A stretch of DNA of 43,800 nucleotides from a virus (IMGVR_UViG_3300038701_001879:1-43800); one strand, 5' to 3'. Numbered from the stretch's first letter, positions 1 to 43,800 are shown. A program made the numbers and translations. The notes: generated by a model from the sequence alone, not told the origin.

Positions 1-1
1 G

Positions 2-127
2 CCTCAAGCCATCACGCCACGCCGACAGGCGACTAAACCCCGACGCAAGCCCTCAAGCCTGTCCCCCCATTATAAGCCAACTATGGACAAATAAAAAAAC
101 CGCCACACTTGATGACGGTTCTTTGTT
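2..127. repeat. 126-bp direct terminal repeat, left copy
   Basis: This stretch is identical to 43672-43797; the match stops at base 1 on the left and base 128 on the right. It is non-coding. It holds an inverted repeat, GACAGGC (24-30) and GCCTGTC (57-63), a short direct repeat CCTCAAGCC (2-10 and 51-59), and a minus-strand terminator. Terminal identity of this kind usually marks a circular or terminally redundant phage genome; duplicated attachment sites around an integrated element are the alternative. A large serine recombinase normally leaves only a very short identical core, which argues against attL/attR. Confidence 0.9.
93..120 (-). terminator. Rho-independent terminator of the leftmost minus-strand operon
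   Basis: Read on the minus strand, AACCGTCA pairs with TGGCGGTT (one mismatch, 7-nt loop) and is followed by a run of at least seven T. It lies just downstream of the stop codon of the 139-750 gene. A second copy sits in the right terminal repeat. Confidence 0.8.
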
Positions 128-138
128 GTGTTTTTATA

Positions 139-750
139 TTAGCATCTATCCACTGGCACAAATGCCCAATTGACAGGATATACCTTTGCAACGGCTAAGC
201 CGTTTATATCGCCAGAGAACCATTGCTGAGAGTTATATTGCTTTTGTGTGTTATCAGCAGAATCATAGGCTTCCACCATATAATTCTCGGCTTCGGCTGT
301 AGCCTCGTCTCGAGAGTAAAAGAAGGACAAGTCTTTCCCAGCAATATCCGTAACCCACATTGCTATTTCAGGGTCAAACTGTTGCTTAACATTTGGGAGT
401 GACACTGTACTTCTTAGCCCGTCACATCCGATTATACGCCCTACCTCATCTCGGACGGCTTCCCCTACTGCGAACACATCGTTGCGCCCATCCCCTAGCG
501 CTTGTCGCACAAGCATTGATACAACATAAATTGTGTCCTTTTCAGGCATCGGCAAGGAATCCACACCTGTAAACTCCACTTTTGTGATCTTAAAATCACA
601 ACCAAGATTGTAGGGGTCGGTAAGGGTACTCCACTCTTCCTGTTGAACCCGAATTACTTGTCCTGATGGCTCAACTGTTACGGTTGACCCATCCTTCTTT
701 AGGATATTGAGTTTGTGTGGTGTTAAGTTGACGATTTTTAATTCTGACAT
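139..750 (-). CDS. Conserved hypothetical protein, 203 aa
   Basis: No function can be assigned. The N-terminus (VNLTPH near residues 7-12, then a PSG turn followed by a V-R-V strand) and the middle part (YVVS, V-R-D-E, G-R-I-I-G-C-D) resemble, from memory, a family of small hypothetical proteins in phages and actinobacteria, but no enzymatic motif is visible. There is no signal peptide or membrane segment. The start has a clear Shine-Dalgarno AGGAG 7 nt upstream. It lies 10 bp downstream of the LuxR-type HTH gene and almost surely shares its promoter; a strong terminator follows it. Confidence 0.75.
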   Translation of the reverse strand: MSELKIVNLTPHKLNILKKDGSTVTVEPSGQVIRVQQEEWSTLTDPYNLGCDFKITKVEFTGVDSLPMPEKDTIYVVSMLVRQALGDGRNDVFAVGEAVRDEVGRIIGCDGLRSTVSLPNVKQQFDPEIAMWVTDIAGKDLSFFYSRDEATAEAENYMVEAYDSADNTQKQYNSQQWFSGDINGLAVAKVYPVNWAFVPVDRC

Positions 751-760
751 GATATTTCTC

Positions 761-979
761 CTAATTAATTGGTTTTGTGTTTATCCAACCCAATTTCATA
801 TACAATTGGATTGTCTTGCTATTTCCTTCAATATTGTACCGCCGAAATATAGACGATAACTGGTTTTCAATGGTCTTCGGTGATTTATCTAAGACCATCG
901 CTAGTTCCTTCACGGTGATGGCGGGGTTTTTCACCATCTCATCAATAATTGCTTTTTCTGCTACAGTAAGTTCTCTCAA
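761..979 (-). CDS. LuxR/GerE-type helix-turn-helix protein, 72 aa
   Basis: The protein is little more than a DNA-binding domain. Residues about 3-60 follow the GerE pattern: an L-T-x-x-E-K-A-I start, V-K-E-L-A (first helix), S-x-K-T-I-E-N-Q-L (recognition helix) and a final I-F-R-R-Y-N-I. No receiver or ligand-binding domain is present, so it may act constitutively or bind a partner. The start is TTG with GAGGG about 5 nt upstream. It is the first gene of a two-gene operon behind a near-consensus promoter whose spacer contains GGGG-N4-CCCC, a possible operator. A role in regulating the lysogeny region is inferred from position only. Confidence 0.75.
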   Translation of the reverse strand: MRELTVAEKAIIDEMVKNPAITVKELAMVLDKSPKTIENQLSSIFRRYNIEGNSKTIQLYMKLGWINTKPIN

Positions 980-1026
980 TTACCCTCTTTCTATCCGATT
1001 TGTAAATGAATTACTTAACTATCTAT

Positions 1027-1055
1027 AGTATAGGGGATAACCCCCAAACTGTCAA
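1027..1055 (-). promoter_or_regulatory. Sigma70-like promoter for the HTH operon
   Basis: On the minus strand, TTGACA (1050-1055) and TATACT (1027-1032) are separated by exactly 17 bp. The spacer contains GGGG-TTAT-CCCC, a possible repressor site between the -35 and -10. This is the best match to a housekeeping promoter seen in the window. Confidence 0.75.
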
Positions 1056-1135
1056 GCAATTAGTAGAACGAATTTTGAAATTGGTCAACTCTCTCATCTT
1101 GTGTTCTAATCTGTTCTAATTTTCTTACTGAAATA

Positions 1136-1150
1136 TTAACTCAATAGAAA
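1136..1150. repeat. TTAACTCAATAGAAA repeat, copy 1
   Basis: The same 15 bases recur at 34097-34111 and 34514-34528. All three copies are intergenic, and the other two lie upstream of minus-strand genes. Function unknown; it may be a leader or promoter element. Confidence 0.7.
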
Positions 1151-1266
1151 TACAGATATACAAAGTATAAATAATGATATGACATTATCATTAGTAATCA
1201 ATCGGCAAATAAAACACAACAAAATCTTGTGGCATACACTCACACTCCCCCCTAACCCCTCTCTTT

Positions 1267-1293
1267 TTAGTATAAAATTGATATAAATACTAA
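1267..1293. promoter_or_regulatory. Inverted repeat in front of the exonuclease gene
   Basis: TTAGTAT (1267-1273) is mirrored by ATACTAA (1287-1293) around an AT-rich centre containing TATAAA- and TATAAAT-like -10 candidates. It ends just before the GAGG ribosome-binding site. It looks like an operator overlapping a promoter; the regulator is unknown. Confidence 0.4.
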
Positions 1294-1303
1294 TGAGGCG
1301 GTT

Positions 1304-2311
1304 ATGTACCCAAGAGACTTCCCAACAGCAACAGAGCATAATTATGATATGAACGAAGCAGGTCACTGGCAGTGTTCGATCTGTGGGCATACCGTAAAAA
1401 TAAAACGTGATGGCGTGTGTATCGGTGTCCCCATCTTCAAAGACTGGGATGATATTCCCGACACAATGAACACCAAAACCACGCTCAATAAAACACACGG
1501 TCTAAAAATCACCAAAGATCAAAAACCCGTTGGGGCAAAAAAACAATATAACCACAGAGGGAAAGAGACTGGCGGCTTCTATCCTCTATATGCGCTAGCC
1601 GATGCAAAACCAAAGAAACAACCCACAAAGGCGCAACTTGCAGCCCTCAAAAAAGCGCAACACATGGCAGAAAAGGTCTATGTCACCTGCACACAATGTA
1701 ACCGTCCTGTTGAAGGTGAATATGACAATCTCTCAGTTACTCGCAAACAATATGAAGCCAAATACACCGATTATGTATGCCGATTCTGCAAGGATAAAGC
1801 GGAGGCGATTAGGTGGGCGCAATCCATACTCAAAACAAATGCCTATATCCTCGATACCGAAACCAGTGACCACGATGGTGAAATAATCGAAATTGCAATT
1901 ATCGACATGCAAGGCAATCCCATCCTGAACCAACGTATCAAGCCACAAGGCGACATCGCACAAGGCGCATACCAAGTACACGGTATCAGCTTAGAGGATT
2001 TAAAAGACTGCCCCACCTTCGATCAAGTGTATGAAAATATCAAGCAACTCCTATCGGGTAGAGAAATTATTATCTATAATGTAGATTTCGATATAGGCAG
2101 GTTGTGGGACGATTGCGAGCGTCATGAATTAACACCGATGAGAATTAATGCAACCTGCGCGATGGAATGGTACGCTCAATATATTGGGGACTGGTCGTCT
2201 TATTGGGGATCATACACATGGCAACGATTAGAAGGTGGCGATCATAGCGCACTCGGAGACTGCAAAGCCACACTCGAAGTCATCAAAACAATGGCACACC
2301 AAACCGAATAA
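1304..2311 (+). CDS. DEDDh 3'-5' exonuclease (DnaQ-like) with two zinc-finger-like N-terminal modules
   Basis: The C-terminal half is a DnaQ/RNase T type exonuclease: motif I D-T-E-T near residue 184, motif II in a Y-N-V-D-F-D-I segment near 260, and motif III H-S-A-L-G-D near 314, with the His of the DEDDh subtype. The expected activity is metal-dependent removal of nucleotides from 3' ends. The first 180 residues are unusual, with a C-x2-C pair near residue 24 and another four-Cys set (C-T-Q-C and C-R-F-C, about 125-165) separated by a Lys-rich linker, so a nucleic-acid-binding module is probable. The start has GAGG 5 nt upstream. It converges on the integrase gene across a 14-bp inverted repeat. 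It could serve recombination or repair, or attack host nucleic acid; the fold is secure, the role is not. Confidence 0.88.
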   Translation: MYPRDFPTATEHNYDMNEAGHWQCSICGHTVKIKRDGVCIGVPIFKDWDDIPDTMNTKTTLNKTHGLKITKDQKPVGAKKQYNHRGKETGGFYPLYALADAKPKKQPTKAQLAALKKAQHMAEKVYVTCTQCNRPVEGEYDNLSVTRKQYEAKYTDYVCRFCKDKAEAIRWAQSILKTNAYILDTETSDHDGEIIEIAIIDMQGNPILNQRIKPQGDIAQGAYQVHGISLEDLKDCPTFDQVYENIKQLLSGREIIIYNVDFDIGRLWDDCERHELTPMRINATCAMEWYAQYIGDWSSYWGSYTWQRLEGGDHSALGDCKATLEVIKTMAHQTE

Positions 2312-2315
2312 CCTT

Positions 2316-2364
2316 ATTAGGTTAATGGGACACCTACCCCACAGTAGACACCCATTAACCTAAT
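2316..2364. repeat. Perfect 14-bp inverted repeat between exonuclease and integrase genes
   Basis: Arms ATTAGGTTAATGGG (2316-2329) and CCCATTAACCTAAT (2351-2364) are perfectly complementary around a 21-nt centre. The right arm covers the last codons of the integrase. There is no T-run, so it is not a textbook terminator, although a stem this long between convergent genes could end both transcripts. The total span of 49 bp is close to that of serine-integrase att sites. Confidence 0.8.
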
Positions 2365-3848
2365 CGTATCTCAAGATCGTATTCCTGAATATACAACCGC
2401 GCCTGCCCCATCGCATCACGCAACACCTGATTAATCACCGCATTATCCAAATCCCACAACTTACTCACATCCATCTGCTTAATCCGCTCCATCGCATCAA
2501 GCTCTCGCTGAGTATCATGTGGGCGATTAGCCTTGAGCAAATTCATTTCAGCTTGCATCGATTTTAACTGCGCGCGTTTCTTGTCAATCTGCTTGACATA
2601 AATATGAGACATGTCAGGACGTTCTATTTCTTTGATCGCCAATCCCTCAAGCTGTCGCTCATGTGTCAAAATATCCGCCTCAGCGCGTTTAACCTGTGCC
2701 TGCCATAGCTCAAGCCGATTGTTATCATTCCCGACCAATAGCACCCCGTTTTGTAACGCTGTCTCAATTGCCTCAGTCATCCAACGCTTCAACACATCCA
2801 ATCGAGTAAATGACGGATTCCCCTCACATCGCTTCTGACATCGCAGATACTCCCAGCTGTACCCCCTCGATTGAACCTTTGCATAATTCATATAAGCCCC
2901 ACACGATGCACAATGCACCAGCTTATAAAATGGATTAACCGCCTCGGCACGTGACCCACGCCCACCATTCGCAGACAATCGCGCCTTCAATTCCACAATT
3001 ATTTGTGGTGTACGCTCACCCCATATCGGCTCAATCACGTTATACGCCACATATGCACCATCAGGCAGATGATGACCAGCCTCGAATAACCATTCGCCCT
3101 GTGGCTTGTCTCGGAATTTATATGGCATATGACCAAACATCATCGGATGAAACGCAATGCGCCTCACATAATGATGCTTACTGAAATGATCGAATCCATC
3201 CGCAGTCATCAAACGCGCGCACTCACGATACGATTCACCAGCCAGTAACAAATCCCCTAGCTTACCCATCGCCACCCGTGCAGAACCGCGTATATCTACC
3301 CCGACTAACGTCCCATAGCCATCAAATCGCCTCTCATGCGTCCATGGAATAACACCTGTTGCAGGGATGCCCTTATCCGCTTTATTTCGCCGTGTCTGGA
3401 TTGCCCTCGGTCCATGCAACCGCTTTACATCCGCCTGACTACCAATTGAGCTAATCGCCACCATCGCATCAAAATTATCAGGATTAATCACCCCGATGCC
3501 ATCCGCATACGTAACCGCCCCATGCGCCACAGTAAACTCAATCACATGATTAATCAACCACTTAGCCCGCCCGAATCGCGTTGAATCAATCGCCCATAGC
3601 ACATCAATATCCCGCGCCTCAAGCATCCGATGTAAGTCATCATAGGCACGAATCCCCTGTTTTCGCATCGTATCAAAGAAGGTTGCAGGGTTATCATCCA
3701 TCGCCGACCCCACAAATTCAATTGTTGTTACCCGGTCAAAGTTATTCCGCTCACAAAACAACTCAAACGCGCGCACTTGCGACTCAATACTATGCTGAGC
3801 ATCAGACGATTGCCGAATCCACCCCACCGCATGACCTGTAAAAACCAT
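2355..3848 (-). CDS. Large serine recombinase (phage integrase), 497 aa
   Basis: It catalyses site-specific integration, and excision with a directionality factor, via a Ser-DNA intermediate. The N-terminal resolvase domain shows R-Q-S-S-D (catalytic Ser about residue 14), a D-V-L-W-A-I-D-S-T-R-F-G-R segment near 85-97, and an I-S-S-I-G-S-Q segment near 132. The recombinase domain follows (about 165-300), then a zinc ribbon with C-A-S-C-G near 315 and a second Cys set near 340, then a coiled coil (about 390-440), as in this family. The length is typical. AAGG lies about 10 nt before the ATG. The coding sequence contains a copy of the dispersed palindrome (2993). It is the only integrase in the window, so it presumably drives lysogeny. 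Confidence 0.95.
   Translation of the reverse strand: MVFTGHAVGWIRQSSDAQHSIESQVRAFELFCERNNFDRVTTIEFVGSAMDDNPATFFDTMRKQGIRAYDDLHRMLEARDIDVLWAIDSTRFGRAKWLINHVIEFTVAHGAVTYADGIGVINPDNFDAMVAISSIGSQADVKRLHGPRAIQTRRNKADKGIPATGVIPWTHERRFDGYGTLVGVDIRGSARVAMGKLGDLLLAGESYRECARLMTADGFDHFSKHHYVRRIAFHPMMFGHMPYKFRDKPQGEWLFEAGHHLPDGAYVAYNVIEPIWGERTPQIIVELKARLSANGGRGSRAEAVNPFYKLVHCASCGAYMNYAKVQSRGYSWEYLRCQKRCEGNPSFTRLDVLKRWMTEAIETALQNGVLLVGNDNNRLELWQAQVKRAEADILTHERQLEGLAIKEIERPDMSHIYVKQIDKKRAQLKSMQAEMNLLKANRPHDTQRELDAMERIKQMDVSKLWDLDNAVINQVLRDAMGQARLYIQEYDLEIRLG
2993..3008. repeat. Dispersed palindrome, exact copy
   Basis: CCACAA-TTAT-TTGTGG inside the integrase gene, read there as P-Q-I-I-V. Confidence 0.85.
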
Positions 3849-3894
3849 GTTATAATTACCTTATGTTTATTTTTCCCATAGCAACACACAAACC

Positions 3895-3925
3895 GCCCTC
3901 GTCCTATCGAGGGCAATTCTTTTTC
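3895..3925 (+). terminator. Hairpin with plus-strand T-rich tail, upstream of the integrase
   Basis: GCCCTCG and CGAGGGC form a perfect 7-bp stem with a 6-nt loop, followed by AATTCTTTTTCT on the plus strand. It would stop plus-strand transcripts running antisense through the integrase and insulate the small-gene cluster. On the minus strand it lies in the integrase leader. Confidence 0.55.
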
Positions 3926-3956
3926 TATCCCTTCATTATACACAACCCACCCAATC

Positions 3957-3972
3957 CCACAAAAAATTGTTG
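3957..3972. repeat. Dispersed palindrome, one mismatch
   Basis: CCACAA-AAAA-TTGTTG in the intergenic region between the divergent integrase and small-gene cluster, preceded by AATC as in other copies. Confidence 0.75.
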
Positions 3973-3990
3973 CCTCCCTCCCTGCCCCAC

Positions 3991-4019
3991 CAGACAACCC
4001 GCCCCTTTTTCGCTATACA
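3991..4019 (+). promoter_or_regulatory. Candidate promoter of the four-gene small cluster
   Basis: CAGACA (3991-3996) and TATACA (4014-4019) are 17 bp apart, each matching 4 of 6 consensus positions. It lies about 40 bp before the first start codon and just downstream of a dispersed palindrome copy. Confidence 0.4.
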
Positions 4020-4059
4020 ATAAAGGTATTGAGAGCGAACATTCTAGGAGATGAAGCGG

Positions 4060-4245
4060 ATGAATAAATCTCAACATCCACACAAGCGAATCTATGACAT
4101 TGCTCATGGCATTCAAAGAGGCTGGTTAACTGGTCAAAAGACTTTTGATTATTACCAGCACTTTAAAAACGAATATAAAAAGCGTGGCTGGTTTCATCTA
4201 TGGCTTGGCGCATGGGAATCTATCAATAACGAAAGCGAGGACTAG
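4060..4245 (+). CDS. Small hypothetical protein, 61 aa
   Basis: Not recognised. It is rich in aromatic and basic residues (H-P-H-K-R-I-Y, Y-Y-Q-H-F-K-N-E-Y-K-K-R) and ends in E-S-E-D. I chose this ATG rather than the one 9 bp upstream because AGGAG abuts the earlier ATG but lies 9 nt from this one. It is the first gene of a tight four-gene cluster. Its last codons and stop form part of the repeated junction cassette that supplies the next gene's ribosome-binding site. Confidence 0.7.
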   Translation: MNKSQHPHKRIYDIAHGIQRGWLTGQKTFDYYQHFKNEYKKRGWFHLWLGAWESINNESED

Positions 4246-4252
4246 CGCGATG
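4229..4252 (+). repeat. Start-associated cassette, copy 1
   Basis: AAAGCGAGGACTAGCGC spans the end of one gene, its TAG stop, a GAGG ribosome-binding site and the next ATG. The core recurs before the starts at 4488, 4683 and, on the minus strand, 33237. Confidence 0.85.
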
Positions 4253-4468
4253 GGGAATAAAAAACAACAAGCAATTGATTTAATAGAAGAAGCTCATGCA
4301 GATGACTTAGATGAAATTATAGAGGTTCTAAATGAGATTGCGAAATTTCGGAAAGACCGCGATGAGTTTACAAAGAATAAGAAAAAAGCAATAGAACCGC
4401 CTGTAGCTACAATTAAAATCGTAGCCAATACTTTCAGAACTAACCATGTCGATTATTTCAGACCATAG
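4250..4468 (+). CDS. Small acidic/basic hypothetical protein, 72 aa
   Basis: Not recognised. It is a highly helical, charged protein: an acidic front (E-E-A-H-A-D-D-L-D-E-I-I-E-V-L) followed by a Lys-rich stretch (T-K-N-K-K-K-A). The start is set by the repeated cassette with GAGG about 10 nt upstream. An in-frame ATG about 105 bp upstream lies inside the previous gene and is unlikely to be used. It may be a small DNA-mimic or regulatory protein, but this is only a guess from composition. Confidence 0.65.
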   Translation: MGNKKQQAIDLIEEAHADDLDEIIEVLNEIAKFRKDRDEFTKNKKKAIEPPVATIKIVANTFRTNHVDYFRP

Positions 4469-4490
4469 AAAGCGAGGACTAGCGCGGATG
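4467..4490 (+). repeat. Start-associated cassette, copy 2
   Basis: AAAGCGAGGACTAGCGC again precedes an ATG. Here the upstream gene has already stopped (TAG at 4466-4468), so the cassette is conserved independently of the upstream reading frame. Confidence 0.85.
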
Positions 4491-4679
4491 GATAATTTAT
4501 TAAAAGTTGCACACGATTTGAATAACGCCTTACGTCCACTGCTGGATGTAGCCTCAGGCTTGGATATGATAAGTGACGATGCTTTAAATGATATTGAAGT
4601 AAACGTCACCCACGAAGAACTAATTAATGCGTGGGTTGCCAGCTTAGAATTTTCTAAACTACTAGAAAGCGAGGACTAG
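4488..4679 (+). CDS. Small hypothetical protein, 63 aa
   Basis: Not recognised. It is predicted to be mainly helical and is acidic in its second half. It ends L-E-S-E-D, like the first gene of the cluster, because both C-termini are encoded by the shared junction cassette. Start defined by GAGG in cassette copy 2. Confidence 0.65.
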   Translation: MDNLLKVAHDLNNALRPLLDVASGLDMISDDALNDIEVNVTHEELINAWVASLEFSKLLESED

Positions 4680-4685
4680 CGCATG
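4663..4685 (+). repeat. Start-associated cassette, copy 3
   Basis: AAAGCGAGGACTAGCGC followed directly by ATG. It encodes the C-terminal E-S-E-D and stop of the previous gene plus the ribosome-binding site of the next. Confidence 0.85.
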
Positions 4686-4883
4686 CAATTATCAGATATT
4701 TCTTTAAACGAGGTATATCGTCTACGCAATACATACCATCTTGAAAATATAAATAAAACAATCCCACAAGGGGCAGAGGTCGGGGTTATAAGCATAGAAG
4801 AAGATGGGATTCTGGTCGAGGCAGATGAAGAATATCAGCTTGCACAGTTCTTTGTTGACCCAGAAGACCTACACGAGGGATAA
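4683..4883 (+). CDS. Small acidic hypothetical protein, 66 aa
   Basis: Not recognised. It is strongly acidic, with a pattern of short strands (G-A-E-V-G-V-I-S-I-E-E-D-G-I-L-V-E-A-D) that could be a small beta-barrel of KOW/SH3 type. It is the last gene of the cluster and is followed within 10 bp by a bidirectional terminator. Confidence 0.65.
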   Translation: MQLSDISLNEVYRLRNTYHLENINKTIPQGAEVGVISIEEDGILVEADEEYQLAQFFVDPEDLHEG

Positions 4884-4886
4884 CGC

Positions 4887-4924
4887 AAAAAAGCGGACAC
4901 AGCCACCTTGAGCCATGTCCGCTT
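4887..4924. terminator. Bidirectional terminator between convergent transcripts
   Basis: AAGCGGACA (4891-4899) and TGTCCGCTT (4916-4924) form a perfect 9-bp stem. On the minus strand it is followed by six T, ending the long leftward late operon. On the plus strand it follows the small-gene cluster, with a weaker T content. Confidence 0.8.
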
Positions 4925-4982
4925 CTTCATAGGAGATGTACCACTCAGCACAAGATTGAGAACTCATGCCACGACACCCTTA

Positions 4983-5255
4983 TTATACCTCTGTTTTGAC
5001 CTCACTATCACTACCCTCGCCATCATTGGAGGGGGCTAGGGGCGCGGTAGCATCATTACTCAATCGCAATTCATTCAAGAGTTTTGCAACCTCAACCAGC
5101 ACATCATCAACCTGATTAGGTGTCTCTTTACTTGCAGTTGTTAAGCCTGCTAACAATTCAGCGGTTTGCTTAGGTGGAAAACTCCGATGTGACCACCAAA
5201 ACACCAATACCACCACAGCCAAAACCAGTAACTGGAATACTTGGTCAAATGTCAT
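4983..5255 (-). CDS. Small protein with one N-terminal membrane segment (holin-like by size and place)
   Basis: Residues about 5-22 form one strongly hydrophobic helix (L-L-V-L-A-V-V-V-L-V-F-W-W), followed by a short basic patch and a helical then acidic, Ser/Asp-rich tail. Size and position at the end of the late operon would suit a holin or other lysis accessory, but a single membrane span plus a charged tail is not diagnostic. Its start overlaps the stop of the preceding gene by 4 bp, indicating coupling. It is the last gene before the terminator. Confidence 0.7.
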   Translation of the reverse strand: MTFDQVFQLLVLAVVVLVFWWSHRSFPPKQTAELLAGLTTASKETPNQVDDVLVEVAKLLNELRLSNDATAPLAPSNDGEGSDSEVKTEV

Positions 5256-5443
5256 ACTTGATCCTCTCCTAACAATCGTTCAATAAGTCGATTCTGCACA
5301 ATCACAACACCACGCAAGGCTTCAATCTGCTCTGCCTGCGTCAATCCACTAAAATTATCAGGCAATAACTGGCTCTTACGCCGTTTTAACCAGCGCTTTT
5401 GTTTCTCATATTGCCCTTGTTCATTTGCGGCTATTTTCGCCAT
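5252..5443 (-). CDS. Small basic, helical hypothetical protein, 63 aa
   Basis: Not recognised. A basic stretch (K-Q-K-R-W-L-K-R-R-K) is followed by a helix ending R-L-I-E-R-L-L-G-E. AAGGG lies 7 nt before the chosen ATG; a GTG directly upstream is the alternative start. It overlaps the membrane-protein gene by 4 bp, so the two may act together near lysis or tail assembly. Confidence 0.6.
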   Translation of the reverse strand: MAKIAANEQGQYEKQKRWLKRRKSQLLPDNFSGLTQAEQIEALRGVVIVQNRLIERLLGEDQV

Positions 5444-5462
5444 CACAATTCCCTTAATTTAA

Positions 5463-5503
5463 TCTTGGGGTATATTACAATCGGAACATTACACCCCAAT
5501 TTA
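5463..5503. other. Inverted repeat in the gap before the last two late genes
   Basis: TTGGGGTATA and TTACACCCCAA pair over about 9-10 bp with one mismatch around a roughly 20-nt loop. No T-run follows closely on the minus strand, so this may be a processing or attenuation site between the tail genes and the terminal two-gene unit. Confidence 0.45.
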
Positions 5504-5539
5504 ACAACAATTATATGCCCTGTTTTCGACTAGGGGGGG

Positions 5540-5983
5540 TTATGCCTCACTCACCGTAATCCTTACCGACCCACTTGCAAAATTCCCAGCCGTCCGATAA
5601 ACATAAATATCATAGACCCCAGCCTCAGGGCTATCCAATTCTAGGGTAACCGTGCCCGCAACGGGGGCTTCTGCACCTGTCGCATATTCCACCCCGTCAA
5701 GCAACACAACATAATTCAAATCATCGTCACTTGTATCATAAGTTACCGTCGGATCAGCATCACCAACAGTCATTGATGTAGTTGATACCGTCAAATTGAG
5801 ATTGCCCCAATTATCAAATATTTTTTGCGCCTTATTTCGCTCACTGGTACTCGCATCATCAGGTAAATGTAACCGTGTCCCATATGGACCAGTTGACACA
5901 CCCAACGCATCAGGGACAATCGTTGTCAGCATATTATTTACAACGTCAATCGGATAATTTGTACCATCTGTAATTTCAATCAT
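5540..5983 (-). CDS. Putative virion/tail-tip protein with Ig-like C-terminus, 147 aa
   Basis: The first 65 residues look like a compact structural domain. The remainder (T-S-M-T-V-G-D-A onward) has the alternating-strand pattern of a bacterial Ig-like or cadherin-like domain (V-T-Y-D-T-S, Y-V-V-L-L-D-G-V-E-Y, G-V-Y-D-I-Y-V-Y-R). AGGAG lies 7 nt before the ATG, so the longer open frame upstream, which overlaps the neighbour, is discarded. It is the last recognisable tail-region gene, and such proteins often decorate tail tips and touch the host surface. No enzymatic motif. Confidence 0.65.
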   Translation of the reverse strand: MIEITDGTNYPIDVVNNMLTTIVPDALGVSTGPYGTRLHLPDDASTSERNKAQKIFDNWGNLNLTVSTTSMTVGDADPTVTYDTSDDDLNYVVLLDGVEYATGAEAPVAGTVTLELDSPEAGVYDIYVYRTAGNFASGSVRITVSEA

Positions 5984-5984
5984 A

Positions 5985-6494
5985 TTATATCTCCTGTACC
6001 CAGAACATCGGACGCACATCATACGTAGTACTACTCGCATACAATGTCGCTGTCTGGTTCGTTTTCCAACGGAGTTTGAATGTGTGACTCCCAGCTGATA
6101 GCCCTGTGATCGGCACGACAAACGATACAGCCCCACGTTCCGCGGTGGGGACAACCTGTGCAATCCCATCGTCACTAAAATAATCTGAGCCATCGACATT
6201 CACATTAAAGTAAATCGTCGCAGTCCCCGACCCACTTGCACTCGCAAACCCAACAAACCCCACATACACAATTTGACCATTTGTCGTAATCGTCAAACTG
6301 AGATTTGTCCCGTCCACATCCGCAAATGATGAAGATGTTGTGCTGTAGTCACTCCCTTCATCCGCCGTGTATGAATCGTTATTATCATGCACAGCCTTCA
6401 AATAATTAAAATTATCACGCACCTCAGTATCTAAATCATTAGCCGTAACAATATAATTATCAGTTGACCATGTTCTCGGACTTGTCCATGCCAT
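5985..6494 (-). CDS. Putative tail fibre / receptor-binding protein, 169 aa
   Basis: The opening M-A-W-T-S-P-R-T-W followed by an L-D-T-E-V-R-D-N-F-N-Y-L segment is a signature I associate with the N-terminal attachment region of many phage tail-appendage proteins. The rest is Ser/Thr/Gly-rich beta sandwich (T-A-T-I-Y-F-N-V-N-V-D-G, G-S-H-T-F-K-L-R-W) resembling the C1q/TNF-like jelly rolls of appendages. AAGGGGG precedes the start. It sits directly downstream of the tail-tip protein gene, consistent with adsorption. Confidence 0.65.
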   Translation of the reverse strand: MAWTSPRTWSTDNYIVTANDLDTEVRDNFNYLKAVHDNNDSYTADEGSDYSTTSSSFADVDGTNLSLTITTNGQIVYVGFVGFASASGSGTATIYFNVNVDGSDYFSDDGIAQVVPTAERGAVSFVVPITGLSAGSHTFKLRWKTNQTATLYASSTTYDVRPMFWVQEI

Positions 6495-6505
6495 AAAAAA
6501 CCCCC

Positions 6506-8053
6506 TTATAATGTCAACAGCGTATCGACACCCAATACACTTTCACCCAATATCCATGCTTTAACACGGCTCGCAGGTCGCAATTGCCACCGTACACTGT
6601 GCCGCCGCCCAGAAATACTATGCCCTTCACCAACAATCACATAATCCAAATCATGACCTGATACGCTATTTGTAACCTGTATCCGATCACCAATGCACCG
6701 CTTCAAAATGCGCTCATCAAGCTCATCCGACTGCCCCAACTCAAACGCAATCGAGTCATAAATAATCAAGGGGCTCTCAAATCGAGCTAACATTTGGTTT
6801 GCAAACCCATCCGCCAAATCGGCATCCGATATAAACCGTGCATCAATCGGCATCATCGGACTATAACCATATTGATAAACACTACTTGCCGAGTTTTTCT
6901 TCGCTTCTTGTTGCTGATGGCTTATCAATGGTGTCCCGCGTACCTGCAACTTAGTAATATAAATCGTGGACTGCCCAGGGTTATCAATAATAAATTTTGT
7001 TGATGTCCCACCCAATTCATAACTCACATTTAATTGAGCCAGTACATCATCCCCACCACCATCACTTGCACTATTTGCCGATATATCCGTATTTGCAACA
7101 GGCGTAATCACATCCTTACCGCCCACTGTCGCATCTTCATTATCAACATCCCGATACCGACCCGTAATGGTGCGCGTTGTCCCGCCACTAATCGTGATTG
7201 GCACATTATCCGACTGAAAAAGAACTGTGCCAACCGTGCCCACATCACGTGGATAATAATTGACCACAATATCGTTATACAAAGCATCCTCAGCCGCCTG
7301 AGAATCAGTGTAATCCCCATTTGTGAAGGTATCGACCGTCTCAGCCCTCACATCATGATGCCGATTATGAAACGTAAATTGCCCATACCGATCAACAAAG
7401 AACCGACCGCCCATCTCAGCCTGCACCAAGTCCATGATATAACCCAATGCCGACACACCATCACCACGATCTGCCGCATCACCAGCAAAATCGAGTGTTG
7501 TCTTACTTTCCTCAGCATCGACAAACGCCATATCTTGAAACAACCGTGTGTCCACACCCAATGTAGACCCACCGAGTATCCAGTAAGTCGATTCATAGGG
7601 ATAACCAATAATCCCACTATCAAAAATATTCTGTATTTCCTCATCAATCCGAATGTCTGTGCTTACCGTCGGCACATACTCCGCATCCTGCAAAAATAAC
7701 ATCTTATCTTCAATCACCAGCGTAGAGATCGTCCCATTCGCACGGTCATGTGTAGACACCGACATAATCCAACCTGTCATCAATGTATAAGTATTGTCAT
7801 TGACAACCACCTGCAACCGTCCCATCAACCCACGCAAAATCCGACCAAACGGCGCAGTCCCCTTATCCCGACTGAATAACAAATCAGGATCACTAAATAC
7901 TAAAGTTGCCGACATCGGACGCGCAATTTGATTAAGCGAATTAGGCATCCCCAATCCCCAAGTAATCGATAAGAGCGATGCACTTACAATGCCGTCAGGG
8001 TTACTAAATGCCCCATCTTTATCTAAATCAATCTCAAAAATATATGATCTCAT
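6506..8053 (-). CDS. Putative tail-tip / baseplate hub protein, 515 aa
   Basis: It lies immediately after the tape measure gene, where siphophages encode distal-tail and tail-associated proteins. The N-terminus (I-F-E-I-D-L-D-K-D-G-A-F) and the order of segments (I-T-W-G-L-G, A-T-L-V-F-S-D-P-D, a G-R-L-Q-V-V segment, G-W-I-M-S-V) match phage hub or 'phage tail protein' families that build the ring at the end of the tail tube. No lysozyme or peptidase motif is visible. A W-I-L-G-x-S-x-L-G-V-D-T motif occurs twice (near residues 157 and the C-terminus). The ATG overlaps the region just after the tape-measure stop; AGG lies close upstream. Confidence 0.7.
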   Translation of the reverse strand: MRSYIFEIDLDKDGAFSNPDGIVSASLLSITWGLGMPNSLNQIARPMSATLVFSDPDLLFSRDKGTAPFGRILRGLMGRLQVVVNDNTYTLMTGWIMSVSTHDRANGTISTLVIEDKMLFLQDAEYVPTVSTDIRIDEEIQNIFDSGIIGYPYESTYWILGGSTLGVDTRLFQDMAFVDAEESKTTLDFAGDAADRGDGVSALGYIMDLVQAEMGGRFFVDRYGQFTFHNRHHDVRAETVDTFTNGDYTDSQAAEDALYNDIVVNYYPRDVGTVGTVLFQSDNVPITISGGTTRTITGRYRDVDNEDATVGGKDVITPVANTDISANSASDGGGDDVLAQLNVSYELGGTSTKFIIDNPGQSTIYITKLQVRGTPLISHQQQEAKKNSASSVYQYGYSPMMPIDARFISDADLADGFANQMLARFESPLIIYDSIAFELGQSDELDERILKRCIGDRIQVTNSVSGHDLDYVIVGEGHSISGRRHSVRWQLRPASRVKAWILGESVLGVDTLLTL

Positions 8054-8056
8054 CAC

Positions 8057-10480
8057 CTATCCCATCGGTATTGCTGGGGTACGTGGATCAGCACCTGCGA
8101 CACTACCACCATTGCGACGTGCACCATCACCACCACCAGAACCAGATCCGCCACCTGCCCCACCGGGCGAACCAGGGTCATTATATTCAACATCAATCGT
8201 CACACTCCACGCGGTATCCACAATCGATTGAATCATTGCCTCAAGACCTGTTACCGCTTCTTCTGCCGCTGATGTATCGGCTTCTATCGGTGTAGTAGAC
8301 AGATCATCCATTGCCGTTTGCACTTCTTCAATACCATCCATAAACGGCTGGACATCAAATGCCCCATTCTCACCATAACCACCAAATCCAAATGCCTCAG
8401 TCCCACCTTCCTCTTGTGGGAAAATGTTATTAGGAACAAGCGTTCCATCAGGACCCATCACCACAGGAATCGACCCACTCCCAGCACCAACCAATTCATC
8501 TTGACCCATGCCAGCAGTTTGACCCGTCCGTATCGCCTCAAGATATGCCTCAAGATAATGCGCCGCCGCATCCGCCCCTTGTGTTTCAGCCATCGCAGCC
8601 AAAGCAGGCGCAATGCTACTCTCAAACGCTTGTGAAACCTCAGTCTCAGACCCAGCCGCCAAATTAAAGGCATCATTGAACGCCCCAGCAATATCCGCAT
8701 CCCCAATCAAACCCTCAATAAAATCCCCAGCCTCGGCTAATTGACCACCGTCACCCTGCCCAAATAATTCAGCCAGTGACAAATCTTCGATACTACGCGC
8801 CATACTCCGCGCATCATCTGCCATCCGCCCAAATTGGTCAGCCATTGCTTGAGCATCGGCTAATTCATCATCACCAATCAAACCCTGTGCATTTAGGCTT
8901 TCAAGCTCTGCCACACGTGCATTGACTTGATCTAATAATCCGTCAAGCTCAGCCACTTCATCAGGATTGGTAAATGTAATCCCATTCCCAGCAATCGTCG
9001 TCTGTGATAACCCGTCATACGCATCTTTAAATGCTGAACGGTCTGCACCAAATCCGCTAATAGCCTCTTGAGCCATCGCCAACTCATCAACCGCATCACC
9101 AGCCCGATCCCACGACTCCTGATACCCAGCAATCATCTGCTGATACTGATACCCTGAACCAGCCGTCATCCGTGCGACTTTTGCCTCGTGCTCATCAACC
9201 GCCGTCCCAGCCCGATCCCATGACTCCTGATACCCAGCGATCATCTGTTCGTACTGATACCCTGAACCAGCCGTCATCCGTGCGACTTTTGCCTCGTGCT
9301 CATCAACCGCCGTCCCAGCCCGATCCCATGACTCCTGATACCCAGCGATCATCTGTTCGTACTGATACCCCGACCCAGAAATCATCCGTGCGACTTTTGC
9401 CTCATGTTGATCTGCCGCATCACCAGCCCGATCCCATGACTCCTGATACCCAGCAATCACCTGCTGATATTCTTGCCCACCACTCACAAGGTTTTCTTGC
9501 ATCCGTTCCAACCGCGCACCATTGTCTAATACGCTATCAAGAACCGATTGAAATTCATCTAATTTCCGCTCTGCGCTTTCATCTATCGCTTGTTGCCTGC
9601 GATTCTCATCAACAGCATCAATACTCTGCCCTGTCGATTCAGAATAAGCCGCAATCCGTGCCGCTTCCAACACATCAAATATATTATTCTCACCCGCAAC
9701 ATTGACAATCCCAGCAGTCGCCTCAACACCTGTCGCAAATTGACCGCCTAATTGTTGCATCAGGTTTGTAACTTTAGTCTCTAAAATTGCCAACTCAGAC
9801 GATGCCACATTCGCCGAATCACCCAGTTGATCGAGCGCATTTGCACCTTCCGCAAATACCGCCATCTTGAAGGCTTCTTCACGATTCGCCGCTTGACCAG
9901 TTTTAATCAACTCATTGATTTCTTCACGCACCTTAGACCCACTGATACCAAATGAATCCAAGCGAGGTATAGACTGGTTCATTAACATCAGAGAGAAATT
10001 CTCTATGCTGGTTGCCGCATCTTCACCCATTGCCGACCCGAGTTTTGTTGCCAACTCAATCACATTATTGAGCTCATCTTCATTACCCGCCAATCCCGAC
10101 AGCAGCAACTTATTAGACGACTCCATTAGCAAGGTATCATCAACCACACCGCCCGTCGTCTGACGTAATCGAGCCAAGACGTTATCATAACCGCCTAATT
10201 CCGTAGTCAACTGACTAAATACAGTCTTCGCTTTATTCGCCTGTACGCCGATCTCATTTAATTCCTGACCAAACGCAACAACACCAGCAAGACCAATGCC
10301 AGCGACCATCCCCTTCATCTCAGTGGACATATCGCCAAATAACTTCTTAGCACCCTTCGCCTTTTTCCCAGCATTATCCGTAGCCGTCCCAGCATCATCC
10401 ATCGACTTCTTATACTTGGACAACACCGTGCTGAAGCTATCAGTCGCTTTAATTGTGATTGTTGCTTCGCGTCCAGCCAT
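8057..10480 (-). CDS. Tape measure protein, 807 aa
   Basis: It is the longest gene of the tail module and sets tail length by spanning the tube lumen; 807 residues at about 0.15 nm each suggest a tail near 120 nm. It is helical and Ala/Gln-rich, with a hydrophobic patch around residues 70-85 (M-V-A-G-I-G-L-A-G-V-V-A) and a Gly/Ser-rich, strand-forming C-terminus. Four tandem 36-residue repeats (G-Y-Q-E-S-W-D-R-A-G) lie about residues 335-460. I prefer the ATG with AAGGAT 8-10 nt upstream over one 69 bp further upstream, which would run through a terminator hairpin. The chaperone genes that normally precede it are separated by an inserted nuclease gene and an opposite-strand membrane gene. Confidence 0.9.
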   Translation of the reverse strand: MAGREATITIKATDSFSTVLSKYKKSMDDAGTATDNAGKKAKGAKKLFGDMSTEMKGMVAGIGLAGVVAFGQELNEIGVQANKAKTVFSQLTTELGGYDNVLARLRQTTGGVVDDTLLMESSNKLLLSGLAGNEDELNNVIELATKLGSAMGEDAATSIENFSLMLMNQSIPRLDSFGISGSKVREEINELIKTGQAANREEAFKMAVFAEGANALDQLGDSANVASSELAILETKVTNLMQQLGGQFATGVEATAGIVNVAGENNIFDVLEAARIAAYSESTGQSIDAVDENRRQQAIDESAERKLDEFQSVLDSVLDNGARLERMQENLVSGGQEYQQVIAGYQESWDRAGDAADQHEAKVARMISGSGYQYEQMIAGYQESWDRAGTAVDEHEAKVARMTAGSGYQYEQMIAGYQESWDRAGTAVDEHEAKVARMTAGSGYQYQQMIAGYQESWDRAGDAVDELAMAQEAISGFGADRSAFKDAYDGLSQTTIAGNGITFTNPDEVAELDGLLDQVNARVAELESLNAQGLIGDDELADAQAMADQFGRMADDARSMARSIEDLSLAELFGQGDGGQLAEAGDFIEGLIGDADIAGAFNDAFNLAAGSETEVSQAFESSIAPALAAMAETQGADAAAHYLEAYLEAIRTGQTAGMGQDELVGAGSGSIPVVMGPDGTLVPNNIFPQEEGGTEAFGFGGYGENGAFDVQPFMDGIEEVQTAMDDLSTTPIEADTSAAEEAVTGLEAMIQSIVDTAWSVTIDVEYNDPGSPGGAGGGSGSGGGDGARRNGGSVAGADPRTPAIPMG
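9101..9470 (-). repeat. 108-bp tandem repeat in the tape measure gene, about 3.5-4 units
   Basis: The same segment recurs at 9101, 9209, 9317 and 9425, a period of exactly 108 bp (36 codons). The two middle units are almost identical in DNA and the outer ones have diverged. The period is in frame, so unit loss or gain would change tail length by about 5 nm steps. Confidence 0.9.
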
Positions 10481-10498
10481 ACCTTCATCCTTAAATGC

Positions 10499-10522
10499 AA
10501 AAAGCCCATCGTCAGATGAGCT
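10499..10522 (-). terminator. Rho-independent terminator immediately before the tape measure gene
   Basis: On the minus strand AGCTCATC pairs with GATGGGCT (8 bp, one G-U, 4-nt loop) and is followed by five T. It lies only about 20 bp before the tape measure ATG, so leftward transcripts from the tail operon must read through it. It most likely came with the inserted cassette next to it. Confidence 0.75.
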
Positions 10523-10543
10523 CTTAATCTTAAACCTATACCC

Positions 10544-10572
10544 CCACAAAAAGTTGTGGTTCTTGCTATAAT
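10544..10572 (+). promoter_or_regulatory. Dispersed palindrome next to an extended -10 promoter
   Basis: CCACAA-AAAG-TTGTGG (10544-10559, exact copy) is followed 5 bp later by TGC-TATAAT (TATAAT at 10567-10572), an extended -10 motif. The palindrome covers the -35 zone, an ideal operator position. The promoter would drive the small membrane gene that starts 35 bp downstream. Confidence 0.65.
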
Positions 10573-10606
10573 TAAAGTATTGTCAATAATAAAAAAGGAT
10601 TTACTT

Positions 10607-10849
10607 ATGAAAAAGCCATCATGGTGGATATTCTACAAAATATTGATTGTCTTCATGTCTGTATCGGGCATGTGCTTGATGATCGGTAACTTATTCGTGG
10701 GCTTATTCTTCTTAATCTTCTCAATCCTGCTCTGGGGGACACAATACCGCCGTGAACAGAAGTGGGATCAAGAACGCCGCCACCAAGAAACCCTCGATGT
10801 CATGCGGATGCAAGCAGGTCACAACCCACAAGGCAAACCCCACCAATAA
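10607..10849 (+). CDS. Small membrane protein on the opposite strand inside the tail operon, 80 aa
   Basis: Two adjacent hydrophobic helices (about residues 8-28 and 30-46) are followed by a basic, Gln/Arg-rich cytoplasmic tail (R-R-E-Q-K-W-D-Q-E-R-R-H). AAGGA lies about 9 nt before the ATG. It is the only plus-strand gene between 5 and 42 kb. It has its own extended -10 promoter and is bounded by exact copies of the dispersed palindrome (10544 and 10852), the layout of a 'moron' expressed from the prophage. Superinfection exclusion is a typical role for such genes, but nothing in the sequence proves it. Confidence 0.75.
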   Translation: MKKPSWWIFYKILIVFMSVSGMCLMIGNLFVGLFFLIFSILLWGTQYRREQKWDQERRHQETLDVMRMQAGHNPQGKPHQ

Positions 10850-10851
10850 CC

Positions 10852-10867
10852 CCACAATTTTTTGTGG
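10852..10867. repeat. Dispersed palindrome, exact copy
   Basis: CCACAA-TTTT-TTGTGG in the 19-bp gap between the convergent stops of the membrane gene and the nuclease-like gene. The following bases GGACT are shared with the copy at 30230. Confidence 0.85.
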
Positions 10868-10868
10868 A

Positions 10869-11546
10869 CTATTCCCCATCGGCTTTGTCGGTGGGGCGTT
10901 TCATCAAGTCTTCTGAAATTTTTCGCCGTATATCTTCAATCAACTCCCACCGATTTAAGTAAGGCAACATATCTTCGTCTGACAATGCCTTACCGCTTCT
11001 GTTTCTAGCGGTTTTAAGGTCTCTATCATATCGATAAATAATACGATCTTTAAGAAGCCCCTCATTGTCATAAAAGATTGGATGAGATGATGGGAAAACA
11101 TAATAATCAGAATTAACACCACACAAAACAACTACATGCCCACGAATTTTATCGATTGTGTTGCCAGTTGCCCAACTATAACCATTTCTTCTATATTTTG
11201 AGCTTTTAACTTCAATATGAACACAACCCCAAGAAACCAAATCAACCCATTTTGATTGATTATCATTTTTACCAAAAATAGTATAGATACCTTGGTTATT
11301 TAGTAAACGCTTGACTTCTGCCTCGTTGAAGTGAGGAACAGAACCGCGCACTTTATAAATAGCGCAGATTTCCTTATGATGAGTTTTACAATATGTTAAT
11401 CGTCCATCTTTATTTTGTTTTGACGGATAAAATTCAGATAATGGTTTTACTTTGTCACATTTTGGACAATATTTGCCATGTTGAGGTTCTTTCCTAAACA
11501 TTGGTAATTGTTTCTTCACCACCATCTTCACTATCCTCACATCCAT
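10869..11546 (-). CDS. Putative PD-(D/E)XK endonuclease with N-terminal zinc-binding motif
   Basis: The N-terminal part has the treble-clef-like pattern C-P-K-C ... F-Y-P-S-K-Q-N-K-D-G-R-L-T-Y-C-K-T-H-H common to phage homing-type endonucleases. The central part has W-V-D-L-V then, ten residues on, E-V-K-S-S: the spaced D...E-x-K of a PD-(D/E)XK nuclease core, followed by strands and basic residues. I infer a DNA endonuclease, perhaps a free-standing homing enzyme, because it interrupts the otherwise fixed chaperone-tape measure order. The start is uncertain: the first ATG is given, and an ATG at 11525 has GAGG-like spacing. The gene overlaps a 51-codon gene by about 53 bp. Confidence 0.65.
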   Translation of the reverse strand: MDVRIVKMVVKKQLPMFRKEPQHGKYCPKCDKVKPLSEFYPSKQNKDGRLTYCKTHHKEICAIYKVRGSVPHFNEAEVKRLLNNQGIYTIFGKNDNQSKWVDLVSWGCVHIEVKSSKYRRNGYSWATGNTIDKIRGHVVVLCGVNSDYYVFPSSHPIFYDNEGLLKDRIIYRYDRDLKTARNRSGKALSDEDMLPYLNRWELIEDIRRKISEDLMKRPTDKADGE

Positions 11547-11649
11547 GCTTAAAAAACCGACACGCCACCCACATCACAAACAAATCAAATAACCCGACCA
11601 GCGCATCTGTACTTTCAAGTTTACCATGAGAATACTTTTTCTTACTCAT
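11494..11649 (-). CDS. Small overlapping gene after the tail chaperones, 51 aa
   Basis: It starts at an ATGA overlap with the stop of the preceding chaperone gene and encodes M-S-K-K-K-Y-S-H-G, a hydrophobic middle (L-V-G-L-F-D-L-F-V-M-W-V-A) and an acidic tail. The coupling suggests it is translated; the hydrophobic stretch of about 14-16 residues is borderline for a membrane span. The nuclease-like gene begins inside it in another frame. No family recognised. Confidence 0.5.
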   Translation of the reverse strand: MSKKKYSHGKLESTDALVGLFDLFVMWVACRFFKHGCEDSEDGGEETITNV

Positions 11650-11840
11650 ACCATCATCGCCTGCAATAACACCGCCGCATTCAACCCATACGGATTCAAC
11701 GTACCTTTTGCCTTATTTTTCAACGAATCAAATAACACCTTATACTGTTCCTCTTTATCAGCTTCACGCGCTAACCACGTCTCACGCTCCCACAATGGCA
11801 AACTATACCACTGCTCATGCGTCAGTCTCAGGTTCTCCAT
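11646..11840 (-). CDS. Tail assembly chaperone, second (T-like) frame, 64 aa
   Basis: This frame overlaps the end of the upstream chaperone gene by 26 bp. It has the short, acidic and helical build (W-Y-S-L-P-L-W-E-R-E-T-W-L-A-R-E-A) of the T part of lambda-type G/T chaperones. In many siphophages the T part is made as a frameshift fusion with G. I see an ATG of its own and no classic slippery heptamer in the overlap, so either independent initiation or a non-canonical shift is possible. Confidence 0.7.
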   Translation of the reverse strand: MENLRLTHEQWYSLPLWERETWLAREADKEEQYKVLFDSLKNKAKGTLNPYGLNAAVLLQAMMV

Positions 11841-12318
11841 GACTCTCAGTCGTCGCTTGTCCGTTGCGTCGAAACGTACCCTGACGAATTGTCACTGTCC
11901 CTTCACTGTGCAATTCAATCAACCGATCCGACACAGCCGACAGAAAACCAATCGGATAATTCGTGCTTAACCATTCAGCCTTCTCATCATTTGTTTCGCC
12001 TGGGATAGTCGCCATAATACACCGCGCCATCCGCTTCAATGCAATCAATGATTTTCGCACACGTAAGGCTTGCTGGTAATCAGGATCACTATAATCATAC
12101 TGTGGACCCGTCCGCCCCATACCCACTTTCACGCGCTCGGCGTGTGGGACTTCATGATCCAATGCCATCCACTCCGCATTCGGCAAAATCTCAACCTCAA
12201 GCGCAATCACATCGCCCTGATACTCAATATCAAGCATCACAGACTTGGGTTTGCGCTTGAGCAAATCCGCCATCGAGGTAATGAGTTTGATTTCGTTCTC
12301 TTTATCCTTACTGTCCAT
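11815..12318 (-). CDS. Tail assembly chaperone, first (G-like) frame, 167 aa
   Basis: Position between the tail tube genes and the tape measure, size, and the overlapping second short frame identify it as the G-type chaperone that coats the tape measure during tail assembly. No enzymatic motif; the C-terminus is hydrophilic (Q-A-T-T-E-S-H-G-E). The chosen ATG (M-D-S-K-D-K) has GTGGAG upstream; an ATG 21 bp earlier is possible. It overlaps the upstream gene by 11 bp. Confidence 0.75.
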   Translation of the reverse strand: MDSKDKENEIKLITSMADLLKRKPKSVMLDIEYQGDVIALEVEILPNAEWMALDHEVPHAERVKVGMGRTGPQYDYSDPDYQQALRVRKSLIALKRMARCIMATIPGETNDEKAEWLSTNYPIGFLSAVSDRLIELHSEGTVTIRQGTFRRNGQATTESHGEPETDA

Positions 12319-12703
12319 ATGCACTCCACACATTCGCATGATAAGTCATCGGCATAGTCATCACTTGACCTTCATTACCATTCATCGACAACTGGTCAAA
12401 CCGACCACTATATAAAATAATACCAGCACTCACACCACCCTGCACATGATTCAATTTCATATGCACCGCCGTGCTCTGATTAAATATCCGTAACAGCGAT
12501 ACATCAGGCGTAAAAACTGGTGTAAACGATACATTCGCCCGTTGACCCGTCGCAATGTCAAAATAATCCCCGTTCACTGTTTGCTGGTTCACATACCCGC
12601 GCACCAAATTTACCGACGCATTCTGCACATAGGCAACTTCAGTAGATGGGGCTTGACCAGTCCACAGCCACAACGCCCCCTCAGCAAACGAAAAACCATC
12701 CAT
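12308..12703 (-). CDS. Putative tail tube protein, 131 aa
   Basis: It sits right before the chaperones, the usual place of the major tail protein. The sequence is beta-rich (V-A-Y-V-Q-N-A-S-V-N-L-V-R-G, A-N-V-S-F-T-P-V-F, G-I-I-L-Y-S-G-R-F) and fits a tail-tube beta-sandwich. The next gene upstream is an equally good candidate, so which is the major tube subunit is unresolved. Confidence 0.6.
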   Translation of the reverse strand: MDGFSFAEGALWLWTGQAPSTEVAYVQNASVNLVRGYVNQQTVNGDYFDIATGQRANVSFTPVFTPDVSLLRIFNQSTAVHMKLNHVQGGVSAGIILYSGRFDQLSMNGNEGQVMTMPMTYHANVWSAYGQ

Positions 12704-12705
12704 GA

Positions 12706-13140
12706 CTATAGATACCCACTCGCAGTGGCTTCAAGCATTCCTAACGCCACATAAGTTTCTGTCAAAGTGTTTTCTTCTGCCGCCTCAGCAAACGCATGAT
12801 TACTGCGATAAGCATGATTGAACATCCAGAACGCGCTATTTGTCCCATCACTGACTTTAAATTGCAAATGCACAGGATAATCAGGGATGCCCTGCGCTCC
12901 TGTGAACCCATAACCAACGCTTAAGCTAATGGGTTGTTGGTCTACAACCTTATGATGATGTGGCACACCACGATTCATCACGGTATTGATTGTCCGTGCC
13001 GATTCCCACGAAAAATCACGGACAAATGCAATGGCGACGCCACTTGGTGGAGTTGTACCTGTTGCCCATGCGTTACTGTTACCGCTGGCAGATACCCACG
13101 ATAACTCGCCTTCTCTCATATTAAACACTTCGTTACTCAT
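12706..13140 (-). CDS. Putative major tail protein or second tube-fold protein, 144 aa
   Basis: A beta-rich protein (A-I-A-F-V-R-D-F-S-W, I-S-L-S-V-G-Y-G-F, P-V-H-L-Q-F-K-V-S) in the tail-tube position. It overlaps the stop of the tail terminator gene (ATGA) with GGAG upstream. Two adjacent tube-fold genes may build a tube with two subunits, or one may be a decoration. Family assignment is by position and strand pattern only. Confidence 0.6.
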   Translation of the reverse strand: MSNEVFNMREGELSWVSASGNSNAWATGTTPPSGVAIAFVRDFSWESARTINTVMNRGVPHHHKVVDQQPISLSVGYGFTGAQGIPDYPVHLQFKVSDGTNSAFWMFNHAYRSNHAFAEAAEENTLTETYVALGMLEATASGYL

Positions 13141-13655
13141 GACCTATCACTCCTCAAAATAGTACGATAACCAATCAAAAAACGTTCACGATCAAAATCA
13201 GGATTCGGATCGGCTTCTGTTTGCCGTGCCTCAATCCCCTCTATCACAATCTTATAATCTGTATCAGCAGGGGTCGGATAACCTGTCAAATAATCATCCA
13301 ATGATACCGACACAGTTTGATTCACAATATCTTTTAATACCGCACACATCCACCGCTTATCAGATACCCAGCTTCCATTCGCACGAGTCACCCACACACT
13401 CACATCAAACCACGCCCGATAATTGACAGCATAGGTATCATTATCCCCACGCCGCCCCTGCCACCGATCAACGGTATCAATAAATAAATGATGCCCACTA
13501 TAAGCAGGCACATTCGCGGGTTTCTCTGGCATATTGAAAATTAACCGATCACCAGGGAAGCCAGAGAAGAAAATCGGCGCAGTCACGGCATTCAATTGAG
13601 CTTTTAACCACTCATTCAACGTGGTCTCAATATTAAACGTATTTGCCACATTCAT
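13137..13655 (-). CDS. Putative tail terminator / tail completion protein, 172 aa
   Basis: Position after the gp10-like neck gene and before the tube genes, size, and the beginning (T-T-L-N-E-W-L-K-A-Q-L) match the gpU/tail-terminator group that caps the tail tube at the head end. Mid-protein strands (Y-A-V-N-Y-R-A-W-F-D-V-S-V-W-V) are consistent with that fold. Start by ATGA overlap with the upstream gene. Confidence 0.6.
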   Translation of the reverse strand: MNVANTFNIETTLNEWLKAQLNAVTAPIFFSGFPGDRLIFNMPEKPANVPAYSGHHLFIDTVDRWQGRRGDNDTYAVNYRAWFDVSVWVTRANGSWVSDKRWMCAVLKDIVNQTVSVSLDDYLTGYPTPADTDYKIVIEGIEARQTEADPNPDFDRERFLIGYRTILRSDRS

Positions 13656-14026
13656 CCCAAAATTTTCCCCATATCGACCAAGAGCTTATCAACAAATAAC
13701 GTGATAGCCTTCTCATGTTCTGCATCAATAAACCCAGCAGGGGCTTGATTGGAATAGCCATCATTCAACCGATTCACATAAGGCAACTCACTCCCCTGTG
13801 TATGCTCCAACCCATCCTGAGAAAATTCCCAAATGCCAGCCTCATCCTCAGCACCCCAAGAGGCTTGTGCCGCCCCTCTATCAACAGGCATCCGTATTAC
13901 GATCTTACGCTTAGCAGTGAATGCCGCCTCACGCAATCGGGTCTTTGCAGCGTCTGTGATTTTATTGTCTGCCCCCATAACATCATGGGTGATTTGGTCG
14001 AAATTATCATCGAAGTTAATTTCCAT
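13652..14026 (-). CDS. HK97 gp10-like head-tail connector, 124 aa
   Basis: The segment R-K-I-V-I-R-M-P-V-D-R-G-A-A-Q-A-S-W (about residues 38-55) is the hallmark of the HK97 gp10 family ('V-D-T-G-x-L-x-x-S' type). The C-terminal helix around E-H-E-K-A-I-T-L-F-V-D is also typical. These proteins act at the neck between head and tail. AGGG precedes the ATG. The glycosylation block lies between it and the other connectors, so the connector module is split by about 3.6 kb. Confidence 0.75.
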   Translation of the reverse strand: MEINFDDNFDQITHDVMGADNKITDAAKTRLREAAFTAKRKIVIRMPVDRGAAQASWGAEDEAGIWEFSQDGLEHTQGSELPYVNRLNDGYSNQAPAGFIDAEHEKAITLFVDKLLVDMGKILG

Positions 14027-14031
14027 AATCC

Positions 14032-14706
14032 CTATTCCTTCACAGCCACCAACCGCACATAAAACTCACTCACAACATTGATATGAATTTGCTTGGCTCT
14101 CCAAAATGCAGGGGTATCCTGCCCATTCACAAAATAAGGCTCACCAGCAAAATATTCAGTCGGGCGCATCGGTGTTTCTTCAATCTGACGAAAATGCAAC
14201 TGCCGATCATACTCAAACGGGGCATCAGGGTTAGGCGACATGCTATGACTAAATGAATGCTCTGTTAAATACCGTGTATGACTCGGATCAATCAACCCAC
14301 CATTACTAAACCCATACGGGCTGAGGATATGAACCACTGCCCCATGCTCAAGCACACGCCACAACTCACTAAAAAATGCAAACCACCCATCCTGCATTTC
14401 TGAAAGTTTATGATTAGGAACATTGTCATTAACAACCAACCCGCCTACCACAACTTTCTGAGGTTCATTTAACCTTATCTCATGCGGTATATGCTCACAC
14501 ACATGGGCTAATAATGCCCCACTAAAGCTATCCGAAGGCAAGTCCCACGGATACTTAAACAAATCCATGCACTTATCCACACCCTGAACCATATTTTTAT
14601 CAATATTGACCCACTCAGGATACGAATAAATATCAGATTCAACCAATCCATGATGGGCTGGCTGTTCAGCAGGCAATATAATCCGCCCACATCCCAAATT
14701 AAGCAT
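14032..14706 (-). CDS. Class I SAM-dependent methyltransferase, 224 aa
   Basis: Motif I L-N-L-G-C-G stands at residues 2-7, an acidic strand end V-N-I-D about 33-36, and a post-core L-L-A-H-V-C-E-H-I-P-H near 68-78, as in Methyltransf_11-type enzymes that act on small molecules, sugars or glycans. F-F-S-E-L-W-R-V-L-E-H-G fits the usual 'L-x-x-x-x-R-V-L-K-P-G-G' helix. The ATG overlaps the stop of the upstream glycosyltransferase gene; a longer open frame upstream lies wholly inside that gene and is rejected. Sharing an operon with three glycosyltransferases, it probably methylates or caps a sugar on a virion component or host glycan. Confidence 0.8.
   Translation of the reverse strand: MLNLGCGRIILPAEQPAHHGLVESDIYSYPEWVNIDKNMVQGVDKCMDLFKYPWDLPSDSFSGALLAHVCEHIPHEIRLNEPQKVVVGGLVVNDNVPNHKLSEMQDGWFAFFSELWRVLEHGAVVHILSPYGFSNGGLIDPSHTRYLTEHSFSHSMSPNPDAPFEYDRQLHFRQIEETPMRPTEYFAGEPYFVNGQDTPAFWRAKQIHINVVSEFYVRLVAVKE
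14448..14463. repeat. Degenerate relative of the dispersed palindrome
   Basis: CCACAACTTTCTGAGG has two mismatches to the palindrome and is read in the gene as P-Q-K-V-V. It may be chance or a decayed copy. Confidence 0.3.
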
Positions 14707-15598
14707 CGGTTTTTCTGACACGTTTGCCTCGTTTCTTTTTAGTCTGATATGTTTTCTGATACCAGAAAACAATACTTTTTGCCCGCGCATCCCATGTGTG
14801 CTGTGCTAACCATTCCGTACCTGCACCAAATGGGACACCGCCCTTAACCTTCTCAATCGCATCATCAATATCTTTATAGAAAGTAAATGCACCAGGGTCA
14901 TACTCAATATCATGCAAATCGGCAATATCATGGGTCAACACAATACAACCCAATCCAGCGGTTTCAAACACACGCTGATTCAAGTCGCCCTTAGCACTCA
15001 CATTCAACGCATATCGAGCGTTTTGATACGCTTGTGCATAGTCATCATATAAAAGCCCCATACCTGCCAGAACTGATAATCCAGCTTTATTCATCGCCTC
15101 AATCATCGCCTGACGCTCAGGGTACATCACACCCACTATCGCCACATCATATACACGCTCATCAAAAGGAATCTCACTCGGCGTAAATGCAACGGGGTCA
15201 TACCCACACGGAAGCCAAGTCACATCTTTTTCGGACATATCCATAATTGATGTTGCCTTGTGCGCCAAGAAATAATGAGCAATCCCATGTTGCCGATAAT
15301 CACGCACATGATTGTCCACACCGAATACCACATGAGGGACATCACTATACACAGGGTGATGATATGCCCACGCCGATTCCATCACAATAACTAAATCAGG
15401 AGTCCAATCAGGGAACACCGTATCCAATGCACCATCGCTATAATGAATATGCCGAGGATGCACCCGACCGCCCCAAATCTGGTCTAATGTCGAATTACCA
15501 ACACTACGGACATCATGACCAAGCCGTTTGAGTGCATCTTTGACATACCGCCCCGAACAAACAGGGTAGTGAATATAAGCTAACAAAATTTTTGTCAT
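14699..15598 (-). CDS. CgeB-like glycosyltransferase (GT-B fold), 299 aa
   Basis: The N-terminal half starts with K-I-L-L-A-Y-I-H-Y and contains a D-L-V-I-V-M-E-S strand. The C-terminal half has D-V-A-I-V-G and the acceptor/donor motif L-N-Q-R-V-F-E-T-A-G-L-G-C-I-V-L-T near residues 215-231, characteristic of Glyco_trans_1_2/CgeB proteins. A very basic tail (K-K-K-R-G-K-R-V-R-K) ends it. It would transfer a sugar from an activated donor. ATGA overlaps at both ends place it firmly in one translationally coupled unit. Confidence 0.82.
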   Translation of the reverse strand: MTKILLAYIHYPVCSGRYVKDALKRLGHDVRSVGNSTLDQIWGGRVHPRHIHYSDGALDTVFPDWTPDLVIVMESAWAYHHPVYSDVPHVVFGVDNHVRDYRQHGIAHYFLAHKATSIMDMSEKDVTWLPCGYDPVAFTPSEIPFDERVYDVAIVGVMYPERQAMIEAMNKAGLSVLAGMGLLYDDYAQAYQNARYALNVSAKGDLNQRVFETAGLGCIVLTHDIADLHDIEYDPGAFTFYKDIDDAIEKVKGGVPFGAGTEWLAQHTWDARAKSIVFWYQKTYQTKKKRGKRVRKTDA

Positions 15599-16380
15599 GA
15601 CCAGAAATTCTCTTTCACTGCTCGTATATCAGGCTCAATCATCCCTGTATCCACCCATTTATTTTTGAACGCCATCGCATTCTGCATAAAATAGGGGCTT
15701 CCACCAGTAGAACCAACTGTATGAATAAATGTCACACTCGGCTCATACCACACCGAATAACCAGCCTGCACAACACGAGCGCACAAATCGACATCTTCGA
15801 AATAGGCTTTGTGATAGGTCTCCGCATCAAACCCACCCAATTCACGGAACAATTCCGCACGAATCGCCAATACAGCACCCGTCACAGCAGGCACTTCCTC
15901 AGCCACATTCGCAGGCGGATAATCTTTATCAGCATATCCCAAATAGCGATGCGTCGGTTGACACTTGCCATCAAAGTGAATTCCAGCATGTTGTATCGAC
16001 CCATTAGGGAACAATAACCGCCCCCCAACAATCCCAACCTTAGGATTCTCAAATGCCCGTAATAAGGCTTCATCCCAACCATCACTCAACCCGTATACAC
16101 CATAGCAATCCTGATTAAAAAATAACAGAATATCGCCACTCGCACGGTTTGACCCCACATTACAATTACCACCAAACCCCAAATTAACAGGGTTATGCTC
16201 AGCACTCGCAATACAAGGATGGATATAAGGAATTAAACTCCGTGGGCTATCATCCTGCACAATATACTCATGCGGATGTTTAGCCGTTGCCTGCAAGCTA
16301 ATTAACGCCTGCATCAAGGTCATAAAATCAAAGGGGTTATGCTCACCCACATAAGCTGGCACAATCACACTTAATTTCAT
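15595..16380 (-). CDS. Family 2 glycosyltransferase (GT-A fold), 261 aa
   Basis: L-S-V-I-V-P-A-Y at the start, N-L-G-F-G-G-N-C-N-V-G near residue 67, the metal-binding position F-F-N-Q-D near 88-92 (an N-x-D variant of D-x-D), then G-A-V-L-A-I-R near 165-171 and the catalytic F-E-D-V-D-L-C near 190-196. This is the rhamnosyltransferase-like branch of GT2. It uses a nucleotide-sugar donor. Coupled by ATGA to its neighbours. Confidence 0.88.
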   Translation of the reverse strand: MKLSVIVPAYVGEHNPFDFMTLMQALISLQATAKHPHEYIVQDDSPRSLIPYIHPCIASAEHNPVNLGFGGNCNVGSNRASGDILLFFNQDCYGVYGLSDGWDEALLRAFENPKVGIVGGRLLFPNGSIQHAGIHFDGKCQPTHRYLGYADKDYPPANVAEEVPAVTGAVLAIRAELFRELGGFDAETYHKAYFEDVDLCARVVQAGYSVWYEPSVTFIHTVGSTGGSPYFMQNAMAFKNKWVDTGMIEPDIRAVKENFWS

Positions 16381-17675
16381 ACAGCACCCTCTTTCATGAC
16401 TTCTTCAATGTCACCGTCAATCTGAATCATCTGCAGACCATCAGGAGGTAAAACAGGTTGAGCAATCGGCACAGGGGGTGGGCTTGCTTGTGGGGGTGGG
16501 TTGTCTTCACGATTTTTCAAGACCTCACACAACACATCATAAACCGCATCCACTGCCATATCCCAGCTTTGCGCCCGTGACCACTTCATACCTTCCTGTG
16601 CAATCACTTGACGCAGGGCTTTATTGCTATATAAAGCATTCAGTTTAGCCACAAAATCAGTCACATCAGGGTGATAATCCATTGCCCCACCCCATGTGGA
16701 ATAATTCTTAAATTCAATCGCCTTGACCAACATCCCACGACCATCACCGACAACTTCAGGACCAGAACAATAATCCAATGCCATACTGACGACACCACAC
16801 GCCATCGCCTCAGGTAAAGGCAAACCATACCCCTCACGATGGGACAGTACAACATGAGCATCTAACAAGTTATAACGGTCTCGCAGGCTGTGGATGCCTT
16901 TTTGTTGCACATCACGCCGAAAGATAAGCCGACTATAATCCCAGTCATTCTGAGTGCATAAATCCTTAATATTCCACCCAGCAGGACTAACCTCAGCCAT
17001 GTCCAACAGATAAAAAGCATTCGGTTTCCCCTTCGCAAACTTGAAGAAGCCCTCAAGCATCAATGGGATAGCCTTACGTCCTTGATTTTGTGCCATCGTA
17101 CCCAAAATAAACGCATCAGTAGATACACCGAGTTGCTCACGTAATTCAAGCCGTTTAGCCTCTGGCAACTGATAAAACTCATTCGGATTGATACCAGGGC
17201 GACACAATTTGGCATCCACACCAGCCTCTAAATAAGCATCCACCCCAAATTGAGAGATAGATAGCGCACCATCCGCCTCTTTCATCATCTCCACCCACTG
17301 CGGGGCAATCGGGACACCATCCACAGGTGTAATCACCACAAACTTATGCCGACTCCAGTCAATCGGCGCATTCCGTACCGCCTCAGCATAAGGCGCATCC
17401 TGACACACCATCACCACATCAGGTTGAGTCGCATGAACCAGCTTAACAACATCCCCAACCCAATCCTGCCCAAATGCTAGCTTAAGTTGAAGGCTTGCGA
17501 CATGATACGGTAAGGCTTGCCCATCCATCACAGCAGGCAACAACCCATCATATCCAAACGATGCCCCTAATATATGGAAGCCCCGACGATGCAATCGAAC
17601 ACCGATATTATCAGTAATCCGACCATATCCACTTGATACACCCGAATCCCCTATCAATAGGATTTTATCATTCAT
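16377..17675 (-). CDS. Family 4 glycosyltransferase (GT-B fold), 432 aa
   Basis: The N-terminal Rossmann half begins K-I-L-L-I-G-D-S-G-V-S-S-G-Y-G-R. The C-terminal half has the E-x7-E motif in R-E-G-Y-G-L-P-L-P-E-A-M-A-C-G, a donor-binding signature of GT4 retaining enzymes. A Pro-rich tail (about residues 390-412) follows the catalytic part and may be a linker to another protein. It is first in the coupled glycosylation block, and its start overlaps the coiled-coil gene. Confidence 0.88.
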   Translation of the reverse strand: MNDKILLIGDSGVSSGYGRITDNIGVRLHRRGFHILGASFGYDGLLPAVMDGQALPYHVASLQLKLAFGQDWVGDVVKLVHATQPDVVMVCQDAPYAEAVRNAPIDWSRHKFVVITPVDGVPIAPQWVEMMKEADGALSISQFGVDAYLEAGVDAKLCRPGINPNEFYQLPEAKRLELREQLGVSTDAFILGTMAQNQGRKAIPLMLEGFFKFAKGKPNAFYLLDMAEVSPAGWNIKDLCTQNDWDYSRLIFRRDVQQKGIHSLRDRYNLLDAHVVLSHREGYGLPLPEAMACGVVSMALDYCSGPEVVGDGRGMLVKAIEFKNYSTWGGAMDYHPDVTDFVAKLNALYSNKALRQVIAQEGMKWSRAQSWDMAVDAVYDVLCEVLKNREDNPPPQASPPPVPIAQPVLPPDGLQMIQIDGDIEEVMKEGAV

Positions 17676-17931
17676 CGTCTTTCCCTTCTTTGAGTGCCTT
17701 CAATTCCGCTTCAAGCTCTGTTATACGTTGCTGAAGTCGTCGGTTTTCATCTATTAACAACCCTATGCTCTTATCAGCATCGAGATTCCCATCAGCATCC
17801 GAACCCCAAAAACGAATCCCTGTGTACCCTAGATTATTCGGTCCCTTTAATGCGCTGTAATCACCTTTGATGTAATATTTATTCGCGGCATCCACAAAGG
17901 GGTCTATGTTTTCGTCTTTTGGGTCGCTCAT
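17668..17931 (-). CDS. Small protein with C-terminal coiled coil, 87 aa
   Basis: Not recognised. The N-terminal part is acidic; the last 35 residues (L-L-I-D-E-N-R-R-L-Q-Q-R-I-T-E-L-E-A-E-L) form a clear heptad coiled coil. AGGAG lies 7 nt before the chosen ATG, 18 bp inside the longer frame. It overlaps the GT4 start by 8 bp, so it may oligomerise with or anchor the glycosylation enzymes; equally it may be a minor virion protein. Confidence 0.65.
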   Translation of the reverse strand: MSDPKDENIDPFVDAANKYYIKGDYSALKGPNNLGYTGIRFWGSDADGNLDADKSIGLLIDENRRLQQRITELEAELKALKEGKDDE

Positions 17932-17998
17932 ATAACATCTCCTATTCATTAGACATATATCAAGTATATATCAAAAATAAGAAGCAACCGAACCCTTA

Positions 17999-18403
17999 TC
18001 ACCCATCGATATTGACCCCAGCCCACGTCCACACATTGAACGCCTCAACATATAAATGCCCATCATCCGTCGTGATTTGACCGCTGATGGTGTACGCTGT
18101 GCCTGTATCAAAGTTATTTTGACCCGATAGCGTCACCATACTAAACCCACTACCAGAAGCCAATGCCGATGCCGTTGCGCTCGATGGGTCTGCACCACTT
18201 GCCGTTGCACTATTCCACGCAGAATAATAAAACCCTGTCGCACTCCCAATCGCACTCATGCCCGTCGGCACATACCACGCAAAATCAGCTGGGACTTCAA
18301 ACCCAATTAACCGATCAGCCCAATCAATTTGGACGGTTCGCTTTTCTGCTTGGTGAAAATTACGGAAGCCATCACCACCTGCATGAATTGTCGCTGTTGC
18401 CAT
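17999..18403 (-). CDS. Putative virion decoration/neck protein, 134 aa
   Basis: A Gly/Ala/Ser-rich beta protein (F-Y-Y-S-A-W-N-S-A-T-A-S-G, F-S-M-V-T-L-S-G-Q) ending in aromatic strands (Y-V-E-A-F-N-V-W-T-W). Its start shares the TAATG overlap with the upstream connector gene, so it belongs to the head-tail unit. No homologue recognised. Confidence 0.6.
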   Translation of the reverse strand: MATATIHAGGDGFRNFHQAEKRTVQIDWADRLIGFEVPADFAWYVPTGMSAIGSATGFYYSAWNSATASGADPSSATASALASGSGFSMVTLSGQNNFDTGTAYTISGQITTDDGHLYVEAFNVWTWAGVNIDG

Positions 18404-18777
18404 TATTCATCCCCTCGTGTTAATCGGGTTGTCCATTGACCACCCACACGGGCTGGCTGTGGGTCACTCTCCACTCGATACACCACCCCATCCCACACAA
18501 ATTCATCACGTCGCGTCGGCTTAAACTCTGTTGTGGAATAAACCGTCTGGGTTGCGATTTGCCCAACCCCTGCCTGCGTTTCATTGTTTGCCGAAAATGT
18601 CATATGTGCGCTCACGAGCATCTCACGATAATAAAGAGTCTCACCAATACCCAAGACATCATCCCCACCACCAGCAGACACAAATTGCTTCCATGTCACA
18701 GAATGCCCAGCGTATTGCATAATTTGCTGAGCCTGTGCTGATATACGATTGCGTTGTGGTCCTCGGTAACTCATCCC
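18403..18777 (-). CDS. Putative head closure / stopper connector, 124 aa
   Basis: Position directly after the adaptor candidate, size, and a beta-rich C-terminal half (F-V-W-D-G-V-V-Y-R-V-E-S-D and a final T-T-R-L-T-R) recall the SPP1 gp16/HK97-like head-closure proteins ('...G-x-x-Y-x-V...' barrels). Two starts are possible: TTG at 18792, or the ATG (M-S-Y-R-G-P) chosen here, which overlaps the upstream gene by 7 bp. Confidence 0.6.
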   Translation of the reverse strand, partial: GMSYRGPQRNRISAQAQQIMQYAGHSVTWKQFVSAGGGDDVLGIGETLYYREMLVSAHMTFSANNETQAGVGQIATQTVYSTTEFKPTRRDEFVWDGVVYRVESDPQPARVGGQWTTRLTRGDE

Positions 18778-19277
18778 TGGTTTGCCCCCCAAGAATAAAT
18801 CGTACCACCACCCACCGCATCCTGCCGTTGCTCATCCTCAAACTTCTCATACATCTTGACCAGCAGATTTTGCGCTTGAGTGTCGTCAAATTGCGTACCA
18901 TCTGGGGATTGCCATTTCGCACGCTTCAAACCATCAAACATCAATGTCTTGACCGCTTCCAACCGCGCCCCATTGACATTGCCACCAGCACTCAACATAT
19001 GATCGATCTCATCATCAGAGAACACACTATGCACATAATTAACCAAGAACGCGCTATTTGCTGAGATCGGCTTCGCAAATGCCACAATGCCCGAGGCAAA
19101 CGTCGCCCCTGTGGCAGACCATCCACCAATGCCACTCACAAACGCTGTCGCACTTGTAATATTCACATGGGGCAGATTGAAACCAGTCCCCAACCCATCC
19201 CCATAATAAACTTTATTCTCGATTTTCGGCGCATCTTGGATACCTAAGCGAACCTGTTGTGCCGATGTTAAACTCAT
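18771..19277 (-). CDS. Putative head-tail adaptor, 168 aa
   Basis: It lies in the first connector position after the capsid genes. It begins with a short helix (T-S-A-Q-Q-V-R-L-G-I-Q-D), then a beta insertion, then a helical bundle (D-D-E-I-D-H-M-L ... A-R-L-E-A-V-K-T-L-M-F-D-G-L-K) like gp6/gp15-type adaptors, which carry a helical bundle that docks on the portal. The A-x-x-V-R-x-x-I/L-x-D-A start is common for this group. ATGA overlap with the upstream gene. Confidence 0.6.
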   Translation of the reverse strand: MSLTSAQQVRLGIQDAPKIENKVYYGDGLGTGFNLPHVNITSATAFVSGIGGWSATGATFASGIVAFAKPISANSAFLVNYVHSVFSDDEIDHMLSAGGNVNGARLEAVKTLMFDGLKRAKWQSPDGTQFDDTQAQNLLVKMYEKFEDEQRQDAVGGGTIYSWGANQG

Positions 19278-19798
19278 GAGTATTCGTCACTTTCACCAGC
19301 ATCTTCACCATGATCTTCTGGTGTTGATTCTTCTGGCTTATCGTCGCTATCTTCTTCTTCGGTTTCGTCTTCAACATCCTCAGCAGATTCTTTAAGCTGT
19401 TTCTTGAGCTTAGTCATCTGTCCTTTAAGTGTTGAATTTTCTTTCTTCAAGTCGGCAATTTGCCCACCCAATTCTTCACGCAATTCAGCTAATGCCTCAG
19501 TCAATTGATTCGTCGCGTCAGCAGTATCATCAACCTTATCGGCTTGTGCTTCTGATTCACGCAGATGCACCATGTCATCATACGCATAACGCACACTACT
19601 TCGACCAAACGCTTCAACAAATTCAACAGGACTCAACTTCATCGATTTGACCTGAACTTGATAGTGTTTGACATGCCCAGGCAAACGATTTAACTTCTCA
19701 ACATCGCGCCCAGCCTCAGCCAGCAGATCATCCATATAATCAATGACTTCCTGCCCTGCCTCAGTCAACACACCATTTTTAATCATATCTGGATACAT
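19274..19798 (-). CDS. Acidic coiled-coil protein next to the capsid gene, 174 aa
   Basis: The first 80 residues form a compact helical domain (L-T-E-A-G-Q-E-V-I-D-Y-M-D-D-L). The middle (about 100-140) is a coiled coil (L-A-E-L-R-E-E-L-G-G-Q-I-A-D-L-K-K-E-N), and the last 35 residues are almost entirely Asp/Glu/Ser/Pro. A scaffolding-type or capsid-associated role would fit, although a scaffold-like region already exists in the protease gene. TGAGGA precedes the ATG. Confidence 0.6.
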   Translation of the reverse strand: MYPDMIKNGVLTEAGQEVIDYMDDLLAEAGRDVEKLNRLPGHVKHYQVQVKSMKLSPVEFVEAFGRSSVRYAYDDMVHLRESEAQADKVDDTADATNQLTEALAELREELGGQIADLKKENSTLKGQMTKLKKQLKESAEDVEDETEEEDSDDKPEESTPEDHGEDAGESDEYS

Positions 19799-19820
19799 AT
19801 TTTGTCCTCACTTTTATACA

Positions 19821-19845
19821 GAAAAGAGGGCGGTTAAGCCCCCTC
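19821..19845 (-). terminator. Hairpin after the major capsid gene
   Basis: On the minus strand GAGGG pairs with CCCTC around a 10-nt loop and is followed by TTTTC. It is a weak intrinsic terminator at the capsid gene's 3' end. Such sites can trim or stabilise the abundant capsid mRNA relative to downstream genes. Confidence 0.5.
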
Positions 19846-19863
19846 ATTCTTATTTGAAATCAA

Positions 19864-20973
19864 TTAACTAACGCTTGGCTCAGTTGTGCTATCGCTATAA
19901 AACGCACAGCGATCATCAATAAAGCCGAGACCAAAGTAACCAGAGATCATGTAGCGAATAACATCCCGTGTCAGGAAGGATTCACTAGATTCAGTCATGG
20001 TTTCTTGATAGATATTCCATCCTTCAACGTTTTGACGAACGAAACCACCGCGACTGGTATCCATGATGCCCCACTCATAAGTCTGACCGACCCACGGGGA
20101 GAATACAATTGTTTGAATCATACCGCGCAATGGGTTGCTTGTGCCTGTCCCAATGGTTTCAACTGTAGTATTACCATGAGTGCGTTGTAGCTCGGTACTT
20201 GTGAGCAATTGCAGTACAGGGACTTCCATCAATGGTGTCGCAAATAGCAAATTCGGGTTATAGCCCAAATACGCGCCACTTTTACGATCTTTCGCAGTGG
20301 TGACCACAGCCTTAGCAGTACGGAAACCATCAGCAGAGAATGTCAATGTTTGAGTGTTTGCACCCACATCATTATCATCTGTTGAGTCACTACGGTTATA
20401 GTTCGCAGTATCCGTAATCGCTTTATAGGCTTCGTATTCATCAGTCAAAATCGCGGCTAACCCTAATTCCTCAGCGATTTGACGGATTTTGCCGATTTGG
20501 TCAAAGCGAATCCAATCACCCAAAATATCAACCAATACAGAATATTGGTCATTGCGAACAATTGTCCCACCTTCAAACCCTGATGCCACACGGGGGCGTT
20601 CTTGACCAGAGCGATACTTAGGTATCACACCGATACCAGCATCACGGATGTATTCCTCTTGTTGTTTTCGGCTATCGATCTCACGAGTAAACGCTGTGTA
20701 AGTACGGCTAGCGTTTGCCATCGCTGTGAACGCTACTTGTTTTAAGTCTGTCCGCAAAATGTTTGCCGCATCTGGATTGTTTAAAAATGCTTCACGTAAG
20801 GTCATGCGAACACGATCCCCACCGGGCAAACTGCGTACAGTCAATGATTCCAAGAAATCATACTCAATATCAACAGGTTGATTTGGGTTGATAACTTCTT
20901 CTTTGATAACTTTACCGTTACCTTCACTGTCGTAATCGACTGTGAGAACTTTTGTTGTTTTAATGTCAGACAC
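19864..20973 (-). CDS. Major capsid protein (HK97-fold type), 369 aa
   Basis: Position after protease/scaffold and decoration genes, a length near 370, and segments such as L-R-E-A-F-L-N-N-P-D-A, a helix-rich middle (I-R-Q-I-A-E-E-L-G-L-A-A-I-L-T-D-E-Y-E-A) and the C-terminal strand set (W-G-I-M-D-T-S-R-G-G-F-V-R) indicate the shell-forming subunit. It starts with GTG, with AAGGGGG 6 nt upstream, a very strong ribosome-binding site suiting high output. A weak terminator follows. No homologue is named because I rely on context and pattern. Confidence 0.85.
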   Translation of the reverse strand: MSDIKTTKVLTVDYDSEGNGKVIKEEVINPNQPVDIEYDFLESLTVRSLPGGDRVRMTLREAFLNNPDAANILRTDLKQVAFTAMANASRTYTAFTREIDSRKQQEEYIRDAGIGVIPKYRSGQERPRVASGFEGGTIVRNDQYSVLVDILGDWIRFDQIGKIRQIAEELGLAAILTDEYEAYKAITDTANYNRSDSTDDNDVGANTQTLTFSADGFRTAKAVVTTAKDRKSGAYLGYNPNLLFATPLMEVPVLQLLTSTELQRTHGNTTVETIGTGTSNPLRGMIQTIVFSPWVGQTYEWGIMDTSRGGFVRQNVEGWNIYQETMTESSESFLTRDVIRYMISGYFGLGFIDDRCAFYSDSTTEPSVS

Positions 20974-20984
20974 AATGCACCCCC

Positions 20985-21521
20985 TTAACCGCGCACGTCT
21001 GGAGCAGGAGTGGTCACACGAACCAACATCTCACCTGTACCAGCATTACTGAAATTACGTGAACCAATAACCGTCGCAACAGGAGTATGTTGTCCATTTG
21101 CTGTCCCTGACAACGCCGAGTTGGTGAGAACTTGAGCAGTTTGCCATGTTGCACCAACACCCGTCAGACCTGTAACGCCATTGACTGCCGAGCCTGTAGA
21201 GACAGGATAAGCACCAACACCGAGCGCAGGCTGACCACTAAACGCTGCGGACACATACATACTAATATCTGTCGCATAAAGCAAAGCAGAATTAGCAACG
21301 GAACGTCCAGCTTGGTCATATGTAGGGCTTGCATCAACCGCAACACCTGCCCCACTGGTTTTCCAGTAGGCTTTATCGCCTTGATTTGTAGCAAGAACGT
21401 ATTGACCGCTATATGCTAGCCAGTCACCGACATTAATTGTTCCAAATGCACTCGCTTGTGCAAATTTAATATCCTCTTGATAGGGCACACTAGCCAGTGC
21501 GCTCTTTGCAATTGGTGGCAT
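20985..21521 (-). CDS. Putative capsid decoration protein, 178 aa
   Basis: A Gly/Ala/Ser/Thr-rich beta protein with no charged clusters, in the slot between protease/scaffold and major capsid genes where head-stabilising decoration proteins are encoded (lambda gpD-like place). Segments D-W-L-A-Y-S-G-Q-Y and P-A-L-G-V-G-A-Y-P-V-S recall DUF2190-type capsid cement proteins. AAAGG precedes the ATG. Confidence 0.65.
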   Translation of the reverse strand: MPPIAKSALASVPYQEDIKFAQASAFGTINVGDWLAYSGQYVLATNQGDKAYWKTSGAGVAVDASPTYDQAGRSVANSALLYATDISMYVSAAFSGQPALGVGAYPVSTGSAVNGVTGLTGVGATWQTAQVLTNSALSGTANGQHTPVATVIGSRNFSNAGTGEMLVRVTTPAPDVRG

Positions 21522-21527
21522 TTTTAT

Positions 21528-22577
21528 TTACCTTTTCAATTTTGATATACGAGATTGCCAAGCGTTAAAATCTTCATCGGCACGCGGTTTAGAATCACTC
21601 GCCTTTGCAACAGGATCAGGCTTATAACTCTCCTGTACCCGTCGTTTCGGCAAATTATCAACCGTTTGACGCTGACCACGCTTGGCTTTTTGTTCCTCTG
21701 CTTGGATGATCCCAGCCCATTCATCAGGCTCAGATTCAACCAATCGCGGACGTAAATCCGCTTTCCACTCAGCAGGTAAACGAACCTTCTGCAATGTCTC
21801 AACCACAATAAGCTCACGTCTTGCCTTATCCAATTCGGTTAAGGTAGCCTCGTGTTCTTTTAACACTGCACGACGTTTATCTTCTGCCTCTTTTAACGCC
21901 TCTTTGGCACGGTCAGCCTCAGCCTTTGCTGTCTTAACCGCGCTCGTTTGACGCGCCAATTTCATTTCTTTCCGCAACCGCTCCACATAATCAGGACGCG
22001 ATTCCAGCCATTCCTCATAATCGGCACTTTCCATAACCGCCGATACAATATCCCCACCATCACTGGCAATCAATTTATCAAATCCGCCACCAGCAGCAGG
22101 GGTTGTCACATCATCCACACTCACCACACTGGTAATCTCAGCAACTTCCATCATGCCATCGTCACGCTTTTCACCACGTCCCAACGCATTAATCGAAGCC
22201 CCAAATAGTGAAGGGGGTGCATTCTCAAATACAACTTGTTGCGCCAATTGCCACGCGTCTTGCCCCTTTTGATTGGTCGTGAAGTGACGTGTTCCCACAA
22301 TCGCCTTTGACGCTTCATCAAAATGGACATCGGATAACCACCCTGTAATATCTGTAATCGACCGCTCGGGTCGGTTACGCATATCATTACGCGACGGGTG
22401 GTCAGCATAGGTCTTAGCACCCTCAAATAAAGAAACAGCCCCTTTTAGGACTGTTTCTGGATAATGCCGTTTATTTTTACTCTCACCCACCGTGATGATC
22501 TTTTGTTTTACGGTGCGTGTCTCTTTGTCAGCCTCTAATAACTCAACTGACTCCACAAAAAGTTGTGTTCTCATCAT
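21528..22577 (-). CDS. Prohead protease fused to scaffold-like coiled coil, 349 aa
   Basis: The N-terminal about 170 residues show the pattern N-K-R-H-Y-P-E-T-V-L, A-K-T-Y-A-D-H-P-S and R-S-I-T-D-I-T-G-W-L seen in phage head maturation proteases. Conserved His (in D-H-P) and a later Ser (F-G-A-S-I-N) are candidate catalytic residues. Residues about 195-270 form a long charged coiled coil like a scaffold, then a disordered basic tail. It would template the procapsid and then digest the scaffold. The start overlaps the upstream stop (TGATG) with AAGGAT upstream. A dispersed-palindrome copy encodes residues right after the start. Confidence 0.78.
   Translation of the reverse strand: MMRTQLFVESVELLEADKETRTVKQKIITVGESKNKRHYPETVLKGAVSLFEGAKTYADHPSRNDMRNRPERSITDITGWLSDVHFDEASKAIVGTRHFTTNQKGQDAWQLAQQVVFENAPPSLFGASINALGRGEKRDDGMMEVAEITSVVSVDDVTTPAAGGGFDKLIASDGGDIVSAVMESADYEEWLESRPDYVERLRKEMKLARQTSAVKTAKAEADRAKEALKEAEDKRRAVLKEHEATLTELDKARRELIVVETLQKVRLPAEWKADLRPRLVESEPDEWAGIIQAEEQKAKRGQRQTVDNLPKRRVQESYKPDPVAKASDSKPRADEDFNAWQSRISKLKR
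22553..22568. repeat. Dispersed palindrome, one mismatch, at a gene start
   Basis: CCACAA-AAAG-TTGTGT begins about 10 bp inside the protease gene, immediately after its start codons, and is read there as T-Q-L-F-V-E, a different frame from the P-Q-K-V-V seen in other genes. Confidence 0.75.
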
Positions 22578-23650
22578 CAAATCCTTGTACTATCAAGCTG
22601 CCGCCCTATAAATTCTTGTAATAAAATCCCCAGCCCAAACCCAATTAACCAATCCGTAAATTTTGTGGATGGGGGGGCTTCATCAGGGACAGTTTCAATA
22701 TCATCATATAAAACAGGAATGTGGGTGCATCGGCATAACAAATGCGTATCCGATACAGGATGCTTCATATTAATATCGTTCACACCCCATATTTTCCACG
22801 CCAATCCCTTACACTGTGTACACACGCGGCTATCTTGTGCCGTTAACCATTGCACACCTTCAACAATGTCATCATTACGTTGATACACCGCCAACGATGC
22901 ACGGTTATTCGCATCTATGAAATGACTACGGGTTATCGCCTGCACACGGTTAAAATTAGCCCGAACATCGGGAATCCCCGTTCTACGACGATCAGTCGAA
23001 ACACCCAACAAATCCGCAATCCCATTCATTAGCGTCGGAATATCTTCACCATTACCCATCCCCGTAGACATACGCCGACGAATACGAATAATCACCTCAT
23101 CCAACTGATCGCGGTACTGCTCACGCCACTCACGCCCCATCGCATCATAGATAATCCGATTGCCCACATCTTCGAGCATCTGCTTATCCATCACGGCACG
23201 GCTGGCATCCTCAGCACTAATTCTCGGAATCCGCACGACATCATCAACCGTCATGCTATCCAGCATCCAATACTTGCCATAATAAGAAGCCAAATAAGCC
23301 AGCACCACACGATCATAGGCATATCGCGCCACCTGTAGCGCCAACTCACGTAATCGAATCGTCATATAATCACTGACAAGTCGTCGCCATTGCACCGAAA
23401 GCGTATCTGTATCCAATTTGCGAATACCCAACCGATCAGCCTCAATTAAAGCCCGACCGCGAATATCATTGAACGCTTGCCGATACATCTGATAAATCCC
23501 AATAATCGACTCATCCTCGACCGCAAACAGCCGCCGACGCAAAAACGTCTCTGTATATCGCAAAGTCAGATTCGGAGCTTCCACAGGGTCAACAAACTGA
23601 TACCCATTTGCATCAAGCACATGATTGACATGTCGCTTACTAACCGCCAT
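22577..23650 (-). CDS. Mu gpF / SPP1 gp7-like head morphogenesis protein, 357 aa
   Basis: The C-terminal third has the family signature: a helix with R-S-H-F-I-D-A-N-N-R-A-S, then W-L-T-A-Q-D-S-R-V-C-T-Q-C, then a H-P-V-S-D-T-H-L-L-C-R-C ending. The Cys/His set probably binds zinc. The N-terminal part is helical. Such proteins enter the procapsid with the portal and influence DNA ejection or head assembly. It overlaps the portal gene end by 11 bp. Confidence 0.85.
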   Translation of the reverse strand: MAVSKRHVNHVLDANGYQFVDPVEAPNLTLRYTETFLRRRLFAVEDESIIGIYQMYRQAFNDIRGRALIEADRLGIRKLDTDTLSVQWRRLVSDYMTIRLRELALQVARYAYDRVVLAYLASYYGKYWMLDSMTVDDVVRIPRISAEDASRAVMDKQMLEDVGNRIIYDAMGREWREQYRDQLDEVIIRIRRRMSTGMGNGEDIPTLMNGIADLLGVSTDRRRTGIPDVRANFNRVQAITRSHFIDANNRASLAVYQRNDDIVEGVQWLTAQDSRVCTQCKGLAWKIWGVNDINMKHPVSDTHLLCRCTHIPVLYDDIETVPDEAPPSTKFTDWLIGFGLGILLQEFIGRQLDSTRI

Positions 23651-25244
23651 TAGGCTCACCCACTAACTCAGGCTCTTCACCTTCTTCTGGCAATAACCCA
23701 TCAGGGCGCATCATTGGAGGGTATGGCTGACGACCTTGAGCAATATCATTCATTTCCTGCTCACGCTCATCTTGTATTTCTTTTTCGATTTTGTCAGGGT
23801 CTTTCCCTAACTCACTCCGCGCACTACGAACAGAGGTGAATCCATTTTGGACTTGTTTTTCGAGGGCTTGCGTTAATTTCAAGATGTCATCTTGCATCAT
23901 ATCCTGATACATCACATCAAACGCCTTAACCGTCGGGATAAGCTCCCCTGCTATCGGGTTACCTGCCCCATCGTGCTTTTGCACCATCGCAGGTAATCGA
24001 CCATCATCCACAGCCAATTGAATCACCTTACGAAACATCGGCTTCCACAATTCCATGACCAATGTCCGCTGGTAATCCTCAAACTTAACCAATGCTGGCA
24101 ACTGTTGCCGTGTCGCACTTGCCAAATTCGCATTTTCACCGTCACCCAAGAAATACTCAGGCAAACCAAACGCCTTAGCCACCTGCATCAATAATTGACG
24201 ACCATCATCACTCGCTTCTGGTGCATTCGGGCTGGCTTGCATCGGCTCAACCTCAACACTCGCATGTTCTATTGCAATCGACCCAGGACTCGGTGGCGTT
24301 GACCATCGGCTGGCAACAGATGCCATAATCTGTGAACTCGCAGCATTGACCTTGACACTCCACATAATCACAGATAGCCAATAATTAATCCGCGCCCGAT
24401 TCTCTAACCAATCTTTCCGCGCCTTCAACCACGGCAAAGCAGGGAATATTTCAGACCGCCCCCGTAATTCATAGGCACGGTTATTAATCGCCACAAACAA
24501 AATCTCATCAGCAGACAATTCAAATAAATCCGTTTTGTGTCGGCTACCAGGGACAGTCCCCTCATCAAGTGTCCGATTGAAATGGAACTCAAGCACCTTC
24601 CGATAATTGCCGAGGTCGGTCTTGATATACTCCAACTCATCAGGGCGATATGGGACAATCGATGTAATCCCCATATCATGGTCATGCACATACCGCAACA
24701 CGACCTCACCATCAATCAGCAAATCCCGCGCCACTTGACGCTCATATTCACGGATACGGTTATCTTCATGCTCAATAAATTCATTTAATAATGCTTCCAC
24801 ATCAGGATGATAGGTCACCAACTGGAAACCATCACCAATCGCAAAATTAGCAATATGATTAATCCCCACCTTAGCATCAGGGTTGCGGTTATACGCCGCA
24901 TGACACCGCTCTAATATGTATCGGCGTGTTGAAATATCCCATTCCGCAAGTGGGTTCTCTGTTGGTGGATTAAATGGTAAATCTTTTTTATATGGGGCAT
25001 CAAATTGAAACGCTGTCGCCTGTGAATAACTCTCACGGATAAACTCATCTAATGTCCCAGCCTCAGCCAACTCAGTCCGCAAGCTATCAGGTAGCAACAC
25101 AGGCAAGGCATACGAAATCCCATCAAAAATTTGTGCAGGATCGTCACCAGCTTGGATAATCTGACCAGCTACCGCCGTAATATCCTGTCTCGCTTGCCAC
25201 CGCATATAGGCTGTTTGTATTCGCTTTACAATTTGTCTAATCAC
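23640..25244 (-). CDS. Portal protein, 534 aa
   Basis: Length, location between terminase and the Mu-F-like gene, and sequence pattern (early amphipathic helices; a D-G-E-V-V-L-R-Y segment near 175; P-Y-R-P-D-E-L-E-Y; and a late F-K-F/E-D-Y-Q-R-T-L-V-M-E-L-W helix followed by an acidic C-terminus) identify the dodecameric portal through which DNA is packaged and ejected. The start is GTG, overlapping the upstream small gene (GTGA), with GGGAG 9 nt upstream. Confidence 0.85.
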   Translation of the reverse strand: MIRQIVKRIQTAYMRWQARQDITAVAGQIIQAGDDPAQIFDGISYALPVLLPDSLRTELAEAGTLDEFIRESYSQATAFQFDAPYKKDLPFNPPTENPLAEWDISTRRYILERCHAAYNRNPDAKVGINHIANFAIGDGFQLVTYHPDVEALLNEFIEHEDNRIREYERQVARDLLIDGEVVLRYVHDHDMGITSIVPYRPDELEYIKTDLGNYRKVLEFHFNRTLDEGTVPGSRHKTDLFELSADEILFVAINNRAYELRGRSEIFPALPWLKARKDWLENRARINYWLSVIMWSVKVNAASSQIMASVASRWSTPPSPGSIAIEHASVEVEPMQASPNAPEASDDGRQLLMQVAKAFGLPEYFLGDGENANLASATRQQLPALVKFEDYQRTLVMELWKPMFRKVIQLAVDDGRLPAMVQKHDGAGNPIAGELIPTVKAFDVMYQDMMQDDILKLTQALEKQVQNGFTSVRSARSELGKDPDKIEKEIQDEREQEMNDIAQGRQPYPPMMRPDGLLPEEGEEPELVGEPNGG

Positions 25245-25444
25245 TTAAGTAACTCCCAGCCCTCTAAATCTTTTGTGACAAAATCAGGTTTCTTTTTGCT
25301 CAATTCATGCTCAATGGTCGGCATCACAACAGGATTCACATCACGCCGAAAGCCCATCGCCTCAATCGGGGCATCAGGGTTTTTATGTAACCATCGGTCA
25401 ATCATCGCCTGTGCCTGTTGTTTCATCGCATCAATCTTATCCAT
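25241..25444 (-). CDS. Small protein between terminase and portal, 67 aa
   Basis: Not recognised. It is helical at the start (M-D-K-I-D-A-M-K-Q-Q-A-Q-A-M-I-D-R-W) and hydrophilic after. It overlaps the terminase end and the portal start, with GGGGAG before its ATG, so it is translationally coupled to packaging genes. Confidence 0.65.
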   Translation of the reverse strand: MDKIDAMKQQAQAMIDRWLHKNPDAPIEAMGFRRDVNPVVMPTIEHELSKKKPDFVTKDLEGWELLK

Positions 25445-26882
25445 GTCGCACTCCCCACATTGCCGCTTGTGTATCCATCATCACCCACGCCCCGCTAGTC
25501 GCATCAACTTGGTCATCATGTACCGCGCCTTTAGGTCTAAAGCTCACAAATTCATTGATAAACGCATCATTCCAATGCCCACGCACCAAATGCAATCGCC
25601 CGCTCGATAACTTACCCTGCACAGGTAACGCCCGAACATGCTTCTGTTTATCAACCGCATACCCCATCACGCTATACCCATGCAAACGTGGGTCAGCATT
25701 CAAATCACCGACGGCACGTGTCATATACCCAGCTTTTTCCACACCCTGACTAACCGTAGGACCATCGGCAAGCATAACCTCTGCCATTTTCTCAGGCACA
25801 ATGCCCCAATCGGCACGGAAGCGCACCACATCCAAAATATAGTAATGCCCATCCACACCCTGACCAATCATCACACCGACGGTAAAATCTGCCGTTGCCT
25901 TATCCGACATTGCCAAATCCCAATACCGCACCCGATAAACAATCTCAGGAGCTTCACTAACAGGGGTTAACCATTCGCGCTTAAAGAATCCACCCTCAGC
26001 AGGAGTCGGCTCTTGTTGCCATAAACTTGACCATGAATACGGCGGGATAGTCGCTTCTAATTCTCTCAATTGCTCAATATTATGCTTAAATTCCCAAAGA
26101 GGCTCACCGGGCAAACGTCCCAGCATATCATCCTCACCAGCAATCGCAGGCAATTTCAAGTTGACCCACTTATGCCCCTCAGTATCCAACAGCCATCCAA
26201 TCGGGTCATCAGGATGCCAACGGGTCGCAAAAATAATTCGTGCGCCATATACCACATCCGCACCATTGAAGAAACTGTCTTGCAATTCGGCTTTGACCTT
26301 CTCACGAATCGTCGGGGATTCTGCTTCCTCACGGTTTTTGAGCAAATCATCACCGATGAAGATATGCCACCCCTTACCTGTCGCACCACCCATCACACCG
26401 ACGGCATCCATACCGCCCTCATGGTCTGCCAATTCCCAACTAGACACACTCTGAGAATCCGACGATAGGCTATGCCCAAATACCGCCCGATAGCGTGGTG
26501 ACCGAATCATATTTCGAGCTTTACGGCTGGTCTTTTCGACCAATGATGCCCCATAACTCGCCAACATCACCCGATGCTCAGGGTTACGCCCTAAATGCCA
26601 CGTGGGGAACATCTGCCCTGTGGTCAGGGTCTTGCCATACCGCCTCGGCATCGACACAATTAAATTCTGAATCCCGTCAGGATGTTGCCCCTTACTCTCA
26701 ACATAGAGGCTCACACGCTGTAAATAGGAATCCAGAACATCCAAATGTAACGCCCGACGATACCGACGAAACATCAACCTTTTGTAAAATGTAAAACTAT
26801 TGAATGCCCTACGACGTACCTTTTCCTCTTTTGCCAGCCGTTTTTTATTCGTCTGTCTCTTCGAGGAGGTCGTCAAGTTCAT
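25437..26882 (-). CDS. Terminase large subunit, 481 aa
   Basis: ATPase domain with Walker A S-M-P-R-R-Y-G-K-T near residues 77-85, Walker B region H-I-F-I-G-D-D-L-L near 175, and a T-R-W-H-P-D-D coupling segment near 215. The nuclease domain has V-R-Y-W-D-L-A near 290 and the C-terminal H-D-D-Q-V-D-A-T acidic set. It cuts and pumps DNA into the prohead. The start is uncertain: consecutive GTG/ATG/ATG codons lie inside the end of the small-subunit gene (about 40 bp overlap) with no clear ribosome-binding site, suggesting reinitiation. Confidence 0.93.
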   Translation of the reverse strand: MNLTTSSKRQTNKKRLAKEEKVRRRAFNSFTFYKRLMFRRYRRALHLDVLDSYLQRVSLYVESKGQHPDGIQNLIVSMPRRYGKTLTTGQMFPTWHLGRNPEHRVMLASYGASLVEKTSRKARNMIRSPRYRAVFGHSLSSDSQSVSSWELADHEGGMDAVGVMGGATGKGWHIFIGDDLLKNREEAESPTIREKVKAELQDSFFNGADVVYGARIIFATRWHPDDPIGWLLDTEGHKWVNLKLPAIAGEDDMLGRLPGEPLWEFKHNIEQLRELEATIPPYSWSSLWQQEPTPAEGGFFKREWLTPVSEAPEIVYRVRYWDLAMSDKATADFTVGVMIGQGVDGHYYILDVVRFRADWGIVPEKMAEVMLADGPTVSQGVEKAGYMTRAVGDLNADPRLHGYSVMGYAVDKQKHVRALPVQGKLSSGRLHLVRGHWNDAFINEFVSFRPKGAVHDDQVDATSGAWVMMDTQAAMWGVRHG

Positions 26883-27366
26883 CATCACTCATATCGCTAA
26901 ATCTAAAATTATGCTTGTGCTCTACGTTATCAGTCGCCTGACCACTATCCAGCCGATGTAACTTGATAATTTCCTTCAATGCAGACTGCGAATCATATAA
27001 CTCAAACTTGAATTTAGAACCGTGCTGTGTCTGAGTAATTGTCACGCTCTTGATCGCCCTAAGTTGAGCAGGTGTCACCTCACTAAAATCGATTGCAAAT
27101 GTCCCAAATTCATTGGTACGTATGTAATCCGCCATAGATGAACGAGCTTGCAGAGAAAGCAACATCATCGCCTCATCTGCGTCCATTTTTAGTTCATCTT
27201 TTCTTTTTTGCAGATATTCCAAAATATTAGGTTTTGTAAGGTTTTCACTACCGATAGATGCTGCTGTTTTTTCTGAGTAGCCTGCGCGAATAGCAGCTTG
27301 TGTTGCGTTGCGGTCTATCAAGTAATATTCGCAAAACGCCTCCTGCTTATCCGTTAACTTTCGCAT
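26845..27366 (-). CDS. Terminase small subunit, 173 aa
   Basis: K-Q-E-A-F-C-E-Y-Y-L ... N-A-T-Q-A-A-I-R-A-G-Y-S near residues 8-31 is the Terminase_2 (PF03592) signature, with the helix-turn-helix that recognises the packaging site. The C-terminal half has the expected K-F-E-L-Y-D-S-Q-S-A-L-K-E-I segment. It directly precedes the large subunit. A dispersed palindrome copy lies 23 bp upstream of the start. Confidence 0.9.
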   Translation of the reverse strand: MRKLTDKQEAFCEYYLIDRNATQAAIRAGYSEKTAASIGSENLTKPNILEYLQKRKDELKMDADEAMMLLSLQARSSMADYIRTNEFGTFAIDFSEVTPAQLRAIKSVTITQTQHGSKFKFELYDSQSALKEIIKLHRLDSGQATDNVEHKHNFRFSDMSDDELDDLLEETDE

Positions 27367-27388
27367 CTCATATCCCTACTCATAAATC

Positions 27389-27404
27389 CCACAACTTTTT
27401 GTTG
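27389..27404. repeat. Dispersed palindrome, one mismatch, before the small terminase gene
   Basis: CCACAA-CTTT-TTGTTG, sharing the flank AAATC with the copy at 36456 (21 identical bases in all). It lies in a 77-bp intergenic gap. Confidence 0.8.
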
Positions 27405-27443
27405 CCTAATCACTCGGAGTAATCCGCACCAGCCCACGCCGTG

Positions 27444-27707
27444 TCAGATTGTGTCCGTCACCGATATAGTATTTTGAATAACCGCATTAACATCACCACT
27501 ACCTGCAACTTTAACAATCCAACGCCCAGCTTTATTTAATAGCAGGTCAAACGAGTAAACGCCCGTAGCTGTGTTACTCACAGACGGATTTGTTACCGTG
27601 CCATCAGGGTCTTTAACCGTTGCTGTTACAGTGGTATCGGTCGCAACATTATCAGCAGTAAATGTCGCTGTGATTTTCATTTCACTATTTTTGTAAATCG
27701 TTGCCAT
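27444..27707 (-). CDS. Small Ig-like protein, 87 aa
   Basis: A single predicted beta sandwich (K-I-T-A-T-F-T, T-V-T-A-T-V-K-D-P-D-G-T-V, G-V-Y-S-F-D-L-L-L, G-R-W-I-V-K-V) as in the small Ig/FN3-like proteins of phage capsids and tails. It overlaps the LamG-like gene (TAATG), so it may form part of the same appendage. Confidence 0.65.
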   Translation of the reverse strand: MATIYKNSEMKITATFTADNVATDTTVTATVKDPDGTVTNPSVSNTATGVYSFDLLLNKAGRWIVKVAGSGDVNAVIQNTISVTDTI

Positions 27708-28576
27708 TATTCGATCACCATCGTTACAAAGTCAGATTGTTCAATTACCATCGTTACTTGGTGTAGTTGCTCGATTGCCATTGACACACCATCAATCGTT
27801 ATATCCTGTGCAGAATCATTCGCTATCTCGGCATTATTAATAACATAAGGAAACGATACCGTGTCAGGTGACAAACTTAGCGGGACAGGCCCCAAACTAT
27901 GCGTAACAATGTCACCCGATGTCATATTTGTCATCGTGCCATCGTTAGAGCCTTTTTGATCTGTAATTGTAGGGTAGGTATCACCGTCTCCACACCGCCA
28001 CCATGAAATGCAATATGTAGAATAATCCGCATGATCACTTATATCAGTCGGAACACCGCTATTATATAAACCAGTAATACCAGTTTTTGACCAAATTGAT
28101 ATCTCATCAAAAATAGCGTCCGTGTGATTAGTGGCAAGATACCGAGCACCTAACACAAGATTGTTACCTGTGTCAGATAACCGCGTCCCCACTGGAGTAG
28201 TATGACCTGTCGTAGAGTCAACACCATTAATATAAATTAATGCCTGATTACTCGCACTATCAGAGTTATATTCAATTTGGACATGTACCCACTGCTCATA
28301 CATCAAATTCACCGAACTTGTAACACGGTAATCTGTCCCAGAAAAATCAACCAAAAAACGGATAGAAGAATCCGACACGCCAGGACTATTTAGGTAGATA
28401 AACCAATCATCCTTATCAAAAAGTCTATCAACATTGCTCCCCCCCGCCCGTAGATATACCCAGAATGATAATGTTCCACCACCGTCCCAAATATCCAACA
28501 ATGACGGATCAGACCCAAAACTTACATAATCATCAATCCCGTCTAAGTCAATGCCATACTCGTTAGTAAATGACAT
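27707..28576 (-). CDS. LamG/concanavalin-like adsorption protein, 289 aa
   Basis: Residues about 8-170 fit a LamG_3 (concanavalin A-like) domain: G-I-D-L-D-G-I-D-D-Y-V-S-F, T-L-S-F-W-V-Y-L, Q-W-V-H-V-Q-I-E-Y, Q-A-L-I-Y-I-N-G-V-D, and I-F-D-E-I-S-I-W. Such domains bind carbohydrate on cells. The C-terminus carries three short repeats of V-(S/T)-M-(A/V)-I-E-Q type, which could make a trimer-forming tail or an attachment peptide. AAGGGG precedes the start. It probably contributes to host binding. Confidence 0.8.
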   Translation of the reverse strand: MSFTNEYGIDLDGIDDYVSFGSDPSLLDIWDGGGTLSFWVYLRAGGSNVDRLFDKDDWFIYLNSPGVSDSSIRFLVDFSGTDYRVTSSVNLMYEQWVHVQIEYNSDSASNQALIYINGVDSTTGHTTPVGTRLSDTGNNLVLGARYLATNHTDAIFDEISIWSKTGITGLYNSGVPTDISDHADYSTYCISWWRCGDGDTYPTITDQKGSNDGTMTNMTSGDIVTHSLGPVPLSLSPDTVSFPYVINNAEIANDSAQDITIDGVSMAIEQLHQVTMVIEQSDFVTMVIE

Positions 28577-28577
28577 T

Positions 28578-28943
28578 CTACAGCCCCTTATCTAATGTGA
28601 ATCGACGGTCACTAAATACAAGTGTAAACACCCCGTCATGGTCTTCGTCAGGGAAGTATGAACTGTATGCACCACTTAAAATCGCTCTGAATTGTTGCCG
28701 CCGCAAACGTCGCGAAACACTCTCCAATTTTTGACGGAATATAGCAGGTTCATCACCACCAAAACTAAAACCATCAAACTTCAATATAGCAAATCGGCTC
28801 AAACCATCATCAGGATCAACCGTATAACGGCAGGTGTACGGGCTATCCTGCACAGCATAATCAGTCACCAAACGATTAAACTGCAAAGCCGACAATTCAG
28901 GCAGTCTTATCAGCAAATAATAGCGGTCGTCATAGTGTCCCAT
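28578..28943 (-). CDS. Hypothetical protein in the adsorption cluster, 121 aa
   Basis: Not recognised. A mixed alpha/beta protein with aromatic strands (Y-Y-L-L-I-R-L-P, F-A-I-L-K-F-D-G-F-S-F) and a basic helix (S-R-R-L-R-R-Q-Q-F-R). AAGG lies 8 nt before the ATG; it is 2 bp from the LamG-like gene. Likely a minor virion component or an assembly factor for it. Confidence 0.6.
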   Translation of the reverse strand: MGHYDDRYYLLIRLPELSALQFNRLVTDYAVQDSPYTCRYTVDPDDGLSRFAILKFDGFSFGGDEPAIFRQKLESVSRRLRRQQFRAILSGAYSSYFPDEDHDGVFTLVFSDRRFTLDKGL

Positions 28944-28951
28944 AATAAACC

Positions 28952-29359
28952 TTAGCCAATAACTCCCGAATCATCCCAAGTCAGGATGACATTATTCCCA
29001 TCGGTAGACAGGTCAAACCCTGTCCCCGTATCAATGAAACAGATAGGAATATCCGAAGAGCTTGAACCAGAATTATATTTATAGATAATAATGCCCCCCA
29101 CTATCTCAGAACTTGCCACATTCGTGATTGTGGTATCATCCGCAAGTGCTTCACCGTCAGTATTAACAGATTTATTGCTCAATGCCACCGAATCCCCTAC
29201 CCGATCAGCGGTAGGAACGTTTGACGGCTCCATCGTGTCATGACTCGCAGAGAATGTGTAATTTGTGTCCACCAATTGAGCATGAATGGTTGCATTCTCC
29301 CAATCAATGTTCCCTTTTAAAATTTCTGCTTTGCCTACCTTATAAAACGAATTCGCCAT
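28952..29359 (-). CDS. Phage structural protein of the common 'M-A-N-x-x-Y-x-K-x-x-E-x-x-L' type, 135 aa
   Basis: It matches a pattern seen in many phage and prophage proteins annotated as tail or virion: start with N-S-F-Y-K-V-G-K-A, then G-N-I-D-W-E-N-A-T-I-H-A-Q-L-V-D, later I-I-Y-K-Y and a closing N-V-I-L-T-W-D. It has a beta-sandwich build. The exact role is unknown; it probably decorates or forms part of the tail appendage. AAGGAT precedes the ATG. Confidence 0.65.
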   Translation of the reverse strand: MANSFYKVGKAEILKGNIDWENATIHAQLVDTNYTFSASHDTMEPSNVPTADRVGDSVALSNKSVNTDGEALADDTTITNVASSEIVGGIIIYKYNSGSSSSDIPICFIDTGTGFDLSTDGNNVILTWDDSGVIG

Positions 29360-29377
29360 GGTTTGATCCTTCTGACC

Positions 29378-30163
29378 TTACAGTATCTTCAAAATTTCAA
29401 GCGCGACTGTACCGAGCATACCCGTTCCGAGCCCCCAGCCGATTCCTCTCGACACCACAAACTTAGCCGATTCTTTAACATGTTCCATCAAATCACGTCG
29501 GCGTTTATCTTGGAGAGCTTTTAATCGTTCACGCTCTAATTCACGTTCCTGAGTCTCTCTCAATAGTCTGCTGTTTTCCTGTATACCCTGCATTGCTTGC
29601 ATGAATGAGGATTCCAATGTAGGCAACTTATCCTCGACCTTATTCATTCGCCCCACAAGCCCAGCGTTTATCCCATCCCCACGAATATTATTATCAATCC
29701 GTTGTAATAACCGTGTACTTGCAGTTTGCGTATGCTCGATTTTACCCAAGGCACTCTCAAGCTGGGTTTGCCTCTCACGAAACAATAAAAATTCGTCGCT
29801 GTGAGAATCTATTGTGGACTGATGGTCAGCTAATCTCTGGTTAACCGTCTGCATGTAAGTCTGAAATTGACCCGAAATCGTGCCAAATCCTGTTTTCATT
29901 TCACGATTCAACCCAGCCATCACATCACCCACGATTTGCTGAATCTGTTGAGTGGTCGAATAATCCCGCAATGACTGAACCAAACGCTCAGAAACCAATG
30001 CTTCAACATCGGAGCGCGACAACACCTTACGATCCACCCGATGCACATCCTCGCTTAATGAATCAACAGACCCTCGCAAGTCGCTAATCTGACCCGCCAA
30101 ATCATCAACTGATCCTCTCAATTCACTATTAGGTTGTTCAAGTTGTTCAGTTGGTTGATTCAC
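29378..30163 (-). CDS. Long coiled-coil protein with C-terminal membrane segment, 261 aa
   Basis: It is predominantly coiled coil (residues about 15-230: L-R-G-S-V-D-D-L-A-G-Q-I, repeated D-L-R-G-S-V-D-S-L, R-E-R-Q-T-Q-L-E-S). It ends in a basic stretch and one hydrophobic helix (G-I-G-W-G-L-G-T-G-M-L-G-T-V-A-L). The topology suggests a membrane-anchored rod, which could be a lysis accessory, an anchor or a fibre-like factor. GTG start with AGG-rich upstream. A terminator lies between it and the preceding gene, so it may have its own promoter in the 30.25-30.32 kb gap. Confidence 0.65.
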   Translation of the reverse strand: MNQPTEQLEQPNSELRGSVDDLAGQISDLRGSVDSLSEDVHRVDRKVLSRSDVEALVSERLVQSLRDYSTTQQIQQIVGDVMAGLNREMKTGFGTISGQFQTYMQTVNQRLADHQSTIDSHSDEFLLFRERQTQLESALGKIEHTQTASTRLLQRIDNNIRGDGINAGLVGRMNKVEDKLPTLESSFMQAMQGIQENSRLLRETQERELERERLKALQDKRRRDLMEHVKESAKFVVSRGIGWGLGTGMLGTVALEILKIL

Positions 30164-30222
30164 AATGGATTACCTGCACCTTCTACCGTCGAAACACACA
30201 TTGCCCCTGGGGAGTGGCAACA

Positions 30223-30245
30223 AAAAAGCCCACAATTTTTTGTGG
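30223..30245 (-). terminator. Dispersed palindrome acting as a terminator
   Basis: Here the exact palindrome copy CCACAA-TTTT-TTGTGG (30230-30245), read on the minus strand, is followed by GGGC and then six T. It therefore makes a plausible intrinsic terminator between two minus-strand units. This is the only copy followed by a T-run. Confidence 0.6.
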
Positions 30246-30323
30246 ACTCAGAAACTATTTTTCACTGTATACCTCTATCGTATCACATCACATCTACATA
30301 CTGACAACAACATTACGGAAACA

Positions 30324-30761
30324 TTACGCAATATCATTAAATAGGTTGGTCAAGGTCTCCACCACATAATTCCCGACCTCGAGACTCACCAGAATCTCAG
30401 TCGCCATCTCTAATTCCTGCTTGACCTGAAACCATGTCAAATAATCGCCTTTTAATCCATTATAGACCCGTGCAATCTCGGCATGGAGCGCACGACCCCT
30501 TAATCCTGGACGGTTACGCATGTAATCATCTTCCAAACGTAGCAAAGACCGTTGCATCTTCGATAATCCTCGATAATACCGCGACTGCCGACCATCACGC
30601 CGAAACGCCTGCCGAGCAAATGCCTCTTTCTCAAGATTATCAAACACCTGAATCTCCAAAGCGTTTAACTGTCGTGTTCGTAGCTCTGGAATCTGGCACA
30701 CCTGCCGTAAAATCTTCGGATTCTGCCGTATCGCAGACAACACCGCATTTTGTTGCATCAT
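30324..30761 (-). CDS. Basic helical hypothetical protein, 145 aa
   Basis: Not recognised. It is Arg-rich and helical (R-Q-A-F-R-R-D-G-R-Q-S-R-Y-Y-R-G-L), with a hydrophobic C-terminal helix (M-A-T-E-I-L-V-S-L-E-V). The composition would suit an RNA- or DNA-binding or assembly role. AGGGGG lies 7 nt before the ATG, which overlaps the upstream stop (ATGA). Confidence 0.6.
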   Translation of the reverse strand: MMQQNAVLSAIRQNPKILRQVCQIPELRTRQLNALEIQVFDNLEKEAFARQAFRRDGRQSRYYRGLSKMQRSLLRLEDDYMRNRPGLRGRALHAEIARVYNGLKGDYLTWFQVKQELEMATEILVSLEVGNYVVETLTNLFNDIA

Positions 30762-31012
30762 TTATGTACCCCCTCAAACACACGCCGAAACTTTGCTGAT
30801 ACCATATTCACCTTATCCTGACGACTCGCGAACCCACAAAATCCCATATACGACACACACCAGCGGTATTCAACCCCGTCCCGGTCAAAATAAAAATATA
30901 GGTCGTCACTACCTAAAACATGATAAGTCGTCAAGTTATCCACCAGCAAATCCATCTCAATGTCAGATAGATGTGGTGCGACATCACGAGAAATATCTGC
31001 TCTACCACTCAT
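30758..31012 (-). CDS. Hypothetical protein, 84 aa
   Basis: Not recognised. A short helical front is followed by aromatic strands (L-Y-F-Y-F-D-R-D-G-V-E-Y-R-W-C-V). ATGA overlaps with both neighbours and GGGGG upstream show it is translated as part of a three-gene unit. Confidence 0.6.
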   Translation of the reverse strand: MSGRADISRDVAPHLSDIEMDLLVDNLTTYHVLGSDDLYFYFDRDGVEYRWCVSYMGFCGFASRQDKVNMVSAKFRRVFEGVHK

Positions 31013-31224
31013 AATCGCGCCCCCAAATTTAATTTAACTTTTTTCTGTATCGAGAGATGAGCATTCCCAAACGCACAATCCGACGTGATATACCCCTCAT
31101 CATCTGTAAACTTCACATGACCAATTAAAGCCACCCAATGCCACATGTTATTTATACAATACACTTGAATCACACCGCGTTCATATCGGCGCGATATTTG
31201 ATTAACTGCCACTGCTGTTCCCAT
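31009..31224 (-). CDS. Hypothetical protein, 71 aa
   Basis: Not recognised. A small beta-rich protein (V-I-Q-V-Y-C-I-N-N-M-W-H-W-V-A-L-I-G-H-V-K-F). AAGGTGG precedes its ATG. It is first in the coupled three-gene unit, directly after a hairpin. Confidence 0.6.
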   Translation of the reverse strand: MGTAVAVNQISRRYERGVIQVYCINNMWHWVALIGHVKFTDDEGYITSDCAFGNAHLSIQKKVKLNLGARL

Positions 31225-31245
31225 ATCACCACCTTAAAAACGTGA

Positions 31246-31277
31246 GGGATAGCACAATTACTATCCCCCTACTTTTT
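31246..31277. terminator. Hairpin between membrane gene and three-gene unit
   Basis: GGGATAG and CTATCCC pair perfectly (7 bp, 8-nt loop). A six-T run follows on the plus strand and a five-T run begins 5 nt after the stem on the minus strand, so it could act in either direction. Confidence 0.5.
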
Positions 31278-31345
31278 TCAAGTGTCCGCAAACGAACACA
31301 TCACTATTTATATTTTACGATGAAAAACCACCCACTTTTGCACCC

Positions 31346-32197
31346 CTACAATTTCCCCTCGGCTTGCAATTCTCGTTTCGCTTTGGCAATCGAATCCTTA
31401 CCAGCATCAGGAATTAATTCAGCCAGCGCACGGACAGACAATTTAGATTGCTCAGGGTTAGCCAATAACCAATCTTTAGCATTGTCTACTGCTGTCGATG
31501 ACCGTCTATAACCTGCTCCTGTCTGTCTATTGTCTGTCTGATTAGACGCAGACACAGACAGACGCGGCGGGTTGTCTGTCTGTGGGATAGACGGGACAGA
31601 CACCAAAATATCAACCTCATTCTTTTTCTTGAACGTTGACCATGCCCGATTGAAATCCGTTTGCCATTTCTGAGCATCCTCAGCAACCTTCAATTCCAAC
31701 GATGCAAAAATAATCCCCGTAATCAATGCCATAATCGGCGCAGTCAAACCAGCAATAATCGTGATCGCTGTTTTAAAAGATTCATTCACATAAATATCTT
31801 TGACCTCTAACTGATCGATCACATTTGCCGCCATCGCAACCACCAATAACAGCACCAACGCAATAAATAATAAAATCGGTCTCAACTGCTGAACCAAATC
31901 CCGATCCATATACGCAATTAAAAATTCTCCAATCTTGACCAACCCGATCTCTACCATCAAGACCACCGACACAGCAAAGATAATCGTAATCGCCTGACCC
32001 ATAAAATCAGCAGGCGTGTCCCCACCGATAAAAAATGGGATGTTATGCCGTGCTGACATCACCACCGCCGCACCCAACATCAAAAGTAAAGCCCGCCGTT
32101 GACCACTCACATCCGTCTCAGGTCGTGGATGACCCCGCTCATACTCATGCAAAAATAAATCATATTGACTATCTAAATATTTCCGTTTGTTATCCAT
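31346..32197 (-). CDS. Multi-pass membrane protein with C-terminal winged-helix-like tail, 283 aa
   Basis: Four hydrophobic segments are visible (about residues 35-48, 62-90, 104-125 and 142-167), then a coiled stretch, a Ser/Thr/Gln-rich linker and a final 45 residues (A-K-D-W-L-L-A-N-P-E-Q ... S-V-R-A-L-A-E-L-I-P) that look like a small helix-turn-helix domain. This resembles replication- or defence-related phage membrane proteins with DNA-binding tails, but I recognise no family. The linker is encoded by repeated GTCTGTC units. It may be the first gene of the late transcript, as a terminator lies upstream. Confidence 0.65.
   Translation of the reverse strand: MDNKRKYLDSQYDLFLHEYERGHPRPETDVSGQRRALLLMLGAAVVMSARHNIPFFIGGDTPADFMGQAITIIFAVSVVLMVEIGLVKIGEFLIAYMDRDLVQQLRPILLFIALVLLLVVAMAANVIDQLEVKDIYVNESFKTAITIIAGLTAPIMALITGIIFASLELKVAEDAQKWQTDFNRAWSTFKKKNEVDILVSVPSIPQTDNPPRLSVSASNQTDNRQTGAGYRRSSTAVDNAKDWLLANPEQSKLSVRALAELIPDAGKDSIAKAKRELQAEGKL
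31430..31605. repeat. Cluster of GTCTGTC/GACAGAC repeats in the membrane-protein gene
   Basis: At least six GTCTGTC or GACAGAC units occur, several as CTGTCTGTCT doublets near 31517-31540 and 31575-31585. They encode the low-complexity linker (T-D-N, Q-T-D-N). They are irregularly spaced and so less origin-like than the 38.4 kb array. They could be simple slippage expansion or protein-binding sites. Confidence 0.6.
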
Positions 32198-32323
32198 GTT
32201 AAAATCCTGTTACAATAATGCTGACAGTTTAATCAGTGGGGATGTGTTCACACGACACAGAACCACTTTTTTTATTGAATACTCCCAGCCTAACACGAAA
32301 AATCACCCCATTTCGCACCCAAC

Positions 32324-32349
32324 AAAAAAGCCCACCATCGGATGAGCTT
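32324..32349 (-). terminator. Terminator at the end of the early leftward region
   Basis: On the minus strand AAGCTCA pairs with TGGGCTT (7 bp with one G-U), followed by a run of six or more T. The stem sequence closely resembles the one before the tape measure gene. It separates the early block from the membrane-protein gene, whose promoter should lie in 32198-32323, where I see no strong consensus. Confidence 0.75.
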
Positions 32350-32365
32350 TAATTTGATAGATCGG

Positions 32366-32380
32366 CTTTTCTAAAATGTT
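32366..32380. repeat. 15-bp direct repeat CTTTTCTAAAATGTT, left copy
   Basis: Identical to 34116-34130. The two copies bracket exactly three genes (32383-34078). Each copy directly follows a minus-strand stop codon. Confidence 0.8.
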
Positions 32381-32382
32381 AA

Positions 32383-33237
32383 TTAGAGTCCACAATATCC
32401 AGACTCGCATGTTTCCTCAAATAGACTCATTTGATCTCCGATTGCGTTGGGCATTTTGTGCATACGTCCGCCAGTGGGAGGATGAATGTATACATGATCT
32501 CTCCCTATGCTACTCCGTTTTTTGTTTATGATAGCTTCTACTATTGCTGTTCTTTGTACAATTTCGGGTCTATGTTTTTTGTCCTCTATCCATACATGTC
32601 GGTGTTTAAATGGGCAGAACCAACATGCAGAACTTGGGGGTGTTGGCAGTCCTGCCTTCTCGACGAGCCGAATAGATTGAAGCCGTGAGAACTGTAATTC
32701 AAGTAATGGAAAATCATAACGTCTATAAAGTACATTGTTTTTTGACCTTTTATTGTGTGGCAGGAACTGCATATTTTTGCTAACCGTTCTCGACACTTCA
32801 TCTAAGCTGAATCCTATTCCAATAGTAGCATGTGAAAGACCTTTACGTTTACACCAGTCATCAACCTGTTTGATTTTAAAATCAAATGTGCATGATCGGT
32901 TGCCAGGTGCACCATTTTTCATGCGAACAGGGATCGGGATAGATCGGTTAGGTCTTAAAACTGACCTCAATACAGTATCTTCTTTGCCTTTGTATTTCTT
33001 TGCAACTCGGATCATCTGTATTCCATGTTCCTGACAAAATGGCATAACATAATCTGCCATGTAGTTATGAACCTTCGGGTCTTCGCTATCATAGCCAACA
33101 TCAGCCCACACAAAGTAATCGTATGGTTCTTTTAATAAACCTTGAGCCTGTGCAACCATAACAGCAATTGACTGAGTACCAGCCCCAAAACTATAAATCC
33201 GTTTGTGATTCCAGAGTAGTGGTGTTTCTTTGCTCAT
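32383..33237 (-). CDS. PAPS-reductase-like adenine nucleotide alpha-hydrolase superfamily protein, 284 aa
   Basis: The start has the PP-loop-like motif Y-S-F-G-A-G-T-Q-S near residues 15-23. It continues F-V-W-A-D-V-G-Y-D-S-E-D, then R-S-C-T-F-D-F-K-I-K-Q, a G-I-G-x-S-x-D-E-V-S-R segment and S-S-A-C-W-F-C-P-F-K, as in the 'phosphoadenosine phosphosulfate reductase' proteins of phages and actinobacteria. The Cys clusters (C-W-F-C; C-E-S-G-Y-C at the end) may bind metal. True family members activate ATP to modify RNA, DNA or sulfur compounds. With the deoxyribosyltransferase-like neighbour, a nucleotide or DNA modification role is reasonable but unproven. Its start is in cassette copy 4. Confidence 0.8.
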   Translation of the reverse strand: MSKETPLLWNHKRIYSFGAGTQSIAVMVAQAQGLLKEPYDYFVWADVGYDSEDPKVHNYMADYVMPFCQEHGIQMIRVAKKYKGKEDTVLRSVLRPNRSIPIPVRMKNGAPGNRSCTFDFKIKQVDDWCKRKGLSHATIGIGFSLDEVSRTVSKNMQFLPHNKRSKNNVLYRRYDFPLLELQFSRLQSIRLVEKAGLPTPPSSACWFCPFKHRHVWIEDKKHRPEIVQRTAIVEAIINKKRSSIGRDHVYIHPPTGGRMHKMPNAIGDQMSLFEETCESGYCGL

Positions 33238-33259
33238 CCGCGCTAGCCCTCGCTTCCTT
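33235..33259 (-). repeat. Start-associated cassette, copy 4 (minus strand)
   Basis: On the minus strand AAGCGAGGGCTAGCGCGG leads directly to the ATG of the PAPS-reductase-like gene and contains the TAG stop of the upstream gene. It differs by one base in the core from the three copies at 4.2-4.7 kb, about 29 kb away. Confidence 0.85.
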
Positions 33260-33578
33260 CATAGATGCTTCTGTCGCTTCGTGTTGTGTTGTGTAATCCA
33301 CAATTTTTACATGTTGATGTATGGACATAATCAATACCACCCCAAGCGTTATCCTCGCTATATTCACCTTCATCTTTCCATTGGTGACTGCACTCAAATA
33401 AAGCCTTTTTAAATTGTGATATCGCCTCACGTTTTGCACGTTTCCGTGTAGGATGTAGTTCTGTCATAATCAAAGCGTCTTGATCTGAATTGTCAAAGAA
33501 GACAACACCGATATATTGCATATCATGGTTCATAACAGTATCGACTTTTATCATTGGTAATCCTGCTATCTCAATCAT
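33243..33578 (-). CDS. Hypothetical protein with a C-terminal zinc-ribbon-like motif, 111 aa
   Basis: Not recognised. A short strand-rich front (I-G-V-V-F-F-D-N) and a basic helix (T-R-K-R-A-K-R-E-A-I) lead to F-E-C-S-H-Q-W-K ... C-K-N-C-G, a C-x-H/C-x2-C set that could bind zinc. TGAGGA precedes the chosen ATG. Its C-terminal E-G-S-E-G and stop are encoded by the start cassette of the next gene. Confidence 0.65.
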   Translation of the reverse strand: MIEIAGLPMIKVDTVMNHDMQYIGVVFFDNSDQDALIMTELHPTRKRAKREAISQFKKALFECSHQWKDEGEYSEDNAWGGIDYVHTSTCKNCGLHNTTRSDRSIYEGSEG

Positions 33579-33583
33579 TTTCC

Positions 33584-34078
33584 TCAAGCCTCGCCCTCTA
33601 AAACTTCCGTACCGCCAGATCGATCACTAACACCTGCGATGTACTCAGTTTTGCAACCCTCGCAATAACCTGAATATTCCTCCCAGCCAAAATCACCATC
33701 GCTACCAGTTGTCATCAAGGTCATATGATTTTGCTTATTGCATTTGGGGCAAGGCACGATAAATTTGGGAGATTCTAAAAATCGGATAATCTTGCCGTTC
33801 TTTTTAGCAAATTCAATTTCGTTTTTCGTGCTTTCACCAATGTAACCACCGACATCTAAGACTAGAATCTCATCAGCCATTAAAATCTTATCCATGTGAA
33901 GACCGTCAAGGTTTTCTTTGTCAAATTCATCCAATTCGAGGAAGCTATGAATCGTATGACCAAAAACACCGACAGACAACACAATATTGCCTTTCATGGT
34001 TTCATTCATATTTTGCTGAACATACGCCTCATGGAATCGTGTTGATCCACACAGACAGATTATTGTTCTTGCTGTCAT
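33584..34078 (-). CDS. Nucleoside 2-deoxyribosyltransferase-like protein with zinc ribbon, 164 aa
   Basis: C-L-C-G-S-T-R-F-H near residues 8-16, L-S-V-G-V-F-G-H near 34-41, H-M-D-K-I-L-M-A-D-E-I-L-V-L-D-V-G-G-Y-I-G-E-S-T near 60-83, and K-N-G-K-I-I-R-F-L match the deoxyribosyltransferase/DUF4406-type Rossmann-like fold of phage nucleotide enzymes. Glu in the G-E-S-T segment is a candidate nucleophile. The last 50 residues add two C-x2-C pairs (C-P-K-C, C-E-G-C), an unusual extension. Members cleave N-glycosidic bonds in nucleotides or NAD-like substrates. GGAG lies before the ATG. Confidence 0.75.
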   Translation of the reverse strand: MTARTIICLCGSTRFHEAYVQQNMNETMKGNIVLSVGVFGHTIHSFLELDEFDKENLDGLHMDKILMADEILVLDVGGYIGESTKNEIEFAKKNGKIIRFLESPKFIVPCPKCNKQNHMTLMTTGSDGDFGWEEYSGYCEGCKTEYIAGVSDRSGGTEVLEGEA

Positions 34079-34096
34079 CGTCTTTTCTCCTAAATT

Positions 34097-34130
34097 TTAA
34101 CTCAATAGAAAGTCACTTTTCTAAAATGTT
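34097..34130. repeat. Two repeats side by side: TTAACTCAATAGAAA copy 2 and the right copy of CTTTTCTAAAATGTT
   Basis: 34097-34111 repeats 1136-1150 and 34514-34528. 34116-34130 repeats 32366-32380. On the minus strand they form the whole linker between the stop of the 34134 gene and the ribosome-binding site of the deoxyribosyltransferase-like gene. Confidence 0.8.
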
Positions 34131-34133
34131 GGT

Positions 34134-34448
34134 TTATTCGATCTTGATTCTCTTGTATACAATTCTCTTGGGACATGAGGTGGTTTCCCAATTATCTGGC
34201 TGATGCAGATAGTGTTTAATAATATGAGATGCCCACGCTTGTGAATAGCATTGCTCCTCTATCTCCATAACTCCATCGTCACCAATCGTATCGCGCAATT
34301 GTTGTATCAAACCTTCTATTTTTTCATTATATTTGTCAATCCGCCTACAGACATTTATCATTTCGCTATCTGATAAAATTTTCCCATATAAATCTGCGCG
34401 ATCCTCATTTTCCTGGTATCTTATGCCACTTGTTGTTGATATATACAT
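34134..34448 (-). CDS. Hypothetical protein, 104 aa
   Basis: Not recognised. It is helical and charged (Y-N-E-K-I-E-G-L-I-Q-Q-L-R-D-T-I), with a C-terminal basic end (K-R-I-V-Y-K-R-I-K). AAGGTGA lies 6 nt before the ATG. The TTAACTCAATAGAAA repeat lies upstream of it. Confidence 0.6.
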   Translation of the reverse strand: MYISTTSGIRYQENEDRADLYGKILSDSEMINVCRRIDKYNEKIEGLIQQLRDTIGDDGVMEIEEQCYSQAWASHIIKHYLHQPDNWETTSCPKRIVYKRIKIE

Positions 34449-34513
34449 TATTCACCTTCTTGTTAATTGTTTTTTCGTTGTCTTATTTTTTCTGGTCCTA
34501 ATCTGCCTTTGTT

Positions 34514-34528
34514 TTAACTCAATAGAAA
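34514..34528. repeat. TTAACTCAATAGAAA repeat, copy 3
   Basis: It lies in the 147-bp intergenic gap upstream of the 34134-34448 gene. It shares 18 bases (TTTTAACTCAATAGAAAG) with copy 2. Confidence 0.75.
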
Positions 34529-34595
34529 GATACAAATATCACCGTCGGGACACGCGCCCATGTGTCCCCTTATTTATCTTCTCGTATACCTAATT

Positions 34596-35417
34596 TTACC
34601 CTGACTTATCACCCAACAAGGGGCGACCCGTTCCCAAATCAATCCCCTTAGCCCGTTGATGCTTCATGATAATCGGCTTCAAGTCCGTTGTAATCTCATC
34701 AATCAACGCCAATGCCTCATCAAATGGCACATCCGCTCTCCCTGCCAGCGAAGAAATTACATAATCCTCCACCAACTGAACATAAGATAACCCAGCCGTC
34801 GGCATATGATCCCGTATCTGCTTGACCCCTGCCTGCTGTTTCAAATCTCCAGCCTTACGATCAAACAACCCACGATAGACCGCGTTCGTTGCCTGCCCAT
34901 ATTGCATCCCACTCATTTCATGAATCACATCCTGCAACATCGACGTAAACCGCTTCCGTGAGACCGTCCCATCACGCCGTGCAACCTTCCACGATTCACT
35001 TTTACCCAACTTATCCCACATTTTCTCCTGTCGGGTCAATTGAGACTGGGACGTTTGACGCAACTGATCCACAAAGACACCAGCCTTTGCCAAATATTCT
35101 TTAATCTCTTTTAACTGTGGGCGTGTTTTGGTCGAGCGCATATCTTGAGCTATCAAATATAACCCTTCATCGTTGGTGAAGTTTGCAACCTGTTCACCAC
35201 CTGCGGTTTGAATCGGCAAGGGGGTGACTTTCAATTCCCCCCCCTTTGAACGGTATTTTTTAAAACTATCTTTTGGGTCTTTTGCCCCTAGTCCTAAAAA
35301 CCAATCATTGACCGAATACAGATATTGACCATCTTTTTCATAGTAAGTGAGTTGAAAATTCCAACGGTCAGCAATATGTAGGGGTAGGGGTTGCGGTTCA
35401 TGTTTTTGAATCTTCAT
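34596..35417 (-). CDS. DinD/BRO-N-like protein, 273 aa
   Basis: The N-terminal 120 residues show an antirepressor/DinD pattern: W-N-F-Q-L-T-Y-Y-E-K-D-G-Q-Y-L-Y-S-V-N-D-W, then F-T-N-D-E-G-L-Y-L-I-A-Q-D-M and I-K-E-Y-L-A-K-A-G, followed by a long helical region with a basic patch (S-W-K-V-A-R-R-D-G-T-V-S-R-K-R-F). Bacterial DinD is DNA-damage inducible and inhibits RecA; BRO-N proteins in phages bind DNA or act as antirepressors. Either could link induction to the SOS response. The chosen ATG has GGGGG 8 nt upstream; a TTG 15 bp earlier is less likely. Confidence 0.7.
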   Translation of the reverse strand: MKIQKHEPQPLPLHIADRWNFQLTYYEKDGQYLYSVNDWFLGLGAKDPKDSFKKYRSKGGELKVTPLPIQTAGGEQVANFTNDEGLYLIAQDMRSTKTRPQLKEIKEYLAKAGVFVDQLRQTSQSQLTRQEKMWDKLGKSESWKVARRDGTVSRKRFTSMLQDVIHEMSGMQYGQATNAVYRGLFDRKAGDLKQQAGVKQIRDHMPTAGLSYVQLVEDYVISSLAGRADVPFDEALALIDEITTDLKPIIMKHQRAKGIDLGTGRPLLGDKSG

Positions 35418-35419
35418 CT

Positions 35420-35530
35420 CTACAACCCCCAAATCTGCAAAAATTCGGCATATTCAATATCCGTCAAGCGGTCAGGGAGCAACGCCCAAAAACAAACCAA
35501 CCAAGCATCTGTCTCAGGACTGGGGGGCAT
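35420..35530 (-). CDS. Tiny coupled gene, 36 aa
   Basis: M-P-P-S-P-E-T-D-A-W-L-V-C-F-W-A-L-L and a final I-W-G-L, packed between two genes: its ATG begins 2 bp after the upstream stop and its stop touches the DinD-like ribosome-binding site. No independent Shine-Dalgarno, so translation would rely on coupling. Not recognised. Confidence 0.4.
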   Translation of the reverse strand: MPPSPETDAWLVCFWALLPDRLTDIEYAEFLQIWGL

Positions 35531-35532
35531 AT

Positions 35533-35673
35533 TCAAAATTTTGACCAAATCACGGATAACCAACAATTGACGGGGGATAATTGATCTAATGCAATCACCA
35601 AATCGTCTTGCGTACCTTTACAGGCGCGCGCTTGCGATATAATGGAATTACCATTATCATCATGCTTGTGCAT
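35533..35673 (-). CDS. Small hypothetical protein, 46 aa
   Basis: Starts M-H-K-H-D-D-N-G-N-S with AAGGAG 7 nt upstream, a strong ribosome-binding site, which is why I accept it despite its size. An in-frame longer version starting upstream runs through a hairpin and is rejected. Not recognised. Confidence 0.55.
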   Translation of the reverse strand: MHKHDDNGNSIISQARACKGTQDDLVIALDQLSPVNCWLSVIWSKF

Positions 35674-35708
35674 AATAAACTCCTTAGTACGGGTATATGA
35701 GCACACCG

Positions 35709-35745
35709 ACCGCCCTTGTTTGCGCAGGGGCGGTTTTGCTCTTTT
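35709..35745 (+). terminator. GC-rich hairpin with plus-strand T-run, upstream of small genes
   Basis: ACCGCCC (35709-35715) and GGGCGGT (35728-35734) form a perfect stem; outer GCAC/TTGCTC bases can extend it. T-rich bases follow on the plus strand. There is no plus-strand gene here, so either it stops antisense transcription or it is a leader structure of the minus-strand genes. Confidence 0.45.
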
Positions 35746-35814
35746 TCGATGCACTCATTATAACCAATAACTTAATTCCACGCAATCAACTATCAATCAC
35801 GTTTGTTTTTTGTT

Positions 35815-36153
35815 TCACGCCTCTCCATCGGCTGGGGCAGGATCATTAAACCGATTCCAAGGCTGAGTCCGATCAACCCAATCCAACCAGCGCAAGCGTT
35901 TAACATATGCCTCATCAGTCTGGATAATATCCACCTGATCCATGTCCCACAATTCAACCTTGCACGTCCCTTTACGAATATACGCTTTAGGAATCCGCGT
36001 TTGAGCTAATGCTAACTCAACTTTATAGCCGATTTCATGCCATTCATTCCGCGTTTTCCAATCATAGGGTTGATCGCTTGCATCAAAAATAATAATCGGG
36101 GCAAGCGGGTCGCCCTCATCACCATCAATCGGTAGAGCCAATTGTCGTAACAT
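35815..36153 (-). CDS. Hypothetical protein, 112 aa
   Basis: Not recognised. Mixed alpha/beta (A-P-I-I-I-F-D-A-S-D, W-H-E-I-G-Y-K-V-E-L-A-L-A), with an acidic C-terminus (D-P-A-P-A-D-G-E). GAGGGAA lies 6 nt before the chosen ATG; ATG codons at 36174 and 36189 are alternatives. It overlaps the upstream small membrane gene. Confidence 0.6.
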   Translation of the reverse strand: MLRQLALPIDGDEGDPLAPIIIFDASDQPYDWKTRNEWHEIGYKVELALAQTRIPKAYIRKGTCKVELWDMDQVDIIQTDEAYVKRLRWLDWVDRTQPWNRFNDPAPADGEA

Positions 36154-36307
36154 TGTCAATTCCCTCACTTTCATCATATTCACCTTCAATGTCCCAACCC
36201 TGACCCGCCCGAATCAAGGCGCACACAAACAAATAACCCAATATATAGCTAATCAGGCACAATACAGCGATAGCCCCATCCAAAATCCCACCAACCGAAG
36301 CCATCAT
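36125..36307 (-). CDS. Small single-span membrane protein, 60 aa
   Basis: One hydrophobic helix (about residues 8-32: I-A-V-L-C-L-I-S-Y-I-L-G-Y-L-F-V-C-A-L-I) and an acidic C-terminus. AGGAGGTGG precedes the ATG, the strongest ribosome-binding site in this region. It overlaps its upstream neighbour by 4 bp. Role unknown. Confidence 0.65.
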   Translation of the reverse strand: MMASVGGILDGAIAVLCLISYILGYLFVCALIRAGQGWDIEGEYDESEGIDNVTTIGSTD

Positions 36308-37254
36308 TCCACCTCCTGAATATCGTCAGCTTTTCGCCATGCACTCATATCAAAAATAATCTTGTAATCCACACGATACCAATCACCATCTATCGCACCG
36401 ATAGTCCCCGACTGACACAATCCTTCAATCTTGACCGCATCACCAACAGAAAATCCCACAACTTTTTGTTGACTTTCCTCCACAACTTGCGGGGGGGCTG
36501 GCATATACCAACCACCAGGGTTAAATGCTGGAGGCAGGGCAGGTTGCTCAATCACATCATGCACAACTGCACAAGACCGACTCGGGATTTTAAACGTACT
36601 AAAATCCACATCATCCACAATCGGCATCCCCTCAAGTGGGGTAAATTCTTTTTTGAGCTTCCCACGACTCCCATCTTTCTTTTTTGCATATGCTTTTTCT
36701 GTCGTATATAAAACACCGCCCACAATTGCACATACAATAGGCAACTCAACCGCCTCAGATTCATCAAAATCGGTAGGCACATCAATTTTATTTTCTGTTT
36801 TCGGCAAAATATGCGTTGACCAGAAATTTTTTGGCACAATCGCCGACCCCACAATTTTTTGTGGGATTGCCAATGGCTCAGGCTTCTTCACCGTGATAAC
36901 AACCTCTGCTGGAATACGCTCTTTGAGCTTACCCATCGGATCAATCCGAATTAATCCCAGCCCAGAAGACTTGATTTTTTCATTTAATCCCTGAATGCTG
37001 ATGACATCCGCAAATTCACCACCGTTAAACTTATCTTTTTTCATCGCCACATACGGATGATTCGCCTTCAACCACTCAGCCGACCACCCATAAGCGTGAT
37101 AACCCGTCGCAAACGTGACCATCACAATTGTTTGTGGGTTCTCTTTCTCCAACTCCAAGCACCGCACCACAAATGGCGGTACACGTCGCACCCGTCGCAA
37201 TGCAATCGGCACGTATTCAGGCTTCTGTTTTCCTGTTTGCTTATCTAAATTCAT
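36304..37254 (-). CDS. Hypothetical protein with C-terminal SH3/KOW-like barrel, 316 aa
   Basis: Not recognised as a whole. The N-terminal 110 residues (E-N-P-Q-T-I-V-M-V-T-F-A, Y-G-W-S-A-E-W-L-K) suggest an alpha/beta module. The last 50 residues (F-S-V-G-D-A-V-K-I-E-G and D-G-D-W-Y-R-V-D-Y-K) suggest a small barrel that could bind nucleic acid. Remarkably, three copies of the dispersed palindrome (36456, 36849, 37122) lie in this one gene, read as Q-K-V-V, P-Q-K-I-V and P-Q-T-I-V. The start is set by the repeated AGGAGAGATTGAG cassette. It lies in the replication block. Confidence 0.6.
   Translation of the reverse strand: MNLDKQTGKQKPEYVPIALRRVRRVPPFVVRCLELEKENPQTIVMVTFATGYHAYGWSAEWLKANHPYVAMKKDKFNGGEFADVISIQGLNEKIKSSGLGLIRIDPMGKLKERIPAEVVITVKKPEPLAIPQKIVGSAIVPKNFWSTHILPKTENKIDVPTDFDESEAVELPIVCAIVGGVLYTTEKAYAKKKDGSRGKLKKEFTPLEGMPIVDDVDFSTFKIPSRSCAVVHDVIEQPALPPAFNPGGWYMPAPPQVVEESQQKVVGFSVGDAVKIEGLCQSGTIGAIDGDWYRVDYKIIFDMSAWRKADDIQEVE
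36456..36471. repeat. Dispersed palindrome, one mismatch
   Basis: CCACAA-CTTT-TTGTTG in a coding region; identical over 21 bases to the intergenic copy at 27389. Confidence 0.8.
36849..36864. repeat. Dispersed palindrome, exact copy
   Basis: CCACAA-TTTT-TTGTGG with C and G extending each arm by a further base, followed by GATT. With the AATC flank of other copies this implies a longer ideal palindrome. Confidence 0.85.
37122..37137. repeat. Dispersed palindrome, one mismatch
   Basis: TCACAA-TTGT-TTGTGG, third copy within the same gene. Confidence 0.7.
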
Positions 37255-37270
37255 CTCAATCTCTCCTAAA
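37252..37270 (-). repeat. AGGAGAGATTGAGATGAA start cassette, copy 1
   Basis: The same ribosome-binding site, spacer and start recur at 37935-37953. A third copy keeps GAGATTGAGATGAA at 40232-40248. Three unrelated minus-strand genes thus share one translation-start module. Confidence 0.8.
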
Positions 37271-37937
37271 ACAAACTTTTTTGAACGGGTTGGACATCAT
37301 CAACATACAATGACTTAATAAGCTCAATTGGTGCAGGCTTCCAAAGTCGGCTATCCATCTGCGATTCGTAATACGCTGAATCACGATTTGCCGATTGCAC
37401 ATACCCCACACCAATCAATTTAAAAAATGTTTCTTCATCAGGTACATTCAACTTTGCAATGACCTCATAATCACCATGTTTCCAGTCTGGATAACTCACA
37501 TGGAACACTTGACCAGCCTTCATCCGCACAGGGGACTGATTACGAGACAACAAAGACATAACCGCCTGATTGCCATCACCAGGACCAGTCCGCAACCAAT
37601 ACACATAACCAAATGTCTCAGGGGTCGCCGTGAATATCTCAACCAACATCCCCATAAAATCAAAACCGCGATATTTTTTACCCCAACGGTGGGAATATTC
37701 GGGCTTATCGGGGCTGTAATCGTGCTTTTGAATCACACCATCACGCAATAAGGTATCAGTGCGCGCTATAAACGCCTCTGTTGATTTCGGGATGCCGATT
37801 AATTCAATATCACCAACCATCGCCTTACCACGTCGCACACTACCACCCACATAAAGCGCATCAAATGCCGAGTCGATCAAATCCCAAACCTCATGGATAA
37901 TGCCAAGTGCCTTTTGGATTGATGTTTTGCTTTTCAT
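37266..37937 (-). CDS. DNA polymerase X-like nucleotidyltransferase, 223 aa
   Basis: V-G-G-S-V-R-R-G-K-A-M-V-G-D-I-E-L (about residues 30-46) is the PolX/nucleotidyltransferase signature with metal ligands D43 and E45. The third acidic position is E100 in M-L-V-E-I-F, where most polymerases have Asp. Further on, G-Y-V-Y-W-L-R-T-G-P-G-D-G-N-Q-A matches the PolX 'F-T-G-S-x-x-H-N' thumb/dNTP region. The N-terminal 8-kDa lyase domain and HhH motifs are missing, so it is a minimal catalytic palm. Likely roles are gap filling or nucleotide addition during phage DNA repair. The start uses the AGGAGAGATTGAG cassette. Confidence 0.78.
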   Translation of the reverse strand: MKSKTSIQKALGIIHEVWDLIDSAFDALYVGGSVRRGKAMVGDIELIGIPKSTEAFIARTDTLLRDGVIQKHDYSPDKPEYSHRWGKKYRGFDFMGMLVEIFTATPETFGYVYWLRTGPGDGNQAVMSLLSRNQSPVRMKAGQVFHVSYPDWKHGDYEVIAKLNVPDEETFFKLIGVGYVQSANRDSAYYESQMDSRLWKPAPIELIKSLYVDDVQPVQKSLF

Positions 37938-37948
37938 CTCAATCTCTC

Positions 37949-38737
37949 CTAACTCTCAATAAGGTCAGCCCACCAGTTATCTTGGGGCTGTACCGACTCA
38001 ATACGAATAACTTTCCCTTTTTCGTTGTTAAAACCTGTGACGATGTAATTCAAACTGCTTGGTACAATCTTTAAATCAATACACCGCTTCAAAACCATCG
38101 TTAATCGCTCATTACCACAATCCTCTGCCAACATCTGAGCGATGATATGCCGTTCTGTCATTTTTGGGTCACGTTTAAAAACCGTCCGAAACAATCCATC
38201 TATCGCCAAATTATCAAAATTTAAAAAATCATCATCATCATCAATATTCGTAACTGGAGGGAATCCTAAATTCTCAGGAGACTCTTTTGATGATGATTGA
38301 TTCTTGATAGATTCTTCTTTTGATTGATTATTGATAGGTTCTTGATAGGTTTGTGGGACATTTTGTCCGTATTGTTGGGACATTTTGTCCGTACTTTGGG
38401 AAATAATGTCCGTATTGGTTGGGACATTTTGTCCGTATTGTTGGGACATTTTGACCGTATTGCCTGTATCAGATACGGTCAATTTGTCCGTATTGATTCG
38501 GTATAAAATAGCCGCCCCACGCTTTCCCATCCGCACAATATATCCTTGATTTTCGAGGTCAATCACGTTCCGTTGAGCAGTCTTTTCACTACACCCCATT
38601 TTTCGTGCCAATTCCTGCTTAGATGGGAACACACTCGACCCATCATCCTTTGCGTAATCAGCCAATGCCAACAACGTAAACTTGAGCGATTTGGGGAGGT
38701 CCACTCCCCATACTAAAGCCGACAATTTAAAACTCAT
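37949..38737 (-). CDS. Winged-helix replication initiator, 262 aa
   Basis: Residues about 5-85 form a phage replisome-organiser-type winged helix: K-S-L-K-F-T-L-L-A-L-A-D-Y-A, then F-P-S-K-Q-E-L-A-R-K-M-G-C-S-E-K-T-A-Q-R-N-V-I-D-L-E-N-Q-G-Y-I. A long polar linker containing two copies of M-S-Q-Q-Y-G-Q-N-V-P follows, then an acidic stretch and a helical C-terminal domain (M-T-E-R-H-I-I-A-Q-M-L) that may recruit helicase. The DNA of the linker is the iteron array. This is the lambda-O arrangement of initiator and origin. No helicase or loader gene is recognised, so host factors are presumably used. Confidence 0.82.
   Translation of the reverse strand: MSFKLSALVWGVDLPKSLKFTLLALADYAKDDGSSVFPSKQELARKMGCSEKTAQRNVIDLENQGYIVRMGKRGAAILYRINTDKLTVSDTGNTVKMSQQYGQNVPTNTDIISQSTDKMSQQYGQNVPQTYQEPINNQSKEESIKNQSSSKESPENLGFPPVTNIDDDDDFLNFDNLAIDGLFRTVFKRDPKMTERHIIAQMLAEDCGNERLTMVLKRCIDLKIVPSSLNYIVTGFNNEKGKVIRIESVQPQDNWWADLIES
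38190..38345. other. AT-rich tract flanking the iterons
   Basis: A very AT-rich stretch within the initiator gene, including a CATCATCATC run and repeats of TTGATTGATT and TTGATAG (38285-38345), lies directly next to the iterons. This suits a DNA-unwinding element. Confidence 0.5.
38355..38495. repeat. Putative replication origin: iteron array with inverted repeat
   Basis: GGGACATTTTGTCCGTATTG recurs with starts at 38355, 38377, 38398 (degenerate), 38421 and 38443, plus a divergent sixth at about 38476. Each unit has an internal palindrome GGACA-TTT-TGTCC. The 21-23 bp spacings put the sites on one face of the helix and are not multiples of a codon throughout, so the DNA, not the peptide, is conserved. 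TTGACCGTAT (38451-38460) and ATACGGTCAA (38473-38482) form a perfect 10-bp inverted repeat at the array's edge. Confidence 0.8.
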
Positions 38738-38739
38738 AA

Positions 38740-39870
38740 CTAATTACCTACCCGTTGATGTGGTGCAACATCAATCAGTTGCTTTTGCTTGACCTTATCC
38801 ACACTCAATTGAAACGCCGTTGTGCCATCAATCGTTTTTTGTGCCTTCTGATAATCCGCAACCGCCTGCATCGCCATCGCCAGCGTTCCCTTGTAATCGG
38901 TCAAATCCGCCACATCGAGCATAGTTTTTAATTCATCAACTGTGGAATCAGGATTGTTTTTAATAAACATCTCAACTACAGCAGGGCTATTAAATCCCTC
39001 AACAGCACTCCGCATAATAGGGAATCCCCCTTTGCCACGTTCAGGGATATGCCACTCTGTTGTAACGCTTATCGGAACACTGAATACACGCTCATTAGAT
39101 TCACCACTACCGATTTTCTCCATTGTCCCAAGCTCAAGACCCAAGACACCATCAATGAGCTGCATTTGGTTATCCCATAGCGTGAATGTAAAATCTAAAC
39201 CGTCAACCTTTGCATAACCAATCCAACGTTTTTTTTGTGTTCCACGTACAGAGCCATCGACCCTGATTTTGTACATATCTTTAACACCAGGGGACTCCGC
39301 AATAATCTTGCGATCATCCTTCCGTCCCGCCAGATTCAAAGTCGATTGTCCTTTTGTACTACTGGCAGGCTTTTTGCTTTTCGATCCTTGCGTTTTCGTT
39401 CCCGATTGATTACCCGATGGCTTGTTTTTGCCATCACTACCGCTTGGAGGGGTAAAATCAAGGTCATCATCGCCCGGTGGGGAAACCATGAAGGTACGCA
39501 TTAAAAAATTCTTGAGTGCATAGCTAATCGTTGCACCCATATCCTTAACCGCACCATTCCCCGTATTCATCGGTGAGAACCACATACAATCACGGGTATC
39601 ATCACTATCTGCATCTGCCAGAGTAAACAAAAACTGCGCCATCCCACCATTAACACCTGTCACTTGCGGGATGACAGCTAACCCATGCTCACCCATCAGG
39701 GGTCGTAAAACATCAACGATTGAATCAATGCTATAAGCCCCATATTTAACATTCCGCCCATTGGATTGAAACTGAACAGTTCCTTTTTCGATGCCTTTGA
39801 TCTCAGCCATAATCTTTGCAATCTTTGATGCGACACTGCTTTTTGGTTGGCTGTCTGTCTGTTCTGTCAT
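38740..39870 (-). CDS. ERF-family single-strand annealing protein, 376 aa
   Basis: The first 150 residues match the ERF superfamily (P22 Erf): I-A-K-I-M-A-E-I-K-G-I-E-K near 15-27, Y-G-A-Y-S-I-D-S-I-V-D-V-L-R-P-L-M-G-E-H-G-L near 40-60, K-D-M-G-A-T-I-S-Y-A-L-K-N-F-L-M near 105-120, and the closing D-D-D-L-D-F. After a basic Ser/Lys linker (about 150-190) comes an extra 180-residue domain I cannot name. Erf proteins anneal homologous single strands for recombination and circularisation. The chosen ATG has AAGGA 9 nt upstream. It precedes the initiator gene by 2 bp. Confidence 0.85.
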   Translation of the reverse strand: MTEQTDSQPKSSVASKIAKIMAEIKGIEKGTVQFQSNGRNVKYGAYSIDSIVDVLRPLMGEHGLAVIPQVTGVNGGMAQFLFTLADADSDDTRDCMWFSPMNTGNGAVKDMGATISYALKNFLMRTFMVSPPGDDDLDFTPPSGSDGKNKPSGNQSGTKTQGSKSKKPASSTKGQSTLNLAGRKDDRKIIAESPGVKDMYKIRVDGSVRGTQKKRWIGYAKVDGLDFTFTLWDNQMQLIDGVLGLELGTMEKIGSGESNERVFSVPISVTTEWHIPERGKGGFPIMRSAVEGFNSPAVVEMFIKNNPDSTVDELKTMLDVADLTDYKGTLAMAMQAVADYQKAQKTIDGTTAFQLSVDKVKQKQLIDVAPHQRVGN

Positions 39871-39952
39871 CTTTAAAATTCCTTTCTCCCGAATCACCCT
39901 CATTTTTGAGTTACAATAAGGGTGTCCGAGTAAATATTCACTTCCTTGGGAG

Positions 39953-39983
39953 GGTCAGGAGGCGTTACACCCCTGACCTTTTT
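39953..39983 (+). terminator. Hairpin with plus-strand T-run downstream of the 39986 gene
   Basis: GGTCAGG (39953-39959) and CCTGACC (39972-39978) pair perfectly, followed by five T on the plus strand. Again no plus-strand gene is near; it resembles the hairpins at 3895 and 35709. Confidence 0.5.
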
Positions 39984-39985
39984 AT

Positions 39986-40234
39986 TTACAGATTAGATAA
40001 ATAACGGATTACATCTTCGGTGTCATAACATTCGTCTACAAACATTGTGTATCGCCCTGCACCCTCATATGCCTCAAAAATATGACCATACTGGGGGGCG
40101 TGTTCAAGAACTGCAATCGCCTTATCGTTTGACCCAAAAGAGATAAACAATAAGTTGTCGCCACCCCGATTGATAACTATTTCTGCAATGGGTTGTGGGG
40201 GTGGGTTGGGGGTTGCTTTTTCGTCTGGATTCAT
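39986..40234 (-). CDS. Small hypothetical protein, 82 aa
   Basis: Not recognised. A Pro-rich N-terminus (N-P-P-P-Q-P) is followed by a compact alpha/beta unit (L-L-F-I-S-F-G-S-N-D-K-A-I-A-V-L, Y-T-M-F-V-D). Its start uses the third copy of the GAGATTGAG cassette. A hairpin separates it from the ERF gene. Confidence 0.6.
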   Translation of the reverse strand: MNPDEKATPNPPPQPIAEIVINRGGDNLLFISFGSNDKAIAVLEHAPQYGHIFEAYEGAGRYTMFVDECYDTEDVIRYLSNL

Positions 40235-40296
40235 CTCAATCTCTCACTCTCGTTGACTACATATAAATGTTGGAATATGAAACAATAAGTTGTTGC

Positions 40297-40869
40297 CTAA
40301 TACGGAACATCCATCACTTGCCACGGAACACCAGGTAACTTCCGACTCGGCAAAGCATTATGTTTCCGCCGACGATACCCATTCACTTGGTTAACGGTAA
40401 CCTTATACGCCTCGGCATACTGACGAACCGTCAACCACACAGGCGTTTCGTAGGGGCTGGGCTTGCCCTGTCCGTTTATTGTTGCCATAACCGCCAACGT
40501 TTCATCAGAGACCACAACTTTTTGTGGCGTTGCTTTGCGTGGCTCTTGACGCATGTCCGATGGGGCAGTCGGCTCAATCACCTTCAACTGCGCGCGTAAC
40601 TCTGCAATTTCTTCACTCAACGACTGAATAACATCATCTGCCTTTGTTGCCGCATGAACAATCATTTCAACATCCGCAATCCGAAACGATGTCAGACCCT
40701 GAAAATTTTCTTTGGGGTTTTTGGCGACATAATCAATCCGCCGATTTAATCGCTGGCATACTTGAATGACCGTTGGCTTTGAGCGTTTATCATGCTCAAT
40801 AATCGAAATCGCAGACCGCGACAACACCTTCATTCGATGGTTAGCGGATTGAGCAACTCGCCGACCCAT
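40297..40869 (-). CDS. DNA-binding protein with C-terminal excisionase-like helix-turn-helix, 190 aa
   Basis: The N-terminal part (S-I-I-E-H-D-K-R-S-K-P-T-V-I-Q-V-C-Q-R-L-N-R-R) is itself basic and helix-turn-helix-like. A short coiled coil (I-Q-S-L-S-E-E-I-A-E-L-R-A-Q-L) follows. The C-terminus V-W-L-T-V-R-Q-Y-A-E-A-Y-K-V-T-V-N-Q-V is a MerR/Xis-type helix-turn-helix ending in a G-V-P-W-Q-V wing. Roles as early regulator or recombination directionality factor are both possible. ATG overlaps the upstream stop, with GAGGTGGCGTG before it; a palindrome copy lies inside. Confidence 0.7.
   Translation of the reverse strand: MGRRVAQSANHRMKVLSRSAISIIEHDKRSKPTVIQVCQRLNRRIDYVAKNPKENFQGLTSFRIADVEMIVHAATKADDVIQSLSEEIAELRAQLKVIEPTAPSDMRQEPRKATPQKVVVSDETLAVMATINGQGKPSPYETPVWLTVRQYAEAYKVTVNQVNGYRRRKHNALPSRKLPGVPWQVMDVPY
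40512..40527. repeat. Dispersed palindrome, exact copy
   Basis: CCACAA-CTTT-TTGTGG in the linker of the DNA-binding protein gene, read as P-Q-K-V-V. A weaker relative lies at about 40281-40297, just after the gene's stop. Confidence 0.85.
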
Positions 40870-41273
40870 CACGCCACCTCGAATACTTCAAAATCAATAA
40901 CCCATACCATCGGATTATCTTCCCAGCGGACACCCTTTTTTGTGTTGATAGTCCCCCATAATCGCTTATATTCTTGAATATCAGGGACACCTTCAGCCCG
41001 TGCATCAGCTTCTGTGATGTCATGTAAATACTCTTGCCTGATACCTACAATCTTCATGCGATGTGTTTTGAGGGCTGGCTGATACATTTTTGGAGTAATC
41101 GCATAATCTTGACCCACAGCCCATTTTTTGCGGAGCTTTCCTTTTTTTGTTTCGGCGAGAACTTTGGTAATAGTACCGTCAAATAACATATCGAGGCGTT
41201 CATTACCCTTCGCCACGCGTCGAGTCTGTGTCTTTTGACCACTCAACAACTCTGAAATCTGTTTAAATATCAT
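40869..41273 (-). CDS. ASCH-domain protein, 134 aa
   Basis: L-L-S-G-Q-K-T-Q-T-R-R near residues 10-20, a Y-A-I-T-P strand, I-T-E-A-D-A-R-A-E-G-V near 90-100 and the closing W-E-D-N-P-M-V-W-V-I-D-F-E match the ASCH family found in many phages. ASCH domains are PUA-related and are thought to bind RNA or modified nucleotides; some are amidohydrolases on acetylcytidine. Start by overlap with the upstream stop, with GAGGGGGCGTG before the ATG, the same cassette as the next gene. Confidence 0.85.
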   Translation of the reverse strand: MIFKQISELLSGQKTQTRRVAKGNERLDMLFDGTITKVLAETKKGKLRKKWAVGQDYAITPKMYQPALKTHRMKIVGIRQEYLHDITEADARAEGVPDIQEYKRLWGTINTKKGVRWEDNPMVWVIDFEVFEVA

Positions 41274-41596
41274 CACGCCCCCTCATTTATGCTATTCAGT
41301 TCTTCCCGAGCTTCTCGGGCAGTGTCCATATATCCCAAGTCCTCAGCCCGCGCAATCACACCATACAAATAATCAATGCGCTGCTTAATGCTCCCCTCCA
41401 TACGCAGTGGGGAGGGGCTGGGGGTGGGGTGCATTGACTCAACCTGCTGCAAGGTCTCAGTCACCAACTGGCTCTTACTTACCATCCGCGACCCACATCG
41501 TAAACAAATCGCAATGTCTAGAACCGCACGCGGAACTTCACGTGTGGTATCACAGCCCTCATTCGTGCAAATACACCACTCAACAGTATTAGCCAT
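41273..41596 (-). CDS. Zinc-ribbon-like hypothetical protein, 107 aa
   Basis: The N-terminal W-C-I-C-T-N-E-G-C ... I-C-L-R-C-G-S-R-M (about residues 7-38) is a four-Cys zinc ribbon. The C-terminal half is helical (I-K-Q-R-I-D-Y-L-Y-G-V-I-A-R-A-E-D). Probably nucleic-acid binding; family unknown. The ATG touches the upstream stop. Confidence 0.65.
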   Translation of the reverse strand: MANTVEWCICTNEGCDTTREVPRAVLDIAICLRCGSRMVSKSQLVTETLQQVESMHPTPSPSPLRMEGSIKQRIDYLYGVIARAEDLGYMDTAREAREELNSINEGA

Positions 41597-41797
41597 CTAT
41601 GCACCTACTTTCTCATTATTAACTTGCTTACTATTGAAATATTTGATACTCTGTACCTGTAGATGCTGTTCAACTTGCTGAAGGGCATCAACTTTGCCCC
41701 CAGCGAACAGTTTTTTGAGGGTTTCTGGGGAGAAACACGATCCTCGAATATCTACGGTACAGCCGTCGGAACGCACAGCCTTTGGATTAACTTTCAT
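41597..41797 (-). CDS. Small hypothetical protein, 66 aa
   Basis: Not recognised. M-K-V-N-P-K-A-V-R-S-D-G-C-T-V-D-I-R-G followed by helices (T-L-K-K-L-F-A-G-G, A-L-Q-Q-V-E-Q-H-L). The longer frame upstream is inside the HTH gene; the ATG given overlaps that gene's stop by 11 bp. Confidence 0.6.
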   Translation of the reverse strand: MKVNPKAVRSDGCTVDIRGSCFSPETLKKLFAGGKVDALQQVEQHLQVQSIKYFNSKQVNNEKVGA

Positions 41798-41996
41798 TAG
41801 ACTGTGCGTTATTTGTTGGTGGTACAATGTACACTGTACGAAGATCAAACCGCTTAATCCATTTACGAATTGCGGTACGCGAAACACCGAGTTCTCTAGC
41901 TGCGTCCCCTTGTGTAGGGTGATCATTTAGAGCATCAACCACCACCTGAATAGGGGGCTTATTCTGCTCATTTGCAATGTCTACAAGACTTCGCAT
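41787..41996 (-). CDS. Fis/terminase-like helix-turn-helix regulator, first gene of the leftward operon, 69 aa
   Basis: H-P-T-Q-G-D-A-A-R-E-L-G-V-S-R-T-A-I-R-K-W (about residues 26-46) is a clear helix-turn-helix with the A-A-x-x-L-G-V-S-x-x-x-I pattern. Being first on the leftward transcript and divergent from the repressor gene, it sits in the Cro-like place and could be an early regulator. The chosen ATG has GGATTAAGG upstream; an ATG at 42017 lacks a ribosome-binding site and overlaps an operator-like palindrome. Confidence 0.75.
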   Translation of the reverse strand: MRSLVDIANEQNKPPIQVVVDALNDHPTQGDAARELGVSRTAIRKWIKRFDLRTVYIVPPTNNAQSNES

Positions 41997-42011
41997 TACC
42001 TTAATCCTTTC

Positions 42012-42123
42012 TACCATGTGGTATCAATTGCTACCATAAAATATAAAAAAGAGTTATTAATTGGTAACTCTTGCTACCATTCTACCCGAATAGCTATCAG
42101 TGGTCAAGGTTTTTTGGTATGAT
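42012..42123. promoter_or_regulatory. Lysis-lysogeny operator/promoter region
   Basis: Between the divergent HTH and XRE genes lie TACCA-TG-TGGTA (42012-42023), two direct copies of TTGCTACCAT (42028-42037, 42071-42080), and GAGTTA...TAACTC (42051-42070). Repeated TACCA half-sites are what repressor and Cro-type proteins bind. Rightward, TGG-TATGAT (42115-42123) is an extended -10 for the repressor. A leftward -35/-10 pair is likely in 42035-42065 but I cannot fix it. Confidence 0.65.
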
Positions 42124-42187
42124 TTTTATATCAATCTTGTTTCAAAATCGTAGGGTCACGCATCCGTGTTCCACATAAGGTAGGACT

Positions 42188-42541
42188 GTGAACAATTTAA
42201 TCAAATTTATCGAAAATGAAATAAAACAGAGAGGTATGTCGATACGCCAATTTGCAGAATTATGTGATGTTAGCTCAGCAACAATGATTAATATTCTCAA
42301 TCAAAAACGTAACCCAGGACTCGAATTCATTCAAAAGCTTGCCAAGGGAACAAACACCGACATTAACTATATCGTCGCCCTCATTTTCCCCGACCAAACC
42401 CACCAAGCCTCACCAGAAGCTCAAATCCTTGCCAATCGCATCGCCAAACTACCGCCAGAAGCACGAAAGCAAGTTGAAGCCTTTGTCCTCGGTCTAGCCA
42501 TCCAAAACAAAGTCAATTCATCCAACAAAATAGAAGAATAA
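42188..42541 (+). CDS. XRE-family repressor (CI-like), 117 aa
   Basis: Residues about 5-60 form an HTH_3/XRE domain: M-S-I-R-Q-F-A-E-L-C-D-V-S-S-A-T-M-I-N-I-L-N with a P-G-L-E-F-I-Q-K-L-A end. The remainder is a helical dimerisation segment (S-P-E-A-Q-I-L-A-N-R-I-A-K-L-P-P-E-A-R), with no LexA-type protease domain, so induction must not rely on RecA-stimulated self-cleavage. GTG start with AAGGTAGG upstream. It faces the leftward operon and ends at a strong terminator, as expected for a prophage maintenance repressor. Confidence 0.85.
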   Translation: MNNLIKFIENEIKQRGMSIRQFAELCDVSSATMINILNQKRNPGLEFIQKLAKGTNTDINYIVALIFPDQTHQASPEAQILANRIAKLPPEARKQVEAFVLGLAIQNKVNSSNKIEE

Positions 42542-42542
42542 C

Positions 42543-42575
42543 CCCCTGCCGATGCCCAGCAGGGGAGGGCTTTAT
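42543..42575 (+). terminator. Terminator of the repressor gene
   Basis: CCCCTGC (42543-42549) and GCAGGGG (42559-42565) form a perfect 7-bp stem, followed by a T-rich tail. It ends the rightward repressor transcript where it meets a leftward gene. Confidence 0.75.
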
Positions 42576-42742
42576 TCATTCAAACTCTGATAATCCCCGT
42601 GCGAACAATCATCAGGCTCATACTCAGATAACTCCTGACTAATCCGCACGACATCATCCGCACTCAAATAAGCCACTACATTTAATAAAATTCGATCATC
42701 CAAATCATCGAACCCATCGGGAGGTTTATCATCATAACTCAT
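42572..42742 (-). CDS. Small acidic hypothetical protein, 56 aa
   Basis: M-S-Y-D-D-K-P-P-D-G-F-D-D-L-D-D and onward is very acidic and helical, with a later C-S-H-G. It could be a DNA-mimic-type protein by composition, which is weak evidence. GGAG lies 8 nt before the chosen ATG. It overlaps the membrane-protein gene upstream. Confidence 0.6.
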   Translation of the reverse strand: MSYDDKPPDGFDDLDDRILLNVVAYLSADDVVRISQELSEYEPDDCSHGDYQSLNE

Positions 42743-43038
42743 ATTACAATCTCCAAACAACGTCTTGCCAATATAGCATAGAACAAATGTATCAGTAAAT
42801 AAGTAAACAATTTGCTATTTGTCATAGAATCGTTTGTCCACCTCTCATTCCCGCACCCTTCACAGTACGCAACACAACCTTGCCAAATATGAACCACAAA
42901 ACCACATATCGCTGTCCAGACCCCATCTGAGGCTAAAACACCACCCAACGACAACAACACGCCCGACAAGACAATATAAATTTGTAAATAGATCATAGAA
43001 TCCGACTGTGCCGACATCCGCAACTTGAATAGCTGCAA
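42739..43038 (-). CDS. Small membrane protein, 99 aa
   Basis: Hydrophobic segments about residues 15-38 (I-Y-L-Q-I-Y-I-V-L-S-G-V-L-L-S-L-G-G-V-L), 42-52 and 78-94 (L-F-T-Y-L-L-I-H-L-F-Y-A-I-L) suggest two or three spans. The start appears to be TTG with GGGGAG close upstream; an ATG (M-S-A-Q) 21 bp later is the alternative. Expressed beside the repressor, it may be a lysogenic conversion or exclusion protein; a holin is possible by topology. Confidence 0.5.
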   Translation of the reverse strand: MQLFKLRMSAQSDSMIYLQIYIVLSGVLLSLGGVLASDGVWTAICGFVVHIWQGCVAYCEGCGNERWTNDSMTNSKLFTYLLIHLFYAILARRCLEIVI

Positions 43039-43097
43039 GACACTCCCCTAATAATATTACCCCAATCACCAACCTCGCACAAATTCCCACCCACCCA

Positions 43098-43106
43098 TGC
43101 TATAAT
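43098..43106 (+). promoter_or_regulatory. Extended -10 promoter for the right-end small genes
   Basis: TGC-TATAAT, the same extended -10 as at 10564-10572, 39 bp before a strong ribosome-binding site. No good -35 is visible, as is usual for this promoter class. Confidence 0.65.
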
Positions 43107-43144
43107 AAAAGCTCATAGGGCGCACACGAAAGAAGGGAGGTCTT

Positions 43145-43210
43145 ATGGAAAATTATTGGGGAAATATACATCCTCGACACACGCGCACCCGAAAAAGGAC
43201 AACACCATGA
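43145..43210 (+). CDS. Leader peptide, 21 aa
   Basis: ATG preceded by AAGGGAGG, one of the best ribosome-binding sites in the window, opens a 21-codon frame rich in Arg, His and Thr (H-P-R-H-T-R-T-R-K-R-T-T-P). Its stop overlaps the next gene's ATG (ATGA). The arrangement is typical of translational coupling or a leader-peptide control. Confidence 0.55.
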   Translation: MENYWGNIHPRHTRTRKRTTP

Positions 43211-43434
43211 ACAGAAACATATTAGATGAAATAGAAGAAATAACTAAGCTGGAATGGAATAATCGAGGGACAAACTCACTCCCACAACAAAAAGAAACTG
43301 CCGATAAAACCCTTGCGCTACAGTTCCAAGGGCATCCCGCCCACATCGCGCATTTTATCGACTACATCAAACAATACCAACCACCAGCAGACGTAAAACT
43401 CACACCTCGCATCCATCGCCAAACCAAAGGATAA
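43207..43434 (+). CDS. Small hypothetical protein, 75 aa
   Basis: Not recognised. An acidic helical start (N-I-L-D-E-I-E-E-I-T-K-L-E-W) and a basic end (H-R-Q-T-K). AAGGA lies 8 nt upstream and it is coupled to the leader peptide. Confidence 0.65.
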   Translation: MNRNILDEIEEITKLEWNNRGTNSLPQQKETADKTLALQFQGHPAHIAHFIDYIKQYQPPADVKLTPRIHRQTKG

Positions 43435-43442
43435 CACCAACC

Positions 43443-43461
43443 ATAAAACAAACAGGGGATA
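43443..43461 (+). repeat. 19-bp direct repeat ATAAAACAAACAGGGGATA, copy 1
   Basis: Repeated at 43641-43659. Copy 1 supplies the GGGGAT ribosome-binding site of the 43468 gene. Copy 2 lies after that gene but is followed by the terminal repeat instead of a gene. Confidence 0.85.
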
Positions 43462-43467
43462 AATATT

Positions 43468-43644
43468 ATGTTAAAACAACAACTAATTGAGGTTCTTAGT
43501 ACAGCAAATTATAGTGCCCTGTGGTCATTTTTAGATACAAATCAGTTACCAGGGCTTGACGAATATCAAGATACATATAATTGCGATTGGTTGTTTTTCT
43601 TGAGCGTCGTATTTGACGAAATCGAAAAACGTGACAACGCATAA
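43468..43644 (+). CDS. Small acidic hypothetical protein, 58 aa
   Basis: ATG with AGGGGAT upstream opens M-L-K-Q-Q-L-I-E-V-L-S-T-A-N-Y-S-A-L-W and ends in F-D-E-I-E-K-R-D-N-A. It is helical and acidic; no family recognised. It is bracketed by two copies of the 19-bp repeat and is the last gene before the terminal repeat. Confidence 0.65.
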   Translation: MLKQQLIEVLSTANYSALWSFLDTNQLPGLDEYQDTYNCDWLFFLSVVFDEIEKRDNA

Positions 43645-43659
43645 AACAAACAGGGGATA
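43641..43659 (+). repeat. 19-bp direct repeat, copy 2
   Basis: Identical to 43443-43461. It leads into GGGGAT...ATCCCC (6-bp stem) and then the terminal repeat, with no start codon at the expected distance: an orphan start cassette. Confidence 0.8.
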
Positions 43660-43671
43660 GCAACCCATCCC

Positions 43672-43797
43672 CCTCAAGCCATCACGCCACGCCGACAGGC
43701 GACTAAACCCCGACGCAAGCCCTCAAGCCTGTCCCCCCATTATAAGCCAACTATGGACAAATAAAAAAACCGCCACACTTGATGACGGTTCTTTGTT
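43672..43797. repeat. 126-bp direct terminal repeat, right copy
   Basis: Identical to bases 2-127. The last three bases of the window (TTC) differ from the corresponding bases 128-130 (GTG). Confidence 0.9.
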
Positions 43798-43800
43798 TTC

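Follow-up and report, generated by a model that had tools for sequence, protein, structure and literature searches.

What is the palindromic word CCACAA-N4-TTGTGG for, which recurs both inside and between the genes of a viral genome? An earlier note on this DNA had offered three candidate explanations, namely operator or stoperator sites of a phage repressor, a host-wide iterated palindrome like HIP1 and a small mobile palindrome. The window, i.e. the whole stretch of 43,800 nucleotides that was analysed, is a virus record that looks complete or circular, its first ~126 bases being repeated at its end. It encodes a terminase, portal, capsid and tape measure together with a serine integrase, an ERF recombinase, a lambda-O-like initiator and a CI-like XRE repressor, and is a previously undescribed temperate phage whose host probably belongs to the Chloroflexota. 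Comparison of positions 1-25000 with phage records at the DNA level gave no match, no close relative emerged from phage or plasmid records and the ERF recombinase and integrase, used as baits for relatives, gave no match. The host phylum was sampled with a portal profile in Chloroflexota, Cyanobacteria and Planctomycetota. Since portal relatives were found in 49/301 Chloroflexota genomes (up to 150 bits), compared with 4/149 weak matches in Planctomycetota (at most 60 bits) and 0/146 in Cyanobacteria, Chloroflexota is the likely host phylum and the two others were set aside.

Number, spacing and symmetry of the sites

The six exact and five one-mismatch copies that had been listed by eye were all present. 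In total the window holds six exact and six one-mismatch copies, the one at 1217 being new to the list, as is a copy with two or more mismatches at 40280. When up to two mismatches were allowed 15 matches were obtained, compared with 2.5 in dinucleotide shuffles (0/100 shuffles reached 15). The core ACAA-N4-TTGT occurs in 14 copies at spacing 4 and in 0-3 copies at any other spacing between 0 and 20. The CCACAA-N4-TTGTGG family is also the most over-represented inverted repeat of the genome: in an unbiased scan of all 5-mers with spacers of 0-16, in which the word was not chosen beforehand, CACAA-N4-TTGTG ranked first (ln p -25.5; best of 60 simulated genomes -13.5).

The clear class consists of 13 sites of 22 bp with the structure ANNCCACAA-YTTT-TTGTGGNNT (22-mer form ANNCCACAATTTTTTGTGGNNT), and a matrix derived from them scored the sites at 17-27 bits and the next match in the genome at 10 bits, a gap that is partly built in, as these sites had themselves gone into the matrix. 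A 14th core match at 40145..40160, with off-consensus flanks and in a different codon phase, is probably due to chance.

The half-site consensus over the 28 half-sites is TTGTGGNNT. TTGT is invariant because it defines the core. The two G of the arm are present in 20/28 and 24/28 half-sites, and position 9 of the half-site, which lies 11 bp from the centre, is a T in 23/28 (p = 3×10−9). Outside the 16-base word there is an A at -5 in 11/14 core sites and a T at +16 in 12/14; the pair -5/16 is A-T in 11/14, and beyond the 22 bp the flanks are variable. At positions -3/14 and -4/15 the bases can pair in just 2/14 and 1/14 sites, and the arms vary on one side at a time without compensation, the pair -1/12 being unpaired in 5/14 sites. 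A hairpin or cruciform would need pairing at -3/14 and -4/15, but no such need arises for a protein dimer with contacts to both halves, and the symmetric outer A-T pair, the non-pairing positions inside it and the one-sided changes together point to a dimeric DNA-binding protein rather than to an RNA hairpin or a mobile palindrome. In almost all sites an A-tract forms the spacer (YTTT/AAAR); oriented by it, eight core sites point one way and six the other, and orientation is mixed within the leftward genes. A one-way block of the L5 type is unlikely, given this mixed orientation relative to transcription.

Placement in genes and gene junctions

At the left end of the window, site 1 (1214..1235; ACACAACAAAATCTTGTGGCAT; 23.5 bits) is intergenic and lies 72 bp upstream of a + strand exonuclease gene (1304-2311), site 2 (2990..3011; exact; 24.9 bits) is within the serine integrase gene (2355-3848) and site 3 (3954..3975; 24.5 bits) is intergenic, upstream of the integrase gene. 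Site 4 (10541..10562; exact; 17.8 bits), without the outer A/T pair and 7 bp from a TATAAT, is upstream of a + strand gene for a small membrane protein (10607-10849), and site 5 (10849..10870; exact; 26.4 bits) lies between this gene and the convergent - strand gene 10869-11546; as had been pointed out, the two copies (10544 and 10852) flank a + strand gene. Site 6 (22550..22571; 22.0 bits) lies over the beginning of the prohead protease gene (21528-22580), on its first codons. One copy had been described as abutting a start codon, and that at 22553 overlaps codons near a start. Site 7 (27386..27407; 24.5 bits) is intergenic, ~23 bp upstream of the start of the terminase small subunit, and site 8 (30227..30248; exact; 26.6 bits) is intergenic upstream of gene 29378-30163. 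One copy had been proposed to work as a terminator stem, and 30226-30249 scores as a terminator-like hairpin with a T run on the minus strand. Three sites lie within gene 36304-37254, where they are read QQKVV (site 9, 36453..36474; 24.0 bits), PQKIV (site 10, 36846..36867; exact; 26.9 bits) and PQTIV (site 11, 37119..37140; 17.2 bits). Site 12 (40277..40298; 18.5 bits), with a conserved core and degenerate outer bases, is intergenic upstream of gene 39986-40234, and site 13 (40509..40530; exact; 26.1 bits) is within gene 40297-40872, read PQKVV. The sites are thus found upstream of the integrase, terminase small subunit, exonuclease and two other genes, and 5/13 copies are well inside genes, three genes holding such sites.

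Half of the core sites (7/14) are intergenic although intergenic DNA makes up 9.3% of the window (p = 1×10−4), and the seven intergenic core copies compare with a shuffle mean of 0.1 and a shuffle maximum of 3. For the coding copies, synonymous codons were shuffled within each gene, keeping proteins and codon use. The seven core coding copies compared with 2.2 in the shuffles (reached in 7/2000) and the three exact coding copies with 0.17 (reached in 0/2000). Similar counts in such a simulation had been named beforehand as evidence against the motif; they were not obtained and the coding excess stands. Codon and amino-acid make-up account for part of this excess. The six good coding copies all share one codon phase, read as PQKVV-like peptides or TQLFV, as one would expect were sites kept where the protein can accommodate them; by our reading, cysteine, or histidine and tryptophan, would be imposed in the other phases.

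Perfect TATAAT hexamers are present near 3957 and 10544, and, where one copy had been said to cover a -35 region, that at 3957 can be read as such, TTGTGG-N16-TATAAT on the minus strand. However, -10-like hexamers near intergenic sites showed no enrichment (3/7 compared with a background of 43%). Promoter overlap as a general rule was not supported, -10-like boxes being equally common elsewhere in intergenic DNA, though single sites may have such a role.

Related phages and the probable host phylum

Near relatives of the late genes were obtained from IMG/VR. Two of them, L078 and L077, are 99.4% identical to each other and share 67% DNA identity with the window over 18.4-26.7 kb. L078, a partial relative, contains, like L077, three matches of 19-21 bits, one of which is at the same codons as site 6, whose core is kept. 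A further relative, L228, is syntenic with the window over 5.0-26.9 kb (39-76% protein identity) and has no site of the CCACAA-N4-TTGTGG class. It carries a palindrome of its own, CGTAA-N4-TTACG, with three exact copies and a fourth that differs at one base, each of them in a gene junction and upstream of a start; this number was reached by 0/100 simulated genomes, by a narrow margin that makes the result borderline. Different palindromes in the window and in L228 are what a difference in binding specificity between related phages would produce. In L230, repeats resembling ACTGGTAA-N3-TTACCAGT occur in three or four copies. The repeats in the Chloroflexota locus L227 were set aside as longer repeats of host type. 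Homologous relatives were available for comparison at one site only, 22553, and there the counterparts in L078 and L228 can be aligned in frame without gaps, the differences being substitutions.

Among the 301 Chloroflexota genomes, which represent the probable host phylum, 300 have 0-2 copies of the exact word, like the reversed control, and one has five. A host-wide palindrome comparable to HIP1 was not seen in these genomes. The earlier note had suggested a count in related phages and host genomes: the word is shared by L078, absent from L228 and not iterated in the sampled Chloroflexota. The outlier is an Anaerolineaceae MAG (4.1 Mb) with five exact copies and 29 copies with at most one mismatch, compared with 0 and 10 for the control. 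Its copies have unrelated neighbour genes and no common regulon, and belong to a palindrome family that also contains CCGCAA-N4-TTGCGG and looks structural. A motif scan of IMG/VR returned 72 contigs, of which almost every one held just one copy, about chance level and with no enriched group. In the corresponding scan of genome contigs the matches were scattered across taxa, and the recurrent sets were Bartonella terminator-like hairpins and an Acetobacteraceae element, both rejected. Resemblance to the DnaA, Rex, NrdR and LexA boxes was set aside, as their consensus sequences are not matched by the word with its flanks.

Proposed operators of a dimeric protein and the alternatives

With a probability of roughly 0.55, the 13 copies make up a dispersed set of operators for a dimeric, likely phage-encoded DNA-binding protein that exerts stoperator-like silencing through symmetric sites. 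Such a protein would recognise the 22-bp sites ANNCCACAA-YTTT-TTGTGGNNT, distributed among gene junctions, gene starts and coding stretches that tolerate them, and when bound would shut down or block prophage transcription at many points, silencing or a roadblock being judged the likeliest use given the bias towards gene junctions. The computed part of this reading comprises site number, spacing, symmetry, placement, absence as a repeat from the probable host phylum and partial sharing or replacement in relatives; binding by a protein, its origin in a phage gene other than that of the CI-like repressor and the silencing are inferred. A phage gene most likely encodes the binder, as the word differs from one relative to another and is no repeat in the host phylum that was sampled. 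The operator set would be lineage-specific, swapped for another specificity in a close relative. Of the three explanations originally put forward the operator candidate fared best, owing to the extended symmetry and the one-sided variation; its L5-type version did not hold, the sites being palindromic and without consistent orientation. Counting against the operator model are the lack of -10 box enrichment, the mixed orientation, the five of 13 copies well inside genes, the different operator at the CI-like gene, the borderline statistics of the L228 palindrome and the doubts that the Cluster O authors had about a transcriptional role (PMC4351075).

The CI-like XRE repressor (42188..42541, + strand), which had been among the suggested binders, is probably not the one: its divergent region (42018-42187) contains no ACAA-N4-TTGT and carries a different operator pair, two perfect TGGTA-N8-TACCA sites in the immunity region (42019..42079; 42019-42036 and 42062-42079). 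Other candidate binders are a 72-aa LuxR/GerE-like HTH protein (761..979, - strand), with weak Pfam matches below cut-off, and a 76-aa HTH_28 protein encoded by the first leftward gene (41787..42017, - strand). The product of gene 40297-40872 also has an HTH-like part, at its C-terminus. Given that the phage offers few candidates, a handful of small HTH proteins, the question of the binder is directly testable.

The main rival to silencing is a DNA-organising role, in which a dimeric phage protein at the sites would serve compaction, partition, segregation or self-marking of the genome instead of transcription. This would suit sites that extend across coding and non-coding DNA with no enrichment of promoters nearby, and the authors of the Cluster O study likewise doubted a transcriptional role for their repeats (PMC4351075). 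We nevertheless regard it as unlikely, given that none of the scanned proteins was recognised as ParA/ParB or another organiser of DNA, that half of the sites are in gene junctions and that a serine integrase makes plasmid partition unnecessary. Host regulators are often used by temperate phages, and the sites could be operators of a host transcription factor recruited by the prophage, e.g. a stress or SOS regulator, for which the excess of copies in the Anaerolineaceae MAG could be taken as support. This is quite unlikely in view of the control-like counts in the other 300 Chloroflexota genomes, the structural-looking family and missing common regulon in the MAG and the absence of the word from L228.

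A role in RNA, as CCACAA-loop-UUGUGG hairpins acting as terminators, processing sites or antitermination signals, is very unlikely and already weakened by the pairing test. A 6-bp stem with a 4-base loop is feasible and 30226-30249 does score as a terminator, but the unpaired -1/12 positions and one-sided arm changes, the two non-pairing positions inside the conserved outer A-T pair, a loop that is YUUU or AAAR by an orientation that does not follow transcription, and the lack of any Rfam match in the window speak against it. Still less probable, and in our view highly improbable, is a small mobile or copied palindrome (REP/MITE-like) spreading through phage and host. By eye some copies have longer flanks in common (TTGTGGACT, AATCCCACAA) and two copies bracket a gene in a region that is shorter in L228, yet at 22553 the word was gained or lost by substitutions within a gapless codon alignment, no common insertion boundary or target duplication was seen, the flanks vary outside the 22 bp and, one outlier apart, the element is not multi-copy in the 301 Chloroflexota genomes. 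Coincidence arising from codon and amino-acid preferences (PQKVV-like linkers) and AT-rich gaps is scarcely credible: the common codon phase of the six good coding copies and the ~2 core matches from codon shuffles would fit it, but not the exact coding copies or the intergenic core copies, whose numbers far exceed the shuffles.

The operator reading has its closest known parallel in the Cluster O (Corndog group) mycobacteriophages, by analogy of architecture. Their 17-bp dispersed repeats, TGTTCGG-NNN-CCGAACA in 34 copies, were reported in 2015 with function unknown; a transcriptional role was considered unlikely, a dimeric regulator was suspected, the repeats are absent from host genomes and the spacer is TTT or AAA in 29/34 with no meaningful orientation (PMC4351075). 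No later explanation was found in the literature searched. Both are phage-specific dispersed palindromes with conserved arms, located in gene junctions, near starts and inside genes, with an A-tract central spacer without orientation (here YTTT/AAAR in most sites), absent from host genomes (here judged on the probable host phylum) and with two copies that can bracket a segment absent from relatives. In contrast, the half-site TGTTCGG is unrelated to the present one and kinship between the phages is not seen, positions 1-25000 matching no phage record by DNA; the spacer is 3 with 34 copies there and 4 with 13 copies here, the flanks there are described only as G/C rich while a further symmetric A/T pair is present here, and those phages have no integrase and a host of another phylum. 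That an unrelated temperate phage has this architecture built on a different word, and that L228 has a palindrome of its own, suggests a recurring kind of phage control element. Tentatively, temperate siphophages of Chloroflexota might possess a second regulator besides the CI-like repressor, with genome-wide symmetric operators that switch sequence between close relatives (CGTAA-N4-TTACG in L228, perhaps ACTGGTAA-N3-TTACCAGT in L230) and a stoperator-like silencing that evolved independently of actinobacterial phages.

The stoperators of Cluster A phages (L5, TipsytheTRex) are 13-mers without symmetry that follow the direction of transcription; the immunity repressor binds them as a monomer, and it also binds its early promoter (PMC9283540, PMC6550527). 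They resemble the present sites in being many repressor-type sites across a temperate genome, often in short intergenic gaps, and in differing in sequence between related phages. They differ in that the sites here are palindromic with both halves TTGTGGNNT, are mixed in orientation (8 vs 6) and are not the word found at the repressor promoter, where TGGTA-N8-TACCA stands twice in 42018-42187. HIP1 shares with the present word a short palindrome in coding and non-coding DNA, but the present word is not iterated in the sampled genomes of the probable host phylum. SPBRE, a 15-bp word of Bacillus phage SPbeta, is bound by MrpR, the master repressor of the phage (PMC10516654). It is likewise repeated at several places of one prophage, although its peaks are in promoter regions and MrpR has a recombinase fold, no such protein being identified here. 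A master repressor need not follow the classical immunity layout to read a repeated prophage word, as SPBRE shows (PMC10516654).

Palindromes in related phages and in bacterial genomes

The relative L228 (G605), which is syntenic with positions 5.0-26.9 kb of the window and lacks CCACAA-N4-TTGTGG, has a palindrome of its own with a 4-bp spacer, CGTAA-N4-TTACG, which was found at positions 2111, 3974, 9550 and 15663, all of them gene junctions. A third dispersed palindrome, approximately ACTGGTAA-N3-TTACCAGT, was observed in the more distant relative L230 at 2132, 8158, 12673 and 16133.

In the Anaerolineaceae MAG G001 (contigs L207-L211), CCACAA-N4-TTGTGG belongs to a small family of dispersed palindromes whose members differ by paired changes, the other form being CCGCAA-N4-TTGCGG (12 copies), and the flanks are often AGTCC...GGACT; this family looks like a structural repeat. 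When CCACAA-N4-TTGTGG was counted over 301 Chloroflexota genomes, one single form, CCACAACATCTTGTGG, was seen in about 10 of them (e.g. G041, G108, G116, G212 and G220), and this recurrence of the same form suggests one conserved site or codon stretch. Five Acetobacteraceae MAG contigs from the motif scan (L096, L119, L144, L152 and L158) all share GTTKTCCACAAYTTTTTGTGG and differ in the remaining GC-rich sequence, and GTTKTCCACAAYTTTTTGTGG is a conserved element.

Repeats in the immunity and replication regions

Two perfect TGGTA-N8-TACCA sites were found at 42019-42079, flanked on one side by the XRE repressor gene and on the other by the divergent HTH gene, and no dispersed copies were found outside this gap. 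The pair probably constitutes the immunity operators. Within the lambda-O-like initiator gene (37949-38737), GGACAAAATGTCC is repeated five to six times at a spacing of about 22 bp (38356-38489), and these repeats are probable replication-origin iterons.

Genome ends and gene content

Positions 1-126 overlap with 43675-43799, and since the record ends thus share about 126 bases the phage genome is probably complete, being either circularly assembled or terminally redundant.

The segment 10607-11546 holds a membrane-protein gene (+ strand) and an endonuclease VII/HNH-like gene, neither of which was found in L228, where the counterpart of the surrounding stretch is about 700 bases shorter. The tape measure protein (8057-10549) contains about four tandem copies of a unit GSGYQYEQMIAGYQESWDRAG...EAKVARM. 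The capsid and tail genes have cargo among them at 14032-17675, namely one gene resembling methyltransferases and several resembling glycosyltransferases; Corndog is reported to carry such cargo near its capsid genes as well (PMC4351075).
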